Assembly: GCA_030425485.1 (NCBI GenBank) | Contig: JAUIAM010000002.1 | Location: 1 to 64,000 of the forward strand | Reading direction: 5' to 3' | Length of the DNA: 64,000 nucleotides | Origin: Verrucomicrobiia bacterium | GTDB lineage: Bacteria > Verrucomicrobiota > Verrucomicrobiia > Opitutales > Cerasicoccaceae | The notes under the pieces: model-generated | What the model saw: only the letters and a program-made list of their open reading frames with translations | The model's database searches: none | Told to the model about the DNA's origin: nothing | Part shown: positions 1 through 64,000 of the stretch, one piece after another | Layout: each line of letters opens with the position of its first letter | Numbering within the stretch: position 1 is the first letter of the stretch | Position numbers and translations under genes: made by a program

Positions 1-1535
1 CATTCGGCCAAGCCAACGTGGTCATGGGGCACATTAAAGACATGCTGCCAGGGGCCACCCTCAATGTAGTCCCCACCCCATCGGTATGGGTGAAACGGCC
101 CGGCCCAATCACCACTCGTCTTGCGCCCCCGCATGAAGCCGACGCTCGGGTCAAACACATTGCGGTAGTTTTGTGACCGCTGCATGAGTTGCGCCGCTTC
201 CTCATCCTTACCGAGATAACGCGCGACCTGGGCCACGGCAAAATCATCGTAAGCGTAATCCAGCGTACAACTCGCCCCATGCGAGAAGCGGTCGGCGGGC
301 ACGTAGCCATACTTGATATACTCCTCCAAACCCACTCGACCAAAGTGCGGGTTTGTCGAGGGCTGAGTGGCGTTTTTCCAAAGGTAAGTGAAAGCCTCCT
401 CCACCCCCCAGTCCCTTACGCCCTTGCAGACTGCGTCCGCAGACACGATGTCAAAGTGCGTACCGATCATACACACGCGCGGCCCGGGACTGAGCCACAT
501 TGGAGCCCACCCCGCCTGGCGGCAGGTATTGAGCCAGCCCTGCATCATGCGGTTGAGCACATCGGGATAGACCAGCGCGAGCAGCGGGTAGAGAGTGCGG
601 TAGGCGTCCCAGAAACCGCTGTCCGTGCACATCGGACCGACATGTACTTGCCCATCCACCGGGCTGCGGTGGATAGGCGCCCCGTTGGCGTCAGGCTCAT
701 CGATGAAGCGAGGAAAGATCAGGCAGCGATACAGGCAGGAGTAGAACTTGGCGTATTGCTCGGGGCTGCTCGTCGTAATCTGCACTCGCCCCAGCAGTTC
801 CTGCCAACGCGCTTTCCCCTCGGTGGCAAGATCGCCAAAGCTTCGTCCGGCCAGCTCGCGGGCCACCGTCTGCGCAGCAAGTTCACCCGAAACAAACGAC
901 CCGCCCAGACGCATTTCGACAACCTCCGTGCCTTGAGCAAACTCAACGTACCCGCCCCACTCCGTCTTTACGAAGCGCGTAGGCTCGACGCTAAACACGA
1001 TCCGAAAGTACATGCGAAACGCCTCGCATAACTCGTCGCGATGGTCCCGACTGTAGCCGCTGAGGCTATCGTTACCGCGTTGGTCGAGCGCATGCTCACC
1101 ATCAAAGTAAAAGGCCAGTCGCGGGACTTCTCCTTCCCGGAAGCGCATGCGCGCAAGCGCCCCGCGCTCAGTCGGCGTCAGCTCGAGCGTGACACCGTAG
1201 CGCAGCAGGTCCACTTTGAGTTGATGGGGCTGGAGCTCGGCGTCTTCTACCCGATAGGCCGAAGCCTGATGCTCAGGGCTACCCTGCACCTCACCCGTAA
1301 ACGGTATAAAGGTCAGGCTGCAATAATCGCGCATCCACGGACTCGGCTGATGCGTTAGACGCACCCCCTGCAGCCGCCGCGCACGGCGATTGAAGGTCCA
1401 CGGCGAACGCCCCGTCTGCAGCGTCCAGTGGTGCATACCCCAGGGACGAGCTACGATGGGCAAGGTGTTCCCCCGGGAAAACTCCCGGTCAGAATCCGTG
1501 CCTTGCAGAAGATTGATACAGGAGAGATCGATCAT
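1..1535 (-). CDS. GH92 family alpha-mannosidase (C-terminus beyond window)
   Basis: The first ~511 residues of a GH92 exo-alpha-mannosidase; the gene runs off the left edge. My translation shows family landmarks in order: FSRGNTLP near residue 20, the TH-PSPWM-DY block near residue 65, DSGFWDAYRTLYPLL (first hydrolase core block), MIGTHFDIVSADAVCKG, the GLEEYIKYGYVP segment, and the YIEGGPWQH-NVPHD block. The Glu of that last block aligns with the general acid of GH92 enzymes; the general-base Asp region lies outside the window. GH92 enzymes are calcium-dependent, inverting and act on mannans or N-glycans. I chose ATG 1535 because an in-frame stop lies 27 bases upstream. The residues I read begin MIDLSC without an export signal, so a cytoplasmic site is possible. 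It follows the preceding gene by 39 bases and is the last visible gene of a minus-strand run. Confidence 0.9.
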   Translation of the reverse strand, partial: MIDLSCINLLQGTDSDREFSRGNTLPIVARPWGMHHWTLQTGRSPWTFNRRARRLQGVRLTHQPSPWMRDYCSLTFIPFTGEVQGSPEHQASAYRVEDAELQPHQLKVDLLRYGVTLELTPTERGALARMRFREGEVPRLAFYFDGEHALDQRGNDSLSGYSRDHRDELCEAFRMYFRIVFSVEPTRFVKTEWGGYVEFAQGTEVVEMRLGGSFVSGELAAQTVARELAGRSFGDLATEGKARWQELLGRVQITTSSPEQYAKFYSCLYRCLIFPRFIDEPDANGAPIHRSPVDGQVHVGPMCTDSGFWDAYRTLYPLLALVYPDVLNRMMQGWLNTCRQAGWAPMWLSPGPRVCMIGTHFDIVSADAVCKGVRDWGVEEAFTYLWKNATQPSTNPHFGRVGLEEYIKYGYVPADRFSHGASCTLDYAYDDFAVAQVARYLGKDEEAAQLMQRSQNYRNVFDPSVGFMRGRKTSGDWAGPFHPYRWGGDYIEGGPWQHVFNVPHDHVGLAE

Positions 1536-1574
1536 AAAGTAGGGCTGATCTGAGCGGTTCTATACGCCAGCACG

Positions 1575-2978
1575 CTAAGTCAGGTTCACGCTTTCGCTAA
1601 GCGTGGGCGCCGGTTCTTGGTATGGATCATTGGCCAGCGTTTCCCCAGCCGGGACAATGCCCAGCGGAATGCGTTTGATGCCATGGAAAATCTCCCTGTC
1701 ATCAACATGAATTGCCCAGTTATCGCGGTCGGACAGAAATTTGGTGTTACCACATTGACGCCGCACTGCGGGCAACCGGGGAAGCGCAGTCAGATCGATA
1801 TCACCGGGATTCCTTTGCTGTAGGAATTCCCAAAAACCCACGATGGTATGCGAACCCGACACGGTGGCAAAGAGCGGCTTATCCACATCCAGCGTTGTGG
1901 GAATCATGCCGTCAGCAAACACATACTGAGCGAGCGTGCGTTCGAGACCATCCACAATTTCCGGCACAGCAGGGTGGCCGCTACCGAACTCCTGAAAGAA
2001 CAGGATAAACTCGGGGTAATTACCGAGCTGGATTTTACTCCGGTCCCAGACTGCTTTTCCCTCGCTGCGCGACTGCTGATCCTTTAGCCCGAGAGACATC
2101 TGCGTATTGCCCAGGGTATCGGTATATACTGCGCCGGACAGCGCCTCCACGATGCGCGAAATAATGCGCGGAATTCGCTCATCGGCGCGCAGTTGGTTTA
2201 TCTCATGAAGCATATTTGCGGCCAGGCACATGTAGCTGCAACGTTCGGTAAAGTGCGCGTTGTCCCCGCGCTCAAAGAAGCCATTTTCCTCGTGAAAGTA
2301 GTTCGGGCCCAGATAGGTGTCCAGCGCAGGCAGACCATACCTTTCATAAGGTCCCCAGTCTCCTGTGACGTGGCCATACTTGGCCAGCGCCGCCACCGCG
2401 ACGAGGTCCTGGTTCGTCACGCCACACCACCCCGCAAACGGAAGGGGACGTACGTAGCCGTTACCGAGCTTCCACCAATAGTTACTAAACCACTTGAGGT
2501 GGCGCTCCAACACAGCCTCGATCTCCACACGCACATGGTCGCTCGGCTTCAGCCTGGCATAGTGAGACAACAGTGCGTGGAGGGGCATCATCTGATGAAT
2601 AGGGCAGCTCTCGCGCGATGTGTAGGTGGGCTCAGCTTCACCGCTGGCATGAAAGAAGCCCCCCTCCGGCGCCTGCTGCCAGAGCAAGGTGGCAATCAAC
2701 TGATCCGCTATGTACGCCCAATGCGCAGAGCCGCCCTGATCGATGATACGCGCGACGACCTTGTACATCACCGCAGTCCGCGACGCACTCGCTCCGTGGT
2801 ACTTCCGCGAGAGACTCGAATCATTATCCCAGCAGGCATGCAAATGAATACCACCGAACGCGCCCGGACCTTGCTGCCACGACAGTATGTTCGCAGTCGT
2901 AAGTTGTAAAACCTCTTGGCCAAAGGCCTCAGAGACAGGCCGCCCCTGCACGGGATATTTGATCGATGAGTGACTCAT
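1575..2978 (-). CDS. uncharacterised protein, probable (alpha/alpha)6-type fold
   Basis: A 467-residue protein without a signal peptide that I cannot assign to a named family. It is rich in Trp, Tyr and His and has helical segments spaced as in six-hairpin glycosidases and lyases. Examples are GGIHLHACWDNDSSLSRKYHG near residue 42, PIHQMMPLHALLSHYARL near 127, and WCGVTNQDLVAVAALAKYGH near 184. It lies 20 bases after the stop of a GH78 enzyme and 39 bases before a GH92 enzyme on the same strand, so it is almost certainly co-transcribed with them. A role in trimming or isomerising the same glycan is inferred from position only. It could be an unassigned glycosidase or polysaccharide lyase, or an epimerase of the AGE-like barrel type. 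The existence of the gene is secure; the function is not. Confidence 0.75.
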   Translation of the reverse strand: MSHSSIKYPVQGRPVSEAFGQEVLQLTTANILSWQQGPGAFGGIHLHACWDNDSSLSRKYHGASASRTAVMYKVVARIIDQGGSAHWAYIADQLIATLLWQQAPEGGFFHASGEAEPTYTSRESCPIHQMMPLHALLSHYARLKPSDHVRVEIEAVLERHLKWFSNYWWKLGNGYVRPLPFAGWCGVTNQDLVAVAALAKYGHVTGDWGPYERYGLPALDTYLGPNYFHEENGFFERGDNAHFTERCSYMCLAANMLHEINQLRADERIPRIISRIVEALSGAVYTDTLGNTQMSLGLKDQQSRSEGKAVWDRSKIQLGNYPEFILFFQEFGSGHPAVPEIVDGLERTLAQYVFADGMIPTTLDVDKPLFATVSGSHTIVGFWEFLQQRNPGDIDLTALPRLPAVRRQCGNTKFLSDRDNWAIHVDDREIFHGIKRIPLGIVPAGETLANDPYQEPAPTLSESVNLT

Positions 2979-2998
2979 AGCGTGACGAAAAAGAAAGA

Positions 2999-5900
2999 TT
3001 AGATGGCTGCTGCCAGATCGGGCTCATCGGGCCTAACGCGGGAAATGTTGGTAAGCTTGACGCGGATTATCGTCGCGCCATCGCTCTGAAAAGAGATACC
3101 CTCTCCTGCCATGCCATGCTTTTCATCTATGCCCTCCAGCAACTCGATACGCCCACGGATAGGGAGCTTAAGCAGCACAGGTAACGGCTTGGGCAAGGCA
3201 AGGTTTAGCTCGAATGTGTGCGCATGCTCATTGAGTTCCCAGTCAATGGCAATGAGCCCATGCGGAGAGGGCATCGTGCCCCGGGCCCATTTCAAATCAC
3301 CACATTCTGGAGCAATCAGCACCTCCTCGAAGCCGGGCCGCAGAGGCTGAATACCCAGCACACAATGGCTGAGAAAATAAACCGGTGATGCCGACCAGCC
3401 ATGACAAAAGCTCCGTGTCATCCGCTCTTGATCGGGAAAATACTGCTCCCAGAAAGTCGTGGCGCCTGCTTTGATTTGCATGCCCCAGTAGTCACGGATG
3501 AGTGCTAACAAGCCCATGCTATCGTGTTGCCGCGACAGCCCCTCCAGCACAAAGGACATAAAGAATGGACTCCCCCCCCTTACAAAATGCGCGGGGGCTT
3601 CACCCATATATTGCTTGCACCGCTCCAGCCGCTCCCCCTCGGCAGCACCCGAGAGAAACACCACCGTCTGCGTCTGTTGGCTGAAAACCTTGGATTGGCT
3701 CCCCCCCGGATGCAGGCAATCAACATAGGCCTGCTCACGGCTCGACCATAGATGTGTGTTGATGGCTCGGCCCAAAGTGTTGGTCAACTCGATACAGTCG
3801 CGCCGCAGTTCGCCCTCTCCGAGGGAATCAGCCAGCGCAGCAGCAGCCTTCAGTCCAAGCATGGCGAGAGCATTCAGATGCGTTACCTCTCCATCAGCCG
3901 GAGTATCCATCCGGGCCCAGTCAAACATAGCTGAGGCGCGCATCTGAAAGAGTCCACGCGGCGAAAGATGCCCACTGATGCATGCTACCGTTGTACGTAG
4001 CGGCTCGATCATACGCCGGGCAAAGACCAAATCCCCCGAGTAGCGATAATGCTCCTCCGCCCAGCGCATCCACAGGAAACTCCAGGCGGGGAGAATGTTT
4101 TGCCAAGCGCAAGGTGCCATGCACTCCACCAACTCAGAACGATCCAGGCTTCTGGCCGCAAGCTCCCAGCAATACTCACTCAAGCGGGGATCACCATTGA
4201 CCACAAAATCAACCAGTGCCTCGTTACGCGCATCGCCGACCCAAAACGCCTGCTCGTAGCCCGGGCAATCCGTATAGGTGTCTTCCGAGCAACAGGCCAA
4301 AGTGTGAGCACCGACTTCCCATATCCGATTCAACTCGTTATCTGAACAAGTAAAGCTTCCCTGCCTGGCCTGTGGGTAGGTACTCGATATCACCCGGCAG
4401 GAGCGAATTTTAACGGCGTGCTTCAACTTCCGAAAACTGACCCGGCAGTAGCGAAACCCCCGCCTGAGTAAACTGCGGTAGCACTGCTCGCCCTCCCGGC
4501 ACACGTAGCGAAAGGTATTGTTCATTTCGGACATCAGGAAGGGCTCACCTTCGGCAGACACGCTTTCCGTGAAGTGGAAATCGAGCACTGCCCCTGCCTT
4601 GGCCTCAATATCAAAGGCCAGAAAGCCCACCTGCTCCTGCCCGAAGTCGAGCAACACACGCACATCATGCTCCGAGCATGGCTCAATACAGGCCCAACCG
4701 GAATCGCTCGCAATCAGCGCGTCGGAGTTTACTATCACCGGACGTAATGACTCAACCAGAACCTCCGAAGCGCACAGCGCGTAGATGTCATCCCTTGCAA
4801 TCATTGAAGTCGGAATTAGCCTTACATAGGCGGCCTTGAAGTCATCAGTATCCAAAACTCCTCGCTGAAAAATGGCGTCATATTCCGCCTCACTGGCATC
4901 TGCATGCACAAGCGCCGGATTCGTGATGGCAAGATCCTCGCCACTCGGCGGCATGTCCACGTCACCGGGCTCTCCGAATGGTCCCAGCGCAAGCCAAGCC
5001 GTTTCTGCCCACTGATCCGGATAGGCAGCCCATACCACATCTTTTTCCACAGTAGCGTTGATAACTACCCACCAGAATTGCTCAGTCGGTGGCATCGCCG
5101 TCATTAAAGTATTCCAGCCCGCTCGCAGCATGGAGACAGCGCGTCCCTCCGCCCCATTCTCAGGGCCGAAATCCAACCGCACACCATTGAGCTTCCACTC
5201 CAAAGTCGGGCGACAATGCGGCTGCTGAAGCAAAATCTCCTGTGCGTTTTCACTGAAGATATGCGTGCACAGGAGCATACGCCCACGGAGGGGATTCGCA
5301 GCTTTATCGGTGGAGTTGAGTAACTCCCGCGGGTTAATACTCCACGAATACGGCGCAGTGCGTACCACATCCACGTGAGACACTGCGCTGGGGTAAACCG
5401 TGTCCCTCGTAAGCTGGGGGAGCTTCCTCTCCACAAGTTTGCTATGCGGCGCAACCTCATCGGCCAAAACGTTAACCGGGTGCCAGTCTGCCTCGTCATA
5501 GCCGAGACATTCGAATCCTTCGAGCCCTGCGCGGGCATCATACTGCTCCTCCCAACCGAGCTGGCAATTGATGCGCGGCACAGGCCATTGATAGCCACGA
5601 TCCAGGCAGCCGTGCCAGGAATCATCGGACACCATACGCTGTCTGCCCGCCTGATCCTTCCACGTCAACGCAGCATACAGACCGGCCTGACAGTGCAGAT
5701 ATTGAAAGTTTCCGATGCCGTAGTGCTGCACACGCACCGCAATAACGTTGTCTCCCGCATGCAGAGCAGTGCTCAAATCATAGGAGTCCAACTGCCACTG
5801 GTCAGGCCATGAGCGAGCAGGGCCAAAACCGATCCAGCGCCCGTTGACATACACCTCGTAGCGCGCATCGGCGGTCAGTTCCAGTCGACAGTCTTTGGAT

Positions 5901-6010
5901 TCCCCGCTAACCGTAAAGGTCTTCCGAAAGCACGCCACCTGGTGAAACTCCCTGCCCTTGCCTGATAGAAGCCATATCCAACGGGGCTCCTTCTGGCGGC
6001 TAGGACTCAT
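2999..6010 (-). CDS. GH78-type alpha-L-rhamnosidase
   Basis: A 1003-residue member of the bacterial alpha-L-rhamnosidase group. The N-terminal half holds beta-sandwich modules, with a carbohydrate-binding-like segment (RYEVYVNGRWIGFGPAR near residue 50). From about residue 550 comes the (alpha/alpha)6 barrel, with the general-acid block DTYTDCPGYEQAFWVGDAR (Glu near 586) and the general-base block GATTFWE (Glu near 855). A C-terminal beta-sandwich follows. The usual DERLGWTGDA signature is altered to YEQAFWVGDA but keeps the Glu and Asp. No signal peptide is seen. I chose ATG 6010 because an earlier in-frame start is a TTG, and AGGA/GGAAGGG lies just upstream of the ATG. It overlaps the stop of the upstream gene by 11 bases, suggesting translational coupling. 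Substrate specificity for L-rhamnose is family inference. Confidence 0.88.
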   Translation of the reverse strand: MSPSRQKEPRWIWLLSGKGREFHQVACFRKTFTVSGESKDCRLELTADARYEVYVNGRWIGFGPARSWPDQWQLDSYDLSTALHAGDNVIAVRVQHYGIGNFQYLHCQAGLYAALTWKDQAGRQRMVSDDSWHGCLDRGYQWPVPRINCQLGWEEQYDARAGLEGFECLGYDEADWHPVNVLADEVAPHSKLVERKLPQLTRDTVYPSAVSHVDVVRTAPYSWSINPRELLNSTDKAANPLRGRMLLCTHIFSENAQEILLQQPHCRPTLEWKLNGVRLDFGPENGAEGRAVSMLRAGWNTLMTAMPPTEQFWWVVINATVEKDVVWAAYPDQWAETAWLALGPFGEPGDVDMPPSGEDLAITNPALVHADASEAEYDAIFQRGVLDTDDFKAAYVRLIPTSMIARDDIYALCASEVLVESLRPVIVNSDALIASDSGWACIEPCSEHDVRVLLDFGQEQVGFLAFDIEAKAGAVLDFHFTESVSAEGEPFLMSEMNNTFRYVCREGEQCYRSLLRRGFRYCRVSFRKLKHAVKIRSCRVISSTYPQARQGSFTCSDNELNRIWEVGAHTLACCSEDTYTDCPGYEQAFWVGDARNEALVDFVVNGDPRLSEYCWELAARSLDRSELVECMAPCAWQNILPAWSFLWMRWAEEHYRYSGDLVFARRMIEPLRTTVACISGHLSPRGLFQMRASAMFDWARMDTPADGEVTHLNALAMLGLKAAAALADSLGEGELRRDCIELTNTLGRAINTHLWSSREQAYVDCLHPGGSQSKVFSQQTQTVVFLSGAAEGERLERCKQYMGEAPAHFVRGGSPFFMSFVLEGLSRQHDSMGLLALIRDYWGMQIKAGATTFWEQYFPDQERMTRSFCHGWSASPVYFLSHCVLGIQPLRPGFEEVLIAPECGDLKWARGTMPSPHGLIAIDWELNEHAHTFELNLALPKPLPVLLKLPIRGRIELLEGIDEKHGMAGEGISFQSDGATIIRVKLTNISRVRPDEPDLAAAI

Positions 6011-8441
6011 TTTCCTGGCCCTTCCCGCAGCCAACTCGCTTCACCTCGGGCGGCACCTCACTAAAGACGAAGAGCAAGTCTTCGGAGCCAAGCGCTATGG
6101 GATCACCACTGTATCCGGTGTCGAAGCCGAAAACATCCTGAACGACAACCGGACCCTCGGCACTTAGCTCCAGTCGCACGGGATAAGTTGCATCGTAGGC
6201 CGCCCAGAGAATCGTCAGGCAGGGATATTCCTCCCCTTCCGGCAAAGTGAAACGATAAGCCACGATGCCGTCGTCGCTTTCACTCGACTTCCATTGCGCG
6301 TCCGTCAGCACCTCCACCGCATTGCTGTAGGCGTCGAACTCAGGAAGTCTGTTGGGCTGCGTCGCATCATCCGGGTAATCGACGAGCATCGCATAGCGTT
6401 GAGTCGTACCGTAGCCATGCCCCTCCACAAACTGGAAATGAAACAGCCGGTCAACGACGGGTGAGCCATCGGCCCCTTGTTGTAAACTTGATGCCATGTG
6501 GGCTACCATGCCGCGGGCAATCGCCTTAGAGCTGGGCGAGCCTTCTTGCTGCCGGGGGAAACCTATCTCCGTCAACCACAGCGTTTTGTCCTCTCCGAGT
6601 TTGTTGCGGTAATCGGCTGTTAAGCGTAGAAACTGCTTAAAGTAGGGTGTGTCCGGCATACCTGGATAGCAGTGCCAGTTGATAAAGTCGATATAGTCGG
6701 GGCCGACCTCGTCCACAACCACATCGAGATACAACGGCGAGAAGCCCGCATGCCCACCGTAGCTCACCAAGGAGTTGGGGCTGATATTTTTAATAACGAC
6801 GTAGGCTGTTTTCAGCAGTTGGGCAAACTCCCGTGGCGTGCCGGAGTAGAAGCCGCGGTGGTTTTGCTCATTCCAAATTTCCCACGCTGCGACGTCGTCG
6901 CCATAGCGCGTGGCAACTGCGCTGACGTAGGCTACCCAGTCTGTAATATTGACCGGAGGGTAGCTAGATGGGCGTTTACTGTCCGGCTCCTGGCTAAAGA
7001 ATTTAGGCGTATAACCTAGTATGCCCAATACACTGATGTCCAAGTTTCGTGCGACAGAGATTTCCCGATCCGTTCTCGCCCAATCCCACATCCCCGGAGA
7101 CGTCTCCAGCTTGTACCAAGGAAAATCCAGCCGCGCCCACCTGAAGCCTGCCTCCAGCGCAAGCTCTTCACCCCAGGGGCGATGATCGAGCCCCATATTC
7201 ATACCAAAGGATGAAGCGTTTGCTGCGGGTTCAGGCTGCGCAATGATGTGGAAGCCAGAAGCCTCCGACCAGCCCGCATCCCCCTCCTCCGAAACGTGGG
7301 TACGCACGCGCCAAAAGAACTCCTGCCCCACCGCCGCATTGAATCCCTCAAGCTCAAGCATGTTGTCGTCATGGCCACTGGACTGAAAAACGATATCGCT
7401 ACCAAAATCCCTGCTGGTCGCCACCTGCACATCAAAGCGCGGACTGGCTTCATAGGCATCATTCTGCCCTCCACGCCACAGCAGCGTCGGTGACAACTTG
7501 GATACCCCACTGGCATCGACCGGGACGAGTGTCTCGGGCGGCCCCATGATAACACCTTCAAATTGCAGCGCGATCTTACTCACACTGGCCAATGTCTCGG
7601 CCGTATTGGCCAACTCCAACTTGAGCTGAATCGCGACAGTATCCGTTTTATTCAGAAAGGTAAGGTCGCTACCCTCAAATGTTTTCCAATCCGACCACGC
7701 AGCTTCCAGGCCCGCCGTGGTTCTAATCTGCATGGCTATAATGCCCTCGCCTGTCACCTCGACTTCCTGCCATGAGCTAACGCGATAGGGTGAGAACTCC
7801 GCCACGGCTGTCCCCTGGGCCTGGGTCGGCTTACCCATGATTTCGAATCGGGTGATACGAGCGGGGTGCCCGTCGGTGGTGTCGTCGATTTGCCAGGTCA
7901 GGTACTGTGCCCGGATCGGACGGTCAAACTCGTAACGCACCTCATGGGATTCGGCGTTACCCTTGATGACGGCACGCTCAAGGTGGCGCTCCCCCGAGGG
8001 CCCGTAGAGGGTGCCGGCAGGCCCGACCCGAAGCGGATCGTTGTCGGACTCTTGATAGTAGATACTAAACGCGGAGGGAAAAGTTTCGCCGTAGGTATAG
8101 CCGTCCCACTCGATGGCAACGATGTCCTCCACTTGCCCCAGGTTAATTTCCACCGCCCCCTGTATCTTCCCCGGACTCCAGTAAGTGGTGTAATCCGCAT
8201 CAAAGAGACGCCGTATAGCGTCCTCATTCCCCGATGCTGTGATTTGACCGGGCGAGGTATCAAAAGTCGCCCTGGCCAGGGTGTGCTCCGCAACCACGAT
8301 TCTGCCATCCTGCACGATGGCATTGTCAAGCAGCAGATACGACGCATCCAGAGGCTGAACCATTTGAGCCGCTTCTGCCCCGAAACAGGCAAAGCGCGAG
8401 CAAACCAGTGCACACAGCAGTGTTCTCTTTATAGCAACCAT
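6000..8441 (-). CDS. secreted clan GH-A glycosidase (GH39-like) with F5/8-type C domain
   Basis: An 813-residue exported protein. Starting at ATG 8441, the sequence opens with a signal peptide (MVAIKRTLLCALVC up to AEAAQ), and GGAAG sits about eight bases upstream; earlier TTG/ATG starts only add a short tail. Residues ~45-205 look like a discoidin (F5/8 C) carbohydrate-binding domain, followed by two beta-sandwich/fibronectin-like segments to about 400. Residues ~415-720 form a TIM barrel with WEIWNEQN (acid/base Glu near 525) and LWLTEIGFPR (nucleophile Glu near 625), the hallmark pair of retaining clan A enzymes. GH39 (xylosidase/iduronidase-like) is the closest family I can recall; GH5 or GH30-like groups are alternatives. 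The gene is inside the minus-strand run, 24 bases after the prepilin-like gene, and is fused by overlap to the GH78 gene. Substrate is unknown. Confidence 0.82.
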   Translation of the reverse strand: MVAIKRTLLCALVCSRFACFGAEAAQMVQPLDASYLLLDNAIVQDGRIVVAEHTLARATFDTSPGQITASGNEDAIRRLFDADYTTYWSPGKIQGAVEINLGQVEDIVAIEWDGYTYGETFPSAFSIYYQESDNDPLRVGPAGTLYGPSGERHLERAVIKGNAESHEVRYEFDRPIRAQYLTWQIDDTTDGHPARITRFEIMGKPTQAQGTAVAEFSPYRVSSWQEVEVTGEGIIAMQIRTTAGLEAAWSDWKTFEGSDLTFLNKTDTVAIQLKLELANTAETLASVSKIALQFEGVIMGPPETLVPVDASGVSKLSPTLLWRGGQNDAYEASPRFDVQVATSRDFGSDIVFQSSGHDDNMLELEGFNAAVGQEFFWRVRTHVSEEGDAGWSEASGFHIIAQPEPAANASSFGMNMGLDHRPWGEELALEAGFRWARLDFPWYKLETSPGMWDWARTDREISVARNLDISVLGILGYTPKFFSQEPDSKRPSSYPPVNITDWVAYVSAVATRYGDDVAAWEIWNEQNHRGFYSGTPREFAQLLKTAYVVIKNISPNSLVSYGGHAGFSPLYLDVVVDEVGPDYIDFINWHCYPGMPDTPYFKQFLRLTADYRNKLGEDKTLWLTEIGFPRQQEGSPSSKAIARGMVAHMASSLQQGADGSPVVDRLFHFQFVEGHGYGTTQRYAMLVDYPDDATQPNRLPEFDAYSNAVEVLTDAQWKSSESDDGIVAYRFTLPEGEEYPCLTILWAAYDATYPVRLELSAEGPVVVQDVFGFDTGYSGDPIALGSEDLLFVFSEVPPEVKRVGCGKGQENES

Positions 8442-8465
8442 ACCAATATCTTCCATCAAAACTCT

Positions 8466-9119
8466 CTACTTTATCCGATCCAACTGGGAGTAATCCCAGG
8501 CGATCATGCCCGATGTTTCCTCGCGCTCGATCCAGGCGACACTTCCGTCCAGGCGAACGACGAACATGCCCTCGCCATCCCAGTTATCGACGCCGTTATA
8601 CGTCCCGTCCCACCAGTATCCGCTGTCGTGGAAAACGACCCTCGTGCTCGGAAATACGCCACCGCTCACCCGGGCACCGGCAAGCTCCAGGTTCATATAA
8701 TAGGTGCAAGCACCACTGGGATTGTCGGGGGCCATAGCCTTGTACCTATCGTACTGCCGCTCTACCGAACCGGGCGACAGGAGAAGCTCCGGCGTGCTGA
8801 TACGCGGCGTGTTCGATATGCCTAAGTACGGGAGCATCGAGCCCATGTTGACAAAGCGACCGTTCGCGCGCCAGAAGTGCGGATTCACACTCCCCGGAGG
8901 TCCATCACCATTATTGTCAGCCAGATACAGATTGAAAGCCGCCCCCATCTGACGCAGGTCAGATGCTCCCTGCGTGCGCATGCTTCGCTCGCGCATGTGC
9001 CCGACGGCGACGATTACGACCGACGCCAGCACAGCGACTGTTGCGACGGACACAAGTAACTCAATCAATGAGAAACCGAGCTTGCCTGGAGGCGATTTCG
9101 CTTTGGGTCTGGGCTTCAT
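8466..9119 (-). CDS. prepilin-type N-terminal methylation domain protein (pseudopilin-like)
   Basis: A 217-residue type IV prepilin-like protein. After MKPRPKAKSPPGKL comes GFSLIELLV with a hydrophobic stretch to about residue 38. This is the classic class III leader, with Gly at the cleavage site and Glu at +5. The C-terminal region contains WDGEGMFVVRLDGSVAWIER, resembling the DUF1559/H-X9-DG-type pseudopilins abundant in Planctomycetota and Verrucomicrobiota. I chose ATG 9119 because the longer reading back to 9266 adds a non-pilin segment that overlaps the upstream PEP-CTERM gene. The protein is expected in the inner membrane, exported by Sec and processed by a prepilin peptidase encoded elsewhere. 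It lies between a PEP-CTERM gene and secreted glycosidases in one run; its exact role in surface presentation or secretion is not known. Confidence 0.88.
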   Translation of the reverse strand: MKPRPKAKSPPGKLGFSLIELLVSVATVAVLASVVIVAVGHMRERSMRTQGASDLRQMGAAFNLYLADNNGDGPPGSVNPHFWRANGRFVNMGSMLPYLGISNTPRISTPELLLSPGSVERQYDRYKAMAPDNPSGACTYYMNLELAGARVSGGVFPSTRVVFHDSGYWWDGTYNGVDNWDGEGMFVVRLDGSVAWIEREETSGMIAWDYSQLDRIK

Positions 9120-9225
9120 AGCTAACAAAGGGGGGCATGGGTATTGAGCCAGTCCCCACGACGCAGGAACTGAGATTGAATAAACGGCACGTACCAAGTG
9201 GAACTCAGTCGAGCCAGGGAGCAGC

Positions 9226-10056
9226 TTAGAGCTTACGCTGCGATCGTGTTCGGTGCAAAAACACAAGTGCGATACCGAGCGAAATTACCATCGCTCCGCT
9301 GGCTGGCTCCGGAATAGCGGTTACGGCCCACTGGTCAAACTCACCGTACTGCCCGACTACGGCCGCCGAGACACCGAAGCCGGCGTATTCTGTATTGGCA
9401 TCCGTGAAGAGCGAAACCGTTCCCCAGTCGTAGGATTCACCGTCAAAAACGAAATCGTAAATATTGCCAGCAGTTCCTGTAATCGTTCCAGAGATGTCTA
9501 CCTTATATGACATGGTGTGAAACACGCTATCATCCCAGGTGCCAATGTAGTCGAGCGTGGCGGCAGCGGCACCAGTAGAGGAGGCTTCGCCTTGCCAGAG
9601 GACAAGCCGTCCCGAGTCGGCATTCACGAAGACACCGTACATATCGGTCATGGAATCGGTGGTAAACTGCACGTCGCTCCAAAAGCCAAGATAAACGCCA
9701 CGGCCTGTACGTGCCGGCGAATTATTCGTCAGGGTTCCAGTGCTAAAGGTCGACGAAATCTGCAACTGGTCAGGCTTGGCGAATCCAGCAGCATCAGCCA
9801 GGGATATGGCACCCCCGACATTTGTGTACATTCTGGCCGTTCCCGGGGGGTTAATGTTTACCGCCGTGGAGTAAGTCGCGTTGTTGGTAACTTTAACATA
9901 GTTACGCCCATCAATGGTCGCGATGTTCGGCGTGCGGTTCTGGTTGACATCTCCGGGTGTCGAAAAATCGTCGGCGATGTAAACCTGCGCTTGTACGCCG
10001 AGGGGAAGGAGCATTGCAGCTAGCGCAAGCCCGCTCGTGAGGAGTAGTTTTTTCAT
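9226..10056 (-). CDS. PEP-CTERM sorting domain protein
   Basis: A 276-residue exported protein. It begins MKKLLLTSGLALAAMLLPLG with cleavage near VQAQ, and ends in IPEPASGAMVISLGIALVFLHR plus a basic tail. That ending is the PEP motif, transmembrane segment and positive cluster of a PEP-CTERM signal processed by exosortase. The middle (residues ~25-240) is a beta-sandwich-like region starting YIADDFSTPGDVNQNRTPNI, common in Verrucomicrobia PEP-CTERM proteins and possibly lectin-like. I chose ATG 10056 because it starts the signal peptide; the longer frame to 10182 runs into the upstream regulator gene. It follows that regulator by 50 bases and precedes the prepilin-like gene. No enzymatic motif is visible. 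It is likely a surface or matrix protein produced with the glycosidases. Confidence 0.9.
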   Translation of the reverse strand: MKKLLLTSGLALAAMLLPLGVQAQVYIADDFSTPGDVNQNRTPNIATIDGRNYVKVTNNATYSTAVNINPPGTARMYTNVGGAISLADAAGFAKPDQLQISSTFSTGTLTNNSPARTGRGVYLGFWSDVQFTTDSMTDMYGVFVNADSGRLVLWQGEASSTGAAAATLDYIGTWDDSVFHTMSYKVDISGTITGTAGNIYDFVFDGESYDWGTVSLFTDANTEYAGFGVSAAVVGQYGEFDQWAVTAIPEPASGAMVISLGIALVFLHRTRSQRKL

Positions 10057-10106
10057 AGGGATAATTGAGGGTTTTGTTTGAATTAAAGCATTACGAGAAT
10101 TGAAAA

Positions 10107-11225
10107 CTAGGAACTTCCCCTGGGCTTGAAGTCCACCGGAAGCACAACCTCTTCCGGCTCGCGAGATTGATCGGCCAGGCATTTAATCAAAAGTTCGGCC
10201 GAAGCTACGCCGAGCTCTCGCATGGGATTACTGACCGTCGAAAGCGCAGGAGTACTCGCTACGGCCTCCTTAATGTCGTCGTAGCCGACAATCGCGATAT
10301 CCTCTGGAACGCGGACACCCCGGCGGGCGAGTTCTTCCATACACGCCAGGGCAAAAAAGTCGTTAACGCAAACGATGGCGTCGGGCCCATTGTCCTGTCC
10401 CAGCAGACGATCCATCGTCTCCACCAGCGAGGCCTTGAAGTCATGCATAGGGCTAGCAGACTCGATGTCCCCCAACAGCTTTCTATCGTAAAGCACTCCA
10501 TGATCGCTCAAGGCGTCGCGGAAACCTTCAAAGCGGGCCGAAACCGAATAAACGCTCTGCCTGTTACCCACCCAGGCGATACGCTTGCGCCCCCTCTCCA
10601 GCAGATGCGACGTCGCCTGATAGGCGCCAGAATAGTCGTCCGAGGTAACGGAGTTAAACTTAATACCCGGCACCCAGCCCACCAATACAAGCGGAAACTT
10701 ATCCGCCTTGAGCTGAATGAGCTTCTCCAGCATGTCGCCATAGGCCACGGGAAAAATGATGGCCCCATCCAACGGCAAATCGGTCAGGTGCGCGATACTA
10801 TCCACTTCCTTCTGCGGATCGCGACGCGAGTCAAAAAGCACTGGGCGTATGGTCGTTGCCCCGCTCTTGCTCTTCGCCGCGAGGACGTCCTGTATCCCTG
10901 CAACCAGCGCATGGGTAAACTCATCGTCAATACTCGGGAGCACCACACCAATGGACTGGGCGCGGGCCTTTCTTTCGGCCACATAGATGCCGCGACCAGG
11001 GATCGAATACATCAAGCCGTCCCGGATCAGTGCATTCACCCCCTGGCGAATCGTCAGGTGGTTTATCCCCCCGAGCATCTCACAAAACTCTTTACGCGGC
11101 GGCAAGGCTTCCCCAGGAGCTAGGTCTCCCGCCTCGATACGCCCCCGAAGCCAATGCTCTACTTGCTGGTGAAGCGGGAGCGCTGAGGTCGCATCGCGCT
11201 GAAAAGTATCCAAGGTCTCTTTCAT
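10107..11225 (-). CDS. GntR-type DNA-binding domain with LacI-type sugar-sensing domain (AraR-like regulator)
   Basis: A 372-residue transcription factor. Residues ~10-80 form a GntR winged helix (SALPLHQQVEHWLRGRIEAG, then LTIRQGVNALIRDGLMYSIP). Residues ~90-372 are a periplasmic-binding-protein-like effector domain of the LacI/GalR type, including SIGVVLPSIDDEF, GWVPGIKFNSVTSDD, RIAWVGNR and VPEDIAIVGYDD. The same architecture is known from Bacillus AraR, where a sugar relieves repression. It is first in a minus-strand run of PEP-CTERM, prepilin-like, GH-A, GH78 and GH92 genes, with only 50 bases to the next gene. It therefore probably controls that run in response to a released sugar. ATG 11225 is the only sensible start. 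It faces the deoR-type gene across a 250 base gap. The effector is unknown. Confidence 0.9.
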   Translation of the reverse strand: MKETLDTFQRDATSALPLHQQVEHWLRGRIEAGDLAPGEALPPRKEFCEMLGGINHLTIRQGVNALIRDGLMYSIPGRGIYVAERKARAQSIGVVLPSIDDEFTHALVAGIQDVLAAKSKSGATTIRPVLFDSRRDPQKEVDSIAHLTDLPLDGAIIFPVAYGDMLEKLIQLKADKFPLVLVGWVPGIKFNSVTSDDYSGAYQATSHLLERGRKRIAWVGNRQSVYSVSARFEGFRDALSDHGVLYDRKLLGDIESASPMHDFKASLVETMDRLLGQDNGPDAIVCVNDFFALACMEELARRGVRVPEDIAIVGYDDIKEAVASTPALSTVSNPMRELGVASAELLIKCLADQSREPEEVVLPVDFKPRGSS

Positions 11226-11442
11226 GTATGCTGCACTATATACAGGTATGTTTCCATTAGGCGCAAGGTTATTTTTGCAGAAAAAACAACCACCGCCCCC
11301 AATCAGCCACGTGCCCCTGCCCCACGGAACCGCAAACCGTAGCGCTCCGCCATGAGGCCGAGAGCCATGCCAGCCAATTGCAGGATCTGCATCCCCCTGC
11401 TAACAATCGATCGGTCAATTGAGCAAAAACATTTGACTGATT

Positions 11443-11468
11443 CGATCAAATACGATCATTTTCGATCA
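11443..11468 (+). promoter_or_regulatory. three CGATCA boxes with exact 10 bp period
   Basis: CGATCA occurs at 11443, 11453 and 11463, ending seven bases before the ATG of the DeoR-type regulator. A related CGATCG lies at 11408. DeoR-family proteins often bind short direct repeats phased on the helix, so this looks like an autoregulatory operator covering the translation start region. Function is inferred from spacing and position. Confidence 0.55.
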
Positions 11469-11475
11469 TCGCATT

Positions 11476-12243
11476 ATGACGACCTTTGACCGCAGACAGC
11501 TAATACTCGATCTCGTTCGCCAGAACGGGAGTGTCACGGTGCAGTCCCTGATCGAGGCGGTGAACACTTCGCCGGCCACACTCCGGCGCGATTTGTCCGC
11601 ACTTGAAACCGAAGGCAAAGTCATCCGCACCCACGGGGGAGTACTCCACCCGCGCAGACTCTCCACTGAGCCGAGTTTCTCCGTAAAGCAGCAGCAGGCT
11701 CCCGCCGAAAAGCGCCACATTGCCCGCAAGGCCGCAGAGTCGATCCCGGCCGGAGCGACTGTCTTTATTGACGCGGGTACGACCTGCCTTGAGACAGGTA
11801 TGGCCCTGCTGGAGCGGAACAAAAATCAGATTTACACGAACTCCCTCCCGCTGCTCTATCTCGGCTGCAATCACCCGGGCAAAGTGACCGCACTCGGAGG
11901 CGAGGTGCGCTCGATCAGCCGTGCCCTCGTGGGCGGCATCGCACTGGGCTGGCTAGAGCATTTGAATTTCGACTACGCCGTCATCGGGGCATCCTCCCTC
12001 GATGCCGATGCGGGAGCCTTCACCACGGAGCTGAATGAGGCTCAGCTCAAAAGCCAAGCTATCCAGCACTCGGAGATCGCTCTGCTCGTGGCCGACAGTG
12101 GCAAGCTATCCTCCAACGCGCCCGTTAAATTCGCCAAATGGCAGGATTTCGATCACTGGTTTACGGACAAGCGCCTCTCTCCTTCGACCAAGCGTCGCAT
12201 CCGCAAAAGTTTACCCGTCACCACCATTTCAACCTCAGATTAA
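11476..12243 (+). CDS. DeoR family transcriptional regulator of sugar metabolism
   Basis: A 255-residue DeoR-type repressor. Residues 1-57 hold the helix-turn-helix (RRQLILDLVRQNGSVTVQSL, then TSPATLRRDLSALE) and the characteristic RTHGGVL segment. Residues ~75-235 are the DeoR sensor domain with the phosphosugar-isomerase-like motif IPAGATVFIDAGTTC. Family members usually sense a sugar phosphate. It is the first gene of a plus-strand operon, and its stop is two bases before the next start. That gene is aldolase-like, followed by a lyxose/mannose isomerase, a PfkB kinase and a GH38 mannosidase. The likely inducer is therefore a fructose- or mannose-derived phosphate, which is an inference. 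Three phased CGATCA boxes immediately upstream suggest autoregulation. Confidence 0.93.
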   Translation: MTTFDRRQLILDLVRQNGSVTVQSLIEAVNTSPATLRRDLSALETEGKVIRTHGGVLHPRRLSTEPSFSVKQQQAPAEKRHIARKAAESIPAGATVFIDAGTTCLETGMALLERNKNQIYTNSLPLLYLGCNHPGKVTALGGEVRSISRALVGGIALGWLEHLNFDYAVIGASSLDADAGAFTTELNEAQLKSQAIQHSEIALLVADSGKLSSNAPVKFAKWQDFDHWFTDKRLSPSTKRRIRKSLPVTTISTSD

Positions 12244-12245
12244 GC

Positions 12246-13289
12246 ATGCCTAAAAGCCTGGATCAGAAGTTAGCCCGCATCCTTGCGGGCAAATCGAACC
12301 GCGAGGACTTCATCATCGCCGACGCCAAAGACGCAGACATGGCCTTTGGCATCACTGCACCTGGGCCGAACCGGGCCGGGAAATGCCCCCACGGCTACAA
12401 TGAAGCCGAAGGCTGCTGGAAGACCCTGGCCGACTACCAATCCCAGATCCGCGATGTCATCAAGCAATCCATCGTGGACATCGTGCTGCTTTCAGCCTCG
12501 AACCTCGAGCGCCTGGCCATCGAGGAAAAACTCTTCCGCAACTCCTCCGTCACCCCCGCTGCCCGTGCCAATGACACGACCGATGTCTGGGCCGTGCGCG
12601 GAGGAACATACGCCAACTACCCCTCGCGCCACTTTCGCACCGCCACGCTGGACCACATCATGCATGGCAAGCTGCAAACCTACCCGAACAAGCCTTTCAC
12701 CGGTGCGGACCTCGGCCTCTATTCGATTACCTTCACCAATGATTTGGATTGGGATCACCGGGCGTTGGAGGAGTTTCATGACTTTCGCCTCGAAGCGGAG
12801 AAAAAGCAGTTCCGCTACTTCCTCGAAGTCTTCAACCCCAATGTAGACACAGGCATCGACCCCGAAAAAATCGGCGGTTTTCTAAACGACAGCATCATCC
12901 GCTGCTTGGCCGGTGTAACGCGCTCCGGCCGCCCCATCTTTCTAAAAATTCCCTATAACGGCCCCGGCCCGATGGAGGAGCTTGCCTCCTACGACCCGTC
13001 GCTGGTTGTCGGCATCCTCGGTGGCAGCTCAGGCACCACCCTCGACGCCTTTCAACTCATCCACGACGCCCAAAAGTACGGCGCCCGCGTCGCCCTCTTT
13101 GGCAGAAAAATCAACCTCTCCGAACACCCGCTGGCCTTCATTGAGTTCCTGCGCGCCATCACCGACGGAAACATCTCCCCCGTCGAGGCCGTACGCGCCT
13201 ATCACGGCGTCTTGCAGCAGCAGGGCATCCGGCCCATTCGCTCACTCGAGGACGACCTTCAACTATCCTCCACCAAGAAAAATTACTAA
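12246..13289 (+). CDS. aldolase-like beta/alpha-barrel protein
   Basis: A 347-residue protein that appears to be a TIM barrel. Visible elements include IIADAKDADMAFG near residue 23, DIVLLSASNLERLAIEE near 78, RYFLEVFNPN near 190, FLKIPYNGPGPMEEL near 232 (Lys 234 is a candidate Schiff-base lysine) and VVGILGGSSGTTLDAFQLI near 255. The last segment resembles the phosphate-binding glycine strand of class I aldolases of the DhnA/LacD kind. It is not close to any named enzyme I can recall. Downstream come an isomerase five bases away and a PfkB kinase. I infer that it cleaves the phosphorylated ketose made by those two enzymes. ATG 12246 follows the DeoR stop by two bases; earlier in-frame starts lie inside deoR. 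A non-aldolase sugar-phosphate enzyme is possible. Confidence 0.75.
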   Translation: MPKSLDQKLARILAGKSNREDFIIADAKDADMAFGITAPGPNRAGKCPHGYNEAEGCWKTLADYQSQIRDVIKQSIVDIVLLSASNLERLAIEEKLFRNSSVTPAARANDTTDVWAVRGGTYANYPSRHFRTATLDHIMHGKLQTYPNKPFTGADLGLYSITFTNDLDWDHRALEEFHDFRLEAEKKQFRYFLEVFNPNVDTGIDPEKIGGFLNDSIIRCLAGVTRSGRPIFLKIPYNGPGPMEELASYDPSLVVGILGGSSGTTLDAFQLIHDAQKYGARVALFGRKINLSEHPLAFIEFLRAITDGNISPVEAVRAYHGVLQQQGIRPIRSLEDDLQLSSTKKNY

Positions 13290-13293
13290 CCCC

Positions 13294-13866
13294 ATGAAGC
13301 GCTCCGAAATCAATGCCATCTATGAAGAGGCCAAGGCATGCTTCGAAACGCACGGTTGGGCTTTGCCACCAGTCCCGCGCTGGGATATAACCGACTTCGG
13401 CCTGGGCAAGTTCGCAGACTACGGTCTCGTCCTGATAAATCTGGCCGAAGAGCAAGAGTACTGTGAAAAACTGATGTATGCCCGCCCCGGCCAGCGTACT
13501 CCGGCCCATACCCATGCCAAAAAGAAGGAGGACATCATATGCCGCCACGGTGCCCTCGCTCTCCAGCTATGGAAGCACCATCCCGACAAAGCGGATGCGG
13601 AAGAGCGCTTCGACCTGCAGGTCAATGGTGCCGCGCGCTCCCATGCTGGCGGTGATGTCCTCGTCTTGAAGGCGGGCGAGCGCATCACGCTCACGCCGGG
13701 CATTTATCATGCATTCTGGCCGCAATCAGAAGCCTGCATCATCGGCGAAGTTTCGACGGCCAATGATGACGCCAATGACAACTTCTTCGTTGATTCCGCT
13801 ATCGGACGATTCCCCGGCATCGAAGAAGATGAGCCCGCTCGCATTCGCCTGATTAGCGAGCCCTGA
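13294..13866 (+). CDS. D-lyxose ketol-isomerase family cupin (D-mannose/D-fructose isomerase candidate)
   Basis: A 190-residue cupin. The metal-binding set is visible: H72 and H74 in PAHTHAKKKEDII, E79 in the same block, and H139 in TPGIYHAFWP. These match the D-lyxose isomerase family (EC 5.3.1.15), as do the surrounding RPGQRTPAHTH and LKAGERITLTPG segments. Characterised members interconvert D-lyxose with D-xylulose and also D-mannose with D-fructose, using manganese or a similar metal. Length fits the family. The gene follows the aldolase-like gene by four bases and precedes a PfkB kinase, in an operon ending in an alpha-mannosidase. Mannose is therefore the more likely physiological substrate here, by context. 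The start ATG 13294 lies directly after the upstream stop. Confidence 0.88.
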   Translation: MKRSEINAIYEEAKACFETHGWALPPVPRWDITDFGLGKFADYGLVLINLAEEQEYCEKLMYARPGQRTPAHTHAKKKEDIICRHGALALQLWKHHPDKADAEERFDLQVNGAARSHAGGDVLVLKAGERITLTPGIYHAFWPQSEACIIGEVSTANDDANDNFFVDSAIGRFPGIEEDEPARIRLISEP

Positions 13867-13959
13867 ATCACACCCTCTTGTCCCCATCCCCAGCTCGGCA
13901 ACCCCAGTGGATAAGTTCAACCCGGCCCGGCTGCTTCAACCCGTTTAGGAAACATCATC

Positions 13960-14967
13960 ATGACACGCAAAGGCATCCTTCTTGCCGGAAACTGGATAAT
14001 CGACCACGTAAAGCTCCTCGATAGCTGGCCCCATCAGGATGGCTTGGCCACGATCCTCGAACAATGCGACGGCAACGGCGGCTGCCCTTACAATGTTGCC
14101 AAGGATATCGCCAGGCTGCAGCCCGACATGCCGCTGTATGCGGCTGGGCTATTGGGTGATGACGCCGACGGAAAGGCGATCCTGGAGGATTGCCACGCCC
14201 ATGGCATTGATACCAGCCGCATGAGCACCTGCAAGGAAGCACCGACCTCATACACGGACGTGATGACCGACAGCACGTCAGGCCGCAGAACGTTTTTCCA
14301 CCAACGCGGCACCAACGCACTGCTGAACCCAGAGCACATACAGCTGGACGCATGCCCGGCCCGACTCTTTGTCATGGGCTACTTCGGCCTGCTCGACACA
14401 CTGGACGCGGTTAGGCCCGATGGCAGCAATGGTCACGCCGAGGTCTTTGCCATGGCATCGGAGGCTGGCATGCTTACGTGCGCCGATTTAGTCAGTACGC
14501 CTTGCGACTTTCCGGCCATCGTCGGCCCCAGCCTTCCCCACCTTGATATCCTCGTGCTCAATGAATGGGAAGCCGCACAACTGACAGGCACCGATAGCCC
14601 GGACGAGGATGCGGTCGACCCGGATGTGCTCAAAGCCCAAGCCGAAGAGCTACTTGGGCGCGGTGTACGGCAGGCAGTGGCCATTCATTACCGAGAAGGA
14701 GCAGTCGTCGCAACAGGCTCCGGTCAATGCCATGTCCAAGGCTCGGTGCTCATGCCACAAGAGCGTATTCGCGGCGCAGCCGGTGCAGGGGATGCCTTCT
14801 TTGCCGGGCTGATTTACGGAGTCCATGAAGGCTGGCCTATCGCAGAAAGCGCAAAGTTGGCCGTCAGTACCGCAGCCGCATCCCTGGAAGCTCCGACTTG
14901 CTCGGACGCCGTGCGCACCTGGCAGGAGTGCCTGGCCCTGGGTCACGAGCTCGGCTTTCGCAGCTAA
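13960..14967 (+). CDS. PfkB family carbohydrate kinase
   Basis: A 335-residue ribokinase/PfkB-type kinase. The N-terminal sugar-binding region contains GNWIIDHVKLL and the dinucleotide-like CDGNGGCPYNVAKDIARL, where family members have the GG-x-N-A motif. The C-terminal signature RGAAGAGDAFFAGLIYG carries the catalytic Asp (about residue 278) and anion-hole glycines; the usual leading DT is replaced by GA. It transfers phosphate from ATP to a sugar or sugar phosphate. Position after the lyxose/mannose isomerase (93 bases) suggests fructose or fructose phosphate as substrate, but adenosine, ribose or 2-keto-3-deoxy acid kinases share the fold. The GH38 gene starts 23 bases downstream. Confidence 0.9.
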   Translation: MTRKGILLAGNWIIDHVKLLDSWPHQDGLATILEQCDGNGGCPYNVAKDIARLQPDMPLYAAGLLGDDADGKAILEDCHAHGIDTSRMSTCKEAPTSYTDVMTDSTSGRRTFFHQRGTNALLNPEHIQLDACPARLFVMGYFGLLDTLDAVRPDGSNGHAEVFAMASEAGMLTCADLVSTPCDFPAIVGPSLPHLDILVLNEWEAAQLTGTDSPDEDAVDPDVLKAQAEELLGRGVRQAVAIHYREGAVVATGSGQCHVQGSVLMPQERIRGAAGAGDAFFAGLIYGVHEGWPIAESAKLAVSTAAASLEAPTCSDAVRTWQECLALGHELGFRS

Positions 14968-14989
14968 ACCTGATATTCACTCCGTCCCC

Positions 14990-17758
14990 ATGAAGAAGGC
15001 ATCCGCCAAGAAACAGTCGGCGCAGACGCGCAAGGTTCACTATGTGCTCAGCACACACTGGGATCGTGAATGGTACCAGAGCTTTCAGGACTTCCGTCGC
15101 CGCCTGGTTCACTTACTCGACCGACAACTTGACGACATCGAGCGTGGCGCACTCAAAGGCCCGTTTACCACAGACGGCCAAGCGATTATCTTGGATGACT
15201 ACCTGGAAATCCGTCCACAAAGGCGTAAGCAGATCGAGCAATTCGCCGCCTCCGGAAAGCTGAACATCGGCCCCTGGTATGTGCTGCCAGATGAGTGGCT
15301 CGTCTCGGGCGAGTCCATTATCCGCAACTTGCGGCTGGGGAGAGAAATCGCTCGCTCGTACGGTGGCACACCATCGTCTGCGGGCTTTGTGTGTGACCTG
15401 TTCGGGCATATCAGCCAATTACCTCAAATCGCCCAAGGCTTTGGAATACGCGCAGGACTCGTCTGGCGCGGATTGGAACCACGGCCATCAGCTCACATCA
15501 TCTGGCGTGGAGCCGACGGCACAGAGCTCCCATGCTATCGCTTTGGACGAGCTGGCTACTGCGACTATTCATGGGATGTCCGACGAAACACCGAACACCG
15601 CGTCACCTTTGATAAGGCAAAAGCACTCCAAGACCTGAAAGCTTTCCTGGATAAAGAGGCTGCACGGTCGGATATTCCACCCATGCTGTTATTTGACGGC
15701 GGGGATCATCTGGAGCACGAGCTAGACCACTACAATCTGCTTTTAGAGCAGAAACCGGGAAATGACTTTCCCTACGAGATCATCCACAGCACTTTAGACG
15801 CTTACCTCGAAGAACTGCTCGATCATGCCTCAGAGATAGGCGATGTGGTCGAAGGAGAATTGCGTGAACCCGGTGCTCTTTCCGGAGATAAGGACCAGCA
15901 GTGGCTCATCCCCGGAGTGCTATCCAGCCGCGTCTGGATTAAGCAGGCCAATGTCGCATGCCAATCCCTCCTCTGCCAGTGGGCAGAACCCTTTTCTGTG
16001 CTCGATTCGCTGCTGACAGGTGCTCCCGCTCCTCACGGCTTTCTGGATGTCGCATGGCGATGGCTGCTGCAAAACCATCCCCACGATTCCATTTGCGGGT
16101 GCAGCATAGATGAGGTTCACGAGGATATGAAGTACCGCTTCGCCCAGACGCAGCAGATTGCCACCGGCCAGATCGATGAATCCCTGCGTTCGCTGGCGGC
16201 CTCGGTCTCAGGGAGCATCAGCCGTGGTGAACTCCGGGCGCTGGTTGCCAATCCCCTTCCCCGCACTGTCGACGAAATACTAAGCGTGACACTGCAACTT
16301 CCTGCCCAATGGGGAAGCTATCAGGAATTCTTTGGCTTCGAGCCCAAACCCGCATTTCGCATCTACGACGCTGACGGGAATGAGCTTTCCTATCAGCTAC
16401 TGACTAAGAAAATGACGCAAGGCAAACTGCGGATCAACCCAGTCAAGTACCCTGAGCCCTATAAGACGAACGACTTAACAGTAGCAGTTCGGCTAAAAAT
16501 TCCCGCGCTTGGCTACACCACCTTGACGGTTAGAGAAGGCATCAAGTCCGAAGCATCAGGCCCCATTGCGCCCGCCACCCTGCCGACACGCCATCCGCTT
16601 TCTCCCGGCCTGGCCACGAGCGAGCGCTCCATGGCCAATAAGCGTCTCTCTGTCACCATCGAAAGCAATGGGACCCTAACCCTAAAGGATCTCCACCGTG
16701 GTCACACCTACTCGCGCCTGCTTACCTTCGAGGATTGCGCCGACATAGGTGACGGCTGGTTCCACGGGCAGGCAGTCAACGATCAGGTCTTCGTCTCCAG
16801 TGCCGCTCAGGCGGATGTCGCTATGGTGCACAACGGACCGCTCCTGTGCCGCTTTCGCGTACGCGTCACAATGAACCTGCCTGAAGATTTTGTAACGGAC
16901 AGAGGTGTCCGCTCAGAAACACTCATACCGATGGTCATCGAAAACCTCGTTACCCTGCGTGCCGACGCAGACCATGTCGAGATCACTACCACGGTTGATA
17001 ACAACATCAGGGACCACCGCTTGCGGGTGCTGTTCCCCACGGGTGCCAGCACCGCCAGCACATACCTCGCTGACGGTGCATTCGATGTAGTCGAGAGAAA
17101 TATTGGCCTGCCGCAAAATCATCACTTGGGGCGCGAGTTAGCCGTGGAGGGCACACCCCAACAATCGTGGACAGCGGTAGCCGAAGACAATCGCGGCCTG
17201 GCCGTCGTCTCCTGCGGCCTGATGGAATCCGCCGTCCTGGATTTTACAGACAAACCTATCGCCCTGACTTTGTTTCGTGCGACACGTCGCACCGTCTTTA
17301 CCGATGGACAACCGGAAGGCCAGCTCCAGGAACGTATGTCCTTCAATTACCGGCTATACCCAATGGCGGATGAGCCTGATCGGCGCGCACTTTGCGAAGC
17401 AGGCGTAGAGCTAGCCTCCGGCTTCCGCACCGCGCAATTAACCGAGCAAGATCTCGCCATCTACCGGAGCGGTAAAGCCGAGCTAAAACCAGCCATGTCA
17501 ATGTTACTTCTGGATGGCCCTGCGATTCTAAGCAGTGTGCGGTCCGTAGATAACGCTGTTGAAATACGGCTGAGTAACCCCTGCAATAAAAAGGTAGCAG
17601 TCACACTCGAACTAGCGACGCAACTTTGGAAAGGCAGGAGCATAACATCCGTTAATTTCGAAAGCATACCCAAAGGACCTGCGAAAAAAGCGGCACAACA
17701 GCATAACTTGACACTCGGGCCTAAGGAAATCGTCACCTTGAGATACTCCCCGCAGTGA
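14990..17758 (+). CDS. GH38 alpha-mannosidase
   Basis: A 922-residue alpha-mannosidase. The zinc-binding pair sits in STHWDREWYQSF (His 23, Asp 25) and the catalytic nucleophile in GFVCDLFGHISQLPQ (Asp 136). A further zinc His is in NHPHDSICGCSIDEVH near 365. The C-terminal two thirds are the beta-sandwich domains usual for GH38 (galactose-mutarotase-like fold). No signal peptide is present, so it acts inside the cell on imported mannosides, like MngB or archaeal-type enzymes. I chose ATG 14990 because it follows the kinase stop by 22 bases; the longer frame overlaps the kinase gene. It closes the DeoR-led operon and is convergent with the rhamnosidase gene at 17818. Release of mannose would feed the isomerase and kinase upstream. 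Confidence 0.93.
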   Translation: MKKASAKKQSAQTRKVHYVLSTHWDREWYQSFQDFRRRLVHLLDRQLDDIERGALKGPFTTDGQAIILDDYLEIRPQRRKQIEQFAASGKLNIGPWYVLPDEWLVSGESIIRNLRLGREIARSYGGTPSSAGFVCDLFGHISQLPQIAQGFGIRAGLVWRGLEPRPSAHIIWRGADGTELPCYRFGRAGYCDYSWDVRRNTEHRVTFDKAKALQDLKAFLDKEAARSDIPPMLLFDGGDHLEHELDHYNLLLEQKPGNDFPYEIIHSTLDAYLEELLDHASEIGDVVEGELREPGALSGDKDQQWLIPGVLSSRVWIKQANVACQSLLCQWAEPFSVLDSLLTGAPAPHGFLDVAWRWLLQNHPHDSICGCSIDEVHEDMKYRFAQTQQIATGQIDESLRSLAASVSGSISRGELRALVANPLPRTVDEILSVTLQLPAQWGSYQEFFGFEPKPAFRIYDADGNELSYQLLTKKMTQGKLRINPVKYPEPYKTNDLTVAVRLKIPALGYTTLTVREGIKSEASGPIAPATLPTRHPLSPGLATSERSMANKRLSVTIESNGTLTLKDLHRGHTYSRLLTFEDCADIGDGWFHGQAVNDQVFVSSAAQADVAMVHNGPLLCRFRVRVTMNLPEDFVTDRGVRSETLIPMVIENLVTLRADADHVEITTTVDNNIRDHRLRVLFPTGASTASTYLADGAFDVVERNIGLPQNHHLGRELAVEGTPQQSWTAVAEDNRGLAVVSCGLMESAVLDFTDKPIALTLFRATRRTVFTDGQPEGQLQERMSFNYRLYPMADEPDRRALCEAGVELASGFRTAQLTEQDLAIYRSGKAELKPAMSMLLLDGPAILSSVRSVDNAVEIRLSNPCNKKVAVTLELATQLWKGRSITSVNFESIPKGPAKKAAQQHNLTLGPKEIVTLRYSPQ

Positions 17759-17817
17759 TCTCTCCCACGAGCGTTAATAGAGCTACGAGATATCAAAGGA
17801 AGATGGGAATAGCGCGC

Positions 17818-20151
17818 TCAGCAATACGTGGCACTGGCAGGTTTATAACTCCTGGCCGAAACATGCCCGATCTTAGCACCTTCATACATGCAGACATTTG
17901 GCACCAGATCGGAGGGGTAGCGGATTTCCAGATCGACATCATCATCAGCGTTCTTCTGCCATTTAACATGTATAGATCCGCTAGGTGTCGGTACTGTCCC
18001 TTTCGCAAAACTCATACTTCCAGTATAAGGCTTCACTTCGAACTTTCTGAAACCTGCCTCTAAAGGACGAACGCCTAGCACATATGCACCATAGTAATAA
18101 ACATGGATACTGCTCCATGCATGGCATAAACTCCCTGCACCGCCAAAACTGGAAGAGCCTTCTTCGGTTTCCCAGAATGTACTTGCTCCTTTCTCAAGCA
18201 TCCCTTCGTAAATGCGATTAATCATATTGGTCGCATATGCTTGCTCGCTCATCGACTGCTTTAAAAGCCCCTTGAGCATATAGAGTTGTGGAGACAATGA
18301 GAGCTTGGTCAGCTTCTCGGAGCACAATGCCTCAACAACCTGCCCAACCCTTGCATTTGGCACCAAGTTAAACGCAAGCATCATATATTGCGTATGCTCA
18401 TGAAAATTGTACTCACTCGCGCGCCGCGTCTGGTAGCAACCATCATGCTCGCTCCAAAAGTATTGCTCCAGCGCGGTGCCGAAGCCATTGAGCACCTGAT
18501 TCATTTGCTTTGCCCCCGAGTGCTCTCCGAGGACCTCCATGATCCGAGCATAGGAGCACAGCATTTCGTAGATGTACAGATTATGCGGCAATATGACTTC
18601 TCCCGGGGACGGGCGCCCCGCCTCTAACCCACCGTGCATTCCTCCATCCAGGCCATCAACCCACTCGTAGAAATTCCAATCATGCCCTGAACGAGAAAGC
18701 CTAAATAGACCTAACGAAGAATCCATCAGCGCCAGCGCGCATGTCACGATCTTCTTCAACTGCTGCTTGAACTTTCGTAAGAGTGCATCACTGCCAGAGT
18801 AGAGGTAGTGCTCATACAGCGCCGAAACCCATACATAACTGAATGCTGGAATGACGATCGAGCGGTGGGTGGGTGCACAGAGATTTAGATGTCCATCGTC
18901 GCCCAACCCTCGACCAAGCAGATCCAGCGAGGCTGCCGCAAAGTCATAATTACCCCAAGCATAGTAACCAAAAGTCATTTGGTTACGTGAGTCGTAAGCA
19001 TAAAGCGCCTGCTCCCGCCATGGGCAATCCTCGTAATGGTCATGCATACACATCCGCAATGTGTGCAACCCGACTTCTCGCAATCGAGATGCCATCGGAT
19101 AGTCACACTCGAACGCTGACGGTTCCGGCAGGGGTAAATCCCATTTACGTATGCCCGCATAAGCGATTTCTACATCACCCGTCATATTGGTGAGATTAAG
19201 CTGAAGGTAGCGAGCTCCTACCCTGCTGAAAGGAAGGTGATATGTGTTCCACCCGTCTCGGCAAACATAGCGGTCAGTGAAATTCCGATCACCCAGCTTG
19301 GCCCTTACGATACCGTCATCAAGGTGCTCTCCATGCGAAATATCGATAACCGTTCCATCCTTCGCGAACAATTCGACCTCAATGAAACCCACGTACTCTT
19401 TGCCGAAGTCATAGATTAAGCATGCGCCGTTAAAGGGCTCTGGTGGTTGAAGAATCCTATGCTCGACCTTGCACTTACTACTTGAAATAAAGCTGTACTG
19501 GTCGGCGGAAACCATTTCTGCAAATGTGCCACAGGCTACATCTCGCCTAAGCCATCCACTACGATCCACACGGCTTTCAACTCTTTTTCCTAGCGGGATT
19601 GGCGACAGCGGACGTTGGCTGAGTTTTGGCTTATAAGCCGCATTGATCGAGGCTGAGCTCCACCGCAAATCATCGTAATTAAGCGCGGTCAAATCCTCCT
19701 CCAGCCTAGCATCGTAGCTGGTTGTAAAACCCAACTGAGCGGACCGCATCGGCATCACTCCCGAAGCAAATGCGGGGTGCAAACAGCACTTCCACAAAGC
19801 ATCTGTCGGTATCTCATACTCCCCAAAAGCAAGTTTCGCCCATAGTCCTGCAGGGGCCTTTAGAGATGCCGAAAAATCATACCCACCATTATACACCAGC
19901 ACGGATAATACATGCTCTCCGGCGGGGACATATCCCAAATCTATTTCGGTGTAGGTCTTCTGATCCGCATAATCCGGGAACTGCCCACGCCCCACCTCCG
20001 CGCCATTCAGATAAGCAATGAAATCCCAATTCACGGAAATCATGAGCTTGCCCCTCGTTTTCCGATCTAACGTAAATTCACGGCGAAAGCACCCATACTG
20101 ATGGACCTTGTTCACATCCTCCTCACACCAAATCCATTGAGGAGAATTCAT
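17818..20151 (-). CDS. GH78-like alpha-L-rhamnosidase, short form
   Basis: A 777-residue cytoplasmic-type rhamnosidase homologue. N-terminal beta-sandwich modules start SPQWIWCEEDVNKVHQYGCF. The barrel contains HDHYEDCPWREQALYAYDSRNQ (Glu near 380 at the general-acid site) and GASTFWETEEG (Glu near 661 at the general-base site). A C-terminal sandwich begins near GVRPLEAGFRKFEV. The GW-GDA part of the acid block reads YAYDSRN, a variant also seen in other GH78-like proteins. The start ATG 20151 overlaps the stop of the upstream symporter gene in ATGA, so the two are translationally coupled. The symporter probably imports the oligosaccharide or sugar that this enzyme handles. Sequence is less GC-rich than the mannose operon. 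L-rhamnose specificity is inferred from the family. Confidence 0.87.
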   Translation of the reverse strand: MNSPQWIWCEEDVNKVHQYGCFRREFTLDRKTRGKLMISVNWDFIAYLNGAEVGRGQFPDYADQKTYTEIDLGYVPAGEHVLSVLVYNGGYDFSASLKAPAGLWAKLAFGEYEIPTDALWKCCLHPAFASGVMPMRSAQLGFTTSYDARLEEDLTALNYDDLRWSSASINAAYKPKLSQRPLSPIPLGKRVESRVDRSGWLRRDVACGTFAEMVSADQYSFISSSKCKVEHRILQPPEPFNGACLIYDFGKEYVGFIEVELFAKDGTVIDISHGEHLDDGIVRAKLGDRNFTDRYVCRDGWNTYHLPFSRVGARYLQLNLTNMTGDVEIAYAGIRKWDLPLPEPSAFECDYPMASRLREVGLHTLRMCMHDHYEDCPWREQALYAYDSRNQMTFGYYAWGNYDFAAASLDLLGRGLGDDGHLNLCAPTHRSIVIPAFSYVWVSALYEHYLYSGSDALLRKFKQQLKKIVTCALALMDSSLGLFRLSRSGHDWNFYEWVDGLDGGMHGGLEAGRPSPGEVILPHNLYIYEMLCSYARIMEVLGEHSGAKQMNQVLNGFGTALEQYFWSEHDGCYQTRRASEYNFHEHTQYMMLAFNLVPNARVGQVVEALCSEKLTKLSLSPQLYMLKGLLKQSMSEQAYATNMINRIYEGMLEKGASTFWETEEGSSSFGGAGSLCHAWSSIHVYYYGAYVLGVRPLEAGFRKFEVKPYTGSMSFAKGTVPTPSGSIHVKWQKNADDDVDLEIRYPSDLVPNVCMYEGAKIGHVSARSYKPASATYC

Positions 20152-22208
20152 TTGCCAGACTGTAGATGGTCATCTTTGGACACATGGCCGTCATCATCTG
20201 CATCGCGCTTAAGAGCACTCAGTGTACGAACCATTGCCACTAGATCACGAAAGCCACCAATCAGGAACCAGACAGTGAAGGTAATACCCACGACAATTGT
20301 GGCAATGACCTGAAAGCCCCACCACTTGATCCAGAGCGAATCCGGGATATCCGCAAACAGGCCTACAATCGTGCCAATGGCAAAAACCATAAAGAAGAAG
20401 AGCACCCAGCCGATCTTGAACAAATAGATGGCCTTGTCACCCAAGGTGAAATCGTCGTTTACGCCAAGGCGTAGCCAGCACTTTTCGGAAAAGGAGCGCT
20501 TCGCGGCACTCCCCTTTAGCGTAGCCGGGGCATTGGCCTCAATCACTGGATGATGCCCCTTCTCCTCAATGGCATATTCGCCACGGTGAAGCAGTTTATC
20601 CAGGTTCACAGGCGGACGTTTGGAAAGCAGGGAGAAAATCACATACGAAGACGCAGCCACGAGCACAGTAGCAAGTGACATATACGTGCCATTCCACGGG
20701 AACTCATCGGGCAAGCCCTGAAGCCAATCAAGCTGCGGGTACTTCAGCTTCCAGTCCTGGAGGAAGAATGGCCAGACGATATTGCGCATGCCAATGCCGG
20801 TCACTGCCATGATCGAGCCAAGGATCATGGCCGCCCAAGCTCCCTCCACGCTGCCGCGTCTCCAATACAGTCCCCCCAGGATTACCGCACCTGCGCCACC
20901 CAGATATATCGCACCCGTTATCTGGAAGTACATGAATATATAGTCGTTGAGCGGAAACACTAAACTGAACACAAAGGCAAATGCAGCGACGCCAAAGATC
21001 GCCACGCGCAGGAGTAGCATATGCGCTTTCTTCGAGAGCGGCTTATTGCGCAGAGGCATGACCACGTCTTGAATAAAAATGCTCCCCCATGAATGCAGGT
21101 AGGTATCGTCAGTCGAGACTGCTGCTGCCACAACAACCGCCGCAAACATACCCATTATCCCAATAGGCAAGAGCTCACCTATCGCGATCGGAACCAACAT
21201 CTGCTTCTGCGTCTGTGGGTTGCCAATCCCCGCAACGGTCTCTTGGACGATGGCAGTCTCCACGGCAAAATCGGGGAGGTTCAGCATAGCGAAAATGTAT
21301 ATTGGCACCAGGGTGGACATCAGGAAGAGCACTTGCCCACGAAACTCCCCGAGGATACCAGCCATCTTAGCCTCATGAGGACTTCTGGCAGATGCATTAT
21401 AGCCCTGAGACCCCTGCCAGGCTTTATAGCCATAGATATTAATCGCTGCTGTGATAAAGAAGAACCACATATTGAAACTCTCCGTTCGCTCCTGCTTGAA
21501 TGGATTGATGCGCGATTGATCGGGAGGAGACGCCTGAAGGCCAGTTATAAGTTCGCTCCAGGATATCTGAGATGCGATGACGAAGAATATGACCAACAAG
21601 GCGATTTGCACAAACTGCCCTTGGAAGAAATCAGTCACAACGACAGCGATCTGACCTCCCGAAAGCGTAAGCACCAAGGCGGCCGACAGCAGTATGAGCA
21701 TAACCGGAGCAATCGTTGGCACATTAAAACCAAACAACACAAGCTCCTGTGGAAGACCGGTAAAATATACGAGAAAGCGCGCAGTTACAGCGGGAAAAAT
21801 GCCATAGTTTAAAATGCCGGAGGTAAAAGCCAGCATGCCTGAGAATACCCTGAATCGCCTGCTGTAGCGGACTTCGAAAAACTGGGCCATGGTTAAAACC
21901 CGTGTCTCGCGGTAGCGGTAGATAACAAAACCCGACAAGGCTAAGACCAGGGAAACGGGGGCCAACATGGTCCCCCACCATACCGCAGGAAAACCCGCCT
22001 CGTAGAACTTCTCGAAATGGGCCGCGATGGATATCGCACCCAAACCCGCCATGCCTGAAGCCATTGTCAGCAGGTAGCGCCCACAGGAACGGTTCGCGAC
22101 CAGAAAGTCTGCTACGCTTCTAGTGAGCTTATGCGCGCCAGCGGCAATACCGATCATGAAGACCATTAGGCAGCCAACGATCGTCCAGTCTATCCAATGC
22201 ATGTTCAT
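20148..22208 (-). CDS. sodium:solute symporter (SSS family), extended
   Basis: A 686-residue membrane transporter. It opens MHWIDWTIVGCLMVFMIGIAAG and continues with repeated hydrophobic helices; the conserved region around MASGMAGLGAISIAAHFEKFYEAG corresponds to the sodium/substrate site of the LeuT-like SSS fold. About 13-15 membrane segments are apparent, followed by a charged loop near residue 540-590 and further helices near the C-terminus (KAIYLFKIGWVLFFFMVFAIG). It is longer than the ~500-residue SSS average because of that C-terminal extension. It probably takes up a sugar or glycoside with sodium. It forms a two-gene unit with the GH78-like enzyme by an ATGA overlap. A promoter should lie in the 217 base gap upstream; I could not fix its position. 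Confidence 0.92.
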   Translation of the reverse strand: MNMHWIDWTIVGCLMVFMIGIAAGAHKLTRSVADFLVANRSCGRYLLTMASGMAGLGAISIAAHFEKFYEAGFPAVWWGTMLAPVSLVLALSGFVIYRYRETRVLTMAQFFEVRYSRRFRVFSGMLAFTSGILNYGIFPAVTARFLVYFTGLPQELVLFGFNVPTIAPVMLILLSAALVLTLSGGQIAVVVTDFFQGQFVQIALLVIFFVIASQISWSELITGLQASPPDQSRINPFKQERTESFNMWFFFITAAINIYGYKAWQGSQGYNASARSPHEAKMAGILGEFRGQVLFLMSTLVPIYIFAMLNLPDFAVETAIVQETVAGIGNPQTQKQMLVPIAIGELLPIGIMGMFAAVVVAAAVSTDDTYLHSWGSIFIQDVVMPLRNKPLSKKAHMLLLRVAIFGVAAFAFVFSLVFPLNDYIFMYFQITGAIYLGGAGAVILGGLYWRRGSVEGAWAAMILGSIMAVTGIGMRNIVWPFFLQDWKLKYPQLDWLQGLPDEFPWNGTYMSLATVLVAASSYVIFSLLSKRPPVNLDKLLHRGEYAIEEKGHHPVIEANAPATLKGSAAKRSFSEKCWLRLGVNDDFTLGDKAIYLFKIGWVLFFFMVFAIGTIVGLFADIPDSLWIKWWGFQVIATIVVGITFTVWFLIGGFRDLVAMVRTLSALKRDADDDGHVSKDDHLQSGK

Positions 22209-22351
22209 TTATAAAAACCAAGGCAAGTAAGTGTGCCGACTACCGGAGAGCCAGTAGCCGACACCTCCGCATGTACATTCATTACCCATGCTCAGGAATA
22301 ATCCATGGAGCATAAGGCAGTTACGGTATCCCCTCCCCTGCTAGCGCAACA

Positions 22352-22386
22352 GTCACCACTGGCATTTACGTCAGACCAGTGGTGAC
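22352..22386 (-). terminator. 11 bp perfect hairpin downstream of SIS gene
   Basis: GTCACCACTGG at 22352-22362 pairs perfectly with CCAGTGGTGAC at 22376-22386 around a 13-base loop. It starts about 40 bases after the stop of the SIS-domain gene, at the end of a seven-gene run. There is no T-run after it on the minus strand, so intrinsic termination is uncertain. It may instead stabilise the 3' end of the mRNA. Confidence 0.45.
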
Positions 22387-22425
22387 GCATGTCGCAGGGC
22401 CGGAGATTCAAATCTTAATCACGAA

Positions 22426-23181
22426 CTAGAGATACTTCACGCGCGGAAAATACTTATCCACATAGCGCGCATTTAACTCGTCACCCCCTGGAGCATTTGC
22501 ACTGGACCAGACTGGCGGGACACAGCCCCGTTCGACACAGAGCTTAACCGTTTCGATCTCTAAGCGGTGTGCAATGTAGAAGTCCGTAATATTTGATACT
22601 GGAGCTATCGGCGTATCGAACCCCTCGATATTCACCAGCGCATCCCCCACTGGGTTGTAGTCATCTATGCATACGTCTGCCAGATCGAATAGGTTCTGCT
22701 TACTCGGGTGACGGATGAAGTGGTCCTCCGGCATTTCGTTTTGCCAGTGCGAAGAGCTTACAGCGATGATTCTAGCCCCGGCCTTCTTGGCCTCCATCGC
22801 TGCATCTATGGTAGCGGCATTGATACCGATGTTGTGGAAGATGATAAGCACCTCTCCCTTCTGAATCTTAAAGTACTTAACAATACTGCTGCCATAGTTA
22901 ACCGTGCGCTCGAGCTCCAGATACTTCAGGGCCTGGTTAAAAACCGATAAGCCGGGCTCCATAACCGGATTGATATTGGCGAGGCCACCAGATCGAAAAA
23001 ACATCTCGCCCATGACAAGCGTGGTGTGTCCGCCCCCGCCATAGACGTGAATCAGCTCATCACGCTCAATCGCATCACACATCAGTGCTGCTGCGGCTTT
23101 AATGTTCTCAATCTGATTCGATTCGATCTTATTGAGAAAACCAATGACTTGCTCCAGGTAGTTATTGCTCGTTGTTTCCAT
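22426..23181 (-). CDS. SIS-domain sugar isomerase-like protein (UPF0309 type)
   Basis: A 251-residue SIS protein. Residues ~30-190 carry the nucleotide-like sugar-phosphate fold: ELIHVYGGGGHTTLVMGEMFFRSGG, then KGEVLIIFHNIGINAATIDA and ARIIAVSSSHW. Proteins of this type bind phosphosugars and often sit beside transport or oxidoreductase genes for amino-sugar or deoxy-sugar use. The C-terminal extension (VERGCVPPVWSSANAPGGDE) is typical of the UPF0309/YcbB-like branch. It is the last gene of the run that begins at 32596 and follows the TIM-barrel gene by 20 bases. Whether it isomerises or removes an amino group is unknown. Confidence 0.85.
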   Translation of the reverse strand: METTSNNYLEQVIGFLNKIESNQIENIKAAAALMCDAIERDELIHVYGGGGHTTLVMGEMFFRSGGLANINPVMEPGLSVFNQALKYLELERTVNYGSSIVKYFKIQKGEVLIIFHNIGINAATIDAAMEAKKAGARIIAVSSSHWQNEMPEDHFIRHPSKQNLFDLADVCIDDYNPVGDALVNIEGFDTPIAPVSNITDFYIAHRLEIETVKLCVERGCVPPVWSSANAPGGDELNARYVDKYFPRVKYL

Positions 23182-23201
23182 TGCTAGTATACTCTAATTA
23201 T

Positions 23202-24248
23202 TTACTTAATTTTGCTGTCATCGGATAAGACTTCGCCATAGGCCTCACCCAGCATATCCCACATTTCCAAGGCGCTGGGAGCTGCCAGCACAGTTCCACT
23301 ACCCCCACGGTAAGTCCATCCGAAGAGGCTATCGACGCCCATGCTCGCATAGAGATGAGCGATCTCCTTGATCTCTGCGATATCCTCGGGCTGGTTATGG
23401 TAGTTCATAATCCAGCGCTGTGACGTTTTGCCAAACTTACTTGCGGCATCCACTGTCCGCTGTGTTATTTCTCTAAAATAGCTCCGAGGCAGTGAATAGT
23501 TAAGTATGGTCGTGCTAAAGACATCGAACTCACCCGTTCGGCAGACCTTATCCCAGTCATCATACCCTCTTTTTTCCTGAACATAGTAGTTGTTAATCGT
23601 GGCATGCACACAGCACACGATCTTGGCATCAGGGTTAATGCTCTTAATCCTTCTCGACGCCTCGATAAGAATGGAAAGCGCGCTGTCCTGCCTGAAAACG
23701 ATAACGTCAGGCGTAAGCTGACGAGGCATATCGTAGCCAAAACGATCCGCGAAATCGCGCTGACAGATAGAGCACCGGCAAGCCCAATCATCGCCTACAC
23801 CTCCCGTGATAGAGGCGTAGCTTTTAGGCAAAGCGTAGTGAGGCTCATCCCAGAAGAAGCCATCGCAGGGCACCTCTCTCGCCAGCTTTTCACAGAGCCT
23901 AAAGAAATACTCCCGGAACGACCGCGTATTAAAGCACGCCGCAGGTAGAACCTCATCGGTAAAAGCGGAAACCTGGCGATTTCCTGCATTATTGGTCAGA
24001 AATAAACTAGGTGGCTCACCACCAAACCATTTCCCGATGCCCCACGTATTTAAGTATACCTTGAGCCCGAGCCCCTTTGCTCTTTTGGCAATCTCAACAA
24101 TGTTCGGGAACCAGAAATCAATATCAAACTCAGAGAGCGCTAGAATCACAGCATTACAATTGTGGTCGATCATCTCACGAAAATCCTTCTCCGCATGCTC
24201 TGGATAACTTAATCCATAGTAACTCACTCCTGTTTCTTTTACTTTCAT
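23202..24248 (-). CDS. uncharacterised TIM-barrel protein, possible glycosidase
   Basis: A 348-residue protein without signal peptide. The pattern of strands suggests a TIM barrel: GVSYYGLSYPEHAEKDF at the start, NAVILALSEFDIDFW, LKVYLNTWGIGKWFGGEP, DGFFWDEPHYALP near residue 133, and QRWIMNYHNQPEDI near 275. The WDEPH block resembles strand-end acidic residues of glycosidases, but I cannot name a GH family. An unusual CRCSIC motif near residue 157 could bind zinc, as cysteine clusters do in GH42-like and related putative glycosidases. It lies between the Gfo/Idh/MocA and SIS genes in one run. An intracellular glycosidase or lyase acting on the same sugar is a reasonable guess. Confidence 0.72.
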   Translation of the reverse strand: MKVKETGVSYYGLSYPEHAEKDFREMIDHNCNAVILALSEFDIDFWFPNIVEIAKRAKGLGLKVYLNTWGIGKWFGGEPPSLFLTNNAGNRQVSAFTDEVLPAACFNTRSFREYFFRLCEKLAREVPCDGFFWDEPHYALPKSYASITGGVGDDWACRCSICQRDFADRFGYDMPRQLTPDVIVFRQDSALSILIEASRRIKSINPDAKIVCCVHATINNYYVQEKRGYDDWDKVCRTGEFDVFSTTILNYSLPRSYFREITQRTVDAASKFGKTSQRWIMNYHNQPEDIAEIKEIAHLYASMGVDSLFGWTYRGGSGTVLAAPSALEMWDMLGEAYGEVLSDDSKIK

Positions 24249-24308
24249 AATATCTATAATTGTTATATTGTTTTTAATATGATAAGCCCCTTTAGGCCCC
24301 GCTATCAG

Positions 24309-25412
24309 CTATAGCGATGGGCTAACTTCTACCTCACAGCCCCTATAGATTGACTCGTAGGCCGCATTCATGACCCGAACTGCCGAAACGCCATCCTCCA
24401 GCGTGGACTCAGGCTTTTCTCGCTCCCCTCGGACTGCCCTGGCAAAGCTACCAAGTAGCGTTTCCGTCTTCCTTGGAGCGTTCAGGTGTACAATGAGTCG
24501 ATCAGGTGATGCACATTCGTGCGCCAAGACATAAAGCGGGTGGTCAAAATAATCTGCGCAGTAAGCCCCTTTGCTACCAGTGATCTTCAGGTTACACTCC
24601 AGCGACTTAGGCCAGAGCATCTTCCGGGTAGTCGCGCGCTCTTCCAGGTTTGAGTAGGAAGGATTGATCATATACTTGACCCCACCCTCTAGTTCGCCCG
24701 TGAGCACGGCATGATCCTCCACCTCCAAGTAGTCCCTTTGATTTCTCGCAGACATAGCTCGTACGGACTTGAACTCCCGCCCGAGCATCCACCTGATCAG
24801 ATCGAATGCGTGCGGATGATCCGTTAGCGCCCCACCACGATAAATATGCGCACCGGGATAAAGAGGCACACGCTTCCCATACGACAGCTCCGGCACACCC
24901 CAATTGGGGTAATAACAGATCGGGCTTTGCGATATGTTACTAAAATAAACCGCCTGTATATCGCCCAGTTCACCCGACTGGATCAACTCCCTCGCATAGC
25001 GGAATTGAGGCGAAAAATGCAGTTCATACTCGACTTGAAAAACACGCTTACTCCTTGACTTCAATTCCAGCAAATGGCGGCACTCCTCTTCATCCATGGA
25101 AACCACCTTCATGCTGTAGATGTGTAATCCCCTTTCAAATGCCTTGAGGCACATACCATAGTGCTCGCAATTGTCAGAGCCAACCATGATCGCTTCCGCA
25201 TCGGGGTGCGCCTCCAGCATGGAATCGATATCGTCATAGAATGAGATCGTGGCGCCGTCCCCCACCGTCTTCTTAGCCATTAGCAAACGCTCCCGGTCAG
25301 TATCAGAAACGGCAATGACCTCAACGTCTTCCTGGATAGCTTTCACTGACCTCAGATATCCGGCCACATGCGGATTAGCAGTGCCAGCAATTAGTAGCTT
25401 AACCGGCTTCAT
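24309..25412 (-). CDS. Gfo/Idh/MocA family oxidoreductase
   Basis: A 367-residue NAD(P)-dependent sugar oxidoreductase. The Rossmann domain runs from KLLIAGTANPHVAGYL to about residue 125. A nucleotide-binding stretch DVEVIAVSDTDRERL is followed by EAIMVGSDNCEHYGMCLKAF. The usual EKP motif is replaced by SMKVVS, keeping the lysine. The C-terminal domain includes YRGGALTDHPHAFDLIRWM, with the His normally used in catalysis. The start codon overlaps the stop of the preceding 185-residue gene by four bases (ATGA-type). That gene resembles only the C-terminal half of this family, so the two may form a heteromer. The substrate is probably a sugar or inositol-like polyol. Confidence 0.9.
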   Translation of the reverse strand: MKPVKLLIAGTANPHVAGYLRSVKAIQEDVEVIAVSDTDRERLLMAKKTVGDGATISFYDDIDSMLEAHPDAEAIMVGSDNCEHYGMCLKAFERGLHIYSMKVVSMDEEECRHLLELKSRSKRVFQVEYELHFSPQFRYARELIQSGELGDIQAVYFSNISQSPICYYPNWGVPELSYGKRVPLYPGAHIYRGGALTDHPHAFDLIRWMLGREFKSVRAMSARNQRDYLEVEDHAVLTGELEGGVKYMINPSYSNLEERATTRKMLWPKSLECNLKITGSKGAYCADYFDHPLYVLAHECASPDRLIVHLNAPRKTETLLGSFARAVRGEREKPESTLEDGVSAVRVMNAAYESIYRGCEVEVSPSL

Positions 25413-25966
25413 GCTCCACCTCCTAACTTTTTCTTCAACGCCGCTTTGATTCGTGGACTCACAGAGCCTACATCGCCGCAGGGCAAATCGTGAAAGCTAA
25501 CCATCTGCCTGAGATTGTCTTTTATCAGCAAGGAACCCTCAGCGGATTGATGTCCCACCAACGGTCTATTCGTCAGCCGCCCCTGCTCACAATCCACCAG
25601 CAGGTAGCATAGCTGCTCCGCTCCCGGCGGCAGTGCTTGATTCATATCAATCTCGGCGACGACACGGTTATCTAGTTGGACAAGTCCGAAAATGACATCA
25701 CCCCCGCATGCCTCCTCCAGATGTACGGAATGTAGTTTTGCATTACCCAAGGATTCAGTTGCCTCGATCATTCCGCCGAGAAGCCCGAAAACAAAGCGCT
25801 CGCGGTCCATCTTAATGCATTGCGGAGACTGCCAGGTGAAGCGTAGCGAGCAAAGCCTGCCAGCCATACCCTGCTCAAGCATTTGCTTGAAACTCAGGTA
25901 CACGCTCCACTCCAGGAAGGATAAGTCCGAGCGGTTGATGCGATTCGTATTTAGTATCTTACTCAT
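25409..25966 (-). CDS. small protein resembling the isolated C-terminal domain of Gfo/Idh/MocA oxidoreductases
   Basis: A 185-residue protein with no Rossmann domain. Residues ~35-165 resemble the second domain of Gfo/Idh/MocA enzymes. GMAGRLCSLRFTWQSP would be the strand after the catalytic lysine region, LLGGMIEATESLGNAKLHSV matches the part where family members carry the His-containing helix and dinucleotide-distal sheet, and the tail EQLCYLLVDCEQGRLTNRPL resembles the G-x-G-x-L strand. It starts inside the stop of the LamG/DUF4091 gene (8 base overlap) and ends overlapping the full-length oxidoreductase by 4 bases, so all three are tightly coupled. It could be a regulatory or substrate-binding subunit. 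The homology is by eye and weak. Confidence 0.7.
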   Translation of the reverse strand: MSKILNTNRINRSDLSFLEWSVYLSFKQMLEQGMAGRLCSLRFTWQSPQCIKMDRERFVFGLLGGMIEATESLGNAKLHSVHLEEACGGDVIFGLVQLDNRVVAEIDMNQALPPGAEQLCYLLVDCEQGRLTNRPLVGHQSAEGSLLIKDNLRQMVSFHDLPCGDVGSVSPRIKAALKKKLGGGA

Positions 25967-28445
25967 GGGCGAACGAGGGGTATTTGGAGAGGATGCGCTC
26001 GATCATTTTCCCGACAGACTGCCTGTAGTTAAGGAGTGCCTGAGGATCCGCGTTGTAGCTATTGATCGCAGTTGCGACATTAGCAGGAACCGCACTGAGT
26101 GACTTGGCTGCTTCCAATAGCTCATCATCACTACCACTTTCCTCAAGATCGTCGATCAATGCCCTCAGCATCACGAGATATTCATAGTCCTCGAGGCCGT
26201 CCCGGAGGTTCTCAAGTCGAAGCGATGGATAAATATCCCCGTCAGGTGCCGGGTACAGAAAGTTGCCCATACCATTTCGCCATTTGCGCTTACCTGTGCT
26301 GATACTGTATATATAGGGACGCCATTCCGCATCTGGCCACGCATCACGGATGTCCATATTTGTTTCCCACTCACGGTTTATGCTCCAGTAGAGAATACCG
26401 TCGATGTCATACATGTAGCTCAGGGTCATGATAATGCGATTATCAAAGACCGGGTAGTCCAAAAAGAAGTTGGGCATCGGATGATGGGGGTCGTCCGCGG
26501 CATACCACCATATTTCACAGCCATCCTCCCTTAACTCCTCCAGTACGGCAAGGTCATCATCATCCACAAAATAATGAAAGATAGGGACCCATACGTTATA
26601 CAGGCCGCGCAACTCGGGTATAGGAAACGATGTTTGCATCATCTTGAGCTCAGGGTATCGCTCGGAAAGCATTTCAACTGCCTGCCTTGCGGCCGGAAGA
26701 CTACGCTTCATATGGTGTGACAACTCATCGGCTCCATAGAAGTAGAGTTCGTCCATCATACCCATGTCTTCCGCTGTCTGGATTAAGGAATCGTACTCCT
26801 CAATCTGCTTGCGCAGTGCGTCTCCCTCCAGGACATCACCTCCCCACCCTTTGATGGTAAAGAAGTTGGTCCGGTCTTTCAGCTCTTCCAGCAGGCCAGG
26901 CTCAGGCTCCATCGGTTTTCGGGTATAGATATTGTTTGGGGCAATCCTATACCGCAGAAGAAAATCGTATATTCTCATTTTTTGGGCGTCTGATAACTCC
27001 CCCAAGCCATACCAATCCGCATAAAAATGCTCGAAGAAGGAGAACGCAACGGGGAGCGAGCCTTTCACCGGGAGGGTAAAACCAAACACGTTTACCGTGA
27101 CCGGGATTTCATCACTGAAGCCTTCTGACCCAACTGTTACCACTCCGCGATATTCTCCAGGTGGTGTACCCGGCTCAATATATAGGCGAATGTAAACGGG
27201 CGTGAAGTCACCGGCCTTAACCTGAAAATCCCATTCTTCCTCGATAATTGCGTCTGGAATGGCGCCCACAAAATCCACGGCGATGTCGGGTGCCTCGGTC
27301 GTTATCGATTTAATCCAACCCCATTGAAACGAATCGGAACTCAAGGTGTTGCCCTCAGCGTCATAGAAATCCGACACCTCTACGTAGACATCCTCCGATC
27401 CAAAGTCGGGATTACCCACCACTAAAACCTGGAACCCTTCATATTCGCTCCCAGCAGCGCTTATCTCCACATCCCCAAGCTCAACTTCAGCGATTGTCTC
27501 GATAAAATTAGCACGCTTATCGATTCTCGTGCTTGTGGGTATGCTAACGAGGTAAAAAGGCGCATCTGCAGATGCCACTCTTTGATCGAAAACCTCGCGA
27601 TAATACGCATCCAGTTCATTTTCCCGCACCTGCTCTTGCGCCGCGAGCTCGGCATTATACTCCTGCAATTTCAGTGTATAGTCCGCCAGCGCCTCCTGCC
27701 ATCGCGTACGAGCCTCCCTACTCGCGTCAATCGCATTACCCTGGAAGATCGTAATCTCGTCGATCAATCCTTGGAATCCAAATGCAGGGGCTCCGTCAGA
27801 CCGAGCCCCTTCACCGATATGCATGGGCCAATCATTCCTCAATAATTGAGGCAGCTCATTCCCAGTTGCCTGCCCACTTACGGACATTTCTTCCCCATTT
27901 AGGACTATCCGCACTTCACCATCTTTGAAGTGAATGTATATCTCATACCATACGTCTTCGTGAAGCACCTTAGATGTGGTGTAAACAAGCCACGCCCCAG
28001 TTGCATCCATAGCCTTGAACTCGATCTTCCCATCCCGAATACCAGCATAGTAATTGATCTGATCCGGATCTACACCACGAGCACCCTTCCACAAAATTGT
28101 TCGGTAGCTTCCGACACGAGAAGGCTTTATCACACAGTAAATGGTAAAATCATCCCCAAGATCGGGGGCAAGGTCCGGCTCCACAACCAGGGATAGCCCA
28201 GGTCCCTCAAAAGAAATAGCATCACCAAAGAGTCCTGGTACCAGCAGCTCGGCATTGTTCATTCCGCTCAGCTTTGCATCAGCATAGCCTGTCTGGTCAG
28301 CAACCCAGCCACCTTCTTCAATCGCATTGAATGACCAGTGGGAGATTTCGCTGCCTGAAGCAGGAGACACAGCGAACCCAAGCATGACAGAAGCCATCCC
28401 AAGGGAGAGGCGGGTTGTTGTATTCAGTCTTTTCATCTTCGTCAT
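25959..28445 (-). CDS. secreted LamG-domain protein with DUF4091 glycosidase-like region
   Basis: An 828-residue exported protein. A signal peptide runs through LSLGMASVMLGFAVSPASGS. Residues ~30-245 form a LamG/concanavalin-like domain (ISHWSFNAIEEGGWVADQTG, LINEITIF-like end). After a coiled segment (~250-290) comes a beta-sandwich. From ~450 there is a TIM-barrel-like region with SFFEHFYADWYGLGEL, YFYGADELSHHMKR and YDIDGILYWSINREWE. The final IYPSLRLENLRDGLEDYEYL is the DUF4091 signature found next to GH123-like catalytic domains. It may act on N-acetylgalactosamine-containing or related glycans, which is inference. It is third in the run starting at 32596, 19 bases after the partner gene, and overlaps the next gene by 8 bases. 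Confidence 0.85.
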   Translation of the reverse strand: MTKMKRLNTTTRLSLGMASVMLGFAVSPASGSEISHWSFNAIEEGGWVADQTGYADAKLSGMNNAELLVPGLFGDAISFEGPGLSLVVEPDLAPDLGDDFTIYCVIKPSRVGSYRTILWKGARGVDPDQINYYAGIRDGKIEFKAMDATGAWLVYTTSKVLHEDVWYEIYIHFKDGEVRIVLNGEEMSVSGQATGNELPQLLRNDWPMHIGEGARSDGAPAFGFQGLIDEITIFQGNAIDASREARTRWQEALADYTLKLQEYNAELAAQEQVRENELDAYYREVFDQRVASADAPFYLVSIPTSTRIDKRANFIETIAEVELGDVEISAAGSEYEGFQVLVVGNPDFGSEDVYVEVSDFYDAEGNTLSSDSFQWGWIKSITTEAPDIAVDFVGAIPDAIIEEEWDFQVKAGDFTPVYIRLYIEPGTPPGEYRGVVTVGSEGFSDEIPVTVNVFGFTLPVKGSLPVAFSFFEHFYADWYGLGELSDAQKMRIYDFLLRYRIAPNNIYTRKPMEPEPGLLEELKDRTNFFTIKGWGGDVLEGDALRKQIEEYDSLIQTAEDMGMMDELYFYGADELSHHMKRSLPAARQAVEMLSERYPELKMMQTSFPIPELRGLYNVWVPIFHYFVDDDDLAVLEELREDGCEIWWYAADDPHHPMPNFFLDYPVFDNRIIMTLSYMYDIDGILYWSINREWETNMDIRDAWPDAEWRPYIYSISTGKRKWRNGMGNFLYPAPDGDIYPSLRLENLRDGLEDYEYLVMLRALIDDLEESGSDDELLEAAKSLSAVPANVATAINSYNADPQALLNYRQSVGKMIERILSKYPSFAHE

Positions 28446-28464
28446 TAAATTACCGAAACCTTAT

Positions 28465-29268
28465 CTAGCGCTTCTTCCCGCTTACGGATTTACTCTGCTT
28501 TTGCGGATTGATGTAGCGCGCATCTTCCGTCATGAGACGGACCTGAAGAGCACCGTTTTCTTTGTTATGGACAAAGAAGCATGTCGCACGGATGCCATCG
28601 AAAACGCTAATTCTTCTCGTAAGATAGTCATACCCCTGTCTTCCCTCTTGAGTATGGGCCACAAGGACCTTCATCGAGCGACCCTCATTCTCCCCCAAGT
28701 TCACCATATGCGAAGAGTACGGCTGAACGGTATAGGCCTGGTCATTGATTCTAACGATTATTTCAAATTCTGCGAAGTTAACCAGTCGGATTGAGTTCGC
28801 TGGGAAAGCCTCAAGTCCTTCATCAAATGCCAAAGCCCGATAGTCATTGTTGAGAAGGTCATCGGGAACCAAAACGATGAGCGCACGCGACATGGAACTT
28901 GGAATACTTATCCGACTGGATACCGGAGGGCTGTCGCCTTCAAGCTCAGGATTGAAAGGTCGCTTCAATAAAACGACTTCACGTCCACTCGTTAAATCAA
29001 AAGGCTGCGACCTGGCGCCATAAGGAATCAATAGTGGCTCCGTCGAGACCCCACCCTGCCACAAATAGAGCTCTGCTCCCTCAGGGAATTCATCGCCGCT
29101 TTCTAATTGGAAAAGTTCCGGCAAATCTACTCCCGAATCCCATATCATAGCAGACAGCTTCCCAGCCGGTTCAGATGACTGCCCTATGGCACGCAAGGGT
29201 AATGCCAGCCCTACCGCCATCAGGGCTAACAAAACAGTCGATAGAAAACACTGTCGTTTAGATTTCAT
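28465..29268 (-). CDS. exported partner protein of the GspK-like module (copy 1)
   Basis: A 267-residue protein with a signal peptide (MKSKRQCFLSTVLLALMAVG to about ALPLRAIGQ) and otherwise beta-rich sequence. No family name comes to mind. It is clearly related to the 310-residue protein at 60514-61446: both share a block FPxNSxRxVNF (here AFPANSIRLVNFAEFEIIV) followed by a strand ending in a Pro-containing turn and a hydrophobic segment. In both places the gene follows directly after a large GspK-like gene; here the two overlap by 11 bases. It is therefore a conserved companion, perhaps a periplasmic or pseudopilus-associated subunit. The C-terminus is very basic (QKQSKSVSGKKR). Confidence 0.8.
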   Translation of the reverse strand: MKSKRQCFLSTVLLALMAVGLALPLRAIGQSSEPAGKLSAMIWDSGVDLPELFQLESGDEFPEGAELYLWQGGVSTEPLLIPYGARSQPFDLTSGREVVLLKRPFNPELEGDSPPVSSRISIPSSMSRALIVLVPDDLLNNDYRALAFDEGLEAFPANSIRLVNFAEFEIIVRINDQAYTVQPYSSHMVNLGENEGRSMKVLVAHTQEGRQGYDYLTRRISVFDGIRATCFFVHNKENGALQVRLMTEDARYINPQKQSKSVSGKKR

Positions 29269-32200
29269 CTTCAGTCAGCCACCTAAAGGATATAATTTTG
29301 AATTTCCGCCCCATCTTCGCATTCGTGGCAGAAAGCGCAGGATCGTCCGGGCTTACCCACGGCATATTAGCCGGATCAACATACTCTGGCATTCGCTGTA
29401 CCACTGCCTCGCACCAGGCTCGGGCCTCCTCCGCATCATCTCCCCCAAATGGACTCGATACATCCCCGTAGGCGCGTATAATGAACGTATCAGATCGAAC
29501 AGATAAGTAGGGCCCGATCGCAGTGAGCACATCTGCCTGGGTCAGATCCCCCGGAGCACCCTTGCCCCTGAACCCGCTCATCCCTAAATCCGAATCACGC
29601 TTAACAGCCTCGGGAAAATTCCATGCCGGCTCGGCACTCAGCGTCGAGCCAAATCGCTGCTCGGGACGACCATCGGCATTCACTGAGGATCGGTCGATCG
29701 CAGCCTGCAAGGGCCCCCGAAGCGCGAGCTCAATATCGCTACCGGGTTTTCTGTTTACAAATTCTCCCAGCGAGCGAAAAGGCCCCCTCGCGCGAACTTC
29801 CTCTACGATAAGCTCAGCCAGCAGGCGAAGTTCGCTTGGGTCATCCCCTCCAGCATCAGTTGCATTGGAAATGGCACTGAACCCACGCCAGAACTCATCC
29901 TGCTCATCATCGCTAAGCCCTCCCATGGGAAAAGCAGATCGGAGAAATGCCGTCAGCTCAGGTTCCCCCTCAAATACGTCGTCCTCCCCGCCAGCCATTG
30001 ACGTCGTATCGGTGTAGGCAATATCGACTCCTTGATTTCCAGACAGAACTGCCATCCACGCCTCAACGGATGTAGAGTTAACATTGAATGCGCCATCGAC
30101 CATCAGGTAAGCTGCTGCCTGCTCTGGCTCTGCCAAGGCAGCCTCAATGTCAGGCGTAGCACTCTTGAAGGTTCCATGCATCCTTGGGTTGCTCATAGAT
30201 CCCGGGTTATTGATGTCGCCGGGAGCCAGCAGGGTGGAGAAAAAATAGTTATCCCATAGCGCGTTGTTCAAATGCCATGACAAATCCAGCCATACAGCGC
30301 TCGTCGAGCCTCCGTATCCATTACCACCGGAGCCGGTTTGCAGGACTTTGTCCGGGTCAATAAAGGGGTGAGCCCAGGAATTTCCAACTGCGTACGAAGG
30401 AGCGACGGAGTGGAGACTAAAATCCACATGCTGGAGTTCGGCTAACGAATGAAATGTCTCCCCCTGCCTAAGGGCATGAAACAAGGGCATGGCATAGCGC
30501 GGTGTATCTCCATCGAATCCAATGAATGCATCCGGCTCCCATAGATTCAGCTCATCAAACTGACTAAGCTGATAATCGGCCCTGGCAGCATAAAGATAGG
30601 ACGATGCAAAATGGCCACTATCTTGAAAGAAGGAGATATGCCGCGGTGCCCGCACATTAAAATGGGCAAGTGTGTTAACGGGACTATTCCTTGAATACGT
30701 TTCGTTTGAAGTCGAGCCCTTCAACCATATCAACTCTCTCACTTGCTTGTCGGTGCTCGTGGATAGAAACGTGGTCGGCGCCGAACCAAAGGGAGTCATG
30801 TAAGGCTGAACATGGACAAGGTTCTCGCCATCAGCGGAGAAAGGCTGGTCGGGATTCATCCGGTACAAGGCGATTGACCGATACAGTGACGGACTAGATA
30901 TCCTCAGTGTCGCAGGCGGCTCACCCGGATCTCGCGGCGGCACGACCAATGCTGGCTCCTGCCCGGCATCTGGTCTCACCCATGCATACGAATCTGAATT
31001 ATACCCCTCTGCGAGCAAGACAGGGTCTTCATCTGACGTAAAGTACTCCTGTATCTCGCCTAAAGTGAAAATCTTAATTTCACCCGGCTCAAAGCTGGTC
31101 TGAATCTCGAACTTCAAATCATTTAGACTAACGCCACGCAGTCCATCAGCATTCGGGGGCAGCAACCGGTTAATGTGGATTGCGCTGCTGCTACCACTCG
31201 CCTTCTCAAAGCTTTGTATCAAATCTACCCCATCAATCCGAATAGAAACCTGCGGGGTCAAATGTGACCCAGAGGAATTAAAGGATAGATAGCGGATAAC
31301 ATAACGCGCTTCACTAATCCGAGCGTCATACGGGTTTGCGAGAACAACGATGGGAGCCACCGTAAATCGCGCCAGTCCCTCTACCAAGGGAGCATTATAA
31401 TTATAAACCAGTCCCATCGATAATTCGGATGCGACAAGGACAGGCGTGACCCCATGCTCCGTCGTCCACCGCCTGTGGTAGAGACTGGGGTCCCAGCTGC
31501 CTGCATAGCGAAACGGACGACGGCGAAGGTTAAGTTCCGGATCATCTGGGTCTACTCTTAGATTCCAATAATAGTCGAGCAAGAGACTCCAGTACGGGCC
31601 CTGATCAAAAATGCGGGTGCCATAGGGACCAATTGATGAATCGGAGTCCCGCAGGGCGCGGGTTAAATCAATTTTCAGGCCACCATCCCTTACGTTTGTC
31701 AATACGCCCGCACTTGTCGTATTATAATCGAAGTAATGACTGCGGATGTCCTGCTCATTAACCGGTGAGCCGACCGCGTCCGCAACGAGTCTCATCTCAT
31801 TTGGGTTCACCAAACGTGTCAGCGCAGCGTCCCTTACATCAGCATCGCCATCACCAAGGAAGGACAAGCCCGCCATCTGCTCCGCACCATTCCTTAGAGG
31901 GGTTTTGACAGAAGCCCTGTAAGTAGATGAATCGGTGTCATCATTACGGTAGGGATTCGTGAGATTTACCTTGGCCTTTACGCCTTCATCTCCGACCCAA
32001 TAGGCAAAGTGGCCGATGCTCGACGCATTCTCTCCCGCTACGCGGATTTTAGGGACACGAACGGACTCGACAGCGCTACCGGCCCCGACGAGTTCAACCA
32101 AATCATTTGCGTTTGCCGGCAGCGGATCCGTCACAGAGGGAATGGTCGCTGCGCCATCCGCACCAGCAGGCCAGGAAACCAACCAATCGACAGGTCCTAG

Positions 32201-32596
32201 ATCATCATCGCTCCGCCATACTCCGGTCCAAAATTGCTTGTCAGGATGTACGTCGGCCAAAATATCCGCCTGTGCCGTAATGCGCTGATCCGGCCCAGCC
32301 AACTCCTGAAGTTGCCCCAATGCCATCATGAGCCCCAGATAGGCATTCTGGCGCGCTTGAATGTTTTTGGAAGCAACAGTCGAAGCCTGCATATCTACCT
32401 GAATGAGGCTCGTTAACCCCAAGATTAGCACCAGCAAAAAGGCCATCAACCCCAATGCCACCACGAGGGCAAAGCCACGCGCACTTGAGCTCACCCTGCT
32501 GATACACACTGCCCCCTTTAGACCCGCATCCGGTCGAGTCCGTAACTTAGCTTCACGAGTATGTTTGTTCGGAGGCATGGTATCAAAGATTTGCAT
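29258..32596 (-). CDS. large GspK-like / Verru_Chthon cassette A-like prepilin-type protein (copy 1)
   Basis: A 1112-residue protein. After 40 residues comes GFALVVALGLMAFLLVLILG, a prepilin-like leader and membrane segment lacking the Glu at +5, as in the type II secretion minor pseudopilin GspK. A long body follows with a conserved block AYWVGDEGVKA near residue 207. Near the C-terminus come WDNYFFSTLL, GAFNVNSTSVEAW, VRARGPFRSLGEFVNR and RSDTFIIRAYGD. The last two resemble the DNA-uptake/helix-hairpin and terminal strand regions of GspK proteins. The end FRWLTEDEI is shared with the copy at the right edge. It is probably membrane-anchored with the body outside, and is a large Verrucomicrobia-specific version of a secretion tip protein. 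It heads a seven-gene run including carbohydrate enzymes. Confidence 0.85.
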   Translation of the reverse strand: MQIFDTMPPNKHTREAKLRTRPDAGLKGAVCISRVSSSARGFALVVALGLMAFLLVLILGLTSLIQVDMQASTVASKNIQARQNAYLGLMMALGQLQELAGPDQRITAQADILADVHPDKQFWTGVWRSDDDLGPVDWLVSWPAGADGAATIPSVTDPLPANANDLVELVGAGSAVESVRVPKIRVAGENASSIGHFAYWVGDEGVKAKVNLTNPYRNDDTDSSTYRASVKTPLRNGAEQMAGLSFLGDGDADVRDAALTRLVNPNEMRLVADAVGSPVNEQDIRSHYFDYNTTSAGVLTNVRDGGLKIDLTRALRDSDSSIGPYGTRIFDQGPYWSLLLDYYWNLRVDPDDPELNLRRRPFRYAGSWDPSLYHRRWTTEHGVTPVLVASELSMGLVYNYNAPLVEGLARFTVAPIVVLANPYDARISEARYVIRYLSFNSSGSHLTPQVSIRIDGVDLIQSFEKASGSSSAIHINRLLPPNADGLRGVSLNDLKFEIQTSFEPGEIKIFTLGEIQEYFTSDEDPVLLAEGYNSDSYAWVRPDAGQEPALVVPPRDPGEPPATLRISSPSLYRSIALYRMNPDQPFSADGENLVHVQPYMTPFGSAPTTFLSTSTDKQVRELIWLKGSTSNETYSRNSPVNTLAHFNVRAPRHISFFQDSGHFASSYLYAARADYQLSQFDELNLWEPDAFIGFDGDTPRYAMPLFHALRQGETFHSLAELQHVDFSLHSVAPSYAVGNSWAHPFIDPDKVLQTGSGGNGYGGSTSAVWLDLSWHLNNALWDNYFFSTLLAPGDINNPGSMSNPRMHGTFKSATPDIEAALAEPEQAAAYLMVDGAFNVNSTSVEAWMAVLSGNQGVDIAYTDTTSMAGGEDDVFEGEPELTAFLRSAFPMGGLSDDEQDEFWRGFSAISNATDAGGDDPSELRLLAELIVEEVRARGPFRSLGEFVNRKPGSDIELALRGPLQAAIDRSSVNADGRPEQRFGSTLSAEPAWNFPEAVKRDSDLGMSGFRGKGAPGDLTQADVLTAIGPYLSVRSDTFIIRAYGDVSSPFGGDDAEEARAWCEAVVQRMPEYVDPANMPWVSPDDPALSATNAKMGRKFKIISFRWLTEDEI

Positions 32597-32702
32597 ATCT
32601 AAACATATTGCAATTCAGACAGATGGAGAATTTCAGGCGCACTGGCCAAGTGCATAGGTCTGATATAAAGGCGGTTTAAAGTGGAGAGGCAATGCATTAG
32701 GA

Positions 32703-32715
32703 TGTTAACTGTTAA
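32703..32715. promoter_or_regulatory. TGTTAA-C-TGTTAA repeat, candidate operator
   Basis: TGTTAACTGTTAA is two TGTTAA units with one base between, containing the palindrome GTTAAC. It sits 107 bases upstream of the GspK-like gene. The sequence TGTTAACTGTT also occurs, inverted, just upstream of the LacI-type gene, which points to that regulator. Confidence 0.5.
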
Positions 32716-32772
32716 TTTGAACTGTCCTATTGACTGGCATTTCTACTCATCGATACACACATCCCGTCTGGT

Positions 32773-32796
32773 GGGCCGCCGGCTTGTCGGCGGCCC
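32773..32796 (-). terminator. GC-rich 9 bp hairpin after the FGE-like PEP-CTERM gene
   Basis: GGGCCGCCG (32773-32781) pairs perfectly with CGGCGGCCC (32788-32796) around a six-base loop. It lies about 110 bases downstream of the stop at 32905 on the minus strand and before the next gene. No T-run follows, so intrinsic termination is not certain, but it could separate the two transcripts. Confidence 0.45.
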
Positions 32797-32904
32797 AAGC
32801 AATAGCGAATTCACCTATGTACGATGGAATGTACGGGTAGACAAAAAAACCACGACGCTGACGCACTACAGATTGAACCGCATGAGCATGCTCGCGGTTA
32901 GATA

Positions 32905-33927
32905 TTATTCGTTGTCTCCCTTGCCTGGAGCGTTCAACGCCCTGCGTCTCCGCATCATCGCAACACCAGCAAGGGTGAGCATACCCAGGGTCAGCCCGGT
33001 GCTCGAAGCCTCAGGAATAACAACGGTCATGCGAAAGCCGCCTTGACGAACTGCCGTATCAACAGAATCCGCAGTTCTAAATTGCGCCCCTAGGGTACTT
33101 GCATTGTGGGTATACGAAGTACTACGGCGCACACGGTTAACACCATCTACGATGGTGTCCATACGCTCGAACAGATTACCTTCCTGGTCAAATGTACCGT
33201 AATAATTGCTGCTATCGACGTAGGAACCCACTGCCGTCATAATACCGACCTGGTTGCCATAGTTGGCAGCGTTGCTTCCTCCCGGGGGGATCTCAGCGGC
33301 TGGTGCCGTATTGCTTTGAGTACCGTATGCCCAGTAGCCGCCCGCTCCGCCATTTAGGGTCGGATCATAATAGGCCGCCTTGTACCACTCGTCTTCACTC
33401 GGGATATAATAAGTCGTGCCGACAGCAGCGGAGCGGGTTACTGAGGTCAAAGGAATACTAAGATCGTAAGCACCGCTTTCCGTAGATCCATTGCCCTGCC
33501 CATTGGTCATCCAGTTGGCAAAACGAACCATCTGACCGAAATCAACATAGTTAACGGGAAGTAAGGCGAATCCCGCCTTTGATGCATAAGTGTAACTCCC
33601 GTCACTGCCACTGCGCTCAATTCCGCCATGTCCCGAAGTGCCCATGTTAACATTGTACAAACCGTAGGGGTCCGAAGCCGCCTTCGCATTCAGGAATTGT
33701 ACGTATTGTGTATTTGTCACTAAATTTCTACCGATCGAGTAGTCATAGTTTACCGATCCATAAAGATTCCCGGTAGCAGGATCGGTCGCATTACCTGCAT
33801 TCCCCACAGCAACCGTCTCATAGTCAACGGGGGCTGCACTTATGACTGACGTAGACAACAAAGCCGCTCCAGTGGCTAGTATTATGCGCAAGAGCGCACG
33901 CGAATGTGTATTCCAATATTTAGTCAT
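32905..33927 (-). CDS. FGE-sulfatase (SUMF1-fold) protein with PEP-CTERM tail
   Basis: A 340-residue exported protein. A signal peptide runs through ILATGAALLSTSVISAA. Residues ~50-300 have the formylglycine-generating-enzyme fold as seen in surface proteins: NLVTNTQYVQFLNAKA, VNYVDFGQMVRFANWMTNGQ, YYIPSEDEWYKAAYYDP, and FDQEGNLFERMDT. The C-terminus IPEASSTGLTLGMLTLAGVAMMRRRR is a PEP-CTERM sorting signal. The catalytic cysteines of true FGE are absent, so it is probably a ligand-binding or structural member; such proteins are common in Verrucomicrobia and Planctomycetota. No sulfatase gene is visible in the window. A TGTTAA-type box lies about 100 bases upstream, suggesting control by the adjacent LacI-type regulator. 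Confidence 0.88.
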   Translation of the reverse strand: MTKYWNTHSRALLRIILATGAALLSTSVISAAPVDYETVAVGNAGNATDPATGNLYGSVNYDYSIGRNLVTNTQYVQFLNAKAASDPYGLYNVNMGTSGHGGIERSGSDGSYTYASKAGFALLPVNYVDFGQMVRFANWMTNGQGNGSTESGAYDLSIPLTSVTRSAAVGTTYYIPSEDEWYKAAYYDPTLNGGAGGYWAYGTQSNTAPAAEIPPGGSNAANYGNQVGIMTAVGSYVDSSNYYGTFDQEGNLFERMDTIVDGVNRVRRSTSYTHNASTLGAQFRTADSVDTAVRQGGFRMTVVIPEASSTGLTLGMLTLAGVAMMRRRRALNAPGKGDNE

Positions 33928-34024
33928 ATTCTTGAGGTGTTAGGGATTCTTCACTGAGAAACAGGTTTTTCTTGGTTTACTCCTCAATAATACGCTCCCG
34001 TTTTTAGCGCACAAGGAATTCCTA

Positions 34025-34038
34025 TGTTAAGTGTTAAC
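34025..34038. promoter_or_regulatory. TGTTAA-G-TGTTAAC repeat, candidate operator
   Basis: Two TGTTAA units with one base between them, 98 bases upstream of the FGE-like PEP-CTERM gene. It has the same architecture as the repeat at 32703. Binding by the LacI-type regulator encoded at 34206-35255 is inferred. Confidence 0.5.
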
Positions 34039-34205
34039 CAATCGCTGCTAAAACACATGATAGCACGGTCCCTCTCCCCTAGTGATCGACAGCGCCGCTA
34101 TTCAGCATGCGTGGCGTTGAAACCTGGCCGGTGAAAATGAAGCGTCACAGATGCCCTCGCCCTAAAAGGCCACCACTGCGGCAACTCAATGGTCGAGCAT
34201 CCCAA

Positions 34206-35255
34206 TCATAGGCTCTTGGGAGCGAGCGGTATTTCCCTGATACTCTTCCCCTCCTGAAATATACTGCGAAAGGCATGGGTGCGGCGCCTTCTCGGTAAGC
34301 CCCACTGCCCCTCCTTGACCATTCCACAAAGCATATGGACAGCCTCTGCTGCCATGAGTGACATGTCGGGAATAAGCCCGGTATCGTTACCATTCTGCGC
34401 AAAAAGGTGAACCACACCCAAGTTCTCAGGCACTCCGACCCCTATTTGCTTTAGCCAACTGCGGGCATCCGATTCAAAGATGATGATTACTTCGGGCTCC
34501 TCTGCCTTCAACCAACGCTGGAAGCCATCAATATTCCATTCGTATGAATCATACAGAGGCGGAACCCTTACCATATCGGCATGCCATTGCTCGTACAGCA
34601 AGAGGGATGATTCCGGTATATACTTAAGGAACTTGATTCGCTGCTTTGAGAATGCCAATCCGATGCGACGATACCCCTTGCTTCTCAGCCAGTCGTACAG
34701 TTCTAACAGGTCCTCGTGGTATTCACGCTCAATTCTATGGGTCGGAGGCCAATCCAAGGTTGTGCCAATTTCAACGGATGCAAACTGCGCCCAGTCGAAT
34801 TCAAGGCGAGCTGGGCTCCACTGAGTAAAGGGGGCCAGGATAAGGCCACGGAGCCCCCTCGCGATCAAGGTACGACTGACCGCCTTGTGCGTTCGCACAT
34901 CCCTTTCAACCGTTACATTCGTGAGGCCGTAGCCAAGCAAACTGGCAGCGTCCCTTGCGGCTTGATAAAGTAGATACACCGCAGGCGAATCGGGATAATG
35001 CTTATCTACCGGAACCTCACTCACATAGACCAAGGTCTCCTGAGCTCCCTCTTGGCCCATCTGCTTCCTTGCCCTCGTCAGAACCTTGGCCATCTCATTA
35101 TCTCTGACGTAGCCCATCTTTAGCGCTAAATCTAAGATTTTTTGACGTGTTTCCGGAGACACGCGCCCCATCCCACGAAGGGCCATTGAAACGGTGGCCG
35201 TCGAATATCCGCTTGCCGAGGCCAACTCTCGAATACTGGATCTGCGCTCGCCCAT
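34206..35255 (-). CDS. LacI family transcriptional regulator
   Basis: A 349-residue LacI/GalR-type regulator. Residues ~5-60 hold the helix-turn-helix and hinge: SIRELASASGYSTATVSMAL, then VSPETRQKILDLALKMGY. Residues ~70-349 form the sugar-binding domain, with DAASLLGYGLTNVTVERD, LIARGLRGLILAPF and YRRIGLAFSKQRIKF; the effector domain diverges from sugar-binding archetypes, so the ligand cannot be guessed. It sits between the FGE-like PEP-CTERM gene and the divergent epd-like gene. A CAGTTAACAG palindrome lies 13 bases upstream of its start, consistent with autoregulation, and related boxes occur upstream of neighbouring surface and glycosidase genes. Confidence 0.92.
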   Translation of the reverse strand: MGERRSSIRELASASGYSTATVSMALRGMGRVSPETRQKILDLALKMGYVRDNEMAKVLTRARKQMGQEGAQETLVYVSEVPVDKHYPDSPAVYLLYQAARDAASLLGYGLTNVTVERDVRTHKAVSRTLIARGLRGLILAPFTQWSPARLEFDWAQFASVEIGTTLDWPPTHRIEREYHEDLLELYDWLRSKGYRRIGLAFSKQRIKFLKYIPESSLLLYEQWHADMVRVPPLYDSYEWNIDGFQRWLKAEEPEVIIIFESDARSWLKQIGVGVPENLGVVHLFAQNGNDTGLIPDMSLMAAEAVHMLCGMVKEGQWGLPRRRRTHAFRSIFQEGKSIREIPLAPKSL

Positions 35256-35594
35256 AACAATGACAAACAGTTAACAGCCCGCGAAATGGCAACCCAAAAC
35301 TCACCGGTCCCCGCCGACATCGTCTGCGTGGCAAAGACTGCTTCGGCGCTGGAGAGACCTTCAGGCTTATCTCCCCATAGGCCCCACGCTTTTCCAACTG
35401 GCAAACAGGTAGTCGAAGCGGTCTAGCGTCTGGCGGTCTTCCATAAAAATGCCGCGCGGTGTCGGGTGATCATCCATGTGGCGAAAACAAATCGAATTAA
35501 CTGATCCGTCCTAACGAAAAGCATCGCGCTGATCCCTAAATGCCGGATAATATTTAAAATCGACCAAGGCGTGAAACTTACAGCTCTAGCGCAA
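35256..35594. other. divergent intergenic region between LacI-type and epd-like genes
   Basis: A gap of about 340 bases that must hold promoters for both flanking genes. Apart from the CAGTTAACAG box near 35268 I see no further motif. Open frames here overlap one another and look like chance. Confidence 0.5.
35268..35277. promoter_or_regulatory. CAGTTAACAG palindromic box upstream of LacI-type gene
   Basis: This 10 bp box contains the palindrome GTTAAC, and read on the minus strand gives TGTTAACTGTT, identical over 11 bases to the box at 32703. Its place just upstream of the regulator start suggests autoregulation. Confidence 0.5.
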
Positions 35595-36635
35595 ATGACG
35601 AAGTCAGCTACAATTTCAGATCCCCCCGTTCGCATAGCAATCAATGGCTACGGAAGAATCGGCCGTTGCGTACTGCGCGCCCTCTACGAATCCTCCTATC
35701 GCAAAAATATGCAGGTGGTCGCCATTAACGAGCCTGCCGATATGGATACCATCATCCACTTGACGAAATACGACAGTGTTCATGGCCGCTTTCCCGGTCG
35801 AGTAAGCGGTGACGCCAAAGAGATGAAACTCAATGTCAACGGTGACAGCATTTCCTTGAGCACTGAGCGAGATCTAAAGGCTTTGCCTTGGAGCAAGCAT
35901 CAGATCGACATTGTCCTTGAATGCAGTGGAAAATTTACGGCTAAAGAGGTATTGGCTCAGCACCTAAGACAAGGTGCAGGAAAAGTGCTCCTATCCCAGC
36001 CTGGAGAATTCGACCTCAAGACAATCGTCTATGGTATTAACCAACAGCAACTAAATAGTGATGATCTGATTTGCTCTGCTGCATCCTGCACTAGCAACTG
36101 CATTTTCCCGGTAATCGATGTATTGCACCGGGCATTTACTATAGAATCTGGTGTGATTACGACGATTCACTCGGCGATGAATGACCAGCCAGTCATTGAT
36201 GCTTACCATCACACAGACTTAAGAAAAACACGTGCCGCCAGCCAATCGATTATACCAGTAGATACTGGTTTGGCTCAGGGCATTGGTCGTATCCTTCCCG
36301 AGTTAGACGGGAAATTTTCAGCCCGAGCATTACGCGTCCCAACGCTTAATGTATCACTGATGGAAACTTCCGTTATCATAAAGAAAAGGACAAGCATGGA
36401 GGAGGTGAATGATTGCTTACGTCGAGCTGGATCAAATCACTTAAAGAACATCTTGGACTTCTCCGATGAACCCCTGGCCTCTTGCGACTTCAATCATGAT
36501 CCGAGGTCCGCTATTATCGATACAGGACAAACACGGGTAAGCGGCCATTTAATCAACACACTTGCGTGGTTTGACAATGAATGGGCATATGCAAACCGAA
36601 TGCTTGATGTTGCTCGGTACTGGCTAAATCAATGA
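35595..36635 (+). CDS. epd: erythrose-4-phosphate dehydrogenase-like (GAPDH family)
   Basis: A 346-residue GAPDH-superfamily enzyme closest in my memory to Epd. The N-terminal NAD site is RIAINGYGRIGRCVLRALYE. The catalytic Cys is in SAASCTSNCIFPVIDVLH. The diagnostic Epd-like stretch has TTIHSAMNDQPVIDAYH, followed by TRAASQSIIPVDT and DFNHDPRSAIIDTGQTRVSG; GAPDH proper has different residues here. Epd makes 4-phosphoerythronate for pyridoxal phosphate synthesis. Epd is best known from gammaproteobacteria, so a Verrucomicrobium copy standing alone among sugar genes is notable. I preferred ATG 35595; a GTG start 24 bases earlier is possible. It is transcribed away from the LacI-type gene. A sugar-acid or triose-phosphate role in the local pathway cannot be excluded. 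Confidence 0.85.
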   Translation: MTKSATISDPPVRIAINGYGRIGRCVLRALYESSYRKNMQVVAINEPADMDTIIHLTKYDSVHGRFPGRVSGDAKEMKLNVNGDSISLSTERDLKALPWSKHQIDIVLECSGKFTAKEVLAQHLRQGAGKVLLSQPGEFDLKTIVYGINQQQLNSDDLICSAASCTSNCIFPVIDVLHRAFTIESGVITTIHSAMNDQPVIDAYHHTDLRKTRAASQSIIPVDTGLAQGIGRILPELDGKFSARALRVPTLNVSLMETSVIIKKRTSMEEVNDCLRRAGSNHLKNILDFSDEPLASCDFNHDPRSAIIDTGQTRVSGHLINTLAWFDNEWAYANRMLDVARYWLNQ

Positions 36636-36666
36636 CCGTTTTCCCTTAAGTATTAGTCGCCCGGGA

Positions 36667-36812
36667 CTAGTGTGCCGCTAGCCAACTTTATACAGTGCAG
36701 ATGGCCACAAAAAGGCAGAGGGCATTGCCAGGGGGTAAGATTGAACCTGAAGTTCTCTGCGTCTTTTGCGCCTTTGCGGTGAAATCGTTTAGACAAGAAC
36801 TAAGTTAGCACG
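36667..36812 (+). repeat. dispersed intergenic repeat, copy 1
   Basis: Starts CTAGTGTGCCGCTAGCCAAC and ends GAACTAAGTTAGCACG. It shares its ends and a central segment (CTCTGCGT, then TTTGCGC and CTTTGCG) with a copy near 43.73-43.89 kb. The two arms, one rich in CACAAAAAGGC and one in GCGCCTTTGCGG, can pair to an imperfect hairpin. It lies just downstream of the epd-like gene. No protein is encoded. It may be a non-autonomous mobile repeat or a structured RNA-like element. Confidence 0.65.
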
Positions 36813-36893
36813 ACACTCGCGAATGACTATTAAAGAGCGAACTGCGACATCAACCATGATGCCCATACGCGTTCCTTTGACTCACGACAATGG

Positions 36894-37691
36894 TCACCAT
36901 GCCGTCCAGCCACCGTCTACGGTCACGCACTGTCCCGTCATGTAGCTTGACATTTCTGATAGCAGAAAAAACATCGCGCCAGCAACTTCGTCTTGTCGCC
37001 CCACTCTGCCGAGCATCGTTTTATCAGCAAGGCTCTGAGAAAAAGCTTCCTCCTTTTCATATCTCCACGGCTTAGGGAAGGGGCCGGGTGCAATTGCATT
37101 AAATCGTATGCCACGGCTGCCGTAATGAGCGGCCATATAACGAACCATTTGCAGTATACCCGCTTTGGAAACTCCATACTCAACTGGGTTCGGGAGCATT
37201 GATTTCGGATACATTCTTCGGTCCGGGGCAACAGTCCCATACATTGAGCTAATCATCACAACACTGCCTCCCTCAACCATACGGTCCGCCACTTTTCTAG
37301 CCAGCAGGAAAAAGCCCATTTGGTTCACCCGATTGGCTTGCTCAAAATCTTCCACGCTCAGTTCCTCAAAACTCTTGCCAGAACTCGCTGCGGTCGCGTT
37401 GACGACTCCGTTAAGAGTTCCGTGTTCTGCAAAGGTTTCGACAACCAGTCGATCTATGGATGACTCTTCTCCAACCTCCACCGGATGAGTACTCACCTTT
37501 GCATTCGGCACTTCCTCCAATAGTGTTTTTTTTGCCACCTCCAGGGCTTCCTGATTGCGGTCAGCGATGATAACGGTCGCGCCCATCTGCGCCAGAAGCC
37601 GACAAGCCGGCCATGTAAGATAGCCTGCGCCCCCCACCATCAAGTAAGTCTTGTTCGTCAGATCTAACGGATTGTTCCCTATCGCATTCAT
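36894..37691 (-). CDS. SDR family oxidoreductase
   Basis: A 265-residue classical short-chain dehydrogenase. The nucleotide-binding region is YLMVGGAGYLTWPACRLL, with the TGxxxGxG motif changed to GGAGYLT. The catalytic set is visible as Ser 149 (VMISSMYGTV), Tyr 172 and Lys 176 (EYGVSKAGIL); N in VNATAASSG sits at the NAG-like position. The end YMTGQCVTVDGGWTAW is the usual substrate-loop finish. ATG 37691 starts the Rossmann strand directly; the longer frame reads through the upstream beta-propeller gene. It overlaps nothing but begins 23 bases after that gene stops, so the pair is co-transcribed. The substrate is probably a sugar or sugar lactone precursor; a sugar-acid dehydrogenase is possible. 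Confidence 0.9.
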   Translation of the reverse strand: MNAIGNNPLDLTNKTYLMVGGAGYLTWPACRLLAQMGATVIIADRNQEALEVAKKTLLEEVPNAKVSTHPVEVGEESSIDRLVVETFAEHGTLNGVVNATAASSGKSFEELSVEDFEQANRVNQMGFFLLARKVADRMVEGGSVVMISSMYGTVAPDRRMYPKSMLPNPVEYGVSKAGILQMVRYMAAHYGSRGIRFNAIAPGPFPKPWRYEKEEAFSQSLADKTMLGRVGRQDEVAGAMFFLLSEMSSYMTGQCVTVDGGWTAW

Positions 37692-37713
37692 ATTTTTATA
37701 AGAAAAAGTGATC

Positions 37714-39174
37714 CTACTCCTTGGAGGGAGTATTAAAGCGGAAGGAGAAAATATCGCATTCCTCCAAGACAAATCGAAGTCGAACGGGTGTGCCCGCCAG
37801 TTGAGCCAGATCGGGTGAGTCCTCCCACGACATAACACCATCGATGGTATCGCCCACCGCAGTCATACTTTTATCCAATTCAAAGCCCGGAACAGGAGTG
37901 CCGTCTGCATTCTGAATCTCGACGCGCAAGCTTCCAGAGGCAGAAGTGCTATAATTAACGACGAGTTGTTCTCCATCAAAGATGAGCGGCTTAGTCAGCA
38001 TTTCCCCTTCCTGGGCTCCGGCGTGAATCGATATAAATCCGTCGGTACGCAGTGTGTACCGGTGGCCAAAGTGGTGATATATCGATATTTCACTTTCACT
38101 GGTGGGAACCACATTCTGGGCCACATAGTTTGCCCGGCTTTCCCATCTTGAGGCTTTCATCCCCGGCCGGAGAAACGCTTCGGTAAAGAGTCGCTCGTAG
38201 CTGTTGTCTCCCGCTCGCTGAGCCATGAACAGTATATCAGTTGAGCCTTTCATGCTGTCGGCACTTTTCGCTCCCACTCGTCCAGCCACATAGCGGCTGG
38301 GAAAAGCAATATAGATGTGGGGGGCACGGAAATAAGGTTGCGTTTGAGAGGTATACAAGTGCTCTCCTGGTAGATTCGGTTCCATTGCCACCGGTTCACT
38401 CCAATTCACAAAATCGGGCGATGTGGTGCGCGAAATCGTCCGCAAACGACCGTGCTGCGTGTCCCAAGTCCGGAAGTAACAAACGTATTGTTCTTCAGCC
38501 TCGGACCAGAAAGCAACATTCTGCGAATCAAAAGCGTGCTTCCAATCTTTATTGTAGGGAATGACTTCCTCCTCCCTCAGTTTTTCCCACACGATACCAT
38601 CGGGCGAGACAAACGCATGCATGCCTTCACTGCGAGTCTCCTCGGTGCGCCCCGGATGCCCCGCCAACGCTTTGAAGCGCTGCTTCGGGTCAACACCAGG
38701 ACGCGTATCGAGAAAAGGCGAGAAGTTGTGCGTGTAGGGCGGCGCATCGGCCAACACGATATTATCCTGTTCCGATCCTTCTACGTCAAAGAGCCCCAAA
38801 TCAGGATAAGTCCACGTAATGCCGTCATGACTCTCGGCGTAACGGGTGATTTCACCCGGGTCCCCACTGTATTGAGGTCCGGTATAACTGGTGTCCCGAT
38901 CCCGGTAGTAAGCTCGATAGAGATCGCCGTCCTGGATGATCGTCATATAAAAGCCACGGGGAGACGATTCAGACGGGGGAGCCTCTTGCGGATGTTGTAG
39001 CTCAAACTCCACATTGTGCATGCTATCGATCAAATAGCGGTCAACGAATAGCTCGAGACGGCTGCCGATATCGATCGCGTCCTCACCATACGAATTCGTA
39101 GACGGCAAGAGTGATGCAAAGACAAGGCCAAGCGGCAATGACTTCCTTAAGGTATGAGTAAGTTTATATATCAT
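37714..39174 (-). CDS. secreted beta-propeller (GH43/GH32-like fold) protein, copy 1
   Basis: A 486-residue exported protein with a signal peptide ending near STNSYGE. Its start IDIGSRLELFVDRYLIDS and the repeated strand motifs (YRAYYRDRDTSYTGPQYSG, ESHDGITWTYPDLGLF, FVSPDGIVWEKL, NVAFWSEAEEQYVCYFRTW) suggest a five-bladed propeller of the GH43/GH32 kind. Acidic residues at the propeller centre would be needed for activity; I cannot assign them. The same protein type is common in Planctomycetota and Verrucomicrobiota and is mostly listed as hypothetical. A paralogue lies at 48842-50251 on the opposite strand. The gene is between an FGE-like lipoprotein (upstream, 8 bases) and an SDR gene (downstream, 22 bases). 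Confidence 0.8.
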   Translation of the reverse strand: MIYKLTHTLRKSLPLGLVFASLLPSTNSYGEDAIDIGSRLELFVDRYLIDSMHNVEFELQHPQEAPPSESSPRGFYMTIIQDGDLYRAYYRDRDTSYTGPQYSGDPGEITRYAESHDGITWTYPDLGLFDVEGSEQDNIVLADAPPYTHNFSPFLDTRPGVDPKQRFKALAGHPGRTEETRSEGMHAFVSPDGIVWEKLREEEVIPYNKDWKHAFDSQNVAFWSEAEEQYVCYFRTWDTQHGRLRTISRTTSPDFVNWSEPVAMEPNLPGEHLYTSQTQPYFRAPHIYIAFPSRYVAGRVGAKSADSMKGSTDILFMAQRAGDNSYERLFTEAFLRPGMKASRWESRANYVAQNVVPTSESEISIYHHFGHRYTLRTDGFISIHAGAQEGEMLTKPLIFDGEQLVVNYSTSASGSLRVEIQNADGTPVPGFELDKSMTAVGDTIDGVMSWEDSPDLAQLAGTPVRLRFVLEECDIFSFRFNTPSKE

Positions 39175-39182
39175 AATTATAG

Positions 39183-40310
39183 TTATAAAGTTGATTCGAC
39201 GAGAGGCGCCAGGACTACTCGAAAACCACGATGTGGACGCGGCGCATCGATACCCCCTCTACCTCGATTTGCCACACGAAGGGAGGCGGGAGTCCGCATA
39301 TAGGAGCCGCCACGCAAAACTCGCACCTGTGTATCATCCAGCCAAATTTCGCTCTGAGTTCCGTTGGGATTATAGTTATCAAAACACCATTCCCAAATAT
39401 TTCCGGCCATGTCCGCTAGCCCAAAACCGTTCCTCGCTCTATCTCCATAATAATCCACAGGCGAAGTATAAACAAATCCATCTTCCCATTCATAACGATT
39501 GTTCCAACGGCTCTGGTCAGGCAGGCGATCAGCTCCCGCACCATTCACACGTCCACGTCCGTCCGAAAAATCATTCCCCCACCAGAATAGCGTGTGCTCC
39601 GTAGAGCCGCCGCAGGCCGCGTATTCCCATTCACTTTCTCCTGGCAGGCGATATTCGTAGCCCACGGGTACGCGATTCATTTCCTGTTCCTTGAGATTCA
39701 GCCACTCACAGAATGCCATGGCATCGTTCCACGAAACAAACACCACGGGATGGTTATCGTTTTGTTCATAGCCCGGGTTGCGCCAGGAAACGTCCATCGC
39801 GTTCTCCCAAAGCATCGTGCGAATGTTAAATACGCGGTTCGTTTCGGCTTGTTCCGCATCGGTTACGTAGTTTACGGACTCCACAAATTGCCGGAACATG
39901 CCCCTTGTGATTACGGTTTGTCCCACCCAAAAGCCTTCGTTCACTTGTATTTTCTCTGGGTCCGATTCGTCCGCACTCCATTCAGCCAAACCCATGCCCC
40001 CAGCAGGATCCGCAGCCCAATCACGTTCATCCTGGGTACTCCCCTGATAAAAGGTGCCGGGGGGAACCCACTTCAGGGTCAGCGCCAATGAGTCCAAGTG
40101 CCAGTCTTCCCCCCGCTTAGGGGTATTCTCTTCTTCTTCCGAAGTCTCACGAACGAACATCTCTGAACGCTTGCTTTCGCTTGACCCATCACAGAGATGC
40201 GCTGCGCATCCCATCAAGCCCAACAACACAGCGCAACGCAGAATTCTTACGCGAACATGCCCCAGGGAATACACAAGTAACTGATGTGACGCAGTAGCTT
40301 TATAAATCAT
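39183..40310 (-). CDS. FGE-sulfatase (SUMF1-fold) domain lipoprotein-like protein
   Basis: A 375-residue protein. The N-terminus has a hydrophobic stretch ending VLLGLMGCAAHLCDGS, consistent with a lipobox (LMGC) and hence a lipoprotein. Residues ~75-370 show the formylglycine-generating-enzyme fold: FYQGSTQDERDW, GFWVGQTVITRGMFRQF, PVVFVSWNDAMAFCEWL, YRLPGESEWEYAACGG, FGLADMAGNIWEWCFDNY and RVLRGGSYMRTPASLRVA. True FGE needs a pair of cysteines after RGGS (RGGSWxC-like); here it is RGGSYMRT, so it is unlikely to activate sulfatases. Such proteins may bind ligands or sugars. It is first of a three-gene unit (with a propeller protein and an SDR). A TGTATACC box lies directly upstream (40321). 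Confidence 0.88.
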   Translation of the reverse strand: MIYKATASHQLLVYSLGHVRVRILRCAVLLGLMGCAAHLCDGSSESKRSEMFVRETSEEEENTPKRGEDWHLDSLALTLKWVPPGTFYQGSTQDERDWAADPAGGMGLAEWSADESDPEKIQVNEGFWVGQTVITRGMFRQFVESVNYVTDAEQAETNRVFNIRTMLWENAMDVSWRNPGYEQNDNHPVVFVSWNDAMAFCEWLNLKEQEMNRVPVGYEYRLPGESEWEYAACGGSTEHTLFWWGNDFSDGRGRVNGAGADRLPDQSRWNNRYEWEDGFVYTSPVDYYGDRARNGFGLADMAGNIWEWCFDNYNPNGTQSEIWLDDTQVRVLRGGSYMRTPASLRVANRGRGGIDAPRPHRGFRVVLAPLVESTL

Positions 40311-40320
40311 ATAAAATAAT

Positions 40321-40328
40321 TGTATACC
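40321..40328. promoter_or_regulatory. TGTATACC, near-match to the TGTATACA palindrome
   Basis: A one-base variant of the TGTATACA box, 10 bases upstream of the FGE-like lipoprotein gene start. Listed because six perfect copies occur elsewhere to the right; alone it would be weak. Confidence 0.35.
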
Positions 40329-40411
40329 TAATGCTGTGGGGCATATGAAATTGAGTAAGTTTGGCCAGAATGGTATATTCGGATAATCATTGGATGAACT
40401 GCGCCACTTGA

Positions 40412-42328
40412 TTAAGGGCTCACCCCCTCCAGATCATGATACTCGATGGACTTATCCCCCGGGCTGGCGTCCTCAAGCCAACCTAGAGAAAGATCCACGT
40501 AGGTGATTCCATTGTTATACCAGGCGGTGGAGGAGGATTGGACCAAATCCAACTCATCGTTGACGTAATCGTATGGTTGCCCCTCTCCCCGGGGAGCTTC
40601 ATAAGCAATGCCAATTCTGCTTTGGTTTCGCGCCATCATCGCGGTATAGCCAGCCGGCCCGGTACGAATGACGCGAGAATGCCCCCAAGTGCTCCCCCCA
40701 TCGTCACTCATACGAATAACCAGATTGCGTCGAAAGAGATGCGTACTCATACCTGAAGGCAACACATCGTTCCCTAAATTAACCGCCGGGTTCACAAAGA
40801 GCAAATAACGAATAGAACCATTGGTGATCGCTGAGAGAGATGCATGACAAACCGGTGAAACTAGATCGGAATCCTCGTATACCGCCCCCCATGATTCTCC
40901 GGCATCTAGACTGACAGCCATATTGCGGAAATGCCCATAATTGCGATCGGAACCACTTCGACGACAGGAGAGCAACAGAGTGCCGTCTGAGCGCTCCACC
41001 ACCGTTGCTTCACCGGATTTTCCATCCATGGTGTCACCTCCGACTTCCCAGGTTGCTCCATTGTCATCCGAATACACGATGAGCCCGCTAGGTCCGGATG
41101 AATCGCGACTGTGCCCCGGAATAATCATCCGACCGTCATTGGGTTGAAATTCCTTAAGGATACCACTCCCAGGGCCGACAAAAACACCGTCCAATCCTTC
41201 CACCTCCTCGCGCAATAGTACATCACCCGTATCAGAAAGACGCACCTTCCAAACTTGCGTTTCTTCGATCTCAGGCGTCTTCAGGCCAGCCCAAATAATA
41301 TCACCATCATCATCGGTTGCAGGAATTACCACATTGTAGAGCATCCAAACCCGATTCCAGTTATCTTGAACCATCGGCCCGACAAACACGGTTGTCCAAG
41401 GCTTGCCCGGCATGGCATGATCCAGATGCGACGTGATCACTTTTTCCGTGTCGAAGGTAAGCCCCTTCCCGTCACCAGATATTTTCAGAACAATATCATT
41501 ATAACCATAATCGGCGGCTGGATTAAAATTTCCATTTTCGTTCCACAAACCTAAGCGTCTTTCAGCCGCGACCCATATGGCCGACGTCTCGGGATGGTGT
41601 ATAATCATCGGAATACGATAAACTTTTCCGGAGCCGCTTACCCATACATTAGTTTCGCGAACCTCAGGTGGCCCCTGACTCTTCAGGTATGCGACATCGC
41701 CACTACTGAGCTCATAGTTGGCCCAGATTTTCAGATTCGTCAGATATCCCCCCAGTTTGGTGCTACCAGGATAGTAGCCGACACGTAATGGAGCACCACC
41801 AGAGGTAATTTTCTCACCGTCACCAAGCGCGTTACCAGGGGCTCCCCCTCCACCTGGGCTTTCGTGAAGTATTCCGTCCACATATAGCTGCAACCGGTCA
41901 TTACCCGATCCGCTCCGCTTGATTACCCCAACAACATGCTTCCAGGATGTATCCACTGTTATTGGCGCAGTGGTGCCCGCCATATGACCTCCAAAGGAAC
42001 GAGCACGGAAGATAAGTTTGCCATTCTGGATAAAAAAACGCCAACCCGTATGCGTACTCAATTGATTGCCTTGGCCAACCAACGATCCGGCGGAAGCGTT
42101 AAGCGGTTTCACCCAGAAGGAGATCGAATAACCTTGAAAGTTTGCTGCTGTGATCCCCCCCAGATTCGCCCCGTCGTCCGCATCAAAAAAACCAGGGATA
42201 GATACAAACTCATGAGTGGGCTGAGGCAGGGCCCTGACATCTAAAATGGGGATGATAAACAAGCCGAATAAAAGTAACAAAAAACTTGTTCCGCTAGCTT
42301 TCATCTTTTTTTCCATATATTTTTTCAT
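40412..42328 (-). CDS. LamG-domain sialidase (GH33-like exo-alpha-sialidase)
   Basis: A 638-residue exported protein. Signal peptide: SFLLLLFGLFIIPILDVRA. Residues ~40-215 are a LamG concanavalin-like domain (SISFWVKPLNASAGSLVGQ, LQLYVDGILHES). From ~228 follows a six-bladed propeller starting VYRIPMIIHHPETS, with the RIP arginine (R238). It has Asp boxes SDDNGATW near 420, SLDAGESW near 473 and SDDGGSTW near 555, the last two preceding blades. It may therefore remove sialic acid or a related acidic sugar such as KDN from host or algal glycans. It is a single gene; a divergent SGNH hydrolase starts 447 bases away. TGTTAAC boxes (42394, 42415) and a TGTATACA box (42528) lie upstream. Confidence 0.85.
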   Translation of the reverse strand: MKKYMEKKMKASGTSFLLLLFGLFIIPILDVRALPQPTHEFVSIPGFFDADDGANLGGITAANFQGYSISFWVKPLNASAGSLVGQGNQLSTHTGWRFFIQNGKLIFRARSFGGHMAGTTAPITVDTSWKHVVGVIKRSGSGNDRLQLYVDGILHESPGGGGAPGNALGDGEKITSGGAPLRVGYYPGSTKLGGYLTNLKIWANYELSSGDVAYLKSQGPPEVRETNVWVSGSGKVYRIPMIIHHPETSAIWVAAERRLGLWNENGNFNPAADYGYNDIVLKISGDGKGLTFDTEKVITSHLDHAMPGKPWTTVFVGPMVQDNWNRVWMLYNVVIPATDDDGDIIWAGLKTPEIEETQVWKVRLSDTGDVLLREEVEGLDGVFVGPGSGILKEFQPNDGRMIIPGHSRDSSGPSGLIVYSDDNGATWEVGGDTMDGKSGEATVVERSDGTLLLSCRRSGSDRNYGHFRNMAVSLDAGESWGAVYEDSDLVSPVCHASLSAITNGSIRYLLFVNPAVNLGNDVLPSGMSTHLFRRNLVIRMSDDGGSTWGHSRVIRTGPAGYTAMMARNQSRIGIAYEAPRGEGQPYDYVNDELDLVQSSSTAWYNNGITYVDLSLGWLEDASPGDKSIEYHDLEGVSP

Positions 42329-42393
42329 AACAAACTCCGTGTGTTTAACTTAGAAAGCTTATCTGCGCTGATGGGGTAAACTGAAGCTATTGA

Positions 42394-42421
42394 TGTTAAC
42401 GTCATTATAATGCCTGTTAAC
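42394..42421. promoter_or_regulatory. pair of TGTTAAC boxes upstream of sialidase
   Basis: TGTTAAC begins at 42394 and at 42415, a spacing of 21 bases, two helical turns. They lie 66-93 bases upstream of the sialidase start. They match the box type found near the LacI-type gene and may be its sites. Confidence 0.45.
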
Positions 42422-42527
42422 TTTGGTTCGGCTTCGTGGCGACTGATGTCCCGATAAATGCAGAAAACCATTACACTTGGCTAGTTTTGGGGTAACGCAC
42501 ATGACAGCGCATCGTTGCGCATATTCA

Positions 42528-42535
42528 TGTATACA
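42528..42535. promoter_or_regulatory. TGTATACA palindrome, site 1
   Basis: A perfect 8 bp palindrome (context ATGTATACAC) in the gap between the sialidase and the SGNH hydrolase. It is one of six exact copies, all outside annotated gene bodies except for the one covering a start codon. Confidence 0.6.
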
Positions 42536-42775
42536 CCTAGGTGTGTGAAGAGTATGCTGTCAACTACTTATTAGAAATTATGGCATACTAACGCATCTAC
42601 ATTCATAGCAGCCATCGCCATACAATAAATGGCTTCAGCGAGAAGCTATACCCCACATCCCATAAATCCCTTGAAGACTATAACGCGCATTATCTAGGCC
42701 GTGCGCGTTAGCAGCCACTTATCTACGAGCTTACGCTTGACAACATATGAAAAAGCAAAAGCATAAAACATACTC

Positions 42776-43600
42776 ATGTATACACACGGTCACCCCCCTT
42801 CCTTTACTGATAAATTATTTTCATGCTTCCCCACTTATCTTGGCCGGGGAATTCGCCCTCTGGCAATCCTGGCAATCGGCCTGACCACAGGGCTATCTGC
42901 GAAGAACCACTTACCGTCCGCCTCCGAGCCGGTAATCAAGCCCCTACCCTATCAAGCGCGCTTTCTCGAATTGCACCATTCATTTCTGGATCGCGCCAAA
43001 GAGGGGCCCATTGATCTACTCTTCCTCGGTGATTCTATCACCTACCAGTGGTCGCGCCACTCTGAAATCTGGGAGGAATACTACGCGCAGTACGCCCCCG
43101 CCAACTTCGGAATAGCGGGCGACGCAACCCAGCAAGTACTATGGCGAATCGAAAACGGAGAACTATACCGTATCCAGCCACGGGTCGTTGTTCTCTTGAT
43201 TGGCACCAACAACACGGGCTCTTACACCGCAGATGAAATACTTGCTGCCAACACAAAGATCGTCGAGCGAATCCATGAGAAATTGCCCGATACAAAGGTA
43301 TTGCTATTGGCGATTTTCCCCCGAGGCCCACGTAGTTTCGATAAAAACGGTATCCCACGTGATGATGGCATAACCCGTATGGCCGTAATTAATGAAGTCA
43401 ATCGTGGCCTAGCCAAACTCGATAACGGCGATAGCGTCAGATTTCTTGACATCGGCTCGGTATTCACCGGACCAGATGGCAAAATCCCCGAAGAACTGAT
43501 GTATGACCAACTGCATCTCACCAATCAAGGATACAGGCGATGGGCCGAAGCGATGAATCCCCTTCTGACTGAGATGATGCAGTCATCAGTCATAGACTGA
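42776..43600 (+). CDS. SGNH/GDSL-type esterase (platelet-activating-factor acetylhydrolase-like)
   Basis: A 274-residue hydrolase. The catalytic Ser is in LLFLGDSITYQW (Ser 87). Asn is in VVLLIGTNNTGS and the Asp/His pair in YDQLHLTNQGYRRW near the C-terminus; a Gly in NFGIAGDATQQVLW completes the SGNH set. An N-terminal hydrophobic segment (PLAILAIGLTTGLSA) looks like a signal peptide, so the enzyme is exported. Members of this group deacetylate sugars or hydrolyse acyl esters on glycans. The start ATG 42776 is embedded in the TGTATACA box at 42777; no other ATG lies near. It probably removes acyl or acetyl groups from the polysaccharide handled by the neighbouring sialidase and propeller proteins. 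Confidence 0.88.
   Translation: MYTHGHPPSFTDKLFSCFPTYLGRGIRPLAILAIGLTTGLSAKNHLPSASEPVIKPLPYQARFLELHHSFLDRAKEGPIDLLFLGDSITYQWSRHSEIWEEYYAQYAPANFGIAGDATQQVLWRIENGELYRIQPRVVVLLIGTNNTGSYTADEILAANTKIVERIHEKLPDTKVLLLAIFPRGPRSFDKNGIPRDDGITRMAVINEVNRGLAKLDNGDSVRFLDIGSVFTGPDGKIPEELMYDQLHLTNQGYRRWAEAMNPLLTEMMQSSVID
42777..42784. promoter_or_regulatory. TGTATACA palindrome, site 2, overlapping the SGNH start codon
   Basis: The palindrome directly overlaps the ATG of the SGNH hydrolase, so a protein bound here would block initiation or the promoter. Context ATGTATACAC. Confidence 0.55.
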
Positions 43601-43726
43601 TTCACTGTTACGTACTGGGCGGTTTCTTCAAATGATACCATTGCTATCTATGATTGATAGACGGCTGCCTGGGGCAGGCAGCTCTACCCGGCCCGCTGAC
43701 TTTATCATTTTCATGGGAAGACGCTC

Positions 43727-43892
43727 CTAGTGTACCGTTAGCCAAGTTCATTGAATAAGTTAATAGCCGCAAAAGGCACAAAAAACACAAAAGGGCCTTA
43801 GGCATCGCCTGAGATGAAGCTCAAATCTTAAGCCCTCTGCGTACTTTGCGCGCTTTGCGTGAACTATTTTAGATAGGAACTAAGCTAACACG
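43727..43892 (+). repeat. dispersed intergenic repeat, copy 2
   Basis: Begins CTAGTGTACCGTTAGCC and ends AACTAAGCTAACACG. Ends GTTAGCCAAGTTC and GAACTAAGCTAAC are imperfect inverted repeats of each other (11 of 13). The interior CTCTGCGTACTTTGCGCGC matches copy 1 near 36.7 kb. A 10 bp direct repeat ACGCTCCTAG flanks it (43721 and 43890). This is the best-preserved of the two copies. It has no coding potential. Confidence 0.65.
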
Positions 43893-43895
43893 CTC

Positions 43896-44062
43896 CTAGG
43901 CTGTATTTGCAAAATACGGAACGAGCAGCCAAACATGATTTTTAAGGCTAAACTGCGGGCTTCGAACCGAGGCAAATCCAGATTTGTCGAGGTGAGAACA
44001 CGCAGTTTAGACCAAAAAGAAGCGAGGATGCGACATTGAGCTATTTTGAAAACACGGCCTAG
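43896..44062 (+). mobile_element. 167 bp MITE-like element
   Basis: Bounded by imperfect terminal inverted repeats: CTAGGCTGTATTTGCAAAAT at the left and, on the other strand at the right, CTAGGCCGTGTTTTCAAAAT (17 of 20 identical). An internal 9 bp inverted pair TAAACTGCG / CGCAGTTTA (43949 and 44001) and a CAAATCCAGATTTG hairpin lie inside. It directly abuts the dispersed repeat copy 2. No transposase is seen in the window. CTAG at both ends may be part of the inverted repeat or the target duplication. Confidence 0.6.
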
Positions 44063-44139
44063 AGCTTATCGGGCATACATAGATTGGTATAGCTCAGCAA
44101 ATTGGAGGCATGTACTTCAAACCGACACCACCATCGCGA

Positions 44140-45318
44140 TCAGCGATATAATTTTAAAAACAAGGCAGTATCATTCCAAACCAGACTGGGTGAGAAGTGC
44201 GAGTTGAACCCGACGAAGTCGACCTCTAAATGATCAAGGCTGGATGGCGATGGTCCGCAGCCACTCTTGTATTCAATAAGTTTGATCGAGTCGTGAAATC
44301 CAGAATAAGGCAAGGCAGATCCATCGACCTGCAATCTAGCCCCTGGTTGGGTAAATAAAATCGCCTGGCTCGCCGTCACTGTGGTGAGGTCGACTGGATT
44401 GAAATCATCCCCTTCGCCAAGTTGGAATTCAAGCGTACCGTTGCCGCCAACCTCCCAAGCTTGGCTTTGCCCCCTAACGTTTGCCCTGGAGCCCACAGTC
44501 AATATGCCTGATCCACCGGCATCGGCTAAATCCTTATCTCGCCCCACTTTCACATTTGCGGTCAAAGTCCCTCCTTTGATCGTCGCCACCCCCACGGGGG
44601 AGTTTTCAATATTACGGGCATTGCCCACTGAAAAATAGTAATGAACATCGCGCAGCCCGTCAGTGACCGTCAGCGATCCGCCCGTTTGCTCGAAGATTCC
44701 ATTGCGACTATGAATGCTTTTGACCAAAGCACCGACAAAGAAATTTGCATTATCATTGCGGTTCAACTGCGAATTAGTTCCCGTAGCCACATAAACATCG
44801 CCCCCTTCGATGCTCATCTTTCCAGTCGCATCCACCCCAATGCCCAGATGAATCCCACTAGTCGTGACGATCGTCCCGGAAGTAATGCGCAAGTGTCCGC
44901 TGGAGTAGTCACCCACTCCCACCTGGATGCCACCTCCCTTTTCAGAAGATGTGCTAAAATGTCCCCCGTCAATATGTATCAAGCCTCTGCCTTGTGGTCC
45001 AAGAGCAACTTGGTGGGCACCGATCATGGTATTGGCCGCATTTATCCCACCAGATGAAAGAATCAATGTGCCACCCTCCGCATGGTTGCCGACATTCACC
45101 CTTGCGTGCGAGGTACCTTTCTCGCTTTTGACCACCGAATAACCGTCAAAAATCCGAGCGACCGAATTATCCGTAGGAACGGAGCTAGAGTCCCAAGTCG
45201 TAGGTTCATCCCACCCTCCACTGGATACGGCCTGTTGGGCTTGCAGGGGCAGCCCACAGAAGCTCAAGGCAGCCATCAGTTGAATTGGAAAATAAGTCAA
45301 GGTGCATTTAGATTTCAT
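44140..45318 (-). CDS. beta-helix autotransporter-repeat type surface protein, no sorting tail
   Basis: A 392-residue exported protein with a signal peptide (MAALSFCGLPLQAQ). The body from ~30 to 330 is a repetitive right-handed beta-helix-like stretch with recurring GG-x-L/I-x-I/V-x-x-G units (GGTLILSSGGINAANTMIG, GHLRITSGTIVTTSG, GKMSIEGGDVYVATG, GGSLTVTDG). This pattern is seen in Verrucomicrobia PEP-CTERM and autotransporter-like proteins. Unlike its neighbour at 45722 it ends WNDTALFLKLYR, with no PEP-CTERM motif or membrane segment. It is probably secreted or loosely attached. It resembles that neighbour closely in repeat style and in the WTDTEMLL/WNDTALFL near the end, so it is likely a shortened paralogue. 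Confidence 0.82.
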   Translation of the reverse strand: MKSKCTLTYFPIQLMAALSFCGLPLQAQQAVSSGGWDEPTTWDSSSVPTDNSVARIFDGYSVVKSEKGTSHARVNVGNHAEGGTLILSSGGINAANTMIGAHQVALGPQGRGLIHIDGGHFSTSSEKGGGIQVGVGDYSSGHLRITSGTIVTTSGIHLGIGVDATGKMSIEGGDVYVATGTNSQLNRNDNANFFVGALVKSIHSRNGIFEQTGGSLTVTDGLRDVHYYFSVGNARNIENSPVGVATIKGGTLTANVKVGRDKDLADAGGSGILTVGSRANVRGQSQAWEVGGNGTLEFQLGEGDDFNPVDLTTVTASQAILFTQPGARLQVDGSALPYSGFHDSIKLIEYKSGCGPSPSSLDHLEVDFVGFNSHFSPSLVWNDTALFLKLYR

Positions 45319-45721
45319 AAGTTATTGAGGTGTTTGGAGACTTTCCTGTTTGTTGAGGCTTCCCACGCGGGTCAGCCTGGGATTGGCGTAATCCACTTCA
45401 TGACCGCGCTCAATACGGACAAATTCTCCGGGGCTCGGATTGCCCAAAGGGCGCTATGCGATCCTCGACCAGTCACTGCTTTCTAAGTTTAGTTTCTCTG
45501 CCTCTGCGTCGAATGGTGCACACAGCATGAGCGCAGAAGCGAAACTAAGCAGACGTAAGCATAATGTTCCTTTCGATTTGATAACAAACCAAGCTAATCC
45601 GAAAAAAAGAGACTTTTAATGCGATGCGGCATATCTCCTATCGCATTAAAAGTCTCTGAAATGGGTAGGGACATTCGGTGGCTCGGAGCAGAGCTCGCAA
45701 GCTCGCGTCCCTAAGATTCAA
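45319..45721. other. 403 bp gap between the two beta-helix genes
   Basis: Contains the terminator at 45601-45657 for the upstream gene and, closer to 45319, presumably the promoter of the 392-residue gene. A frame read through 45330-45486 gives no recognisable protein. Confidence 0.6.
45601..45657 (-). terminator. rho-independent terminator with 18 bp perfect stem
   Basis: AGAGACTTTTAATGCGAT (45608-45625) pairs without mismatch with its complement at 45640-45657 around a 14-base loop. On the minus strand the stem is followed by a run of T residues (A7 on the plus strand). It lies 65 bases after the stop of the 413-residue PEP-CTERM gene and is the clearest intrinsic terminator in the window. 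Confidence 0.85.
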
Positions 45722-46963
45722 TTAAGATGAGCTGACCGAACGACGGCGACGTGCCGCAACCAAGCCCAGAGTCGCCAGCCCAAAGATCAATGCTTTTGCA
45801 GAAGGCTCCGGAATCATTACCGTCAAGAGCATCTCGGTATCCGTCCAATCGACACTCGGCATTAAAGCCGGATCGAAGTTAGCAAAGTCGATCACAATAT
45901 TGCCCAAGCTAAATTCAGTCGGCCCTCTGCCACTGCCATAAGTAGCCAAGACAATCGTGCCATCGAAATCAGACGCCAGATTGCTGCCGTCAATTGTGAT
46001 CAACGACCCAACGTCAAAACTCAACGCAACTCCGGACGTCGCTGCCGTCAAGTCGATCGCGTTAAAACTGGTGGTGCTGCCGAGCAGAAACTCCAATTCA
46101 CCATCCCCACCAATCATCAATGTCGAATCCGACGCGATAGCTGAAAGATTTGCGTTTGGACCGATGGATAGCTTGCCCACGCCATTCACGCCGTTTGACG
46201 TATTTCCGAGTATGATATTCCCATTCACCGAAGTGAAACCGCCTGTCAACGAGGCTGTACCAGTTGGGTTGTGGGTAGCACTCGTCGCATTACCGATCCG
46301 CAGATTACGATCAATTACCACGAAGCCCGAAGTCTGATTGAACACACCCTGATTGGCATTCGGAGAAACACGCCCAACGTAAAAATCGGTATCCACTTGC
46401 AGCGATCCACCACTCACATTCAGAGTGCCCGTCGATCCAACGCCACTTCCCAGAGATAAATTCGAGAGATTTTGAATAACTCCGGAACCGCTCAGATTCA
46501 CAGTGCCGTTGGAATTGGTGCCATAACCAGCCGTCAACCAGCCAACACCATCGCCATCCAGTGTCCCCCCTGTCACGTTCAACACCCCAATCGAATCGGT
46601 CTCAGCACCAATCCGCATGGCACCCGACCCATTGGCCGCCGTTTGCAGGCTCCCGCCGGAAATAGTCAACGTTCCGTTGCGGGTAAAGGTATTCCCGCTT
46701 CCATCAAAGTCACTCCCGATTTCAAGATTACCGTAACGCCCTTCGTCGTCATCGCCGATGTAATCGACGGAATATCCATTGCCAATGGCAATCGTATCCC
46801 CTTGCCCTGGATCACCTGCCGGGCTCCACGTAATCCCAGGCCAGTCACCACTGCCCTGAGCAGACTTATCAACAGCGTGAACAGTTGAAGAAATAAAGCA
46901 ACTCGCGACTCCGAGCAGTAGAAAGGTGGGAGATGAGGCGGACAGTTGTGACTTATACTTCAT
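45722..46963 (-). CDS. beta-helix repeat protein with PEP-CTERM tail
   Basis: A 413-residue exported protein. A signal peptide is followed by a beta-helix-like repeat region (residues ~40-330): GTLTISGGSLQTAANGSGAM, GVLNVTGGTLDGDG, GTVNLSGSGVIQNLSNLSLG, GTLNVSGGSLQVDTD. Its C-terminus is MIPEPSAKALIFGLATLGLV plus AARRRR, a PEP-CTERM sorting signal. It is a surface or matrix protein anchored or released by exosortase. The neighbour at 44140 has the same repeat style but no sorting signal. A TGTATACA box lies 71 bases upstream (47034), and a strong terminator lies downstream. Confidence 0.9.
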   Translation of the reverse strand: MKYKSQLSASSPTFLLLGVASCFISSTVHAVDKSAQGSGDWPGITWSPAGDPGQGDTIAIGNGYSVDYIGDDDEGRYGNLEIGSDFDGSGNTFTRNGTLTISGGSLQTAANGSGAMRIGAETDSIGVLNVTGGTLDGDGVGWLTAGYGTNSNGTVNLSGSGVIQNLSNLSLGSGVGSTGTLNVSGGSLQVDTDFYVGRVSPNANQGVFNQTSGFVVIDRNLRIGNATSATHNPTGTASLTGGFTSVNGNIILGNTSNGVNGVGKLSIGPNANLSAIASDSTLMIGGDGELEFLLGSTTSFNAIDLTAATSGVALSFDVGSLITIDGSNLASDFDGTIVLATYGSGRGPTEFSLGNIVIDFANFDPALMPSVDWTDTEMLLTVMIPEPSAKALIFGLATLGLVAARRRRSVSSS

Positions 46964-47453
46964 AGCAGGGACCTTTAGTTAGTTTTATATTACGCACCAT
47001 AAATACGATACTGAATCCAGTAATGTATTTACATGTATACATTAAATCTTATGAGGCAAATTAGGTCAAGTTCTTTATAGAAAAAATTTGCGATGTACCT
47101 TTTCCATGCACGTGAGGATGTAAAAACTGCAAACACAGCTAGCCAGCATCTGCAATCGTCGAAAATATACTTGCGAGCCAATCCAACACACCGTAGTGTA
47201 TACCCCGATATGCACACTAAGTTTCAGTTCTCTTCCCCTGCCCCCTCCAGGATGAATGCCTTTACTCCCAATTGGTATCTTGGGCTGGAGCGCGAGCAGT
47301 ACTTTGGCCGGGGATGACCCGTAGCTCATAAGCGACCTGCCGGAGAAACGGGATCGAGGCAAAGAACCTATTCGAAGCTAAACCGACATTTCGAAGAAAG
47401 CAAAATCACAGGCCACCGATCGGCCTTCCCACTCACAAAATAGCGAATACTCC
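46964..47453. other. 490 bp divergent intergenic region
   Basis: Between the 413-residue PEP-CTERM gene and the alpha/beta hydrolase gene. It is AT-rich in its left part and contains TGTATACA at 47034 and the variant TGTATACC at 47197. No convincing coding sequence. Confidence 0.55.
47034..47041. promoter_or_regulatory. TGTATACA palindrome, site 3
   Basis: Perfect copy in context ATGTATACAT, 71 bases upstream of the PEP-CTERM beta-helix gene start. A near-copy TGTATACC lies at 47197, on the side of the hydrolase gene. Confidence 0.6.
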
Positions 47454-48788
47454 ATGAAACAGAAACTTTCCAATAGAATCACATCCAAGGCCATGAGTGC
47501 TAGTGCGGCCTTGCTGATCTTAATACTCTTGGTCCTGGGCGCATCGCAGCCCGCCGCAGCGCAGGAAAGATCCGGACCCTGGCCCGAACAGCGTGCGCAG
47601 ATCGAGCGCGGATGGCTTGAACTGCTGGGAGACTTCCCCTCGGAAATCCCAGAATTGAAGCCGACGATACGGAAAGTCACCTTCGAGCCAGGCTGCCCTT
47701 CTGAACGCCTGTCCAAGCCTCAGCTTCAGGTTCTCAAAGAACAGATGGCGGAAGAGGACGGCAGCATCGAACGCTACCATGTCAGCTTTCAGACCGAAGC
47801 AGACGACCGTGTGACCGCATGGCTATTAGTACCCAAAGAAGCCTTTCAACAAGAAACCCCGGCCATGATTTGCATTCACAGCACAACGAAAGGGGCCGGC
47901 AAGGATCAAGTGATCGGACTGTCTGGCAAAACCGCACTCAATCTGCCGGACACCAGCGAGGGTGGCAGATCCTACGGCCTGTACCTGGCTCGGCACGGCT
48001 ACGTGACCTTGAGCATTGATCTGCTGACCGACGGCGAGCGTGTCGAGCCCGGCGAAGCTCCTCTGCAGTCACGACCGTTTTATGAACGCAATCCCGAGTG
48101 GTCTATCGTCGGCAAGAATACCTGGGACATCATGCGCAGTGTCGATTTTCTCGAGACCCTAGATTTCGTCGACTCCAATCACATCGGATGCATCGGACTC
48201 TCGCTGGGCGGGCACACCGCTGTTTTCGCTGGTGCCTTCGAGCCGAGAATCGCGGCTACTGTGAGCATCGGTGGCGTTTTAGACTGGCACCGGGGGACTG
48301 AACATTGGTCCCGGGAAAAAGGGAAATACATTTACATCAAGAAATACCGCCCCTACATCGACAATCCCGATCTCCAAGTACCAGCGGACTTCGACGAACT
48401 TATGATGATGGTCGCACCACGCCCGCTGCTGATTCTCTCCAGCGAATGGGAGTTTTACAACCGCCGTGGGCTTCTGAAAAAATGCCTCGAGGTGGCACAA
48501 GTTTATCTCAACTGGAAAGATACCGAGGGCCTACCCAGTGTGTTGGAGGCGAGGAAGAACCGGAAAAGTTATGCCAAAAGCTTGAGTTACTACAAAGAGC
48601 GCAGTGACTACTCGCCCGAAAAAGTGGATAGAGATATCGGCCTACTCGGTGCTGGCGACTGCTTTACGTGGTTTTCCTATCCTGGCGGCCACAGTTTCCC
48701 GCCGGTGGCGAGGGCTTATACATTCGCCTGGCTCGACCGCTGGCTTGATCGCGACAACAGCTGGGAAGGCAAATACGCCCGCCCATAG
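47454..48788 (+). CDS. secreted alpha/beta hydrolase (dienelactone hydrolase/acetyl esterase-like)
   Basis: A 444-residue exported hydrolase. A signal peptide (LLILILLVLGASQPAAAQ) precedes the alpha/beta-hydrolase fold. The nucleophile Ser sits in GCIGLSLGGHTAVF (Ser 250), and a late His in SYPGGHSFPPVARAYTF fits the catalytic histidine. An Asp or Glu in a strand before it would complete the triad. The fold with a long N-terminal segment (ERYHVSFQTEADDRVTAWLL) resembles secreted acetyl- or feruloyl-type esterases near polysaccharide enzymes. It is followed at 53 bases by the second propeller protein, so both may be one unit. Substrate unknown; deacylation of a plant or algal polysaccharide is likely by context. 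Confidence 0.82.
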   Translation: MKQKLSNRITSKAMSASAALLILILLVLGASQPAAAQERSGPWPEQRAQIERGWLELLGDFPSEIPELKPTIRKVTFEPGCPSERLSKPQLQVLKEQMAEEDGSIERYHVSFQTEADDRVTAWLLVPKEAFQQETPAMICIHSTTKGAGKDQVIGLSGKTALNLPDTSEGGRSYGLYLARHGYVTLSIDLLTDGERVEPGEAPLQSRPFYERNPEWSIVGKNTWDIMRSVDFLETLDFVDSNHIGCIGLSLGGHTAVFAGAFEPRIAATVSIGGVLDWHRGTEHWSREKGKYIYIKKYRPYIDNPDLQVPADFDELMMMVAPRPLLILSSEWEFYNRRGLLKKCLEVAQVYLNWKDTEGLPSVLEARKNRKSYAKSLSYYKERSDYSPEKVDRDIGLLGAGDCFTWFSYPGGHSFPPVARAYTFAWLDRWLDRDNSWEGKYARP

Positions 48789-48841
48789 CACTGTCCTATC
48801 AGGCAATTACTTCACAATTATACCAAAATAAAGCAAGACAC

Positions 48842-50251
48842 ATGCACTGGCCCAGCTTACTGAGTTTGTCACTGACGATCGTCGCCTTCACTTCACTGGT
48901 CGCCCAGCCCATTTATATTGGATCGCAGCGCGAACTCTTTGTAGACGATTACCTCGTTGAATCTCTTACCGATGTGGATCTGCGACTCCACGCCCCAAGA
49001 AAAGCGCCTCGTGCCGAATCACCGCTACCCGTCCGACACGCGATGACTGTAATCAAGGACGGCGATTATTACCGTGCGTATTACCGTGAGGCTGACCCCA
49101 GCTACAAAGGGCCTATCCATTCAGGGCATCCCGGTGAAACGCTTTGCTACGCGGAGAGTCTGGACGGCCATAACTGGCGGCTGCCCAATCTCGGATTGCA
49201 TGAAGTGGGCGGGACAATAGAGAACAACGCGATTTTAACCAATATGCCGCCCTATTTGCACAACTTCATGCCCTTTCTGGATACCCGTCCCGGAGTCGAT
49301 CCAGAGGAACGTTACAAGGCGGTGGCTGGATACCCCGGCAAGGGGGATAAGCGGGGCACGACCATGGAAGGAATCGGACTCTACGGCTTTGTCTCTCCAG
49401 ACGGAATCAATTGGACGATGCAGGGAGAGATTATCCCCTACCAACCGGAATGGCGCCATGCCTTTGACTCGGCCAATGTGGCCTTCTGGTCCGAGGCAGA
49501 AAACAAATACGTCTGTTACTTCCGCACCTGGACGCCCGGCACCCGCCTGCGTACCGTTGCGAGAAGCACATCATCGGATTTCATCGAGTGGAGTGAGCCC
49601 GTGGAAATGGCTCCCAACCTACCCGGCGAACATCTGTATACCACCATGACACATCCCTACGTCCGTGCACCTCACATCTACATCGCACTCCCAACACGCT
49701 TCGTCCCTGGAGAAAAGGATTCCGCCGATGAGGTGAGGAAGAACACCACCGATGTCCTTTTCATGTCCAGCCGTGCTGGCTCCAACCACTATGACCGACT
49801 CTTCACCGAAGCCTTCATCCGACCGGGGCTAGATTCAAAGCAATGGACCAACCGGGCCAACTTCGTCGCCAACAATGTCCTGCAAACCAGTCCTACAGAA
49901 TTGTCGATCTATCACCGCAGCGGCGACCGCTACGTCATCCGGACGGACGGTTTTATTTCCGTCCACGCCGGAGCCAAGGCTGGCAGCCTGACGACAAAGC
50001 CCCTTGTTTTCACGGGAGAGATGCTGGAATTGAATTACTCCACAAGTGCAAACGGATTTGTCCAGGTGGAACTCATCGATCTCGAAGACAATGTCATCGC
50101 CACAAGCAAACGCATCACAGGTGACGCTATCGATGAACCGGTAGAATGGATTAACCTCATAGACATCCTGGATTTTTCCGATCAACCAGTCCGGCTGCGA
50201 TTTTCGATGAAGGAAGCCGACCTCTATGCATATCGGTTCTATGATGAATAG
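48842..50251 (+). CDS. secreted beta-propeller (GH43/GH32-like fold) protein, copy 2
   Basis: A 469-residue exported protein, paralogous to the one at 37714-39174. Signal peptide MHWPSLLSLSLTIVAFTSLV to AQP. It shares IGSQRELFVDDYLVES near the start, DGDYYRAYYREADPSYKGP, FMPFLDTRPGVDPEERYKAVAGYPG, NVAFWSEAENKYVCYFRTW and FTEAFIRPGLDSKQW. Blade-like strands recur about every 60-70 residues. The paralogue shows the same order, including the conserved SIYHRSGDRYVIRTDGF stretch. It may hydrolyse arabinosides, fructosides or similar, but catalytic residues are not assignable from sequence alone. It follows the alpha/beta hydrolase gene and is convergent with the FAD/Fe-S dehydrogenase gene. Confidence 0.82.
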   Translation: MHWPSLLSLSLTIVAFTSLVAQPIYIGSQRELFVDDYLVESLTDVDLRLHAPRKAPRAESPLPVRHAMTVIKDGDYYRAYYREADPSYKGPIHSGHPGETLCYAESLDGHNWRLPNLGLHEVGGTIENNAILTNMPPYLHNFMPFLDTRPGVDPEERYKAVAGYPGKGDKRGTTMEGIGLYGFVSPDGINWTMQGEIIPYQPEWRHAFDSANVAFWSEAENKYVCYFRTWTPGTRLRTVARSTSSDFIEWSEPVEMAPNLPGEHLYTTMTHPYVRAPHIYIALPTRFVPGEKDSADEVRKNTTDVLFMSSRAGSNHYDRLFTEAFIRPGLDSKQWTNRANFVANNVLQTSPTELSIYHRSGDRYVIRTDGFISVHAGAKAGSLTTKPLVFTGEMLELNYSTSANGFVQVELIDLEDNVIATSKRITGDAIDEPVEWINLIDILDFSDQPVRLRFSMKEADLYAYRFYDE

Positions 50252-50356
50252 CTGACAACAACTGGAACTAGGCTGTGTATGCCGACCAGCGACCAGATAC
50301 TTGAGGTCATATGTCAGATTTGTCAGTTCGAGATTTCTAAAAAAACAGATGGTTTG

Positions 50357-53314
50357 TTATTCGCATTCCCGTAATGCGGCATGCAAAATTTCAACCGGAT
50401 GCTGCGCTATCCGCCCGGTGCCATCATGAATTTGGTGGCGGCAGGATGTACCTGGTGCCGCAATAATTGTCTCGCTGTCGGCAGACATAATGGCGGGGAA
50501 CAACACCAAATTTCCGATTTGCTGAGAGAGCGAATAATGCTCTTTTTCGTAGCCAAACGAACCTGCCATGCCGCAACATCCACTGGGGATCGGTTCCACT
50601 GTATAATTCGCAGGTATCTGAAGTGCCTCGATGCTACCGGACTGGCCCACAATCGCTTTTTGAAAGCAATGTCCATGCAGTTTGATGTGTCTTTTTTTGT
50701 CTGTAAATGCATTGCTTAATATCCGCCCTGCAGCCGCTTCCCTGGCGATAAAATCTTCCACCATCATACAATGATCTGCCATTGCTCTGGCCTTGTCTTT
50801 GAGTTCAGGCTCCGCCAAATCCAGTGCCTCGTCGCGAAAGGTGAGCACGCCAGAGGGCTCAACTCCTACTAAAGGCTGCTCGGAGCTGATTTTTCCCCCC
50901 AAGGCACGCAAATTTCGATTGATGATTTTTTTAGCCTGCCGAACCAGCCCTTTCGATAGCCAGGTTCGGCCGCTTTCTCCACAAATCGGCAACTCAACGG
51001 AATAGCCCAGACGCTCCAATAAATCGACTGCCTTAACCCCAATCTCAACATCATTAAAATGGGTAAACTCGTCATTAAAGAGCCAAACCTTGCCCACCTG
51101 ACCTGCATTTGGATGTGGCACATGATCCTTAAACCAGCGAGCCAAAGTTTGCCGAGGCAATAGCGGAATCGTTCGATCAGGGTGAAAACCGACGGCACGA
51201 TTTAGAAGACGCCGCATCCATTTGGTTCCAAAGAGAGCGTTCCACGCCCAGGGAGCCAGGGAGGCCAATTTCTGGGAGTGGGCAAAGGTGGCGATCATCC
51301 TTGCCCGCAAGGGAACCCCATTGGCGTCGTAATAATGCTGCATGAACTCAGCTTTGAGCTTGGCCATATCGACCGTCGAAGGACATTCCTTCTTACAGCC
51401 CTTACAAGAAAGACAAAGATCGAGCACCTCCTTAACATCCGGATTGTCAAAAACACTCTTGCGTGCGTTGGCAGGCCCTTTTGTAAGCGCATCACGCAAG
51501 AGGTTCGCCCGCGCCCTTGTGGTATCTTTCTCATCGCGGGTGCCCATGTAGCTGGGACACATGGTTCCACCGGCCAATTGGGTCTTACGGCAATCGCCTG
51601 AGCCGTTGCACATCTCCGCCGCACCCAGCATTCCATTCGATGCAGACCAATCAAAAATAGTCTCGGGTTCCTTCGTAACCTGCCCTGGGGTATAGCGCAA
51701 GTTGGTATTCATGGCAGGTGTATTAATGATTTTATTTGGATTGAGTATCCCTGCTGGATCCCAGGTGTTTTTAACCGACTGGATCAAAGCGTAATTCTTC
51801 GAGCCAATCATGCTCTCAAGGAACTCACCACGAAGTCGGCCATCGCCATGCTCACCGGAAAGGGAGCCACGGTATTCGCGCACCAACTCGGCTACAGCCT
51901 GAGCCACTTCCCGGAACATCCGGTTCCCCTCATCCGTTTTCAAATTGATGATCGGGCGGAGATGAATTTCCCCCGAACCGGCATGGGCGTAATGGACACA
52001 ACTGAGGCCAAATCGTTGTTTCAGCCGCAGGCTGAACTCTGCGATATAGCTGGGCAGGTCTTCTACCCGCACGCAGGTATCCTCAATCACAGGAACCGGT
52101 TTAGCATCTCCCGGCATATTGGACAGAAGCCCCAAACCCGCCTTGCGGAGGTTCCAAATCTTCACTGTATCCGCCCCAAAGAGGACCGGATAGGCGTAAC
52201 CAAGCCCCGCCTCTCGCATATCGCGCTCCAGCTGGTCGGTCACTTCCAGGACTTCCGAGCGGTTGTTTTTGCGAATTTCAGTGATCAGGACAGCACCTGG
52301 CTTTCCCTCAATAAAAAAGCGATTTTCGCGGTGTTCGATACTTCGTTCGGTACAGTCGAGAATGTGGTGATCGATCAGCTCACAGGCGTAGCATTCATAG
52401 CGTACGGCAATCTGAGTCGCCCGAAGCGCTTCATCGATGGTCTTAAAGTGCGCGCAATGTAGACCTGTCGACTCAGGAGGAAGCGGATTACAATGCAGTT
52501 TCATCTCCAGGACAAAGCAGAGCGTTCCCTCACTACCTGCGATGAGCTTGCTGAAATTGAAAGCTCGATCAGAATCCGAGTCAAAACAGTCAGCATCCAT
52601 AAGGCAATCGAGCGCGTAGCCGGTGTTGCGTCTGGGAATATCCGGGTGCGGAAATTTTTTGAGAATTTCCTGGCGATTCTCCGAATCTGAAAGCATACCA
52701 CGTGTTTCTCGGTAAATCTGGGCCTCCAGCGAATTCCCTTCGCACTTTGCATCGAATTCATGCTTCGAAAGCGGGCCGAAAACCGCCTTCGATCCGTCGG
52801 AAAGCAGAGCAGTCACTTCGATGGTATGCTCACGCGTCGAACCATACATGACCGAGTTCGAGCCGCAGGAATTATTCCCGAGCATACCGCCGACCATGGC
52901 CCGGTTTTGCGTGGATGTTTCGGGGCCGAATAAGATTCCGTGAGGCCGGAGCGCATCATTCAATTCGTTCCGGATGACACCAGGTTGACAGCGCACCCAT
53001 CCCTCCGCCGAATTAATTTCCAGTATCCTTGTAAAATGCCGGGAGACATCTACTACGATTCCATTGCCAACCACCTGTCCGGCGAGGGATGTCCCGGCCG
53101 TGCGGGGAATCACTCCGACTTTATGATCTCTGGCAAATTGCAGGATTTCACACAGATCCTGCTCGCTTCGAGGCAATGCCACAGCCAACGGCATTTCTTG
53201 ATAGGAAGACGCATCGGTTGCATAAATACGCCGCATCAATACGGAATGGTGCAGCTCCCCTTCCAGCTTCTGATTTAAGGCTTCCAGATCACTTAATTCC
53301 GGTGACTTCTTCAT
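50357..53314 (-). CDS. FAD-linked 2-hydroxyacid dehydrogenase with Fe-S and CCG domains (YdiJ-like)
   Basis: A 985-residue cytoplasmic or membrane-associated oxidase. Residues ~30-260 are a PCMH-type FAD-binding domain (GVIPRTAGTSLAGQVVG and MVGGMLGNNSCGSNSVMYGS). A C-terminal FAD-linked region includes HAGSGEIHLRPII and GSLSGEHGDGRLRGEF. Then comes a ferredoxin-like pair, CNGSGDCRKTQLAGGTMC and CLSCKGCKKECPS. Last are CCG-type heterodisulfide-like motifs, LHGHCFQKA and PSGCCGMAGSFGYEKEHY. The fused order is that of YdiJ, a D-2-hydroxyglutarate or D-lactate oxidising enzyme. ATG 53314 was chosen because the longer frame starts with GTG and gives a poor N-terminus. It is co-directional with the symporter, SDR and other genes that could yield lactate or 2-hydroxyacids from a deoxysugar. 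Confidence 0.9.
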   Translation of the reverse strand: MKKSPELSDLEALNQKLEGELHHSVLMRRIYATDASSYQEMPLAVALPRSEQDLCEILQFARDHKVGVIPRTAGTSLAGQVVGNGIVVDVSRHFTRILEINSAEGWVRCQPGVIRNELNDALRPHGILFGPETSTQNRAMVGGMLGNNSCGSNSVMYGSTREHTIEVTALLSDGSKAVFGPLSKHEFDAKCEGNSLEAQIYRETRGMLSDSENRQEILKKFPHPDIPRRNTGYALDCLMDADCFDSDSDRAFNFSKLIAGSEGTLCFVLEMKLHCNPLPPESTGLHCAHFKTIDEALRATQIAVRYECYACELIDHHILDCTERSIEHRENRFFIEGKPGAVLITEIRKNNRSEVLEVTDQLERDMREAGLGYAYPVLFGADTVKIWNLRKAGLGLLSNMPGDAKPVPVIEDTCVRVEDLPSYIAEFSLRLKQRFGLSCVHYAHAGSGEIHLRPIINLKTDEGNRMFREVAQAVAELVREYRGSLSGEHGDGRLRGEFLESMIGSKNYALIQSVKNTWDPAGILNPNKIINTPAMNTNLRYTPGQVTKEPETIFDWSASNGMLGAAEMCNGSGDCRKTQLAGGTMCPSYMGTRDEKDTTRARANLLRDALTKGPANARKSVFDNPDVKEVLDLCLSCKGCKKECPSTVDMAKLKAEFMQHYYDANGVPLRARMIATFAHSQKLASLAPWAWNALFGTKWMRRLLNRAVGFHPDRTIPLLPRQTLARWFKDHVPHPNAGQVGKVWLFNDEFTHFNDVEIGVKAVDLLERLGYSVELPICGESGRTWLSKGLVRQAKKIINRNLRALGGKISSEQPLVGVEPSGVLTFRDEALDLAEPELKDKARAMADHCMMVEDFIAREAAAGRILSNAFTDKKRHIKLHGHCFQKAIVGQSGSIEALQIPANYTVEPIPSGCCGMAGSFGYEKEHYSLSQQIGNLVLFPAIMSADSETIIAAPGTSCRHQIHDGTGRIAQHPVEILHAALRECE

Positions 53315-53385
53315 AAATAATTTGCGTTGCGCTGTACCCCCGAAGGGCAAACAAAAAACCCACTTCACCTCCCTTGTAAGCTCAC

Positions 53386-54867
53386 TTATTCAGGCAACTT
53401 ACCTCGCACTCCAACTCCCATAATCAAGGCTGTCCCAAACATTCCAATGACTGCCGTCCACATGGAGCTAATAATAGGATACCACGGATAAGCAGCATTG
53501 AGTTGAGGAGAAAAGGCAGCACATGATGCAAACAATGCTCCCCCTATCAAACCGCTGATTACGTATTTGCCCGATAATTTCAATGGAAGGACAGCAAAAA
53601 CCAACGCAATTCCGAGCGGGCCAACAAACAATCCGAGTAGCCGCTGCGACATATCAAAAATTTGTCCAAGATGAGCGACCAGTCCAGCGGATAAAGTGGC
53701 CGTTATTCCAATCAGGAGGCTCAGCACACGAGCCAAGATAAGGCGCGCTTTTTCGGATTGTTTTTCTTTCCAGCTATTGGGTAACAAATCCATTTCAATC
53801 GCTCCGGAGAGAGCGTTAATTCCGCTGGTCATACTACTCATGGTTGCAGCCAACAATGCAGCGAGGATCATTCCCGCAACGCCCACAGGCAACTGGCTGG
53901 CCACGTAGTAAGGGAAATACTGATCCGTGTTAGCCGGCAAACTCGCGGGATCTTGAAAAAGGCTCCAAGCCTTCAAACATACTCCAATCGCACAAAGCAC
54001 ACTTAACACGATGAATACCCCGATACAGTTTACCAGATAGGAGTGCTTAACCTCTTCAATAGAAGCCGAAGCCATATAGCGTTGTAGTGACATCTGGTCA
54101 CCAAGATACATGGCTGAAGAGGCAAATAGTCCGCCAATAACTGCCGTCCATGTTGTCACCTTCACCGAAGGGTCTAGAGAGAAATCAAAGAGCCGAAGCG
54201 AATCGGTATCCTTCAGCATACGCCAGGTTTCTTGATACGAAACTGGCAAATTATAGATAATGAAGCCAATCGTAATCAGACAGCCTGCAATGATGACTAG
54301 CATCTGCATCGCATCAGTCACCATAACCCCACGCAAGCCACCAAAAGCCGAATAGACCGTACTGATCAATCCAACAAGCAATACCACCTGCCAGAAATAA
54401 TCATCACCCAAGCCGGTGGCACCTAGAATGGCGATGGTCGGCGCGTAGATGAGCACCGCCATCCAGCCCAGGCGCAAAATCACATAAATGAAGCTGGCCA
54501 GCTTGCGTACACTTGCGCCAAAGCGAATCTCCAAAATCTCATAAGGTGATCGCCATTGCCTACGAATAAATAAAGGTACGAAAAAATAACAAATCAGGTA
54601 ATACTTAAAGATAAGGGTGATAGTTGTAATAAATATAACAAGCCCATGATTAATAACAATGCTTGGATATGCTAACAGCGAAATCCCACTAAAGAAAGTA
54701 GCCGCTATACTTAACCCAACAATCGTGCTGCCGAGAAACCCCGGCAAAGTTCCCTTGGAAATATAAAAATCGTCGGTCTCCTCCTGCTTACCTCGCGCCA
54801 GAATCCCAACGGCAGCTGTAAAAAGAAGAAACAGAACGATCAGGATGTAGTCAATCGCATGCAGCAT
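53386..54867 (-). CDS. sodium:solute symporter (SSS family)
   Basis: A 493-residue transporter of normal SSS length with about 13 membrane segments. It begins MLHAIDYILIVLFLLFTAAVG. The conserved SSS regions LSIAATFFSGISLLAYPS, RFGASVRKLASFIYVILRLG and ALLAATMSSMTSGINALSG are all present. It probably imports a sugar or monocarboxylate with sodium. It lies between the FAD/Fe-S dehydrogenase gene (71 bases downstream) and the SDR gene (upstream), all on the minus strand, and so appears to be the uptake system of that catabolic unit. Confidence 0.92.
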   Translation of the reverse strand: MLHAIDYILIVLFLLFTAAVGILARGKQEETDDFYISKGTLPGFLGSTIVGLSIAATFFSGISLLAYPSIVINHGLVIFITTITLIFKYYLICYFFVPLFIRRQWRSPYEILEIRFGASVRKLASFIYVILRLGWMAVLIYAPTIAILGATGLGDDYFWQVVLLVGLISTVYSAFGGLRGVMVTDAMQMLVIIAGCLITIGFIIYNLPVSYQETWRMLKDTDSLRLFDFSLDPSVKVTTWTAVIGGLFASSAMYLGDQMSLQRYMASASIEEVKHSYLVNCIGVFIVLSVLCAIGVCLKAWSLFQDPASLPANTDQYFPYYVASQLPVGVAGMILAALLAATMSSMTSGINALSGAIEMDLLPNSWKEKQSEKARLILARVLSLLIGITATLSAGLVAHLGQIFDMSQRLLGLFVGPLGIALVFAVLPLKLSGKYVISGLIGGALFASCAAFSPQLNAAYPWYPIISSMWTAVIGMFGTALIMGVGVRGKLPE

Positions 54868-54887
54868 AGCAAAAAATGTAGCTTAGA

Positions 54888-55673
54888 TTATTTGGCTGTA
54901 TAGCCGCCATCTACTGGAATGATGGCTCCGGTAACGTAAGCGGAGGCCTCGGACGCGAGGAAGACGATAGCACCCTTCAAATCCGAATCATTCGCCAACC
55001 GCCCCAGTTGGGTACGGTCTGAGTAATTTTTAACAAACTGCTCGGGTTGCTCCGGTGATTGCAAACCACCGGGATTGATACAATTACAACGGACACCGAA
55101 ACGCCCAAAATAAGAGCCGCAAAAGCGCGTGTAATTGACCATCCCTCCTTTATGAAAAAAATACTCAGGCGACCAACCTGAATTCATATCCGTACCATCG
55201 TAATTGTGATGCTCCACCCCTGTCACCCCCATCATGGAGCCAATATTAATGATCGAACCGGCACCCTTTTGAACCATCACTTTACCCATGGTCCGGGTAA
55301 TCGCATGCAAGCCGGATGCGTTGATACGCCAACTACGGTTGAAATCCTCGAGCGGATCATCCCATTTTCCCGTGACCCTAAGAACGGCATTGTTGACCAA
55401 TACATCGACTGTTCCCGCGCGCTCTAGCAAAGTGTCACGCAAGGTCAGGATCGAAGCTTCGCTCTCCAAATCCAGTGGTAACGCAGTGACTTTTTCGCCC
55501 TTCTCACGGTGTTCGCGTGCGACTGCCTCCAAGCCCGCCACGTTTCGCGAAGCGATGTAAGTATCAGCTCCGGCCTCCGCCAGCGCCGCAACAATTTGGC
55601 GACCATATTTACCTGCTCCACCGCTCAACAGCGCTACTTTTCCTTCCAAAGAAAACAATTTACGAACGTGCAT
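54888..55673 (-). CDS. SDR family oxidoreductase (probable sugar or sugar-acid dehydrogenase)
   Basis: A 261-residue classical SDR. Glycine-rich nucleotide motif LSGGAGKYGRQIVAAL; NNAVL structural motif; catalytic Ser 146 in IINIGSMMG, Tyr 171 and Lys 175 in PEYFFHKGGM. The end YVTGAIIPVDGGYTAK is the usual SDR finish. Related enzymes dehydrogenate L-fucose or 2-keto-3-deoxy-L-fuconate, and the setting of a symporter, an FAD/Fe-S dehydrogenase, a lactonase-type amidohydrolase and an HpcH aldolase supports such a role. It is first in the minus-strand unit. A TGTATACA box lies 37 bases upstream of its start. Confidence 0.9.
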   Translation of the reverse strand: MHVRKLFSLEGKVALLSGGAGKYGRQIVAALAEAGADTYIASRNVAGLEAVAREHREKGEKVTALPLDLESEASILTLRDTLLERAGTVDVLVNNAVLRVTGKWDDPLEDFNRSWRINASGLHAITRTMGKVMVQKGAGSIINIGSMMGVTGVEHHNYDGTDMNSGWSPEYFFHKGGMVNYTRFCGSYFGRFGVRCNCINPGGLQSPEQPEQFVKNYSDRTQLGRLANDSDLKGAIVFLASEASAYVTGAIIPVDGGYTAK

Positions 55674-55709
55674 AATTAAAGTTGAATAGAGTTAACTCGA
55701 CAGCCTCTG

Positions 55710-55717
55710 TGTATACA
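55710..55717. promoter_or_regulatory. TGTATACA palindrome, site 4
   Basis: Perfect copy in context GTGTATACAT, 37 bases upstream of the SDR start at 55673. Confidence 0.65.
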
Positions 55718-55974
55718 TAAACATACACAAAGAAAAGCCACCTACTGTCAATTTAATTTTGATCCGAACACCGCGCACCTCAACGCTGAGCCAGCTATAT
55801 CATATTTTGCAGCCGGGATCCTTCTGCGTAAAATCCATCTTCCCAATCTTCATGGAGTGATTTATAGCCTGGGTAAATATTTAATTCAAGACTTGAATTA
55901 AATATTTACATTCGGACAATTTCACACTTATATATCGATCAATTATTACGTGTGGACAAACCACCCAAGCGGCG

Positions 55975-55982
55975 TGTATACA
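55975..55982. promoter_or_regulatory. TGTATACA palindrome, site 5
   Basis: Perfect copy in context GTGTATACAC, 24 bases upstream of the aldo/keto reductase start at 56006. Confidence 0.65.
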
Positions 55983-56005
55983 CACTAATACGCAAAAAGT
56001 GTACG

Positions 56006-56962
56006 ATGACCACAATACATGCAAAATCCACCCCTGATCCCATACGCAGACAAGCCCCGGCGTATTCCAGATTGACCCTGGGTACAGTCCAGTTCGGCTT
56101 GGCATACGGGATCGCCAATCAAAGCGGTAAACCGGACGAGAAAACCTGCCGGGAAATCATAGCCGAAGCCTATGCCGCAGGCATCCGCTGCTTCGATACA
56201 GCCGCCGCGTATGGCGAAAGTGAAAGCGTGCTGGGTCGTGCAATGACGGATCTGAAGATATCGGAATCGGTTACTGTGGTAAGCAAATGTCGGCCGCTAG
56301 ACCCTAAAATTTCCGACCCGAAGACGATCCGCTTGCAATTGGAAGCATCCATCGCCGATTCGATTAAACGCCTAAGAGTCGAGCATATCCCGGTCTTTCT
56401 CTTCCACCGCGATGCGGATTTGCCTTGGATTGAGGTTTTGGCTGCATTGCGTGAACGAGGGTTAATCCATCGCATTGGCATTTCCGTCGACACCGCCAGT
56501 GGAATCGAAGCAGCGGTCAAAGAGCCGCAGGTCGAGGCCATACAACTACCGCATAACCTCTTCGACCACCGATTTAGCGGAACGCAGTATTTTAAAGAAG
56601 AAGAGAGCGAACGCCGTCTACTGTTTGCACGCAGCGCTTTTCTACAGGGCTTACTCCTCATGCCTGAGGCACGCATTCCAGTCGGACTCCAGTCCGTAAT
56701 ACCAACCCGTCGGCGCGTGGAGCAAATCGCTGCCGCTGCTGGCCTGAGCATGCCGGAACTCTGCTTGCGCTACAGCCTTAGCTTCCCTGCGGTGGACAGT
56801 GTCTTGATCGGTGTCGACAATGTGAAGCAGCTCAAAGAGAATGTCGCCATGGCCGCACGTGGCCCCCTACCGGCCGATGTACTGCAACAAATCAAGCAAG
56901 CCGTACCCGACTTCCCCGAATCCATCGTCCGTCCTTCGCAATGGCATAAAAGCAATGGGTAA
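56006..56962 (+). CDS. aldo/keto reductase (sugar dehydrogenase-like)
   Basis: A 318-residue AKR-type TIM barrel. The catalytic tetrad is visible as Asp 64 and Tyr 69 (CFDTAAAYGESESVLG), Lys 94 (VVSKCR) and His 134 (FLFHRD). The C-terminal NADP/NAD-binding stretch includes SVLIGVDNVKQLKENV. AKR enzymes of this type, such as D-threo-aldose 1-dehydrogenase or L-fucose dehydrogenase, oxidise the anomeric carbon of deoxy-sugars to lactones, which fits the lactonase-like amidohydrolase next to it. I used ATG 56006 as start; the longer frame back to 55952 covers the TGTATACA box. It is convergent with the amidohydrolase gene. Confidence 0.88.
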   Translation: MTTIHAKSTPDPIRRQAPAYSRLTLGTVQFGLAYGIANQSGKPDEKTCREIIAEAYAAGIRCFDTAAAYGESESVLGRAMTDLKISESVTVVSKCRPLDPKISDPKTIRLQLEASIADSIKRLRVEHIPVFLFHRDADLPWIEVLAALRERGLIHRIGISVDTASGIEAAVKEPQVEAIQLPHNLFDHRFSGTQYFKEEESERRLLFARSAFLQGLLLMPEARIPVGLQSVIPTRRRVEQIAAAAGLSMPELCLRYSLSFPAVDSVLIGVDNVKQLKENVAMAARGPLPADVLQQIKQAVPDFPESIVRPSQWHKSNG

Positions 56963-57129
56963 TGCCAGCGGCTGGCCCTGCTGACATAAAGTTGCCCACA
57001 CCAGCGCTTGCGAGGCATGATCACAGCGGTCAAATCCAGCCTGGCTGGAGGAAGGTATTTTGCTCGTACGTCGCTTTCAGATCATTGTCCAGCGAATCAA
57101 ATTTTTACTAGACCTGATAATCGATTGAT

Positions 57130-58083
57130 TCAATGCGAGTCAACAGACTTGCCCAACCATTTAAGCGTGTTAAGATGGCTAACCTTGGCTCTCAATGTTT
57201 CCGGTAACGCATTGAGTACTGCAACCTCCTCACGGTAGCTGCTGCGCATTTGCAATTTAGCATCTTCGTATGAATAGAACGGTGCGTCGCTGCCCCATAT
57301 CAATGAATCCGGGAAGGCTTCAGCCAAGTCCTGAAGAACTCGGGCGGGATCATTATAATCCGAGGGGAAACGCTCTTGCGGAATAGCAACCGCTTTCTTG
57401 TTATCCACTGCGCAGGCACAATGAATAATGTGCGCCGAACAGTCGAACCAAGTGTTGGGCAGCTCGGCTACGCGTTTCAGGCTTTCGTGATGAAAGCGGC
57501 AAGAATGTGCCAGAATAAAGCGGACATCTGGATTGGCCTGGGCTACAGCCAGAATGTCAGAGCACTGCGACCAAATATCATCCGGCGCGATGCTGGAATG
57601 AATCAAAAAGGGCAAATCGTGGGCCTTGGCGTATTCCACCATACAACTACCTTCCTCAAGTAAGGAGCGTATGGGTGACTGCAGGATGGTGGGTTGAATT
57701 TTAATACCATGAACGGGATATTCCGCGGGCAGTTTTTCCCACTCTTTAACCTGAGCCGCTGGCATACGCATTGGGTCAGCCATGAGAAAAGGCCAAAGCC
57801 GACTACGACGCTCCGGAACCGAACGCATAATGTCTTCGCAGAGACGCCGATTCTCAAATGCGTACGGAACATGAGGTGTATCTTTCGGCAATTCGATACG
57901 ATTATAGCGCAAGCCCTCAATATCTAAGGCCATGTATGCAACGAAAGGAAAAACCACCCAGGCATCGATGCCAGAATCTCCTGCTTCGTTGAACAAGCGC
58001 TCAAGGTCGAGAGCATAAGGGGACCAGTTCTGCAAGTAGAACAGCGGGTCGACCCCGATGTGGACGTGGTTGTCGATTCTCAT
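57130..58083 (-). CDS. amidohydrolase-family protein (sugar-lactonase-like)
   Basis: A 317-residue metal-dependent hydrolase of the amidohydrolase-2 group. The N-terminal HVH is in MRIDNHVHIGVD, later metal or active-site His residues are in LPFLIHSSIAPDDIW and RFILAHSCRFHHES, and the Asp is in LIWGSDAPFYSYEDA near the end. This family includes L-fuconolactonase and L-rhamnonolactonase, as well as decarboxylases and other lactonases. Position between an aldo/keto reductase and an HpcH aldolase makes a sugar lactonase likely. No export signal is present. A TGTATACA box lies about 210 bases upstream. Confidence 0.85.
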   Translation of the reverse strand: MRIDNHVHIGVDPLFYLQNWSPYALDLERLFNEAGDSGIDAWVVFPFVAYMALDIEGLRYNRIELPKDTPHVPYAFENRRLCEDIMRSVPERRSRLWPFLMADPMRMPAAQVKEWEKLPAEYPVHGIKIQPTILQSPIRSLLEEGSCMVEYAKAHDLPFLIHSSIAPDDIWSQCSDILAVAQANPDVRFILAHSCRFHHESLKRVAELPNTWFDCSAHIIHCACAVDNKKAVAIPQERFPSDYNDPARVLQDLAEAFPDSLIWGSDAPFYSYEDAKLQMRSSYREEVAVLNALPETLRAKVSHLNTLKWLGKSVDSH

Positions 58084-58495
58084 GGTTCGGTTACTGATTG
58101 CGGACTTTTGTCATACTTAGCACAGCTACAATGACTTCACAGCTTACAGCAGGTGCCTTGTTTCGCGGATTTCGACGCAGCGGTAAAAGGCGATGGCTCA
58201 AATGGGCTTCTTCTGGGGTAGCCGCCCTGGCAAGCAGTGCACTCGGTAACTCAGCTTCAGCTAGCCACCCCGCCCTGCCGGAGAACATCCATGTATACAT
58301 ATGGCGATGTTAGTTTTTATCAAGAATTATATTCACATTGCTTCGTGCAAGAGTTCTGTGAATCAAACTTTTTAGGTATAAGAGCGACACAACCGCCTTC
58401 CCCCCGCCGAGAACTGTGAGCTATCACTAAGCAAAATTCAAACGGCTCAATTGCTCATCTCATAAGCATAGAGACCATCCAAGATAATTCATAGG
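58084..58495. other. 412 bp intergenic region
   Basis: Between the amidohydrolase start and the aldolase stop. It holds the TGTATACA box at 58292 and a GC-rich patch (58120-58290) flanked by AT-rich DNA. Short frames are present on both strands, but none looks like a gene. Confidence 0.5.
58292..58299. promoter_or_regulatory. TGTATACA palindrome, site 6
   Basis: Perfect copy in context ATGTATACAT, about 210 bases upstream of the amidohydrolase start. Confidence 0.55.
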
Positions 58496-59308
58496 TTAGC
58501 GACCGTATATCCCCTCACATTCAGCCGGCGGCACCTCGACCTCAGCGAACGCACTCGCCAATGACTTACAATAATTGGTCAATCCCACAACATCTGCACC
58601 GACATTGATAAAGCGGTAGCCAAGGTCGATAAGCTCAGTAAGATTGGACGGACTACCAACCGTGCCTGCAAATTTACCATGCTTAAGAGCAACCTCTGCC
58701 ACAAGCTTGCGTGCATATATTAAGCGGGGATCATCAAACATACCTGGCGCTCCAATGGCGTGACTAAAATCGCCAGGACCAAAAAACAGCATATCAACCC
58801 CAGGCAGGGCGGCGATTGCGTCCAACTCCTCTAAAGGCTCAGGGTCCTCAATCTGCAAAGCCACAAAGCGCTCTTGGTTGGCGGTTGCAAGGTACTGCTT
58901 GAAAGGAATCCCACAATACGCACCATCGGCATTTCCTCCGTCAACTGGTCGCATACCAAGCGGTTGAAAACGGGTCATGCGCACCACGTTCTTGGCATCC
59001 TCCAAACCCATGCAGTGCGGCACCATAATCCCAGCCGCATCCATTTCCAGTGGACGTATGTAATCACTGTAACTGCCACGAGGGACTCGCACCAAAACAT
59101 CGACGTCATGCGCCTTAGCCGCCCAAACCATAGATTCGATATCGCCCATCCCGTTCGGCACATGCTCCAGGTCGGGCCAAAGACAATCGACCCCGGACAT
59201 CGCAGCAATCTCCGCAACCCGAGCGTCTTTTAAGTTAAGCTTAAAACTGGAAACGACTTCACCCGAACGCAATTTTCTCAATACACGACTAGGTCTCATT
59301 TTTTTCAT
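58496..59308 (-). CDS. HpcH/HpaI family aldolase
   Basis: A 270-residue class II aldolase. The family landmarks are present: an acidic metal-binding pair in VDCLWPDLEHVPNG and VALQIEDPEPLEEL, the MVPHCMGLEDAKNVV strand, and MLFFGPGDFSHAIGAPG with the active-site Gly/Asp. The N-terminus has KLRSGEVVSSFKLNLKDARV, like 2-keto-3-deoxy acid aldolases. Such enzymes cleave 2-keto-3-deoxy-L-rhamnonate or -fuconate to pyruvate and lactaldehyde. In this gene set that would feed lactate or lactaldehyde oxidation. A TGTATGCA variant (59329) and the divergent Gfo/Idh/MocA gene lie just upstream. Confidence 0.9.
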   Translation of the reverse strand: MKKMRPSRVLRKLRSGEVVSSFKLNLKDARVAEIAAMSGVDCLWPDLEHVPNGMGDIESMVWAAKAHDVDVLVRVPRGSYSDYIRPLEMDAAGIMVPHCMGLEDAKNVVRMTRFQPLGMRPVDGGNADGAYCGIPFKQYLATANQERFVALQIEDPEPLEELDAIAALPGVDMLFFGPGDFSHAIGAPGMFDDPRLIYARKLVAEVALKHGKFAGTVGSPSNLTELIDLGYRFINVGADVVGLTNYCKSLASAFAEVEVPPAECEGIYGR

Positions 59309-59328
59309 AATTTAGTTTCGCCAACTAG

Positions 59329-59336
59329 TGTATGCA
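59329..59336. promoter_or_regulatory. TGTATGCA, variant of the TGTATACA palindrome
   Basis: One mismatch to the box, 21 bases upstream of the HpcH/HpaI aldolase start and in the divergent gap to the oxidoreductase gene. Confidence 0.4.
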
Positions 59337-59433
59337 CGATAATACATGCTTGAGTCAAGACAGCTTTTGCGTCAATTCTTCAATTCAGCCACTCATTACC
59401 AAAACAAGAATACCAAAGAACTATACATTCCCA

Positions 59434-60387
59434 ATGAACAAGCCAATCGTTGACAAAGAAGAGCTTCGCCTCGCTATCTTCGGAGCCACTCCGGGCAACG
59501 CACACCCCTACTCATGGAGCGCAATGTTCAACGGATACGATCGAGAGAGAATGACGCGTGAGTGCCTCTATCCAGCGATCCCGACCTATCTCAACAAACA
59601 GCCAGAAGCCACCCTCACCATCCCAGGCGCCAAAGTCACTCATGTATGTTGCACCGGAGAAGGAGAGTTCACAGCCGAGCACGTCGCCGCATGCGCAAAC
59701 ATTCCTAACGTAGTGACAAGCCCAGAGGAAGTCATTGGCCATGTCGATGCGGTGATTATTGCGACGGACATCGGCTCCGAGCACGTCGAGCGCTGCCGCC
59801 CTTTTGTCGAAGCAGGTGTGCCTATCTTCGTCGACAAACCCATGGTTGACAACCCAGCCGACCTAGCGGTGTTCGACCAATGGATTGAGCAAGGGAGCCC
59901 TATTCTAAGCAGCTCGTCGATGCGCTACACAAAAGAATTCCTGCCCTACCGCATGTCGACCCACAACCTCGGACAGCTCAAACTCGTCACGATGAGCATG
60001 GCCAAATACTGGGAAACCTACGGCATACACGCAATCGAAGCAATCTATCCCATCCTCGGCCCAGGATTCCTCACCTGCCGCAACATCGGCGACAAGAACC
60101 GCAATTTCGTACACTTCACGCACCGCTGCGGCGCCGATGTTTTCATTTACGTGCGCAAAGACATGGGTGCCGGAACAGGGCTTTTGACCCTTCAAGGCAG
60201 CGACGGTTTCGACACTGTTAAATCGATGGACACCTTTTATGCTTTCAAAACCCAGTTGGAGCACTTCGTCCGGTACCTCCGAACCGGCGTGCGACCGTTC
60301 CCTTACCAGGAAACGCACGAACTCATGCGAATGATTATCGCCGGGCTCAACAGCCGAGAAGCAGGCGGCGTGGAGGTAGAGGTTTAG
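59434..60387 (+). CDS. Gfo/Idh/MocA family oxidoreductase
   Basis: A 317-residue sugar oxidoreductase. The Rossmann start is RLAIFGATPGNAHPYSW; the lysine motif is VPIFVDKPMVDNPADL (DKP form). The C-terminal domain includes MSMAKYWETYGIHAIEAIYPIL, carrying the catalytic His. ATG 59434 was preferred over an earlier in-frame ATG 34 codons upstream because the latter lies in the TGTATGCA region and adds a non-conserved tail. It is divergent from the HpcH aldolase gene, so the two share a regulatory region. It probably oxidises a sugar or cyclitol in the same pathway. Convergent with the partner gene at 60514. Confidence 0.88.
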   Translation: MNKPIVDKEELRLAIFGATPGNAHPYSWSAMFNGYDRERMTRECLYPAIPTYLNKQPEATLTIPGAKVTHVCCTGEGEFTAEHVAACANIPNVVTSPEEVIGHVDAVIIATDIGSEHVERCRPFVEAGVPIFVDKPMVDNPADLAVFDQWIEQGSPILSSSSMRYTKEFLPYRMSTHNLGQLKLVTMSMAKYWETYGIHAIEAIYPILGPGFLTCRNIGDKNRNFVHFTHRCGADVFIYVRKDMGAGTGLLTLQGSDGFDTVKSMDTFYAFKTQLEHFVRYLRTGVRPFPYQETHELMRMIIAGLNSREAGGVEVEV

Positions 60388-60513
60388 CCCAGAATCCCGC
60401 ACCCACGGCCCAGTCACACCGGACGTGCCTGCCTCGATCCGGTAAACCAAACCGACCGACTTTTTATCAGAGTCGGCGGTCGCCGCGATAGAACCGCATG
60501 GGTACGTCGGCTA

Positions 60514-61446
60514 TCAGAAGTCATTACCTGGCCCGCTCGCGGCATCATCTGAGCCATTCAACCCCTGCGCCGTATTCTCCGGTCCAAGATCCAGAATTAT
60601 TACAGGTCGGGCAGTTCCCCCCTTCGTCGATCCATCCGGGAGTATCAGGCAGAGCACACGGGAAATGCCGTAAAATGGAACCGAGGTCGATGTGATCGCC
60701 TCTGATTCGCCCGATTCCGTATTCAGGGAAGCCATCTTCAAGGCAACCATCTTCGGTTCCTTAATCGGCAAGACCGTGAGACGCTCCCGACGGGGTTCCA
60801 GCTCTTGTCTTTTGCCATCAATTAAACAAGCGATTTGAGAGTTTGAAAAATTAACCATTCGAAACGAATTGAACGGGAAGGAATCCAAGTCATCGCTCAT
60901 AGAATGAGTCATAAACCCCGTTCGGGCATTTCCCTTCCTTGGTAGTGCCAGAATAAGAATATGGCTTTGACCGGCCGAGATATCCACCTCTGCCAGCACC
61001 TTCCGCTCTGTCTGTCCATCGGTTGTGGATATCTCGCGAAAAAACACCAGCGGACTGGTTCCACGGTATGTGTAGGTTGGACTTTGCGTTAAATATGGGA
61101 TCGTCGATATTTTTTTCGTTTTGTCACCATTCTGGTATAGGACATCATGGATCGTGTAATTCGCACCATCCATGCCATTCTCTGTGGACGCTCCCGACGG
61201 GCCTTCTCCTTCATCTCCCTCAATCGGCGGCAAGGCCATTAAACGAAAGTCCACGGTGTAAATGGGCTCCTCGGCGCGGGCCGGAAGCATGGCACATGGG
61301 AGCAGCACGCCAAAACCAACAATCAAGGACAAGTGCTTGACCCTGCAAGCAGCCAATTGGCAATTTGGGCGGATCACAAAATCCACCCAGTAAAAAGCCT
61401 TTCGACACCATTTCGAAACGAGCGGTTGATAGATATTTAAATCCAT
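60514..61446 (-). CDS. exported partner protein of the GspK-like module (copy 2)
   Basis: A 310-residue exported protein, homologous to the one at 28465-29268. A signal-like hydrophobic stretch (HLSLIVGFGVLLPCAMLPARA) is followed by beta-rich sequence. The shared block is FPFNSFRMVNFSNSQIACLI, followed by a strand and a Pro-rich turn as in copy 1. It directly follows the GspK-like gene (7 bases), as copy 1 does. The N-terminus before the hydrophobic stretch is long (about 38 residues), so a later start is possible. Function unknown; it is a conserved companion of the large prepilin-like protein. Confidence 0.78.
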   Translation of the reverse strand: MDLNIYQPLVSKWCRKAFYWVDFVIRPNCQLAACRVKHLSLIVGFGVLLPCAMLPARAEEPIYTVDFRLMALPPIEGDEGEGPSGASTENGMDGANYTIHDVLYQNGDKTKKISTIPYLTQSPTYTYRGTSPLVFFREISTTDGQTERKVLAEVDISAGQSHILILALPRKGNARTGFMTHSMSDDLDSFPFNSFRMVNFSNSQIACLIDGKRQELEPRRERLTVLPIKEPKMVALKMASLNTESGESEAITSTSVPFYGISRVLCLILPDGSTKGGTARPVIILDLGPENTAQGLNGSDDAASGPGNDF

Positions 61447-61453
61447 TTATACC

Positions 61454-64000
61454 TTAGATTTCATCGGGTTGCAGCCAGCGAAAGCCCACGACTCTGTATT
61501 GGCGGCCAATATTTATATTCACATCCAGCGTCGGCGGATAGTCGGTGGCAAGCTCGGAGGCATCGACGTAATCGGGTATACGCTGCACCACCGCCTCACA
61601 CCATGCCTCCGACGCGATGTGACCTGTCGCAAAATCAGTCGTGTTACCGTAAGCTCGAATGATAAAGGTATCCGAACGAGGTGTAATGACTGGCCCGAGC
61701 ACTTGCAAAAGGTCTGCTTGGGTCAAGTAGCCCGGTGCCGCTGACGAACGTGCACCAGCACTGGCCTCCGGATACCGACCCGCAGGTTTCGTAGACGTAT
61801 CAACTACTGCCGGATTGGCCCATTCCGAATTGATGGACGTCCTGTCGATCGCAGCCTGCAAAGCACCTTTTAAATTCGCCTCGCTACCGGCCGGGGCGGC
61901 CAAGTCCCGGTTGACAAATTCGGCCAGCGAGTGGAACGGGCCGCGCGCACGAACTTGCGCCACGATGGCTTCGGCCAATTCGATGATCTCACTGTTATCC
62001 TCTTCATCCGTTAAGGTCGGAAATCCTCGCCACATGACATCACTCGCGCCAGCCGACAAACCTGCACGGGGAAAAGCTACCCGATCTCCAGTATCTTGGG
62101 ATGTGTTCCCGCCGACTAATCCAGGCTCATTATAGGGCACGTCAAGCCCTTGCAGGCTGCGCAAAAGCGATGCCCATGCGGGGACCGAAGTCGAGTTGAT
62201 ATTAAAAGCTCCGAGAAGAGTCATACTAGCCGCACCCTCATCCCAAACCAAAGCATCCGCATATGAGGCATCAGAGAGCGGTTGCAACCGAGTATTGGGC
62301 CATTCACCCGCCACCGGCCAATCAGCCAGGCCATCGCTTAAAGTTGAGAAAAAATAGTTGTCCCAGAGTGCTTCATTCAAGGCATGAGACAAGTCCTGTT
62401 CATCGGAACTGTAGTAGGGTGATGCCCAACTATTGGCGAAAGGATACGAGGGCTGCCATGCCCGCGAGGAAAGATTAGCATGCTGCAACTGCCCCAACGA
62501 AACCAGCGGTAGCCGGGGCAGGTCATAAAGAGGCACATAGTGCTGACCTTTACTTGGTCCGTTATCGCCTCCCCAATATGCACGGTCATCATCAAACTGG
62601 ATGTCAGAAATATTATTTGCCCGATCAAACCCATCATATAGAGGAGGCTCCGTCCACGAACCATCACGGTCACGACCATTGACTGCGGCCCGCGGATTGT
62701 ACAATGCCATCCAACGTGCGCCCGGCCCGTCAGGAAGCCCGCTAGCTGTATGTATATGACTCGAATGCCTTAATTGAACTCGGTTGGGCACCGCTCCAAA
62801 GCCAATCAATAGTGGGTTTTTCGGGCGCCCAAAGGAGCTCGAGGTCGTGTAAAGCACATCCTCAATGCTTTGAATTTCAGTGAAATTTCCCTCGAACACT
62901 TCCGCGCTTAGCACCGCATCGACTCGCTCCCAACGCAACCGAAACGAAAAATTGCCACTCAATTCACTCGGATCGAGATAAGTGGCCGGAGTAAAATCTA
63001 AAACCGCATAGCTGGAAATCGGATTCCATCCGGGCTCCAAGGGCAATGGATCACTCGTACCCGGTTCGTAATGGTGCTGCCCACTCAGGCCGAAAACTCT
63101 AGCTTCACCCGGCGCAAAACCCGCATGCTTTATTTCTAATACGATCCCATCATCGCCATGCACGTCCTGATTGATGTATGGCTGCACATCACCACCGTTA
63201 TGGCTATTGATCGGTTCGGTCCACGATATTAGTAACGCTCCATGAGGCACTTGGGAAGGAACTTCATCTCCGTCCAAAACCATAGACTGAGTTGCGCCCT
63301 TTCGCCAATGGAGCCGTAGCCGATAGGTCGTGGGGGCCAGCTCGACATTATAGGGGTTCACCAAAGTCACTGCAGGTATGATGGTGATCTGGAGCCTGTA
63401 ACGCCCGTCAGCGGCAGGGACAGGGTCGTAGCGCGCCCCCCAGTTCATTTGCCACATGCCCACGACTGGATTGATACCGTGGATATTCTGGTCAAAGGAA
63501 TGAGCTCTCACCTTCACGGGCGCATTAAGATCCCCCCAAGAGGTTCCCAATTCGTCATCATTTCCAGAATTATAAAACGAGCGCAACAACCCCCATGTCG
63601 GGGCATCGGGGAATCCGGCTCCCGAAACGATAGGCTGGCCATCAGCGTAAGCGCCCGTGAAATTTCGCGACAGAATACGCGTCAGATCTTCCTTAAACCC
63701 ACCCTGCGCAGTATTAATTAACAACCCGCTGCTATATGGGGATATATCATGGAAGTGTTCGGCCACGCTTAAATCATCACCCAAGTGGTACAGATCGGTC
63801 ACGGCATTCAAACGGTCATGCACGTCCGGAGTTAAATCAATGTCCTCTCCCAGCATTTTTTCCCAACGAGGCTGGTGCGCCATACTCAGGCGCAATATCT
63901 GATCAGCATAATCAGACTCCCCTGTCGCCCTGTAACTGTCCGGTTCGCGAGCACGGATGTTTGCTTTGATTCCCTCGTCGCCCACCCAATATGCATAATA
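61454..64000 (-). CDS. large GspK-like / Verru_Chthon cassette A-like protein, copy 2 (N-terminus beyond window)
   Basis: At least 848 residues, continuing past the right edge. The sequence at the edge, YYAYWVGDEGIKA, aligns with AYWVGDEGVKA near residue 207 of the 1112-residue protein at 29258-32596, so roughly 200 residues with the prepilin leader are outside. The C-terminal part is strongly conserved between copies: WDNYFFSTLS, GAFNINSTSVPAW, VRARGPFHSLAEFVNR, PRSDTFIIRAYGN, EAWCEAVVQRIPDYVD and FRWLQPDEI. The reading that starts at 63985 uses GTG in the middle of this alignment and is not the true start. With the 310-residue partner it forms the second module of this type in the window. 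Confidence 0.85.
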   Translation of the reverse strand, partial: YYAYWVGDEGIKANIRAREPDSYRATGESDYADQILRLSMAHQPRWEKMLGEDIDLTPDVHDRLNAVTDLYHLGDDLSVAEHFHDISPYSSGLLINTAQGGFKEDLTRILSRNFTGAYADGQPIVSGAGFPDAPTWGLLRSFYNSGNDDELGTSWGDLNAPVKVRAHSFDQNIHGINPVVGMWQMNWGARYDPVPAADGRYRLQITIIPAVTLVNPYNVELAPTTYRLRLHWRKGATQSMVLDGDEVPSQVPHGALLISWTEPINSHNGGDVQPYINQDVHGDDGIVLEIKHAGFAPGEARVFGLSGQHHYEPGTSDPLPLEPGWNPISSYAVLDFTPATYLDPSELSGNFSFRLRWERVDAVLSAEVFEGNFTEIQSIEDVLYTTSSSFGRPKNPLLIGFGAVPNRVQLRHSSHIHTASGLPDGPGARWMALYNPRAAVNGRDRDGSWTEPPLYDGFDRANNISDIQFDDDRAYWGGDNGPSKGQHYVPLYDLPRLPLVSLGQLQHANLSSRAWQPSYPFANSWASPYYSSDEQDLSHALNEALWDNYFFSTLSDGLADWPVAGEWPNTRLQPLSDASYADALVWDEGAASMTLLGAFNINSTSVPAWASLLRSLQGLDVPYNEPGLVGGNTSQDTGDRVAFPRAGLSAGASDVMWRGFPTLTDEEDNSEIIELAEAIVAQVRARGPFHSLAEFVNRDLAAPAGSEANLKGALQAAIDRTSINSEWANPAVVDTSTKPAGRYPEASAGARSSAAPGYLTQADLLQVLGPVITPRSDTFIIRAYGNTTDFATGHIASEAWCEAVVQRIPDYVDASELATDYPPTLDVNINIGRQYRVVGFRWLQPDEI

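Follow-up and report, generated by a model that had tools for sequence, protein, structure and literature searches.

The palindromic TGTATACA boxes that cluster in the 64-kb window (the whole stretch of DNA that was analysed, on contig C40) are very probably the operators of a single FCD-domain GntR repressor, similar to the VanR group, which is encoded at C40:65004-65732. The operator set itself is real and well supported by computation. The switch is of a well-known kind and the regulon itself apparently undescribed: a search of the open literature found no published description of it, an absence that is weak evidence.

Palindromic boxes and the genes beside them

As described in the initial annotation, the window contains six perfect copies of TGTATACA, all of which fit RTGTATACAY. 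Dinucleotide shuffles yield a chance expectation of 0.42 copies (six or more in none of 100 shuffles) and a trinucleotide model one of 0.53 (P = 2e-5), and no other of the 256 8-bp palindromes is over-represented in the window as strongly as TGTATACA (runner-up P 5e-3). The first 40 kb had appeared free of boxes by eye, and indeed zero perfect copies occur in the first 42.5 kb. The cluster extends past the window end to a seventh perfect copy at C40:64665. The whole genome (G000; 3.81 Mb, 62 contigs) holds 19 copies, compared with 6 of the reversed control word; nine of these are on C40, and seven fall between 42528 and 64665 (22 kb); the binomial probability that a particular 22-kb stretch holds seven of the 19 is 1e-11. 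The placement in gaps or over a start likewise proved correct: four window boxes are in gaps and two overlap the opening codons of the longest ORF (42776, 55952), and the non-coding share of 36-66 kb is only about 14%. Three near-copies (40321, 47197, 59329) are one-mismatch copies, as previously listed; further ones at 12841, 17968, 19042 and 41947, absent from that list, all lie within ORFs. The boxes and their surroundings are as follows.

42528-42535, perfect, ATGTATACAC: 200 bp upstream of the BNR protein gene (40412-42328, minus strand); next box 249 bp away
42777-42784, perfect, ATGTATACAC: overlapping the initial codons of the SGNH esterase ORF (42776-43600, plus strand)
47034-47041, perfect, ATGTATACAT: 71 bp upstream of the PEP-CTERM gene (45722-46963, minus strand), in the divergent gap with the CE15-like esterase gene at 47454
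55710-55717, perfect, GTGTATACAT: 37 bp upstream of the SDR gene (54888-55673, minus strand) that heads the SDR, SSF and FAD/FeS oxidase run
55975-55982, perfect, GTGTATACAC: 265 bp from the box at 55710
58292-58299, perfect, ATGTATACAT: 209 bp upstream of the amidohydrolase gene (57130-58083, minus strand)
40321-40328, one mismatch, TGTATACC: 11 bp upstream of the FGE-sulfatase-domain gene (39183-40310, minus strand); weaker evidence
47197-47204, one mismatch, TGTATACC: 163 bp from the box at 47034; weak matrix score
59329-59336, one mismatch, TGTATGCA: between the divergent aldolase (58496-59308, minus strand) and Gfo/Idh-like (59332, plus strand) genes
C40:64665, perfect, outside the window: divergent gap between the pilin-like gene and the regulator gene, 340 bp from the regulator start
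57 bp before the regulator ATG (C40:65004), one mismatch, TGCATACA

The box at 55975 probably precedes the start codon of the aldo/keto reductase gene, provided that the in-frame ATG at 56006 is the true one; a later start, at 59434, is also possible for the Gfo/Idh-like gene. The candidate target genes of the island are the following.

40412-42328, minus strand: BNR-repeat (sialidase-like) protein with laminin-G-like domain
42776-43600, plus strand: SGNH/GDSL esterase, 44% identical to the orthologue at the G005 locus
45722-46963, minus strand: secreted repeat protein with PEP-CTERM-like C-terminus, read from the sequence; no Pfam match
47454-48788, plus strand: glucuronoyl/acetyl-xylan esterase-like hydrolase
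50357-53368, minus strand: FAD-linked oxidase with FeS domains (D-2-hydroxyacid dehydrogenase type)
53386-54867, minus strand: sodium:solute symporter (SSF), 61% identical to the orthologue at the G030 locus
54888-55673, minus strand: SDR dehydrogenase, conserved core target
55952-56962, plus strand: aldo/keto reductase
57130-58083, minus strand: amidohydrolase_2, possibly a lactonase
58496-59308, minus strand: HpcH/HpaI aldolase, conserved core target; its orthologue adjoins the regulator in many relatives
59332-60387, plus strand: Gfo/Idh/MocA-like protein, conserved core target
60514-61446: partner of the pilin-like gene
61454-63985 in the window, full ORF C40:61454-64543, minus strand: pilin-like surface gene, 1029 aa, start beyond the window

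The probable regulator gene and its precedent

A Pfam search of the whole genome returned 21 GntR matches, one of them 1 kb past the window end.

C40:65004-65732, plus strand: FCD-type GntR regulator, 242 aa, GntR and FCD domains

Its N-terminal winged helix (PF00392, E 1.7e-18, residues 11-65) is followed by a C-terminal FCD domain (PF07729, E 3.9e-21, residues 76-216), and this combination places it in the FadR subfamily. In the FCD domain, D137, H141, H193 and H215, which we take to be the metal ligands of the FCD site, are invariant (alignment A1). The initial annotation had likened the half-site to that of FadR-type GntR regulators, among others, had named a regulator outside the window as a candidate and had advised to look for a box upstream of a GntR gene; the C40 gene agrees with all three, being preceded by the perfect box at 64665 and by TGCATACA. 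The box at 64665, however, fits the pilin-like gene equally well as target, which counts against its link to the regulator. The proposed resemblance to AraR, the hybrid GntR/LacI regulator of Bacillus subtilis, extends to the TGTA...TACA half-sites, which AraR has within a longer operator; it fails for the effector domain, which is LacI-type in AraR, whereas the C40 regulator has FCD in place of a sugar-binding LacI domain.

The order GT-AT-AC in TGTATACA conforms to the FCD/FadR operator form NyGT(N2-3)ACNy, the consensus of a survey of FadR-subfamily motifs in which Verrucomicrobiota are absent (PMC4494728). The surveyed regulons share with the present one the GT-2 nt-AC palindrome and the sugar- or acid-catabolic operons, but comprise other target genes (PMC4494728). 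The closest precedent comes from Agrobacterium fabrum Atu1419 (VanR group of the FCD subfamily), which was crystallised on ATGTATACAT and binds it in gel shifts too (PMC7797058; PDB 6z74, 6za0, 6za3, 6za7, 6zab). In Atu1419, Arg45 reads G3 and Thr46 reads A5, Ser44, Thr46 and Arg49 touch the backbone, and binding is lost when G3/C8 are changed; Atu1419 acts as a repressor and forms a tetramer that can bring together, by looping, two palindromes separated by 190 bp (PMC7797058). Although the two sequences are only distantly related (E 5e-11), helix 3 of the C40 regulator, SRTPVR, aligns with SRTPVR of 6z74, and all the contacting Ser, Arg, Thr and Arg residues are there (Ser44, Arg45, Thr46 and Arg49 align with S39, R40, T41 and R44). 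A point against the proposed reading is the wing tip, where the C40 regulator has Glu and Gly is usual in the subfamily. The two systems thus have in common (i) the identical 10-mer operator, (ii) the helix-3 Ser/Arg/Thr/Arg set, (iii) apparent autoregulation, and (iv) several palindromes per intergenic region.

Among the 17 GntR genes with the strongest matches, the recognition helix could be read in 16, the stretch of the remaining one being cut by a contig end. Just two of the 16, at C40:65034 (SRTPVR) and C56:71348 (SRTPMR), have an SRTPxR helix, and they are also the sole ones with a TGTATACA copy within 1.5 kb. One might therefore ask if the second of these FCD regulators, C56:70853-71629, is the main binder of the boxes, with one or both proteins controlling two loci. 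Its operon is preceded by a box, GTGTATACAC, which is conserved in G005; C56 also carries an alpha-L-fucosidase gene with a box. We nevertheless regard this as unlikely, since the two regulators each have a neighbouring gene set and box of their own, conserved separately, and since the window island is found together with C40-type regulators both in G030 and in many Opitutaceae. With genes for SSF, amidohydrolase, SDR, FAA hydrolase, Ldh_2 and alpha-L-fucosidase, the C56 locus resembles one for the breakdown of L-fucose that has a paralogous regulator and boxes of its own, and this regulator could bind some of the boxes of its C40 counterpart. Less probable still is control by the hybrid GntR/LacI protein at 10107-11225, which the initial annotation had also put forward, or by a LacI-family protein near 34206: both genes are within the window and a degenerate site, TGTATATA, is found upstream of the hybrid gene, but the hybrid's helix (NHLTIRQ) lacks the SRTPxR contacts, no TGTATACA occurs within 1.5 kb or even 30 kb of it, and the box motif tracks FCD regulators across phyla. 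The hybrid was hence rejected, and the FCD regulator on C40 is retained as the probable binder of the boxes.

Recurrence of the boxes in relatives

Relatives were found by an alignment-based search of genome contigs, a single-protein query having yielded none, and the pattern used to select their loci included SRTP. In the 33 Verrucomicrobiota loci that surround relatives of the regulator, TGTATACA occurs 33 times compared with 0.68 expected (z 29.8) and is the most enriched of the 256 8-bp palindromes (next best z 8.6). For 47 other loci, mostly of other phyla, the count is 55 versus 5.2 expected; as the loci had been chosen with an SRTP-containing pattern, this second result speaks for a broad pairing of SRTP helix and TGTATACA. 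In 17 of 32 loci, the regulator match is preceded by a perfect copy within 160 bp, mostly at a distance of 46-51 bp. When a matrix derived from the relatives' regulator promoters only was scanned over 140 kb of C40, the top seven hits were the six window sites and 64665.

Boxes likewise accompany orthologous units in other genera, in line with the comparison that the initial annotation had recommended. G030 (Opitutia bacterium UBA4506) encodes a 61% identical regulator orthologue with a box on either flank: the one at 116818 stands 25 bp ahead of the pilin-like orthologue, the one at 126003 stands 54 bp ahead of a gene run that includes orthologues of the symporter, the Gfo/Idh-like protein, the aldolase and the SDR. 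In G005 (Co_bin.226), which has a 35% regulator homologue, boxes precede a BNR protein gene, the pilin-like gene and, by 41 bp, the aldolase gene; one-mismatch boxes occur between the SDR gene and the regulator gene and at another BNR protein gene, and the variant TGTATGCA of 59329 is also present. The pilin-like gene and its partner hence have orthologues with a box in both genomes, and in another relative (L133) a box precedes a TonB-dependent receptor gene by 57 bp. In Opitutaceae, the core beside the regulator consists of the Gfo/Idh-like (59332) and HpcH/HpaI aldolase (58496) genes and one or two SDR genes (54888, 36894), in most cases transcribed divergently from the regulator gene. Three same-genus genomes gave no regulator orthologue at E 1e-25, and their box counts are 8, 4 and 1 versus 6, 6 and 7 for the controls (19 versus 6 in G000).

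A reading of the boxes as a repeat or a chance cluster devoid of a regulatory role, owing to a mobile element remnant or sequence bias, is most improbable: the motif is short and about half of its 19 genomic copies, probably background, are inside genes, but the flanks outside the 10 bp vary from copy to copy, the boxes recur at orthologous units of other genera, and TGTATACA ranks first among all palindromes both in the window and at the relatives' loci. The initial annotation would have abandoned the boxes if genome-wide they were no more frequent upstream than in coding DNA, or not conserved before orthologues; since they recur before orthologues and TGTATACA ranks first around relatives, the regulon withstands both objections, with the caveat of the copies in coding DNA.

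The proposed switch and its targets

From the computed sites, their positions and conservation and the helix match, we infer repression, an effector, looping between box pairs and a substrate. A dimer, perhaps a tetramer, of the C40 regulator would grip each 10-bp palindrome through S39, R40, T41 and R44 and, when bound, shut down almost all promoters across the 25-kb island: the BNR protein, the SGNH esterase, the PEP-CTERM protein and esterase, the SDR-symporter-oxidase run, the aldo/keto reductase, the amidohydrolase, the aldolase, the Gfo/Idh-like gene, the pilin-like gene and the regulator's own gene. The repressor may then be freed from the DNA when a carboxylated intermediate of the pathway, perhaps a 2-keto-3-deoxy-sugar acid, occupies the metal site of the FCD domain; by analogy with Atu1419, such relief of repression is the most likely mode. 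Atu1419 itself differs in controlling hydroxycinnamate degradation with a folate-type effector, and it is for Atu1419 that the tetramer has been demonstrated. Compared with 190 bp in Atu1419, box pairs in the island are 249, 265 and 282 bp apart, that is, 23.7, 25.2 and 26.9 helical turns, and since this phasing is not uniform, the spacings are compatible with looping and take it no further.

The window boxes extend the conserved core regulon to the BNR protein, SGNH esterase, PEP-CTERM protein, aldo/keto reductase and amidohydrolase. As surmised at the outset, surface enzymes and a catabolic pathway are tied together by boxes upstream of both kinds of genes. The sugar-catabolic role claimed at the outset is likely, but the 'sialidase' is a BNR-repeat match only. 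Judged by family names, the enzyme set suggests that a sugar is converted to a lactone and an acid, with subsequent cleavage of a 2-keto-3-deoxy acid. No sugar is named here because several island proteins have no match in Pfam, NCBIfam and PDB searches and because the aldolase at 58496-59308 falls between several known specificities, under all curated cut-offs.

It is tempting to speculate, though quite tentatively, that one repressor with paired operators and looping over 25 kb coordinates a pilin-like structure, PEP-CTERM-anchored proteins, surface esterases and a sugar-acid aldolase pathway, the pilin-like apparatus being part of glycan capture. A link between pilin and glycan pathway is plausible because, according to an excerpt of the report on another member of the Verrucomicrobiota, Verruconatronum alginivorum, an alginate-induced pseudopilin gene is co-induced with alginate genes; the excerpt describes no operator or regulator of the FCD-box type (PMC13274419). 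More generally, the regulon suggests that pilin-like genes and PEP-CTERM proteins act together with particular catabolic pathways.

Our analysis provides a concrete regulator, operator and target list for Verrucomicrobiota, the phylum missing from the survey of FadR-subfamily motifs (PMC4494728). The box in combination with the SRTPxR helix also offers a genomic handle for assigning genes, including those for proteins devoid of a Pfam match, to a glycan pathway. The main interest is in the target list, above all in the pilin-like gene, which has a box in three genera.

Related regulators and their boxes

On contig C56 of the source genome, another FCD-type GntR gene lies amid L-fucose-type catabolic genes (C56:65000-75300, L050), accompanied on the same contig by an alpha-L-fucosidase (C56:48141-50089, L049). 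The boxes at these C56 loci (L050/L049) are GTGTATACAC and CTGTATACAC, the first of which is kept in the related genome G005 at C15:44403.

A further, related GntR protein with the helix SRIPVR is encoded at C9:15297-15932 (L023). Since TGGTATACCA is found upstream of this gene, the comparison suggests that the Thr-to-Ile change in the helix goes along with GGTATACC in place of TGTATACA.

In a relative, a TonB-dependent receptor gene has a perfect box 57 bp upstream (L133:6239-6296).

Surface and secreted proteins

22426-32596, minus strand: gene run in which the gene at 29258-32596 is paralogous to the pilin-like one at 61454-64543
37714-39174: secreted protein, no Pfam match
48842-50251: secreted protein related to the preceding one, no Pfam match

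The paralogue shares 28% identity with the G030 homologue of the pilin-like gene. Homologues of the two secreted proteins are found repeatedly close to the regulator in Opitutaceae, and the pair possibly constitutes an undescribed glycan-active family.

Follow-up and report, generated by a model that had tools for sequence, protein, structure and literature searches.

A candidate verrucomicrobial regulon for the catabolism of nonulosonic acids or related 2-keto-3-deoxy sugar acids

Closest described systems

Bacterial synthesis of nonulosonic acids (NulOs), that is, the sialic, pseudaminic, and legionaminic acids, is widespread. In the open-access full text searched, a scope with subscription journals and preprints largely outside it, no pathway is described for the catabolism of NulOs beyond Neu5Ac. 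Canonical Neu5Ac catabolism (nanA-nanK-nanE) is defined by a cluster in which NanA and NanK are encoded no more than 10 ORFs from NanE (PMC10570557, PMC2693436). An aldo/keto reductase (AKR) and SDR pair, EpaA-EpaB, epimerizes a NulO experimentally, converting pseudaminic acid to its 8-epimer (PMC12053666). The PtmA/PtmF-type legionaminic loci (PMC4481668), of which Sulfitobacter provides an example, place an SDR and a Gfo/Idh/MocA enzyme beside an acylneuraminate cytidylyltransferase.

The locus compared here lies in a window of 64,000 nucleotides, the whole stretch analyzed, from a Verrucomicrobiia bacterium (Cerasicoccaceae). It would resemble the canonical route in sialidase release, in SSF-type uptake (one of several carriers), and in the use of an aldolase to release pyruvate from a 2-keto-3-deoxy acid, but the regulon has no NanA-type (DapA) gene, and has instead an HpcH-type class II aldolase with additional SDR, AKR, and Gfo enzymes. 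No NanA-type DapA lyase was found among the window genes scanned, the nearest DapA seen (C40:68833-69810) scoring 144.6 bits to NanA against a cut-off of 281. Genome searches gave 0 matches to NeuB (PF03102; control positive in 9 of 14) and 0 to NanE (PF04131; control positive in 8 of 14), and because both are lacking, the locus serves neither to synthesize NulOs nor to degrade Neu5Ac in the canonical way. The locus shares with EpaA-EpaB the combination of an AKR and an adh_short_C2 SDR, a comparison made through SDRs beside such AKRs; unlike that system, the window AKR consists of PF00248 alone, with no CTP_transf_3 fusion, which counts against a NulO substrate, and it has catabolic surroundings in a genome without NulO synthesis genes. 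SDR1 belongs to the same SDR clade as the PtmA/PtmF-type loci, but the Gfo proteins of Sulfitobacter and of the window are not close to each other, and the window genes stand beside uptake and aldolase genes.

A 20-bp operator and the extent of the regulon

An earlier note had described a seven-gene cluster at 50357-60387, and all seven long ORFs are present at those places, in the families it named (ORF list with Pfam/NCBIfam profile search; Table 1). The probable start codons are ATG 56006 for the AKR and ATG 59434 for the Gfo, since the longer ORFs overlap operators, and the second SDR (SDR36894) probably begins near 37667. The second repeat protein, 45722-46963, ends in a PEP-CTERM-like tail.

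Table 1. Genes and operator sites of the locus in window coordinates
Feature	Position	Strand	Evidence
Second SDR (w36 type), last gene of sialidase run	36894..37841	-	adh_short_C2 1.9e-51
Secreted 5-bladed-propeller hydrolase-like protein (w37 family)	37714..39174	-	no Pfam match
FGE-sulfatase-domain protein	39183..40310	-	PF03781 1.5e-49
Sialidase-type glycosidase, GH33-like (LamG lectin + BNR propeller)	40412..42328	-	best PDB match sialidase 1eur 1.5e-18
Operator, between sialidase run and SGNH/GDSL gene	42517..42536	.	2 mismatches to 20-bp motif
GDSL/SGNH esterase, possible O-deacylase, start uncertain	42776..43600	+	PF13472 2.7e-26
Second TGTATACA core, at GDSL/SGNH gene	42777		
Two secreted repeat proteins	44140-45318 and 45722-46963	-	read from sequence; no Pfam match
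Operator	47023..47042	.	20-bp motif, <=2 mismatches
Operator	47196..47215	.	20-bp motif, <=2 mismatches
Secreted alpha/beta-hydrolase esterase, glucuronyl/acetyl-xylan esterase type	47454..48788	+	PF22244 1.3e-11, AXE1 1.7e-8
Second propeller hydrolase-like protein	48842..50251	+	53% identity to 37714-39174 protein
FAD + 4Fe-4S D-2-hydroxyacid dehydrogenase type, YdiJ/GlcD-like	50357..53368	-	FAD_binding_4/FAD-oxidase_C/Fe-S
Sodium:solute symporter (SSF), anion/carboxylate branch	53386..54867	-	structure-relative and Pfam comparison
SDR1, first gene of SDR1-SSF-FAD/Fe-S run	54888..55673	-	SDR family, tree placement
Perfect operator, 36 bp upstream of SDR1	55709..55728	.	0 mismatches
Operator, 13 bp before AKR ATG 56006	55974..55993	.	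1 mismatch
Aldo/keto reductase (AKR), KidO-like branch	56006..56962, ORF opens 55952	+	PF00248 6.3e-35
Amidohydro_2 TIM-barrel enzyme, lactonase or deacylase candidate	57130..58083	-	PF04909 6.9e-20
TGTATACA core, ~210 bp upstream of amidohydrolase	58292..58299	.	
HpcH/HpaI class II aldolase, presumed pyruvate-releasing step	58496..59308	-	PF03328 3.3e-22
Operator, between HpcH and Gfo genes	59328..59347	.	2 mismatches
Gfo/Idh/MocA-type oxidoreductase	59434..60387, ORF opens 59332	+	PF01408 7.6e-8

The boxes said to be shared by these genes are real: the window holds 6 copies of TGTATACA where 0.42 are expected, 0 of 100 shuffles reach that number, and the 3.81-Mb genome holds 19 copies (6 for the reversed control), 7 of the 19 within C40:42528-64672. 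The functional unit is longer than this box, being a 20-bp operator of the form GTGTATACA-N5-ATACAC. A whole-genome search with the 20-bp motif GTGTATACANNNNNATACAC at <=2 mismatches found six sites, which span just 17 kb of the window, all within C40:42517-59347 and none outside it. Three of the six (42517, 47023, and 47196) lie left of the interval to which the boxes had been ascribed, and this clustering argues that the regulon begins at ~36.9 kb and includes the sialidase-type gene, which shares one minus-strand run with SDR36894 behind the operator at 42517. The shared operator supports reading the region 36.9-60.4 kb as one regulon. The amidohydrolase gene carries the 8-bp core alone (58292) and no full operator, and there is no kinase gene in the operator-controlled set. 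The regulator is probably the FCD-type GntR protein encoded at C40:65004-65732, just right of the window, assigned solely by proximity and orthologue neighborhood; GntR relatives occur at 5 of the 20 HpcH loci compared, across which TGTATACA is enriched (8 copies vs 0.44 expected).

The genes could also be neighbors by chance: at least two unrelated small pathways would then share a regulator, HpcH-SDR-Gfo would form one module, and the amidohydrolase, AKR, and FAD/Fe-S enzyme would belong to other pathways. The closest relatives of the amidohydrolase do keep other company, neighboring Gfo and FGGY kinase genes instead of HpcH, which counts against a NulO substrate as well, and the FAD/Fe-S enzyme has no relative in the HpcH loci. 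The AKR has a single distant one in 20, and its absence from most of these loci again speaks against a NulO. However, the same operator stands at the promoters of SDR1, AKR, HpcH, and Gfo, and the two SDRs, the AKR, and the Gfo each point on their own to the same kind of locus elsewhere, and we consider a chance assembly quite improbable.

Evidence bearing on a deoxy-hexose substrate

The earlier interpretation, a non-phosphorylative pathway for L-fucose or L-rhamnose, is supported in part: the genes form one regulon, with an intact HpcH-type aldolase and with no kinase or dehydratase. A deoxy-hexose as substrate is not supported. In such a pathway (or one for another aldose) the AKR or SDR would form a lactone, the amidohydrolase would open it, a dehydratase encoded elsewhere would act, and HpcH would cleave. 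The classes SDR/AKR, Amidohydro_2, and HpcH aldolase are indeed shared with these pathways, and the HpcH family takes in 2-keto-3-deoxy-L-rhamnonate aldolase, against whose model the HpcH protein scores 94.4 bits (cut-off 441). For the AlphaFold model of the amidohydrolase (pLDDT 86), the best folds are 3cjp, 4dlf/4do7, and dihydroorotase, and PDB matches 2 and 3 are the COG3618 enzymes 4dlf/4do7, which we take to be the fuconolactonase target. An L-fuconolactonase identity is not supported for this protein, which has no NCBIfam match at 1e-5, whereas elsewhere in the genome C56:67326-68189 matches L-fuconolactonase NF052480 at 125.5 bits (below the cut-off of 400) and adjoins an L-fucose-dehydrogenase-like SDR (195.4 bits, cut-off 300). 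That SDR and SDR1 fall in different clades of the tree, FucDH is absent from the 25 NCBIfam models listed for SDR1, and SDR1 scores 105.9 bits against the L-rhamnose dehydrogenase model (cut-off 400). L-rhamnose isomerase RhaA is also encoded elsewhere (C56:101531). Anion carriers are the closest matches to the symporter (NIS 4e-43, 5nv9 1.8e-42, and SMCT1; range 1e-43 to 1e-39), SGLT-type sugar carriers reaching 6.5e-21 at best, and a Gfo-Gfo-HpcH-SDR operon contains a 61% relative. The FAD/Fe-S enzyme scores 571 bits to the YdiJ model (cut-off 1350), and GlcD/YdiJ-type enzymes act on D-2-hydroxyacids, whereas fucose and rhamnose pathways give L-lactate. The two GH78-type proteins that had made L-rhamnose a plausible input are present (2999-6034 and 17818-20151), but ~30 kb off and with no operator near. 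AKR-superfamily L-fucose/D-arabinose dehydrogenases exist (PMC6336799), which favors a deoxy-hexose and counts against a NulO.

The absence of a dehydratase, observed in the earlier note, holds for the operator-controlled regulon. A profile search of the genome finds four enolase-superfamily genes above the family cut-off, a fifth match below it, and one IlvD, so that candidates exist, but the proposed check for such a dehydratase sharing the box, run genome-wide at <=2 mismatches, placed no operator near any of the four. No enolase-type dehydratase occurs in those related HpcH loci searched, and the HpcH-SDR-Gfo module recurs without a dehydratase in other Verrucomicrobia. Given this, together with the amidohydrolase, the symporter, RhaA, the better genes elsewhere, and the SDR clade described below, we rate a deoxy-hexose substrate as very unlikely.

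A proposed route for nonulosonic or related acids

Both window SDRs fall within a 100/99 clade of SDRs from NulO biosynthesis loci, which holds 29 NulO-locus or module SDRs and one control, 16 of the 17 controls lying outside. Nested in it is a clade of 14 HpcH-module SDRs that includes SDR1 (100/100), and SDR36894 is sister (97/92) to SDRs beside AKR relatives in pseudaminic/sialic loci. One SDR of the clade comes from a Klebsiella locus that is catabolic and encodes a talarate-type dehydratase, and the clade is therefore not strictly NulO-specific. Among plasmid matches, 9 of 12 records for SDR36894 are in NulO loci and 3 are not; for SDR1 it is 4 of the 8 contexts examined (best-ranked matches 1-4), and for control SDR searches 0 of 4. 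The SDR contexts outside NulO loci weigh against a NulO substrate. The five best-scoring plasmid relatives of the AKR, among 20 matches listed, are in NulO loci, as is the sole plasmid relative of the Gfo that covers at least 80% of the window protein.

The sialidase-type protein has R238 (YRIP), R456, and R539, which we take to be the Arg triad, and Y561 and E445, presumably the Tyr/Glu nucleophile pair (aligned or read), so that propeller, triad, and pair are all found as in GH33. No counterpart of this protein reaches E<=1e-40 among the 383 other genomes of the class searched, and it is thus not conserved with the module, a further point against a NulO. The w37 propeller protein (37714-39174), whose profile weakly matches GH130/GH32/GH117-type structures, has family relatives at 7 of 20 HpcH loci. 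In the HpcH aldolase, confirmed in its family and with HpaI/YfaU/GarL as PDB relatives, His49 and Arg74, presumably catalytic, and Glu154 and Asp180, presumably metal-binding, are invariant in a 14-row alignment (A3), and by these residues it appears catalytically intact. HpcH and SDR1 are neighbors at 17 of 20 related loci, with Gfo relatives at 11 of 20. The HpcH plasmid relatives viewed lie in ordinary sugar-acid catabolism loci, which again counts against a NulO.

Another sugar acid needing no dehydratase could be the substrate, either unsaturated uronates from polysaccharide lyases, with an SDR reducing the 4-deoxy-5-keto uronate to 2-keto-3-deoxygluconate before HpcH cleavage, or 2-keto-aldonates handled by a hydroxypyruvate-type aldolase. 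Consistent with this, the best NCBIfam models for SDR1 are gluconate 5-dehydrogenase and KduD (both under cut-offs), hydroxyketoacid aldolases are distant HpcH-family relatives, the symporter is of the anion type, and a glucuronyl-esterase-like protein is in the regulon. No lyase Pfam family occurs among the window proteins scanned, however, the SDR clade points to NulO-type loci, and this reading leaves unexplained why a sialidase heads the regulon, so we think such a substrate unlikely.

We infer the substrate class, the order of the steps, the identity of the regulator, and what the amidohydrolase and FAD/Fe-S enzyme do. The regulon has, in our estimate from sequence, about an even chance of serving growth on a NulO, or a closely related 2-keto-3-deoxy sugar acid, that comes from outside the cell. 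The secreted GH33-type sialidase, with accessory esterases and propeller hydrolases, would release the acid from a glycan, and the SSF symporter would take up the anion. The two SDRs, AKR, and Gfo would then oxidize, reduce, or epimerize it, as EpaA (AKR-domain) and EpaB (SDR) act on pseudaminic acid, and retro-aldol cleavage by HpcH would give pyruvate and an aldose-type remnant; the amidohydrolase may hydrolyze a lactone or acyl group, and the FAD/Fe-S enzyme may oxidize a D-2-hydroxyacid. A dehydratase would be dispensable because the substrate is already a 2-keto-3-deoxy acid. More tentatively, and less likely than not, the substrate may be a bacterial NulO that is not Neu5Ac (pseudaminic, legionaminic, or an 8-epimer), with tailoring enzymes, namely EpaB-like and PtmA-like SDRs, an EpaA-like AKR, and the Gfo, moved from biosynthesis to catabolism and the HpcH aldolase replacing NanA.

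A missing dehydratase can signal a wrongly guessed substrate class. The gene set, with its operator, aldolase, and sialidase, makes the question of NulO catabolism testable using purified enzymes, and if the substrate is indeed such a NulO, this regulon, together with the HpcH-SDR-Gfo modules found in other Verrucomicrobia, would be a pathway for environmental bacteria to feed on the sialic-acid-like capsules and flagellar sugars of one another.

Operator, regulon and candidate regulator

The seven genes named in the earlier note are all present (Table), and the boxes they were said to share are enriched, with six copies of the 8-bp core TGTATACA in the window against 0.42 expected and 0 of 100 shuffles reaching as many. 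Aligning the sequence around these sites gave a roughly palindromic 20-bp extended form, GTGTATACANNNNNATACAC, which at two or fewer mismatches occurs at six sites in the 3.81-Mb genome, all six within C40:42517-59347 (C40 is the contig holding the window). Because operators are found left of 50357-60387, the regulon begins further left than the interval proposed for the cluster. A seventh operator-like site, at C40:64654, departs from the 20-bp form at three positions and precedes by about 350 bp a GntR/FCD gene (C40:65004-65732) whose product is likely the regulator of the operator-bearing genes.

Table. Features of the regulon and associated loci (C40 and C56, contigs of the same genome)
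Feature	Position	Strand	Operator or content
Sialidase-type run (last gene, w36 SDR)	40412-42328, 39183-40310, 37714-39174, 36894-37841	minus	Operator between this run and the GDSL esterase gene
Esterase and secreted repeat protein genes			Two operators close by
SDR1-SSF symporter-FAD/Fe-S run	54888-55673, 53386-54867, 50357-53368		Operator 36 bp before the run
AKR	56006-56962		Operator ahead of the gene
Amidohydrolase	57130-58083		8-bp core alone, without the 20-bp operator
Short ORF between amidohydrolase and HpcH genes	58131-58310	plus	Signal-peptide-like, then stop (by eye); perhaps left over from a secreted protein
HpcH aldolase, Gfo	58496-59308, 59434-60387		Operator between the two genes
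Large secreted/pilin-cassette-like proteins adjoining the regulon	60514-61446, 61454 to C40:64543	minus	Operator-like C40:64654 lies between these and the GntR gene
Second cluster, right of the window	C40:65004-76403 (L016 5004-16403)		Led by the GntR-FCD regulator gene; ALDH, SMP-30 lactonase, DapA-type, amidohydrolase, SDR, 3-hydroxy-D-aspartate-aldolase-like PLP enzyme, RidA, MlrC, IclR
Fucose-type cluster	C56:66529-73000 (L029)		Fuconolactonase-like, L-fucose-dehydrogenase-like SDR, symporter, GntR, malate/lactate-type dehydrogenase, sulfatase; TGTATACA core at C56:72806; no adjoining dehydratase
Propeller pair, 53% identical	37714-39174, 48842-50251		Secreted family without Pfam match, often found next to HpcH modules; its profile weakly matches GH130/GH32/GH117 structures

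The dehydratase and the HpcH module in related genomes

That the cluster lacks a dehydratase is borne out. Four enolase-superfamily genes of the genome score above the family cut-off, a fifth match, on contig C55, falls below it, and there is a single IlvD-type gene; none of these lies near an operator with two or fewer mismatches. Among 384 genomes of the class, HpcH gave 27 matches from other genomes at E<=1e-50, and in the 20 neighbourhoods read, HpcH is accompanied by SDR1 relatives (17), relatives of the window Gfo (11), a second Gfo type (10), GntR relatives (5) and w36-type SDRs (4). Adding the locus of one further match (G152, locus L096) and L102, which overlaps L167, gave 22 loci for the dehydratase search; five enolase-superfamily seeds found no match there and the IlvD seed found one, in L157 about 7.5 kb distant, with the caveat that poor ORF calls in GC-rich loci may conceal genes. 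Since no enolase-superfamily gene was found in the searched loci, the module recurs without this dehydratase. The core TGTATACA recurs with it, at eight sites in seven of the 20 loci against 0.44 expected and a shuffle maximum of 3 (n=100), most of them in the 100 bp preceding either a module gene or one for a TonB receptor.

Deoxy-hexoses and the amidohydrolase

The proposal that this is a pathway for L-fucose or L-rhamnose now appears improbable. Although AKR-superfamily L-fucose dehydrogenases are on record, in a portion of PMC6336799, the window amidohydrolase matches no NCBIfam model, a separate fucose-type cluster (Table) and RhaA (C56:101531) lie elsewhere in the genome, and the symporter is nearest to anion carriers, namely the sodium/iodide carrier, 5nv9 and SMCT1, with SGLT-type carriers much more distant. 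The structure 5nv9 is that of a sialic acid symporter. Breakdown of either sugar by these routes yields L-lactate, to which the FAD/Fe-S protein is ill-suited, as it resembles D-2-hydroxyacid dehydrogenases. Pathways for sulfo-sugars, D-apiose and L-glucose were also considered and dropped, since their key enzymes appear to be lacking.

Against the PDB, phmmer found no match for the window amidohydrolase and a profile search from its alignment returned chance-level matches; a phmmer search with Gfo also gave none. The AlphaFold model of the amidohydrolase (pLDDT 86) shows a metal-dependent TIM barrel of a generic kind, whose closest Foldseek matches are 3cjp, the COG3618 structures 4dlf and 4do7, dihydroorotase and decarboxylases, and the fold was rejected as a functional guide because it fails to tell lactonase, dihydroorotase and decarboxylase apart. 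Relatives of the enzyme occur in two settings, one with Gfo, FGGY kinase, Glucosamine_iso and DeoR genes and the other with SDR2, a D-threonine-aldolase-like enzyme, RidA, MlrC and IclR, neither of which accounts for the HpcH partners, and they too were set aside as a pathway guide. The closest relatives (56-85%; L147, L149 and L146) stand beside Gfo and FGGY kinase genes, and some of them also have Glucosamine_iso, DeoR or aminotransferase III genes nearby, which suggests an amino-sugar context for these relatives. The amidohydrolase of the cluster right of the window is about 51% identical to the window enzyme, and the amidohydrolase-SDR-PLP-RidA-MlrC-IclR set is seen again in many Verrucomicrobia. 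At L155:5614-7914 and L174:2131-4677, near HpcH-SDR modules, Amidohydro_2 is fused to a class III aminotransferase. The window enzyme may act as a lactonase or as a deacylase.

Affinities with nonulosonic acid loci and a candidate pathway

Annotated plasmids carry relatives of both SDRs, AKR and Gfo, and their gene neighbourhoods were inspected. For the w36 SDR, nine of 12 records (H72, H75-H79, H81-H83) lie in nonulosonic acid (NulO) biosynthesis loci and three (H73, H74, H80) do not. Of 46 SDR1 records eight were read, with rows 1-4 in NulO loci and rows 5-8 elsewhere; the eighth comes from Klebsiella, in a catabolic locus that also encodes a NanA-like lyase and a talarate-type dehydratase. 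Six of 410 AKR records were read; the five that score highest among the 20 listed come from pseudaminic or sialic loci, the sixth from elsewhere. Two of four Gfo matches were read, and the one with at least 80% query coverage adjoins SDR, acylneuraminate cytidylyltransferase, NeuB and NeuC genes, the other having no such neighbours. Two further SDRs of this genome served as controls (835 and 886 plasmid records), and none of the four contexts read for them was a NulO locus. In a phage collection, AKR and SDR matches were generic and no Gfo relatives were found.

A tree of 48 SDRs, which superseded a first tree by adding controls and leaving out one long-branch row (the genome's own C11 SDR), gave the same result as its predecessor. 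SDR1 groups with 13 other HpcH-module SDRs (100/100), this group adjoins SDRs of archaeal and sphingomonad NeuB-carrying loci (94/81), and w36 SDRs adjoin those encoded beside AKR relatives (97/92). All of these belong to a 100/99 clade that unites 29 NulO-locus or module SDRs with the Klebsiella SDR, and 16 of 17 controls, including the genome's own fucose-dehydrogenase-like SDR, fall outside it. Also outside are two more SDRs, both from a single Azospirillum locus. An AKR paired with a dehydrogenase is described in sections of two papers: EpaA (AKR-domain) and EpaB (SDR) are reported to turn pseudaminic into 8-epipseudaminic acid in Acinetobacter, by NMR (PMC12053666), and in one NulO cluster a gene for a cytidylyltransferase-AKR protein stands ahead of a dehydrogenase gene (PMC7371886).

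The sialidase-type protein has the GH33 hallmarks YRIP (R238), E445, R456, R539 and Y561. It was rejected as a conserved part of the module, since a search of the other 383 genomes at E<=1e-40 turned up no counterpart, and this absence counts against a NulO substrate, as do the one catabolic member of the 100/99 clade with a dehydratase at its locus (Klebsiella) and the HpcH relatives viewed outside Verrucomicrobia, which lie within ordinary sugar-acid operons. The genome has no NeuB, so the organism makes no NulO by the known route, and no NanE, so it does not follow the canonical Neu5Ac route by the definition in parts of PMC10570557 and PMC2693436.

Weighing these sequence-based affinities, we consider it about as likely as not that the regulon serves a nonulosonic/ulosonic acid, which puts this reading well ahead of a deoxy-hexose. 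A glycan-bound acid would be released and taken up, its redox state adjusted after import, and the acid then split by retro-aldol cleavage, for which the HpcH aldolase keeps its active-site residues. Such a substrate would already be 2-keto-3-deoxy, and a dehydratase would thus be unnecessary.
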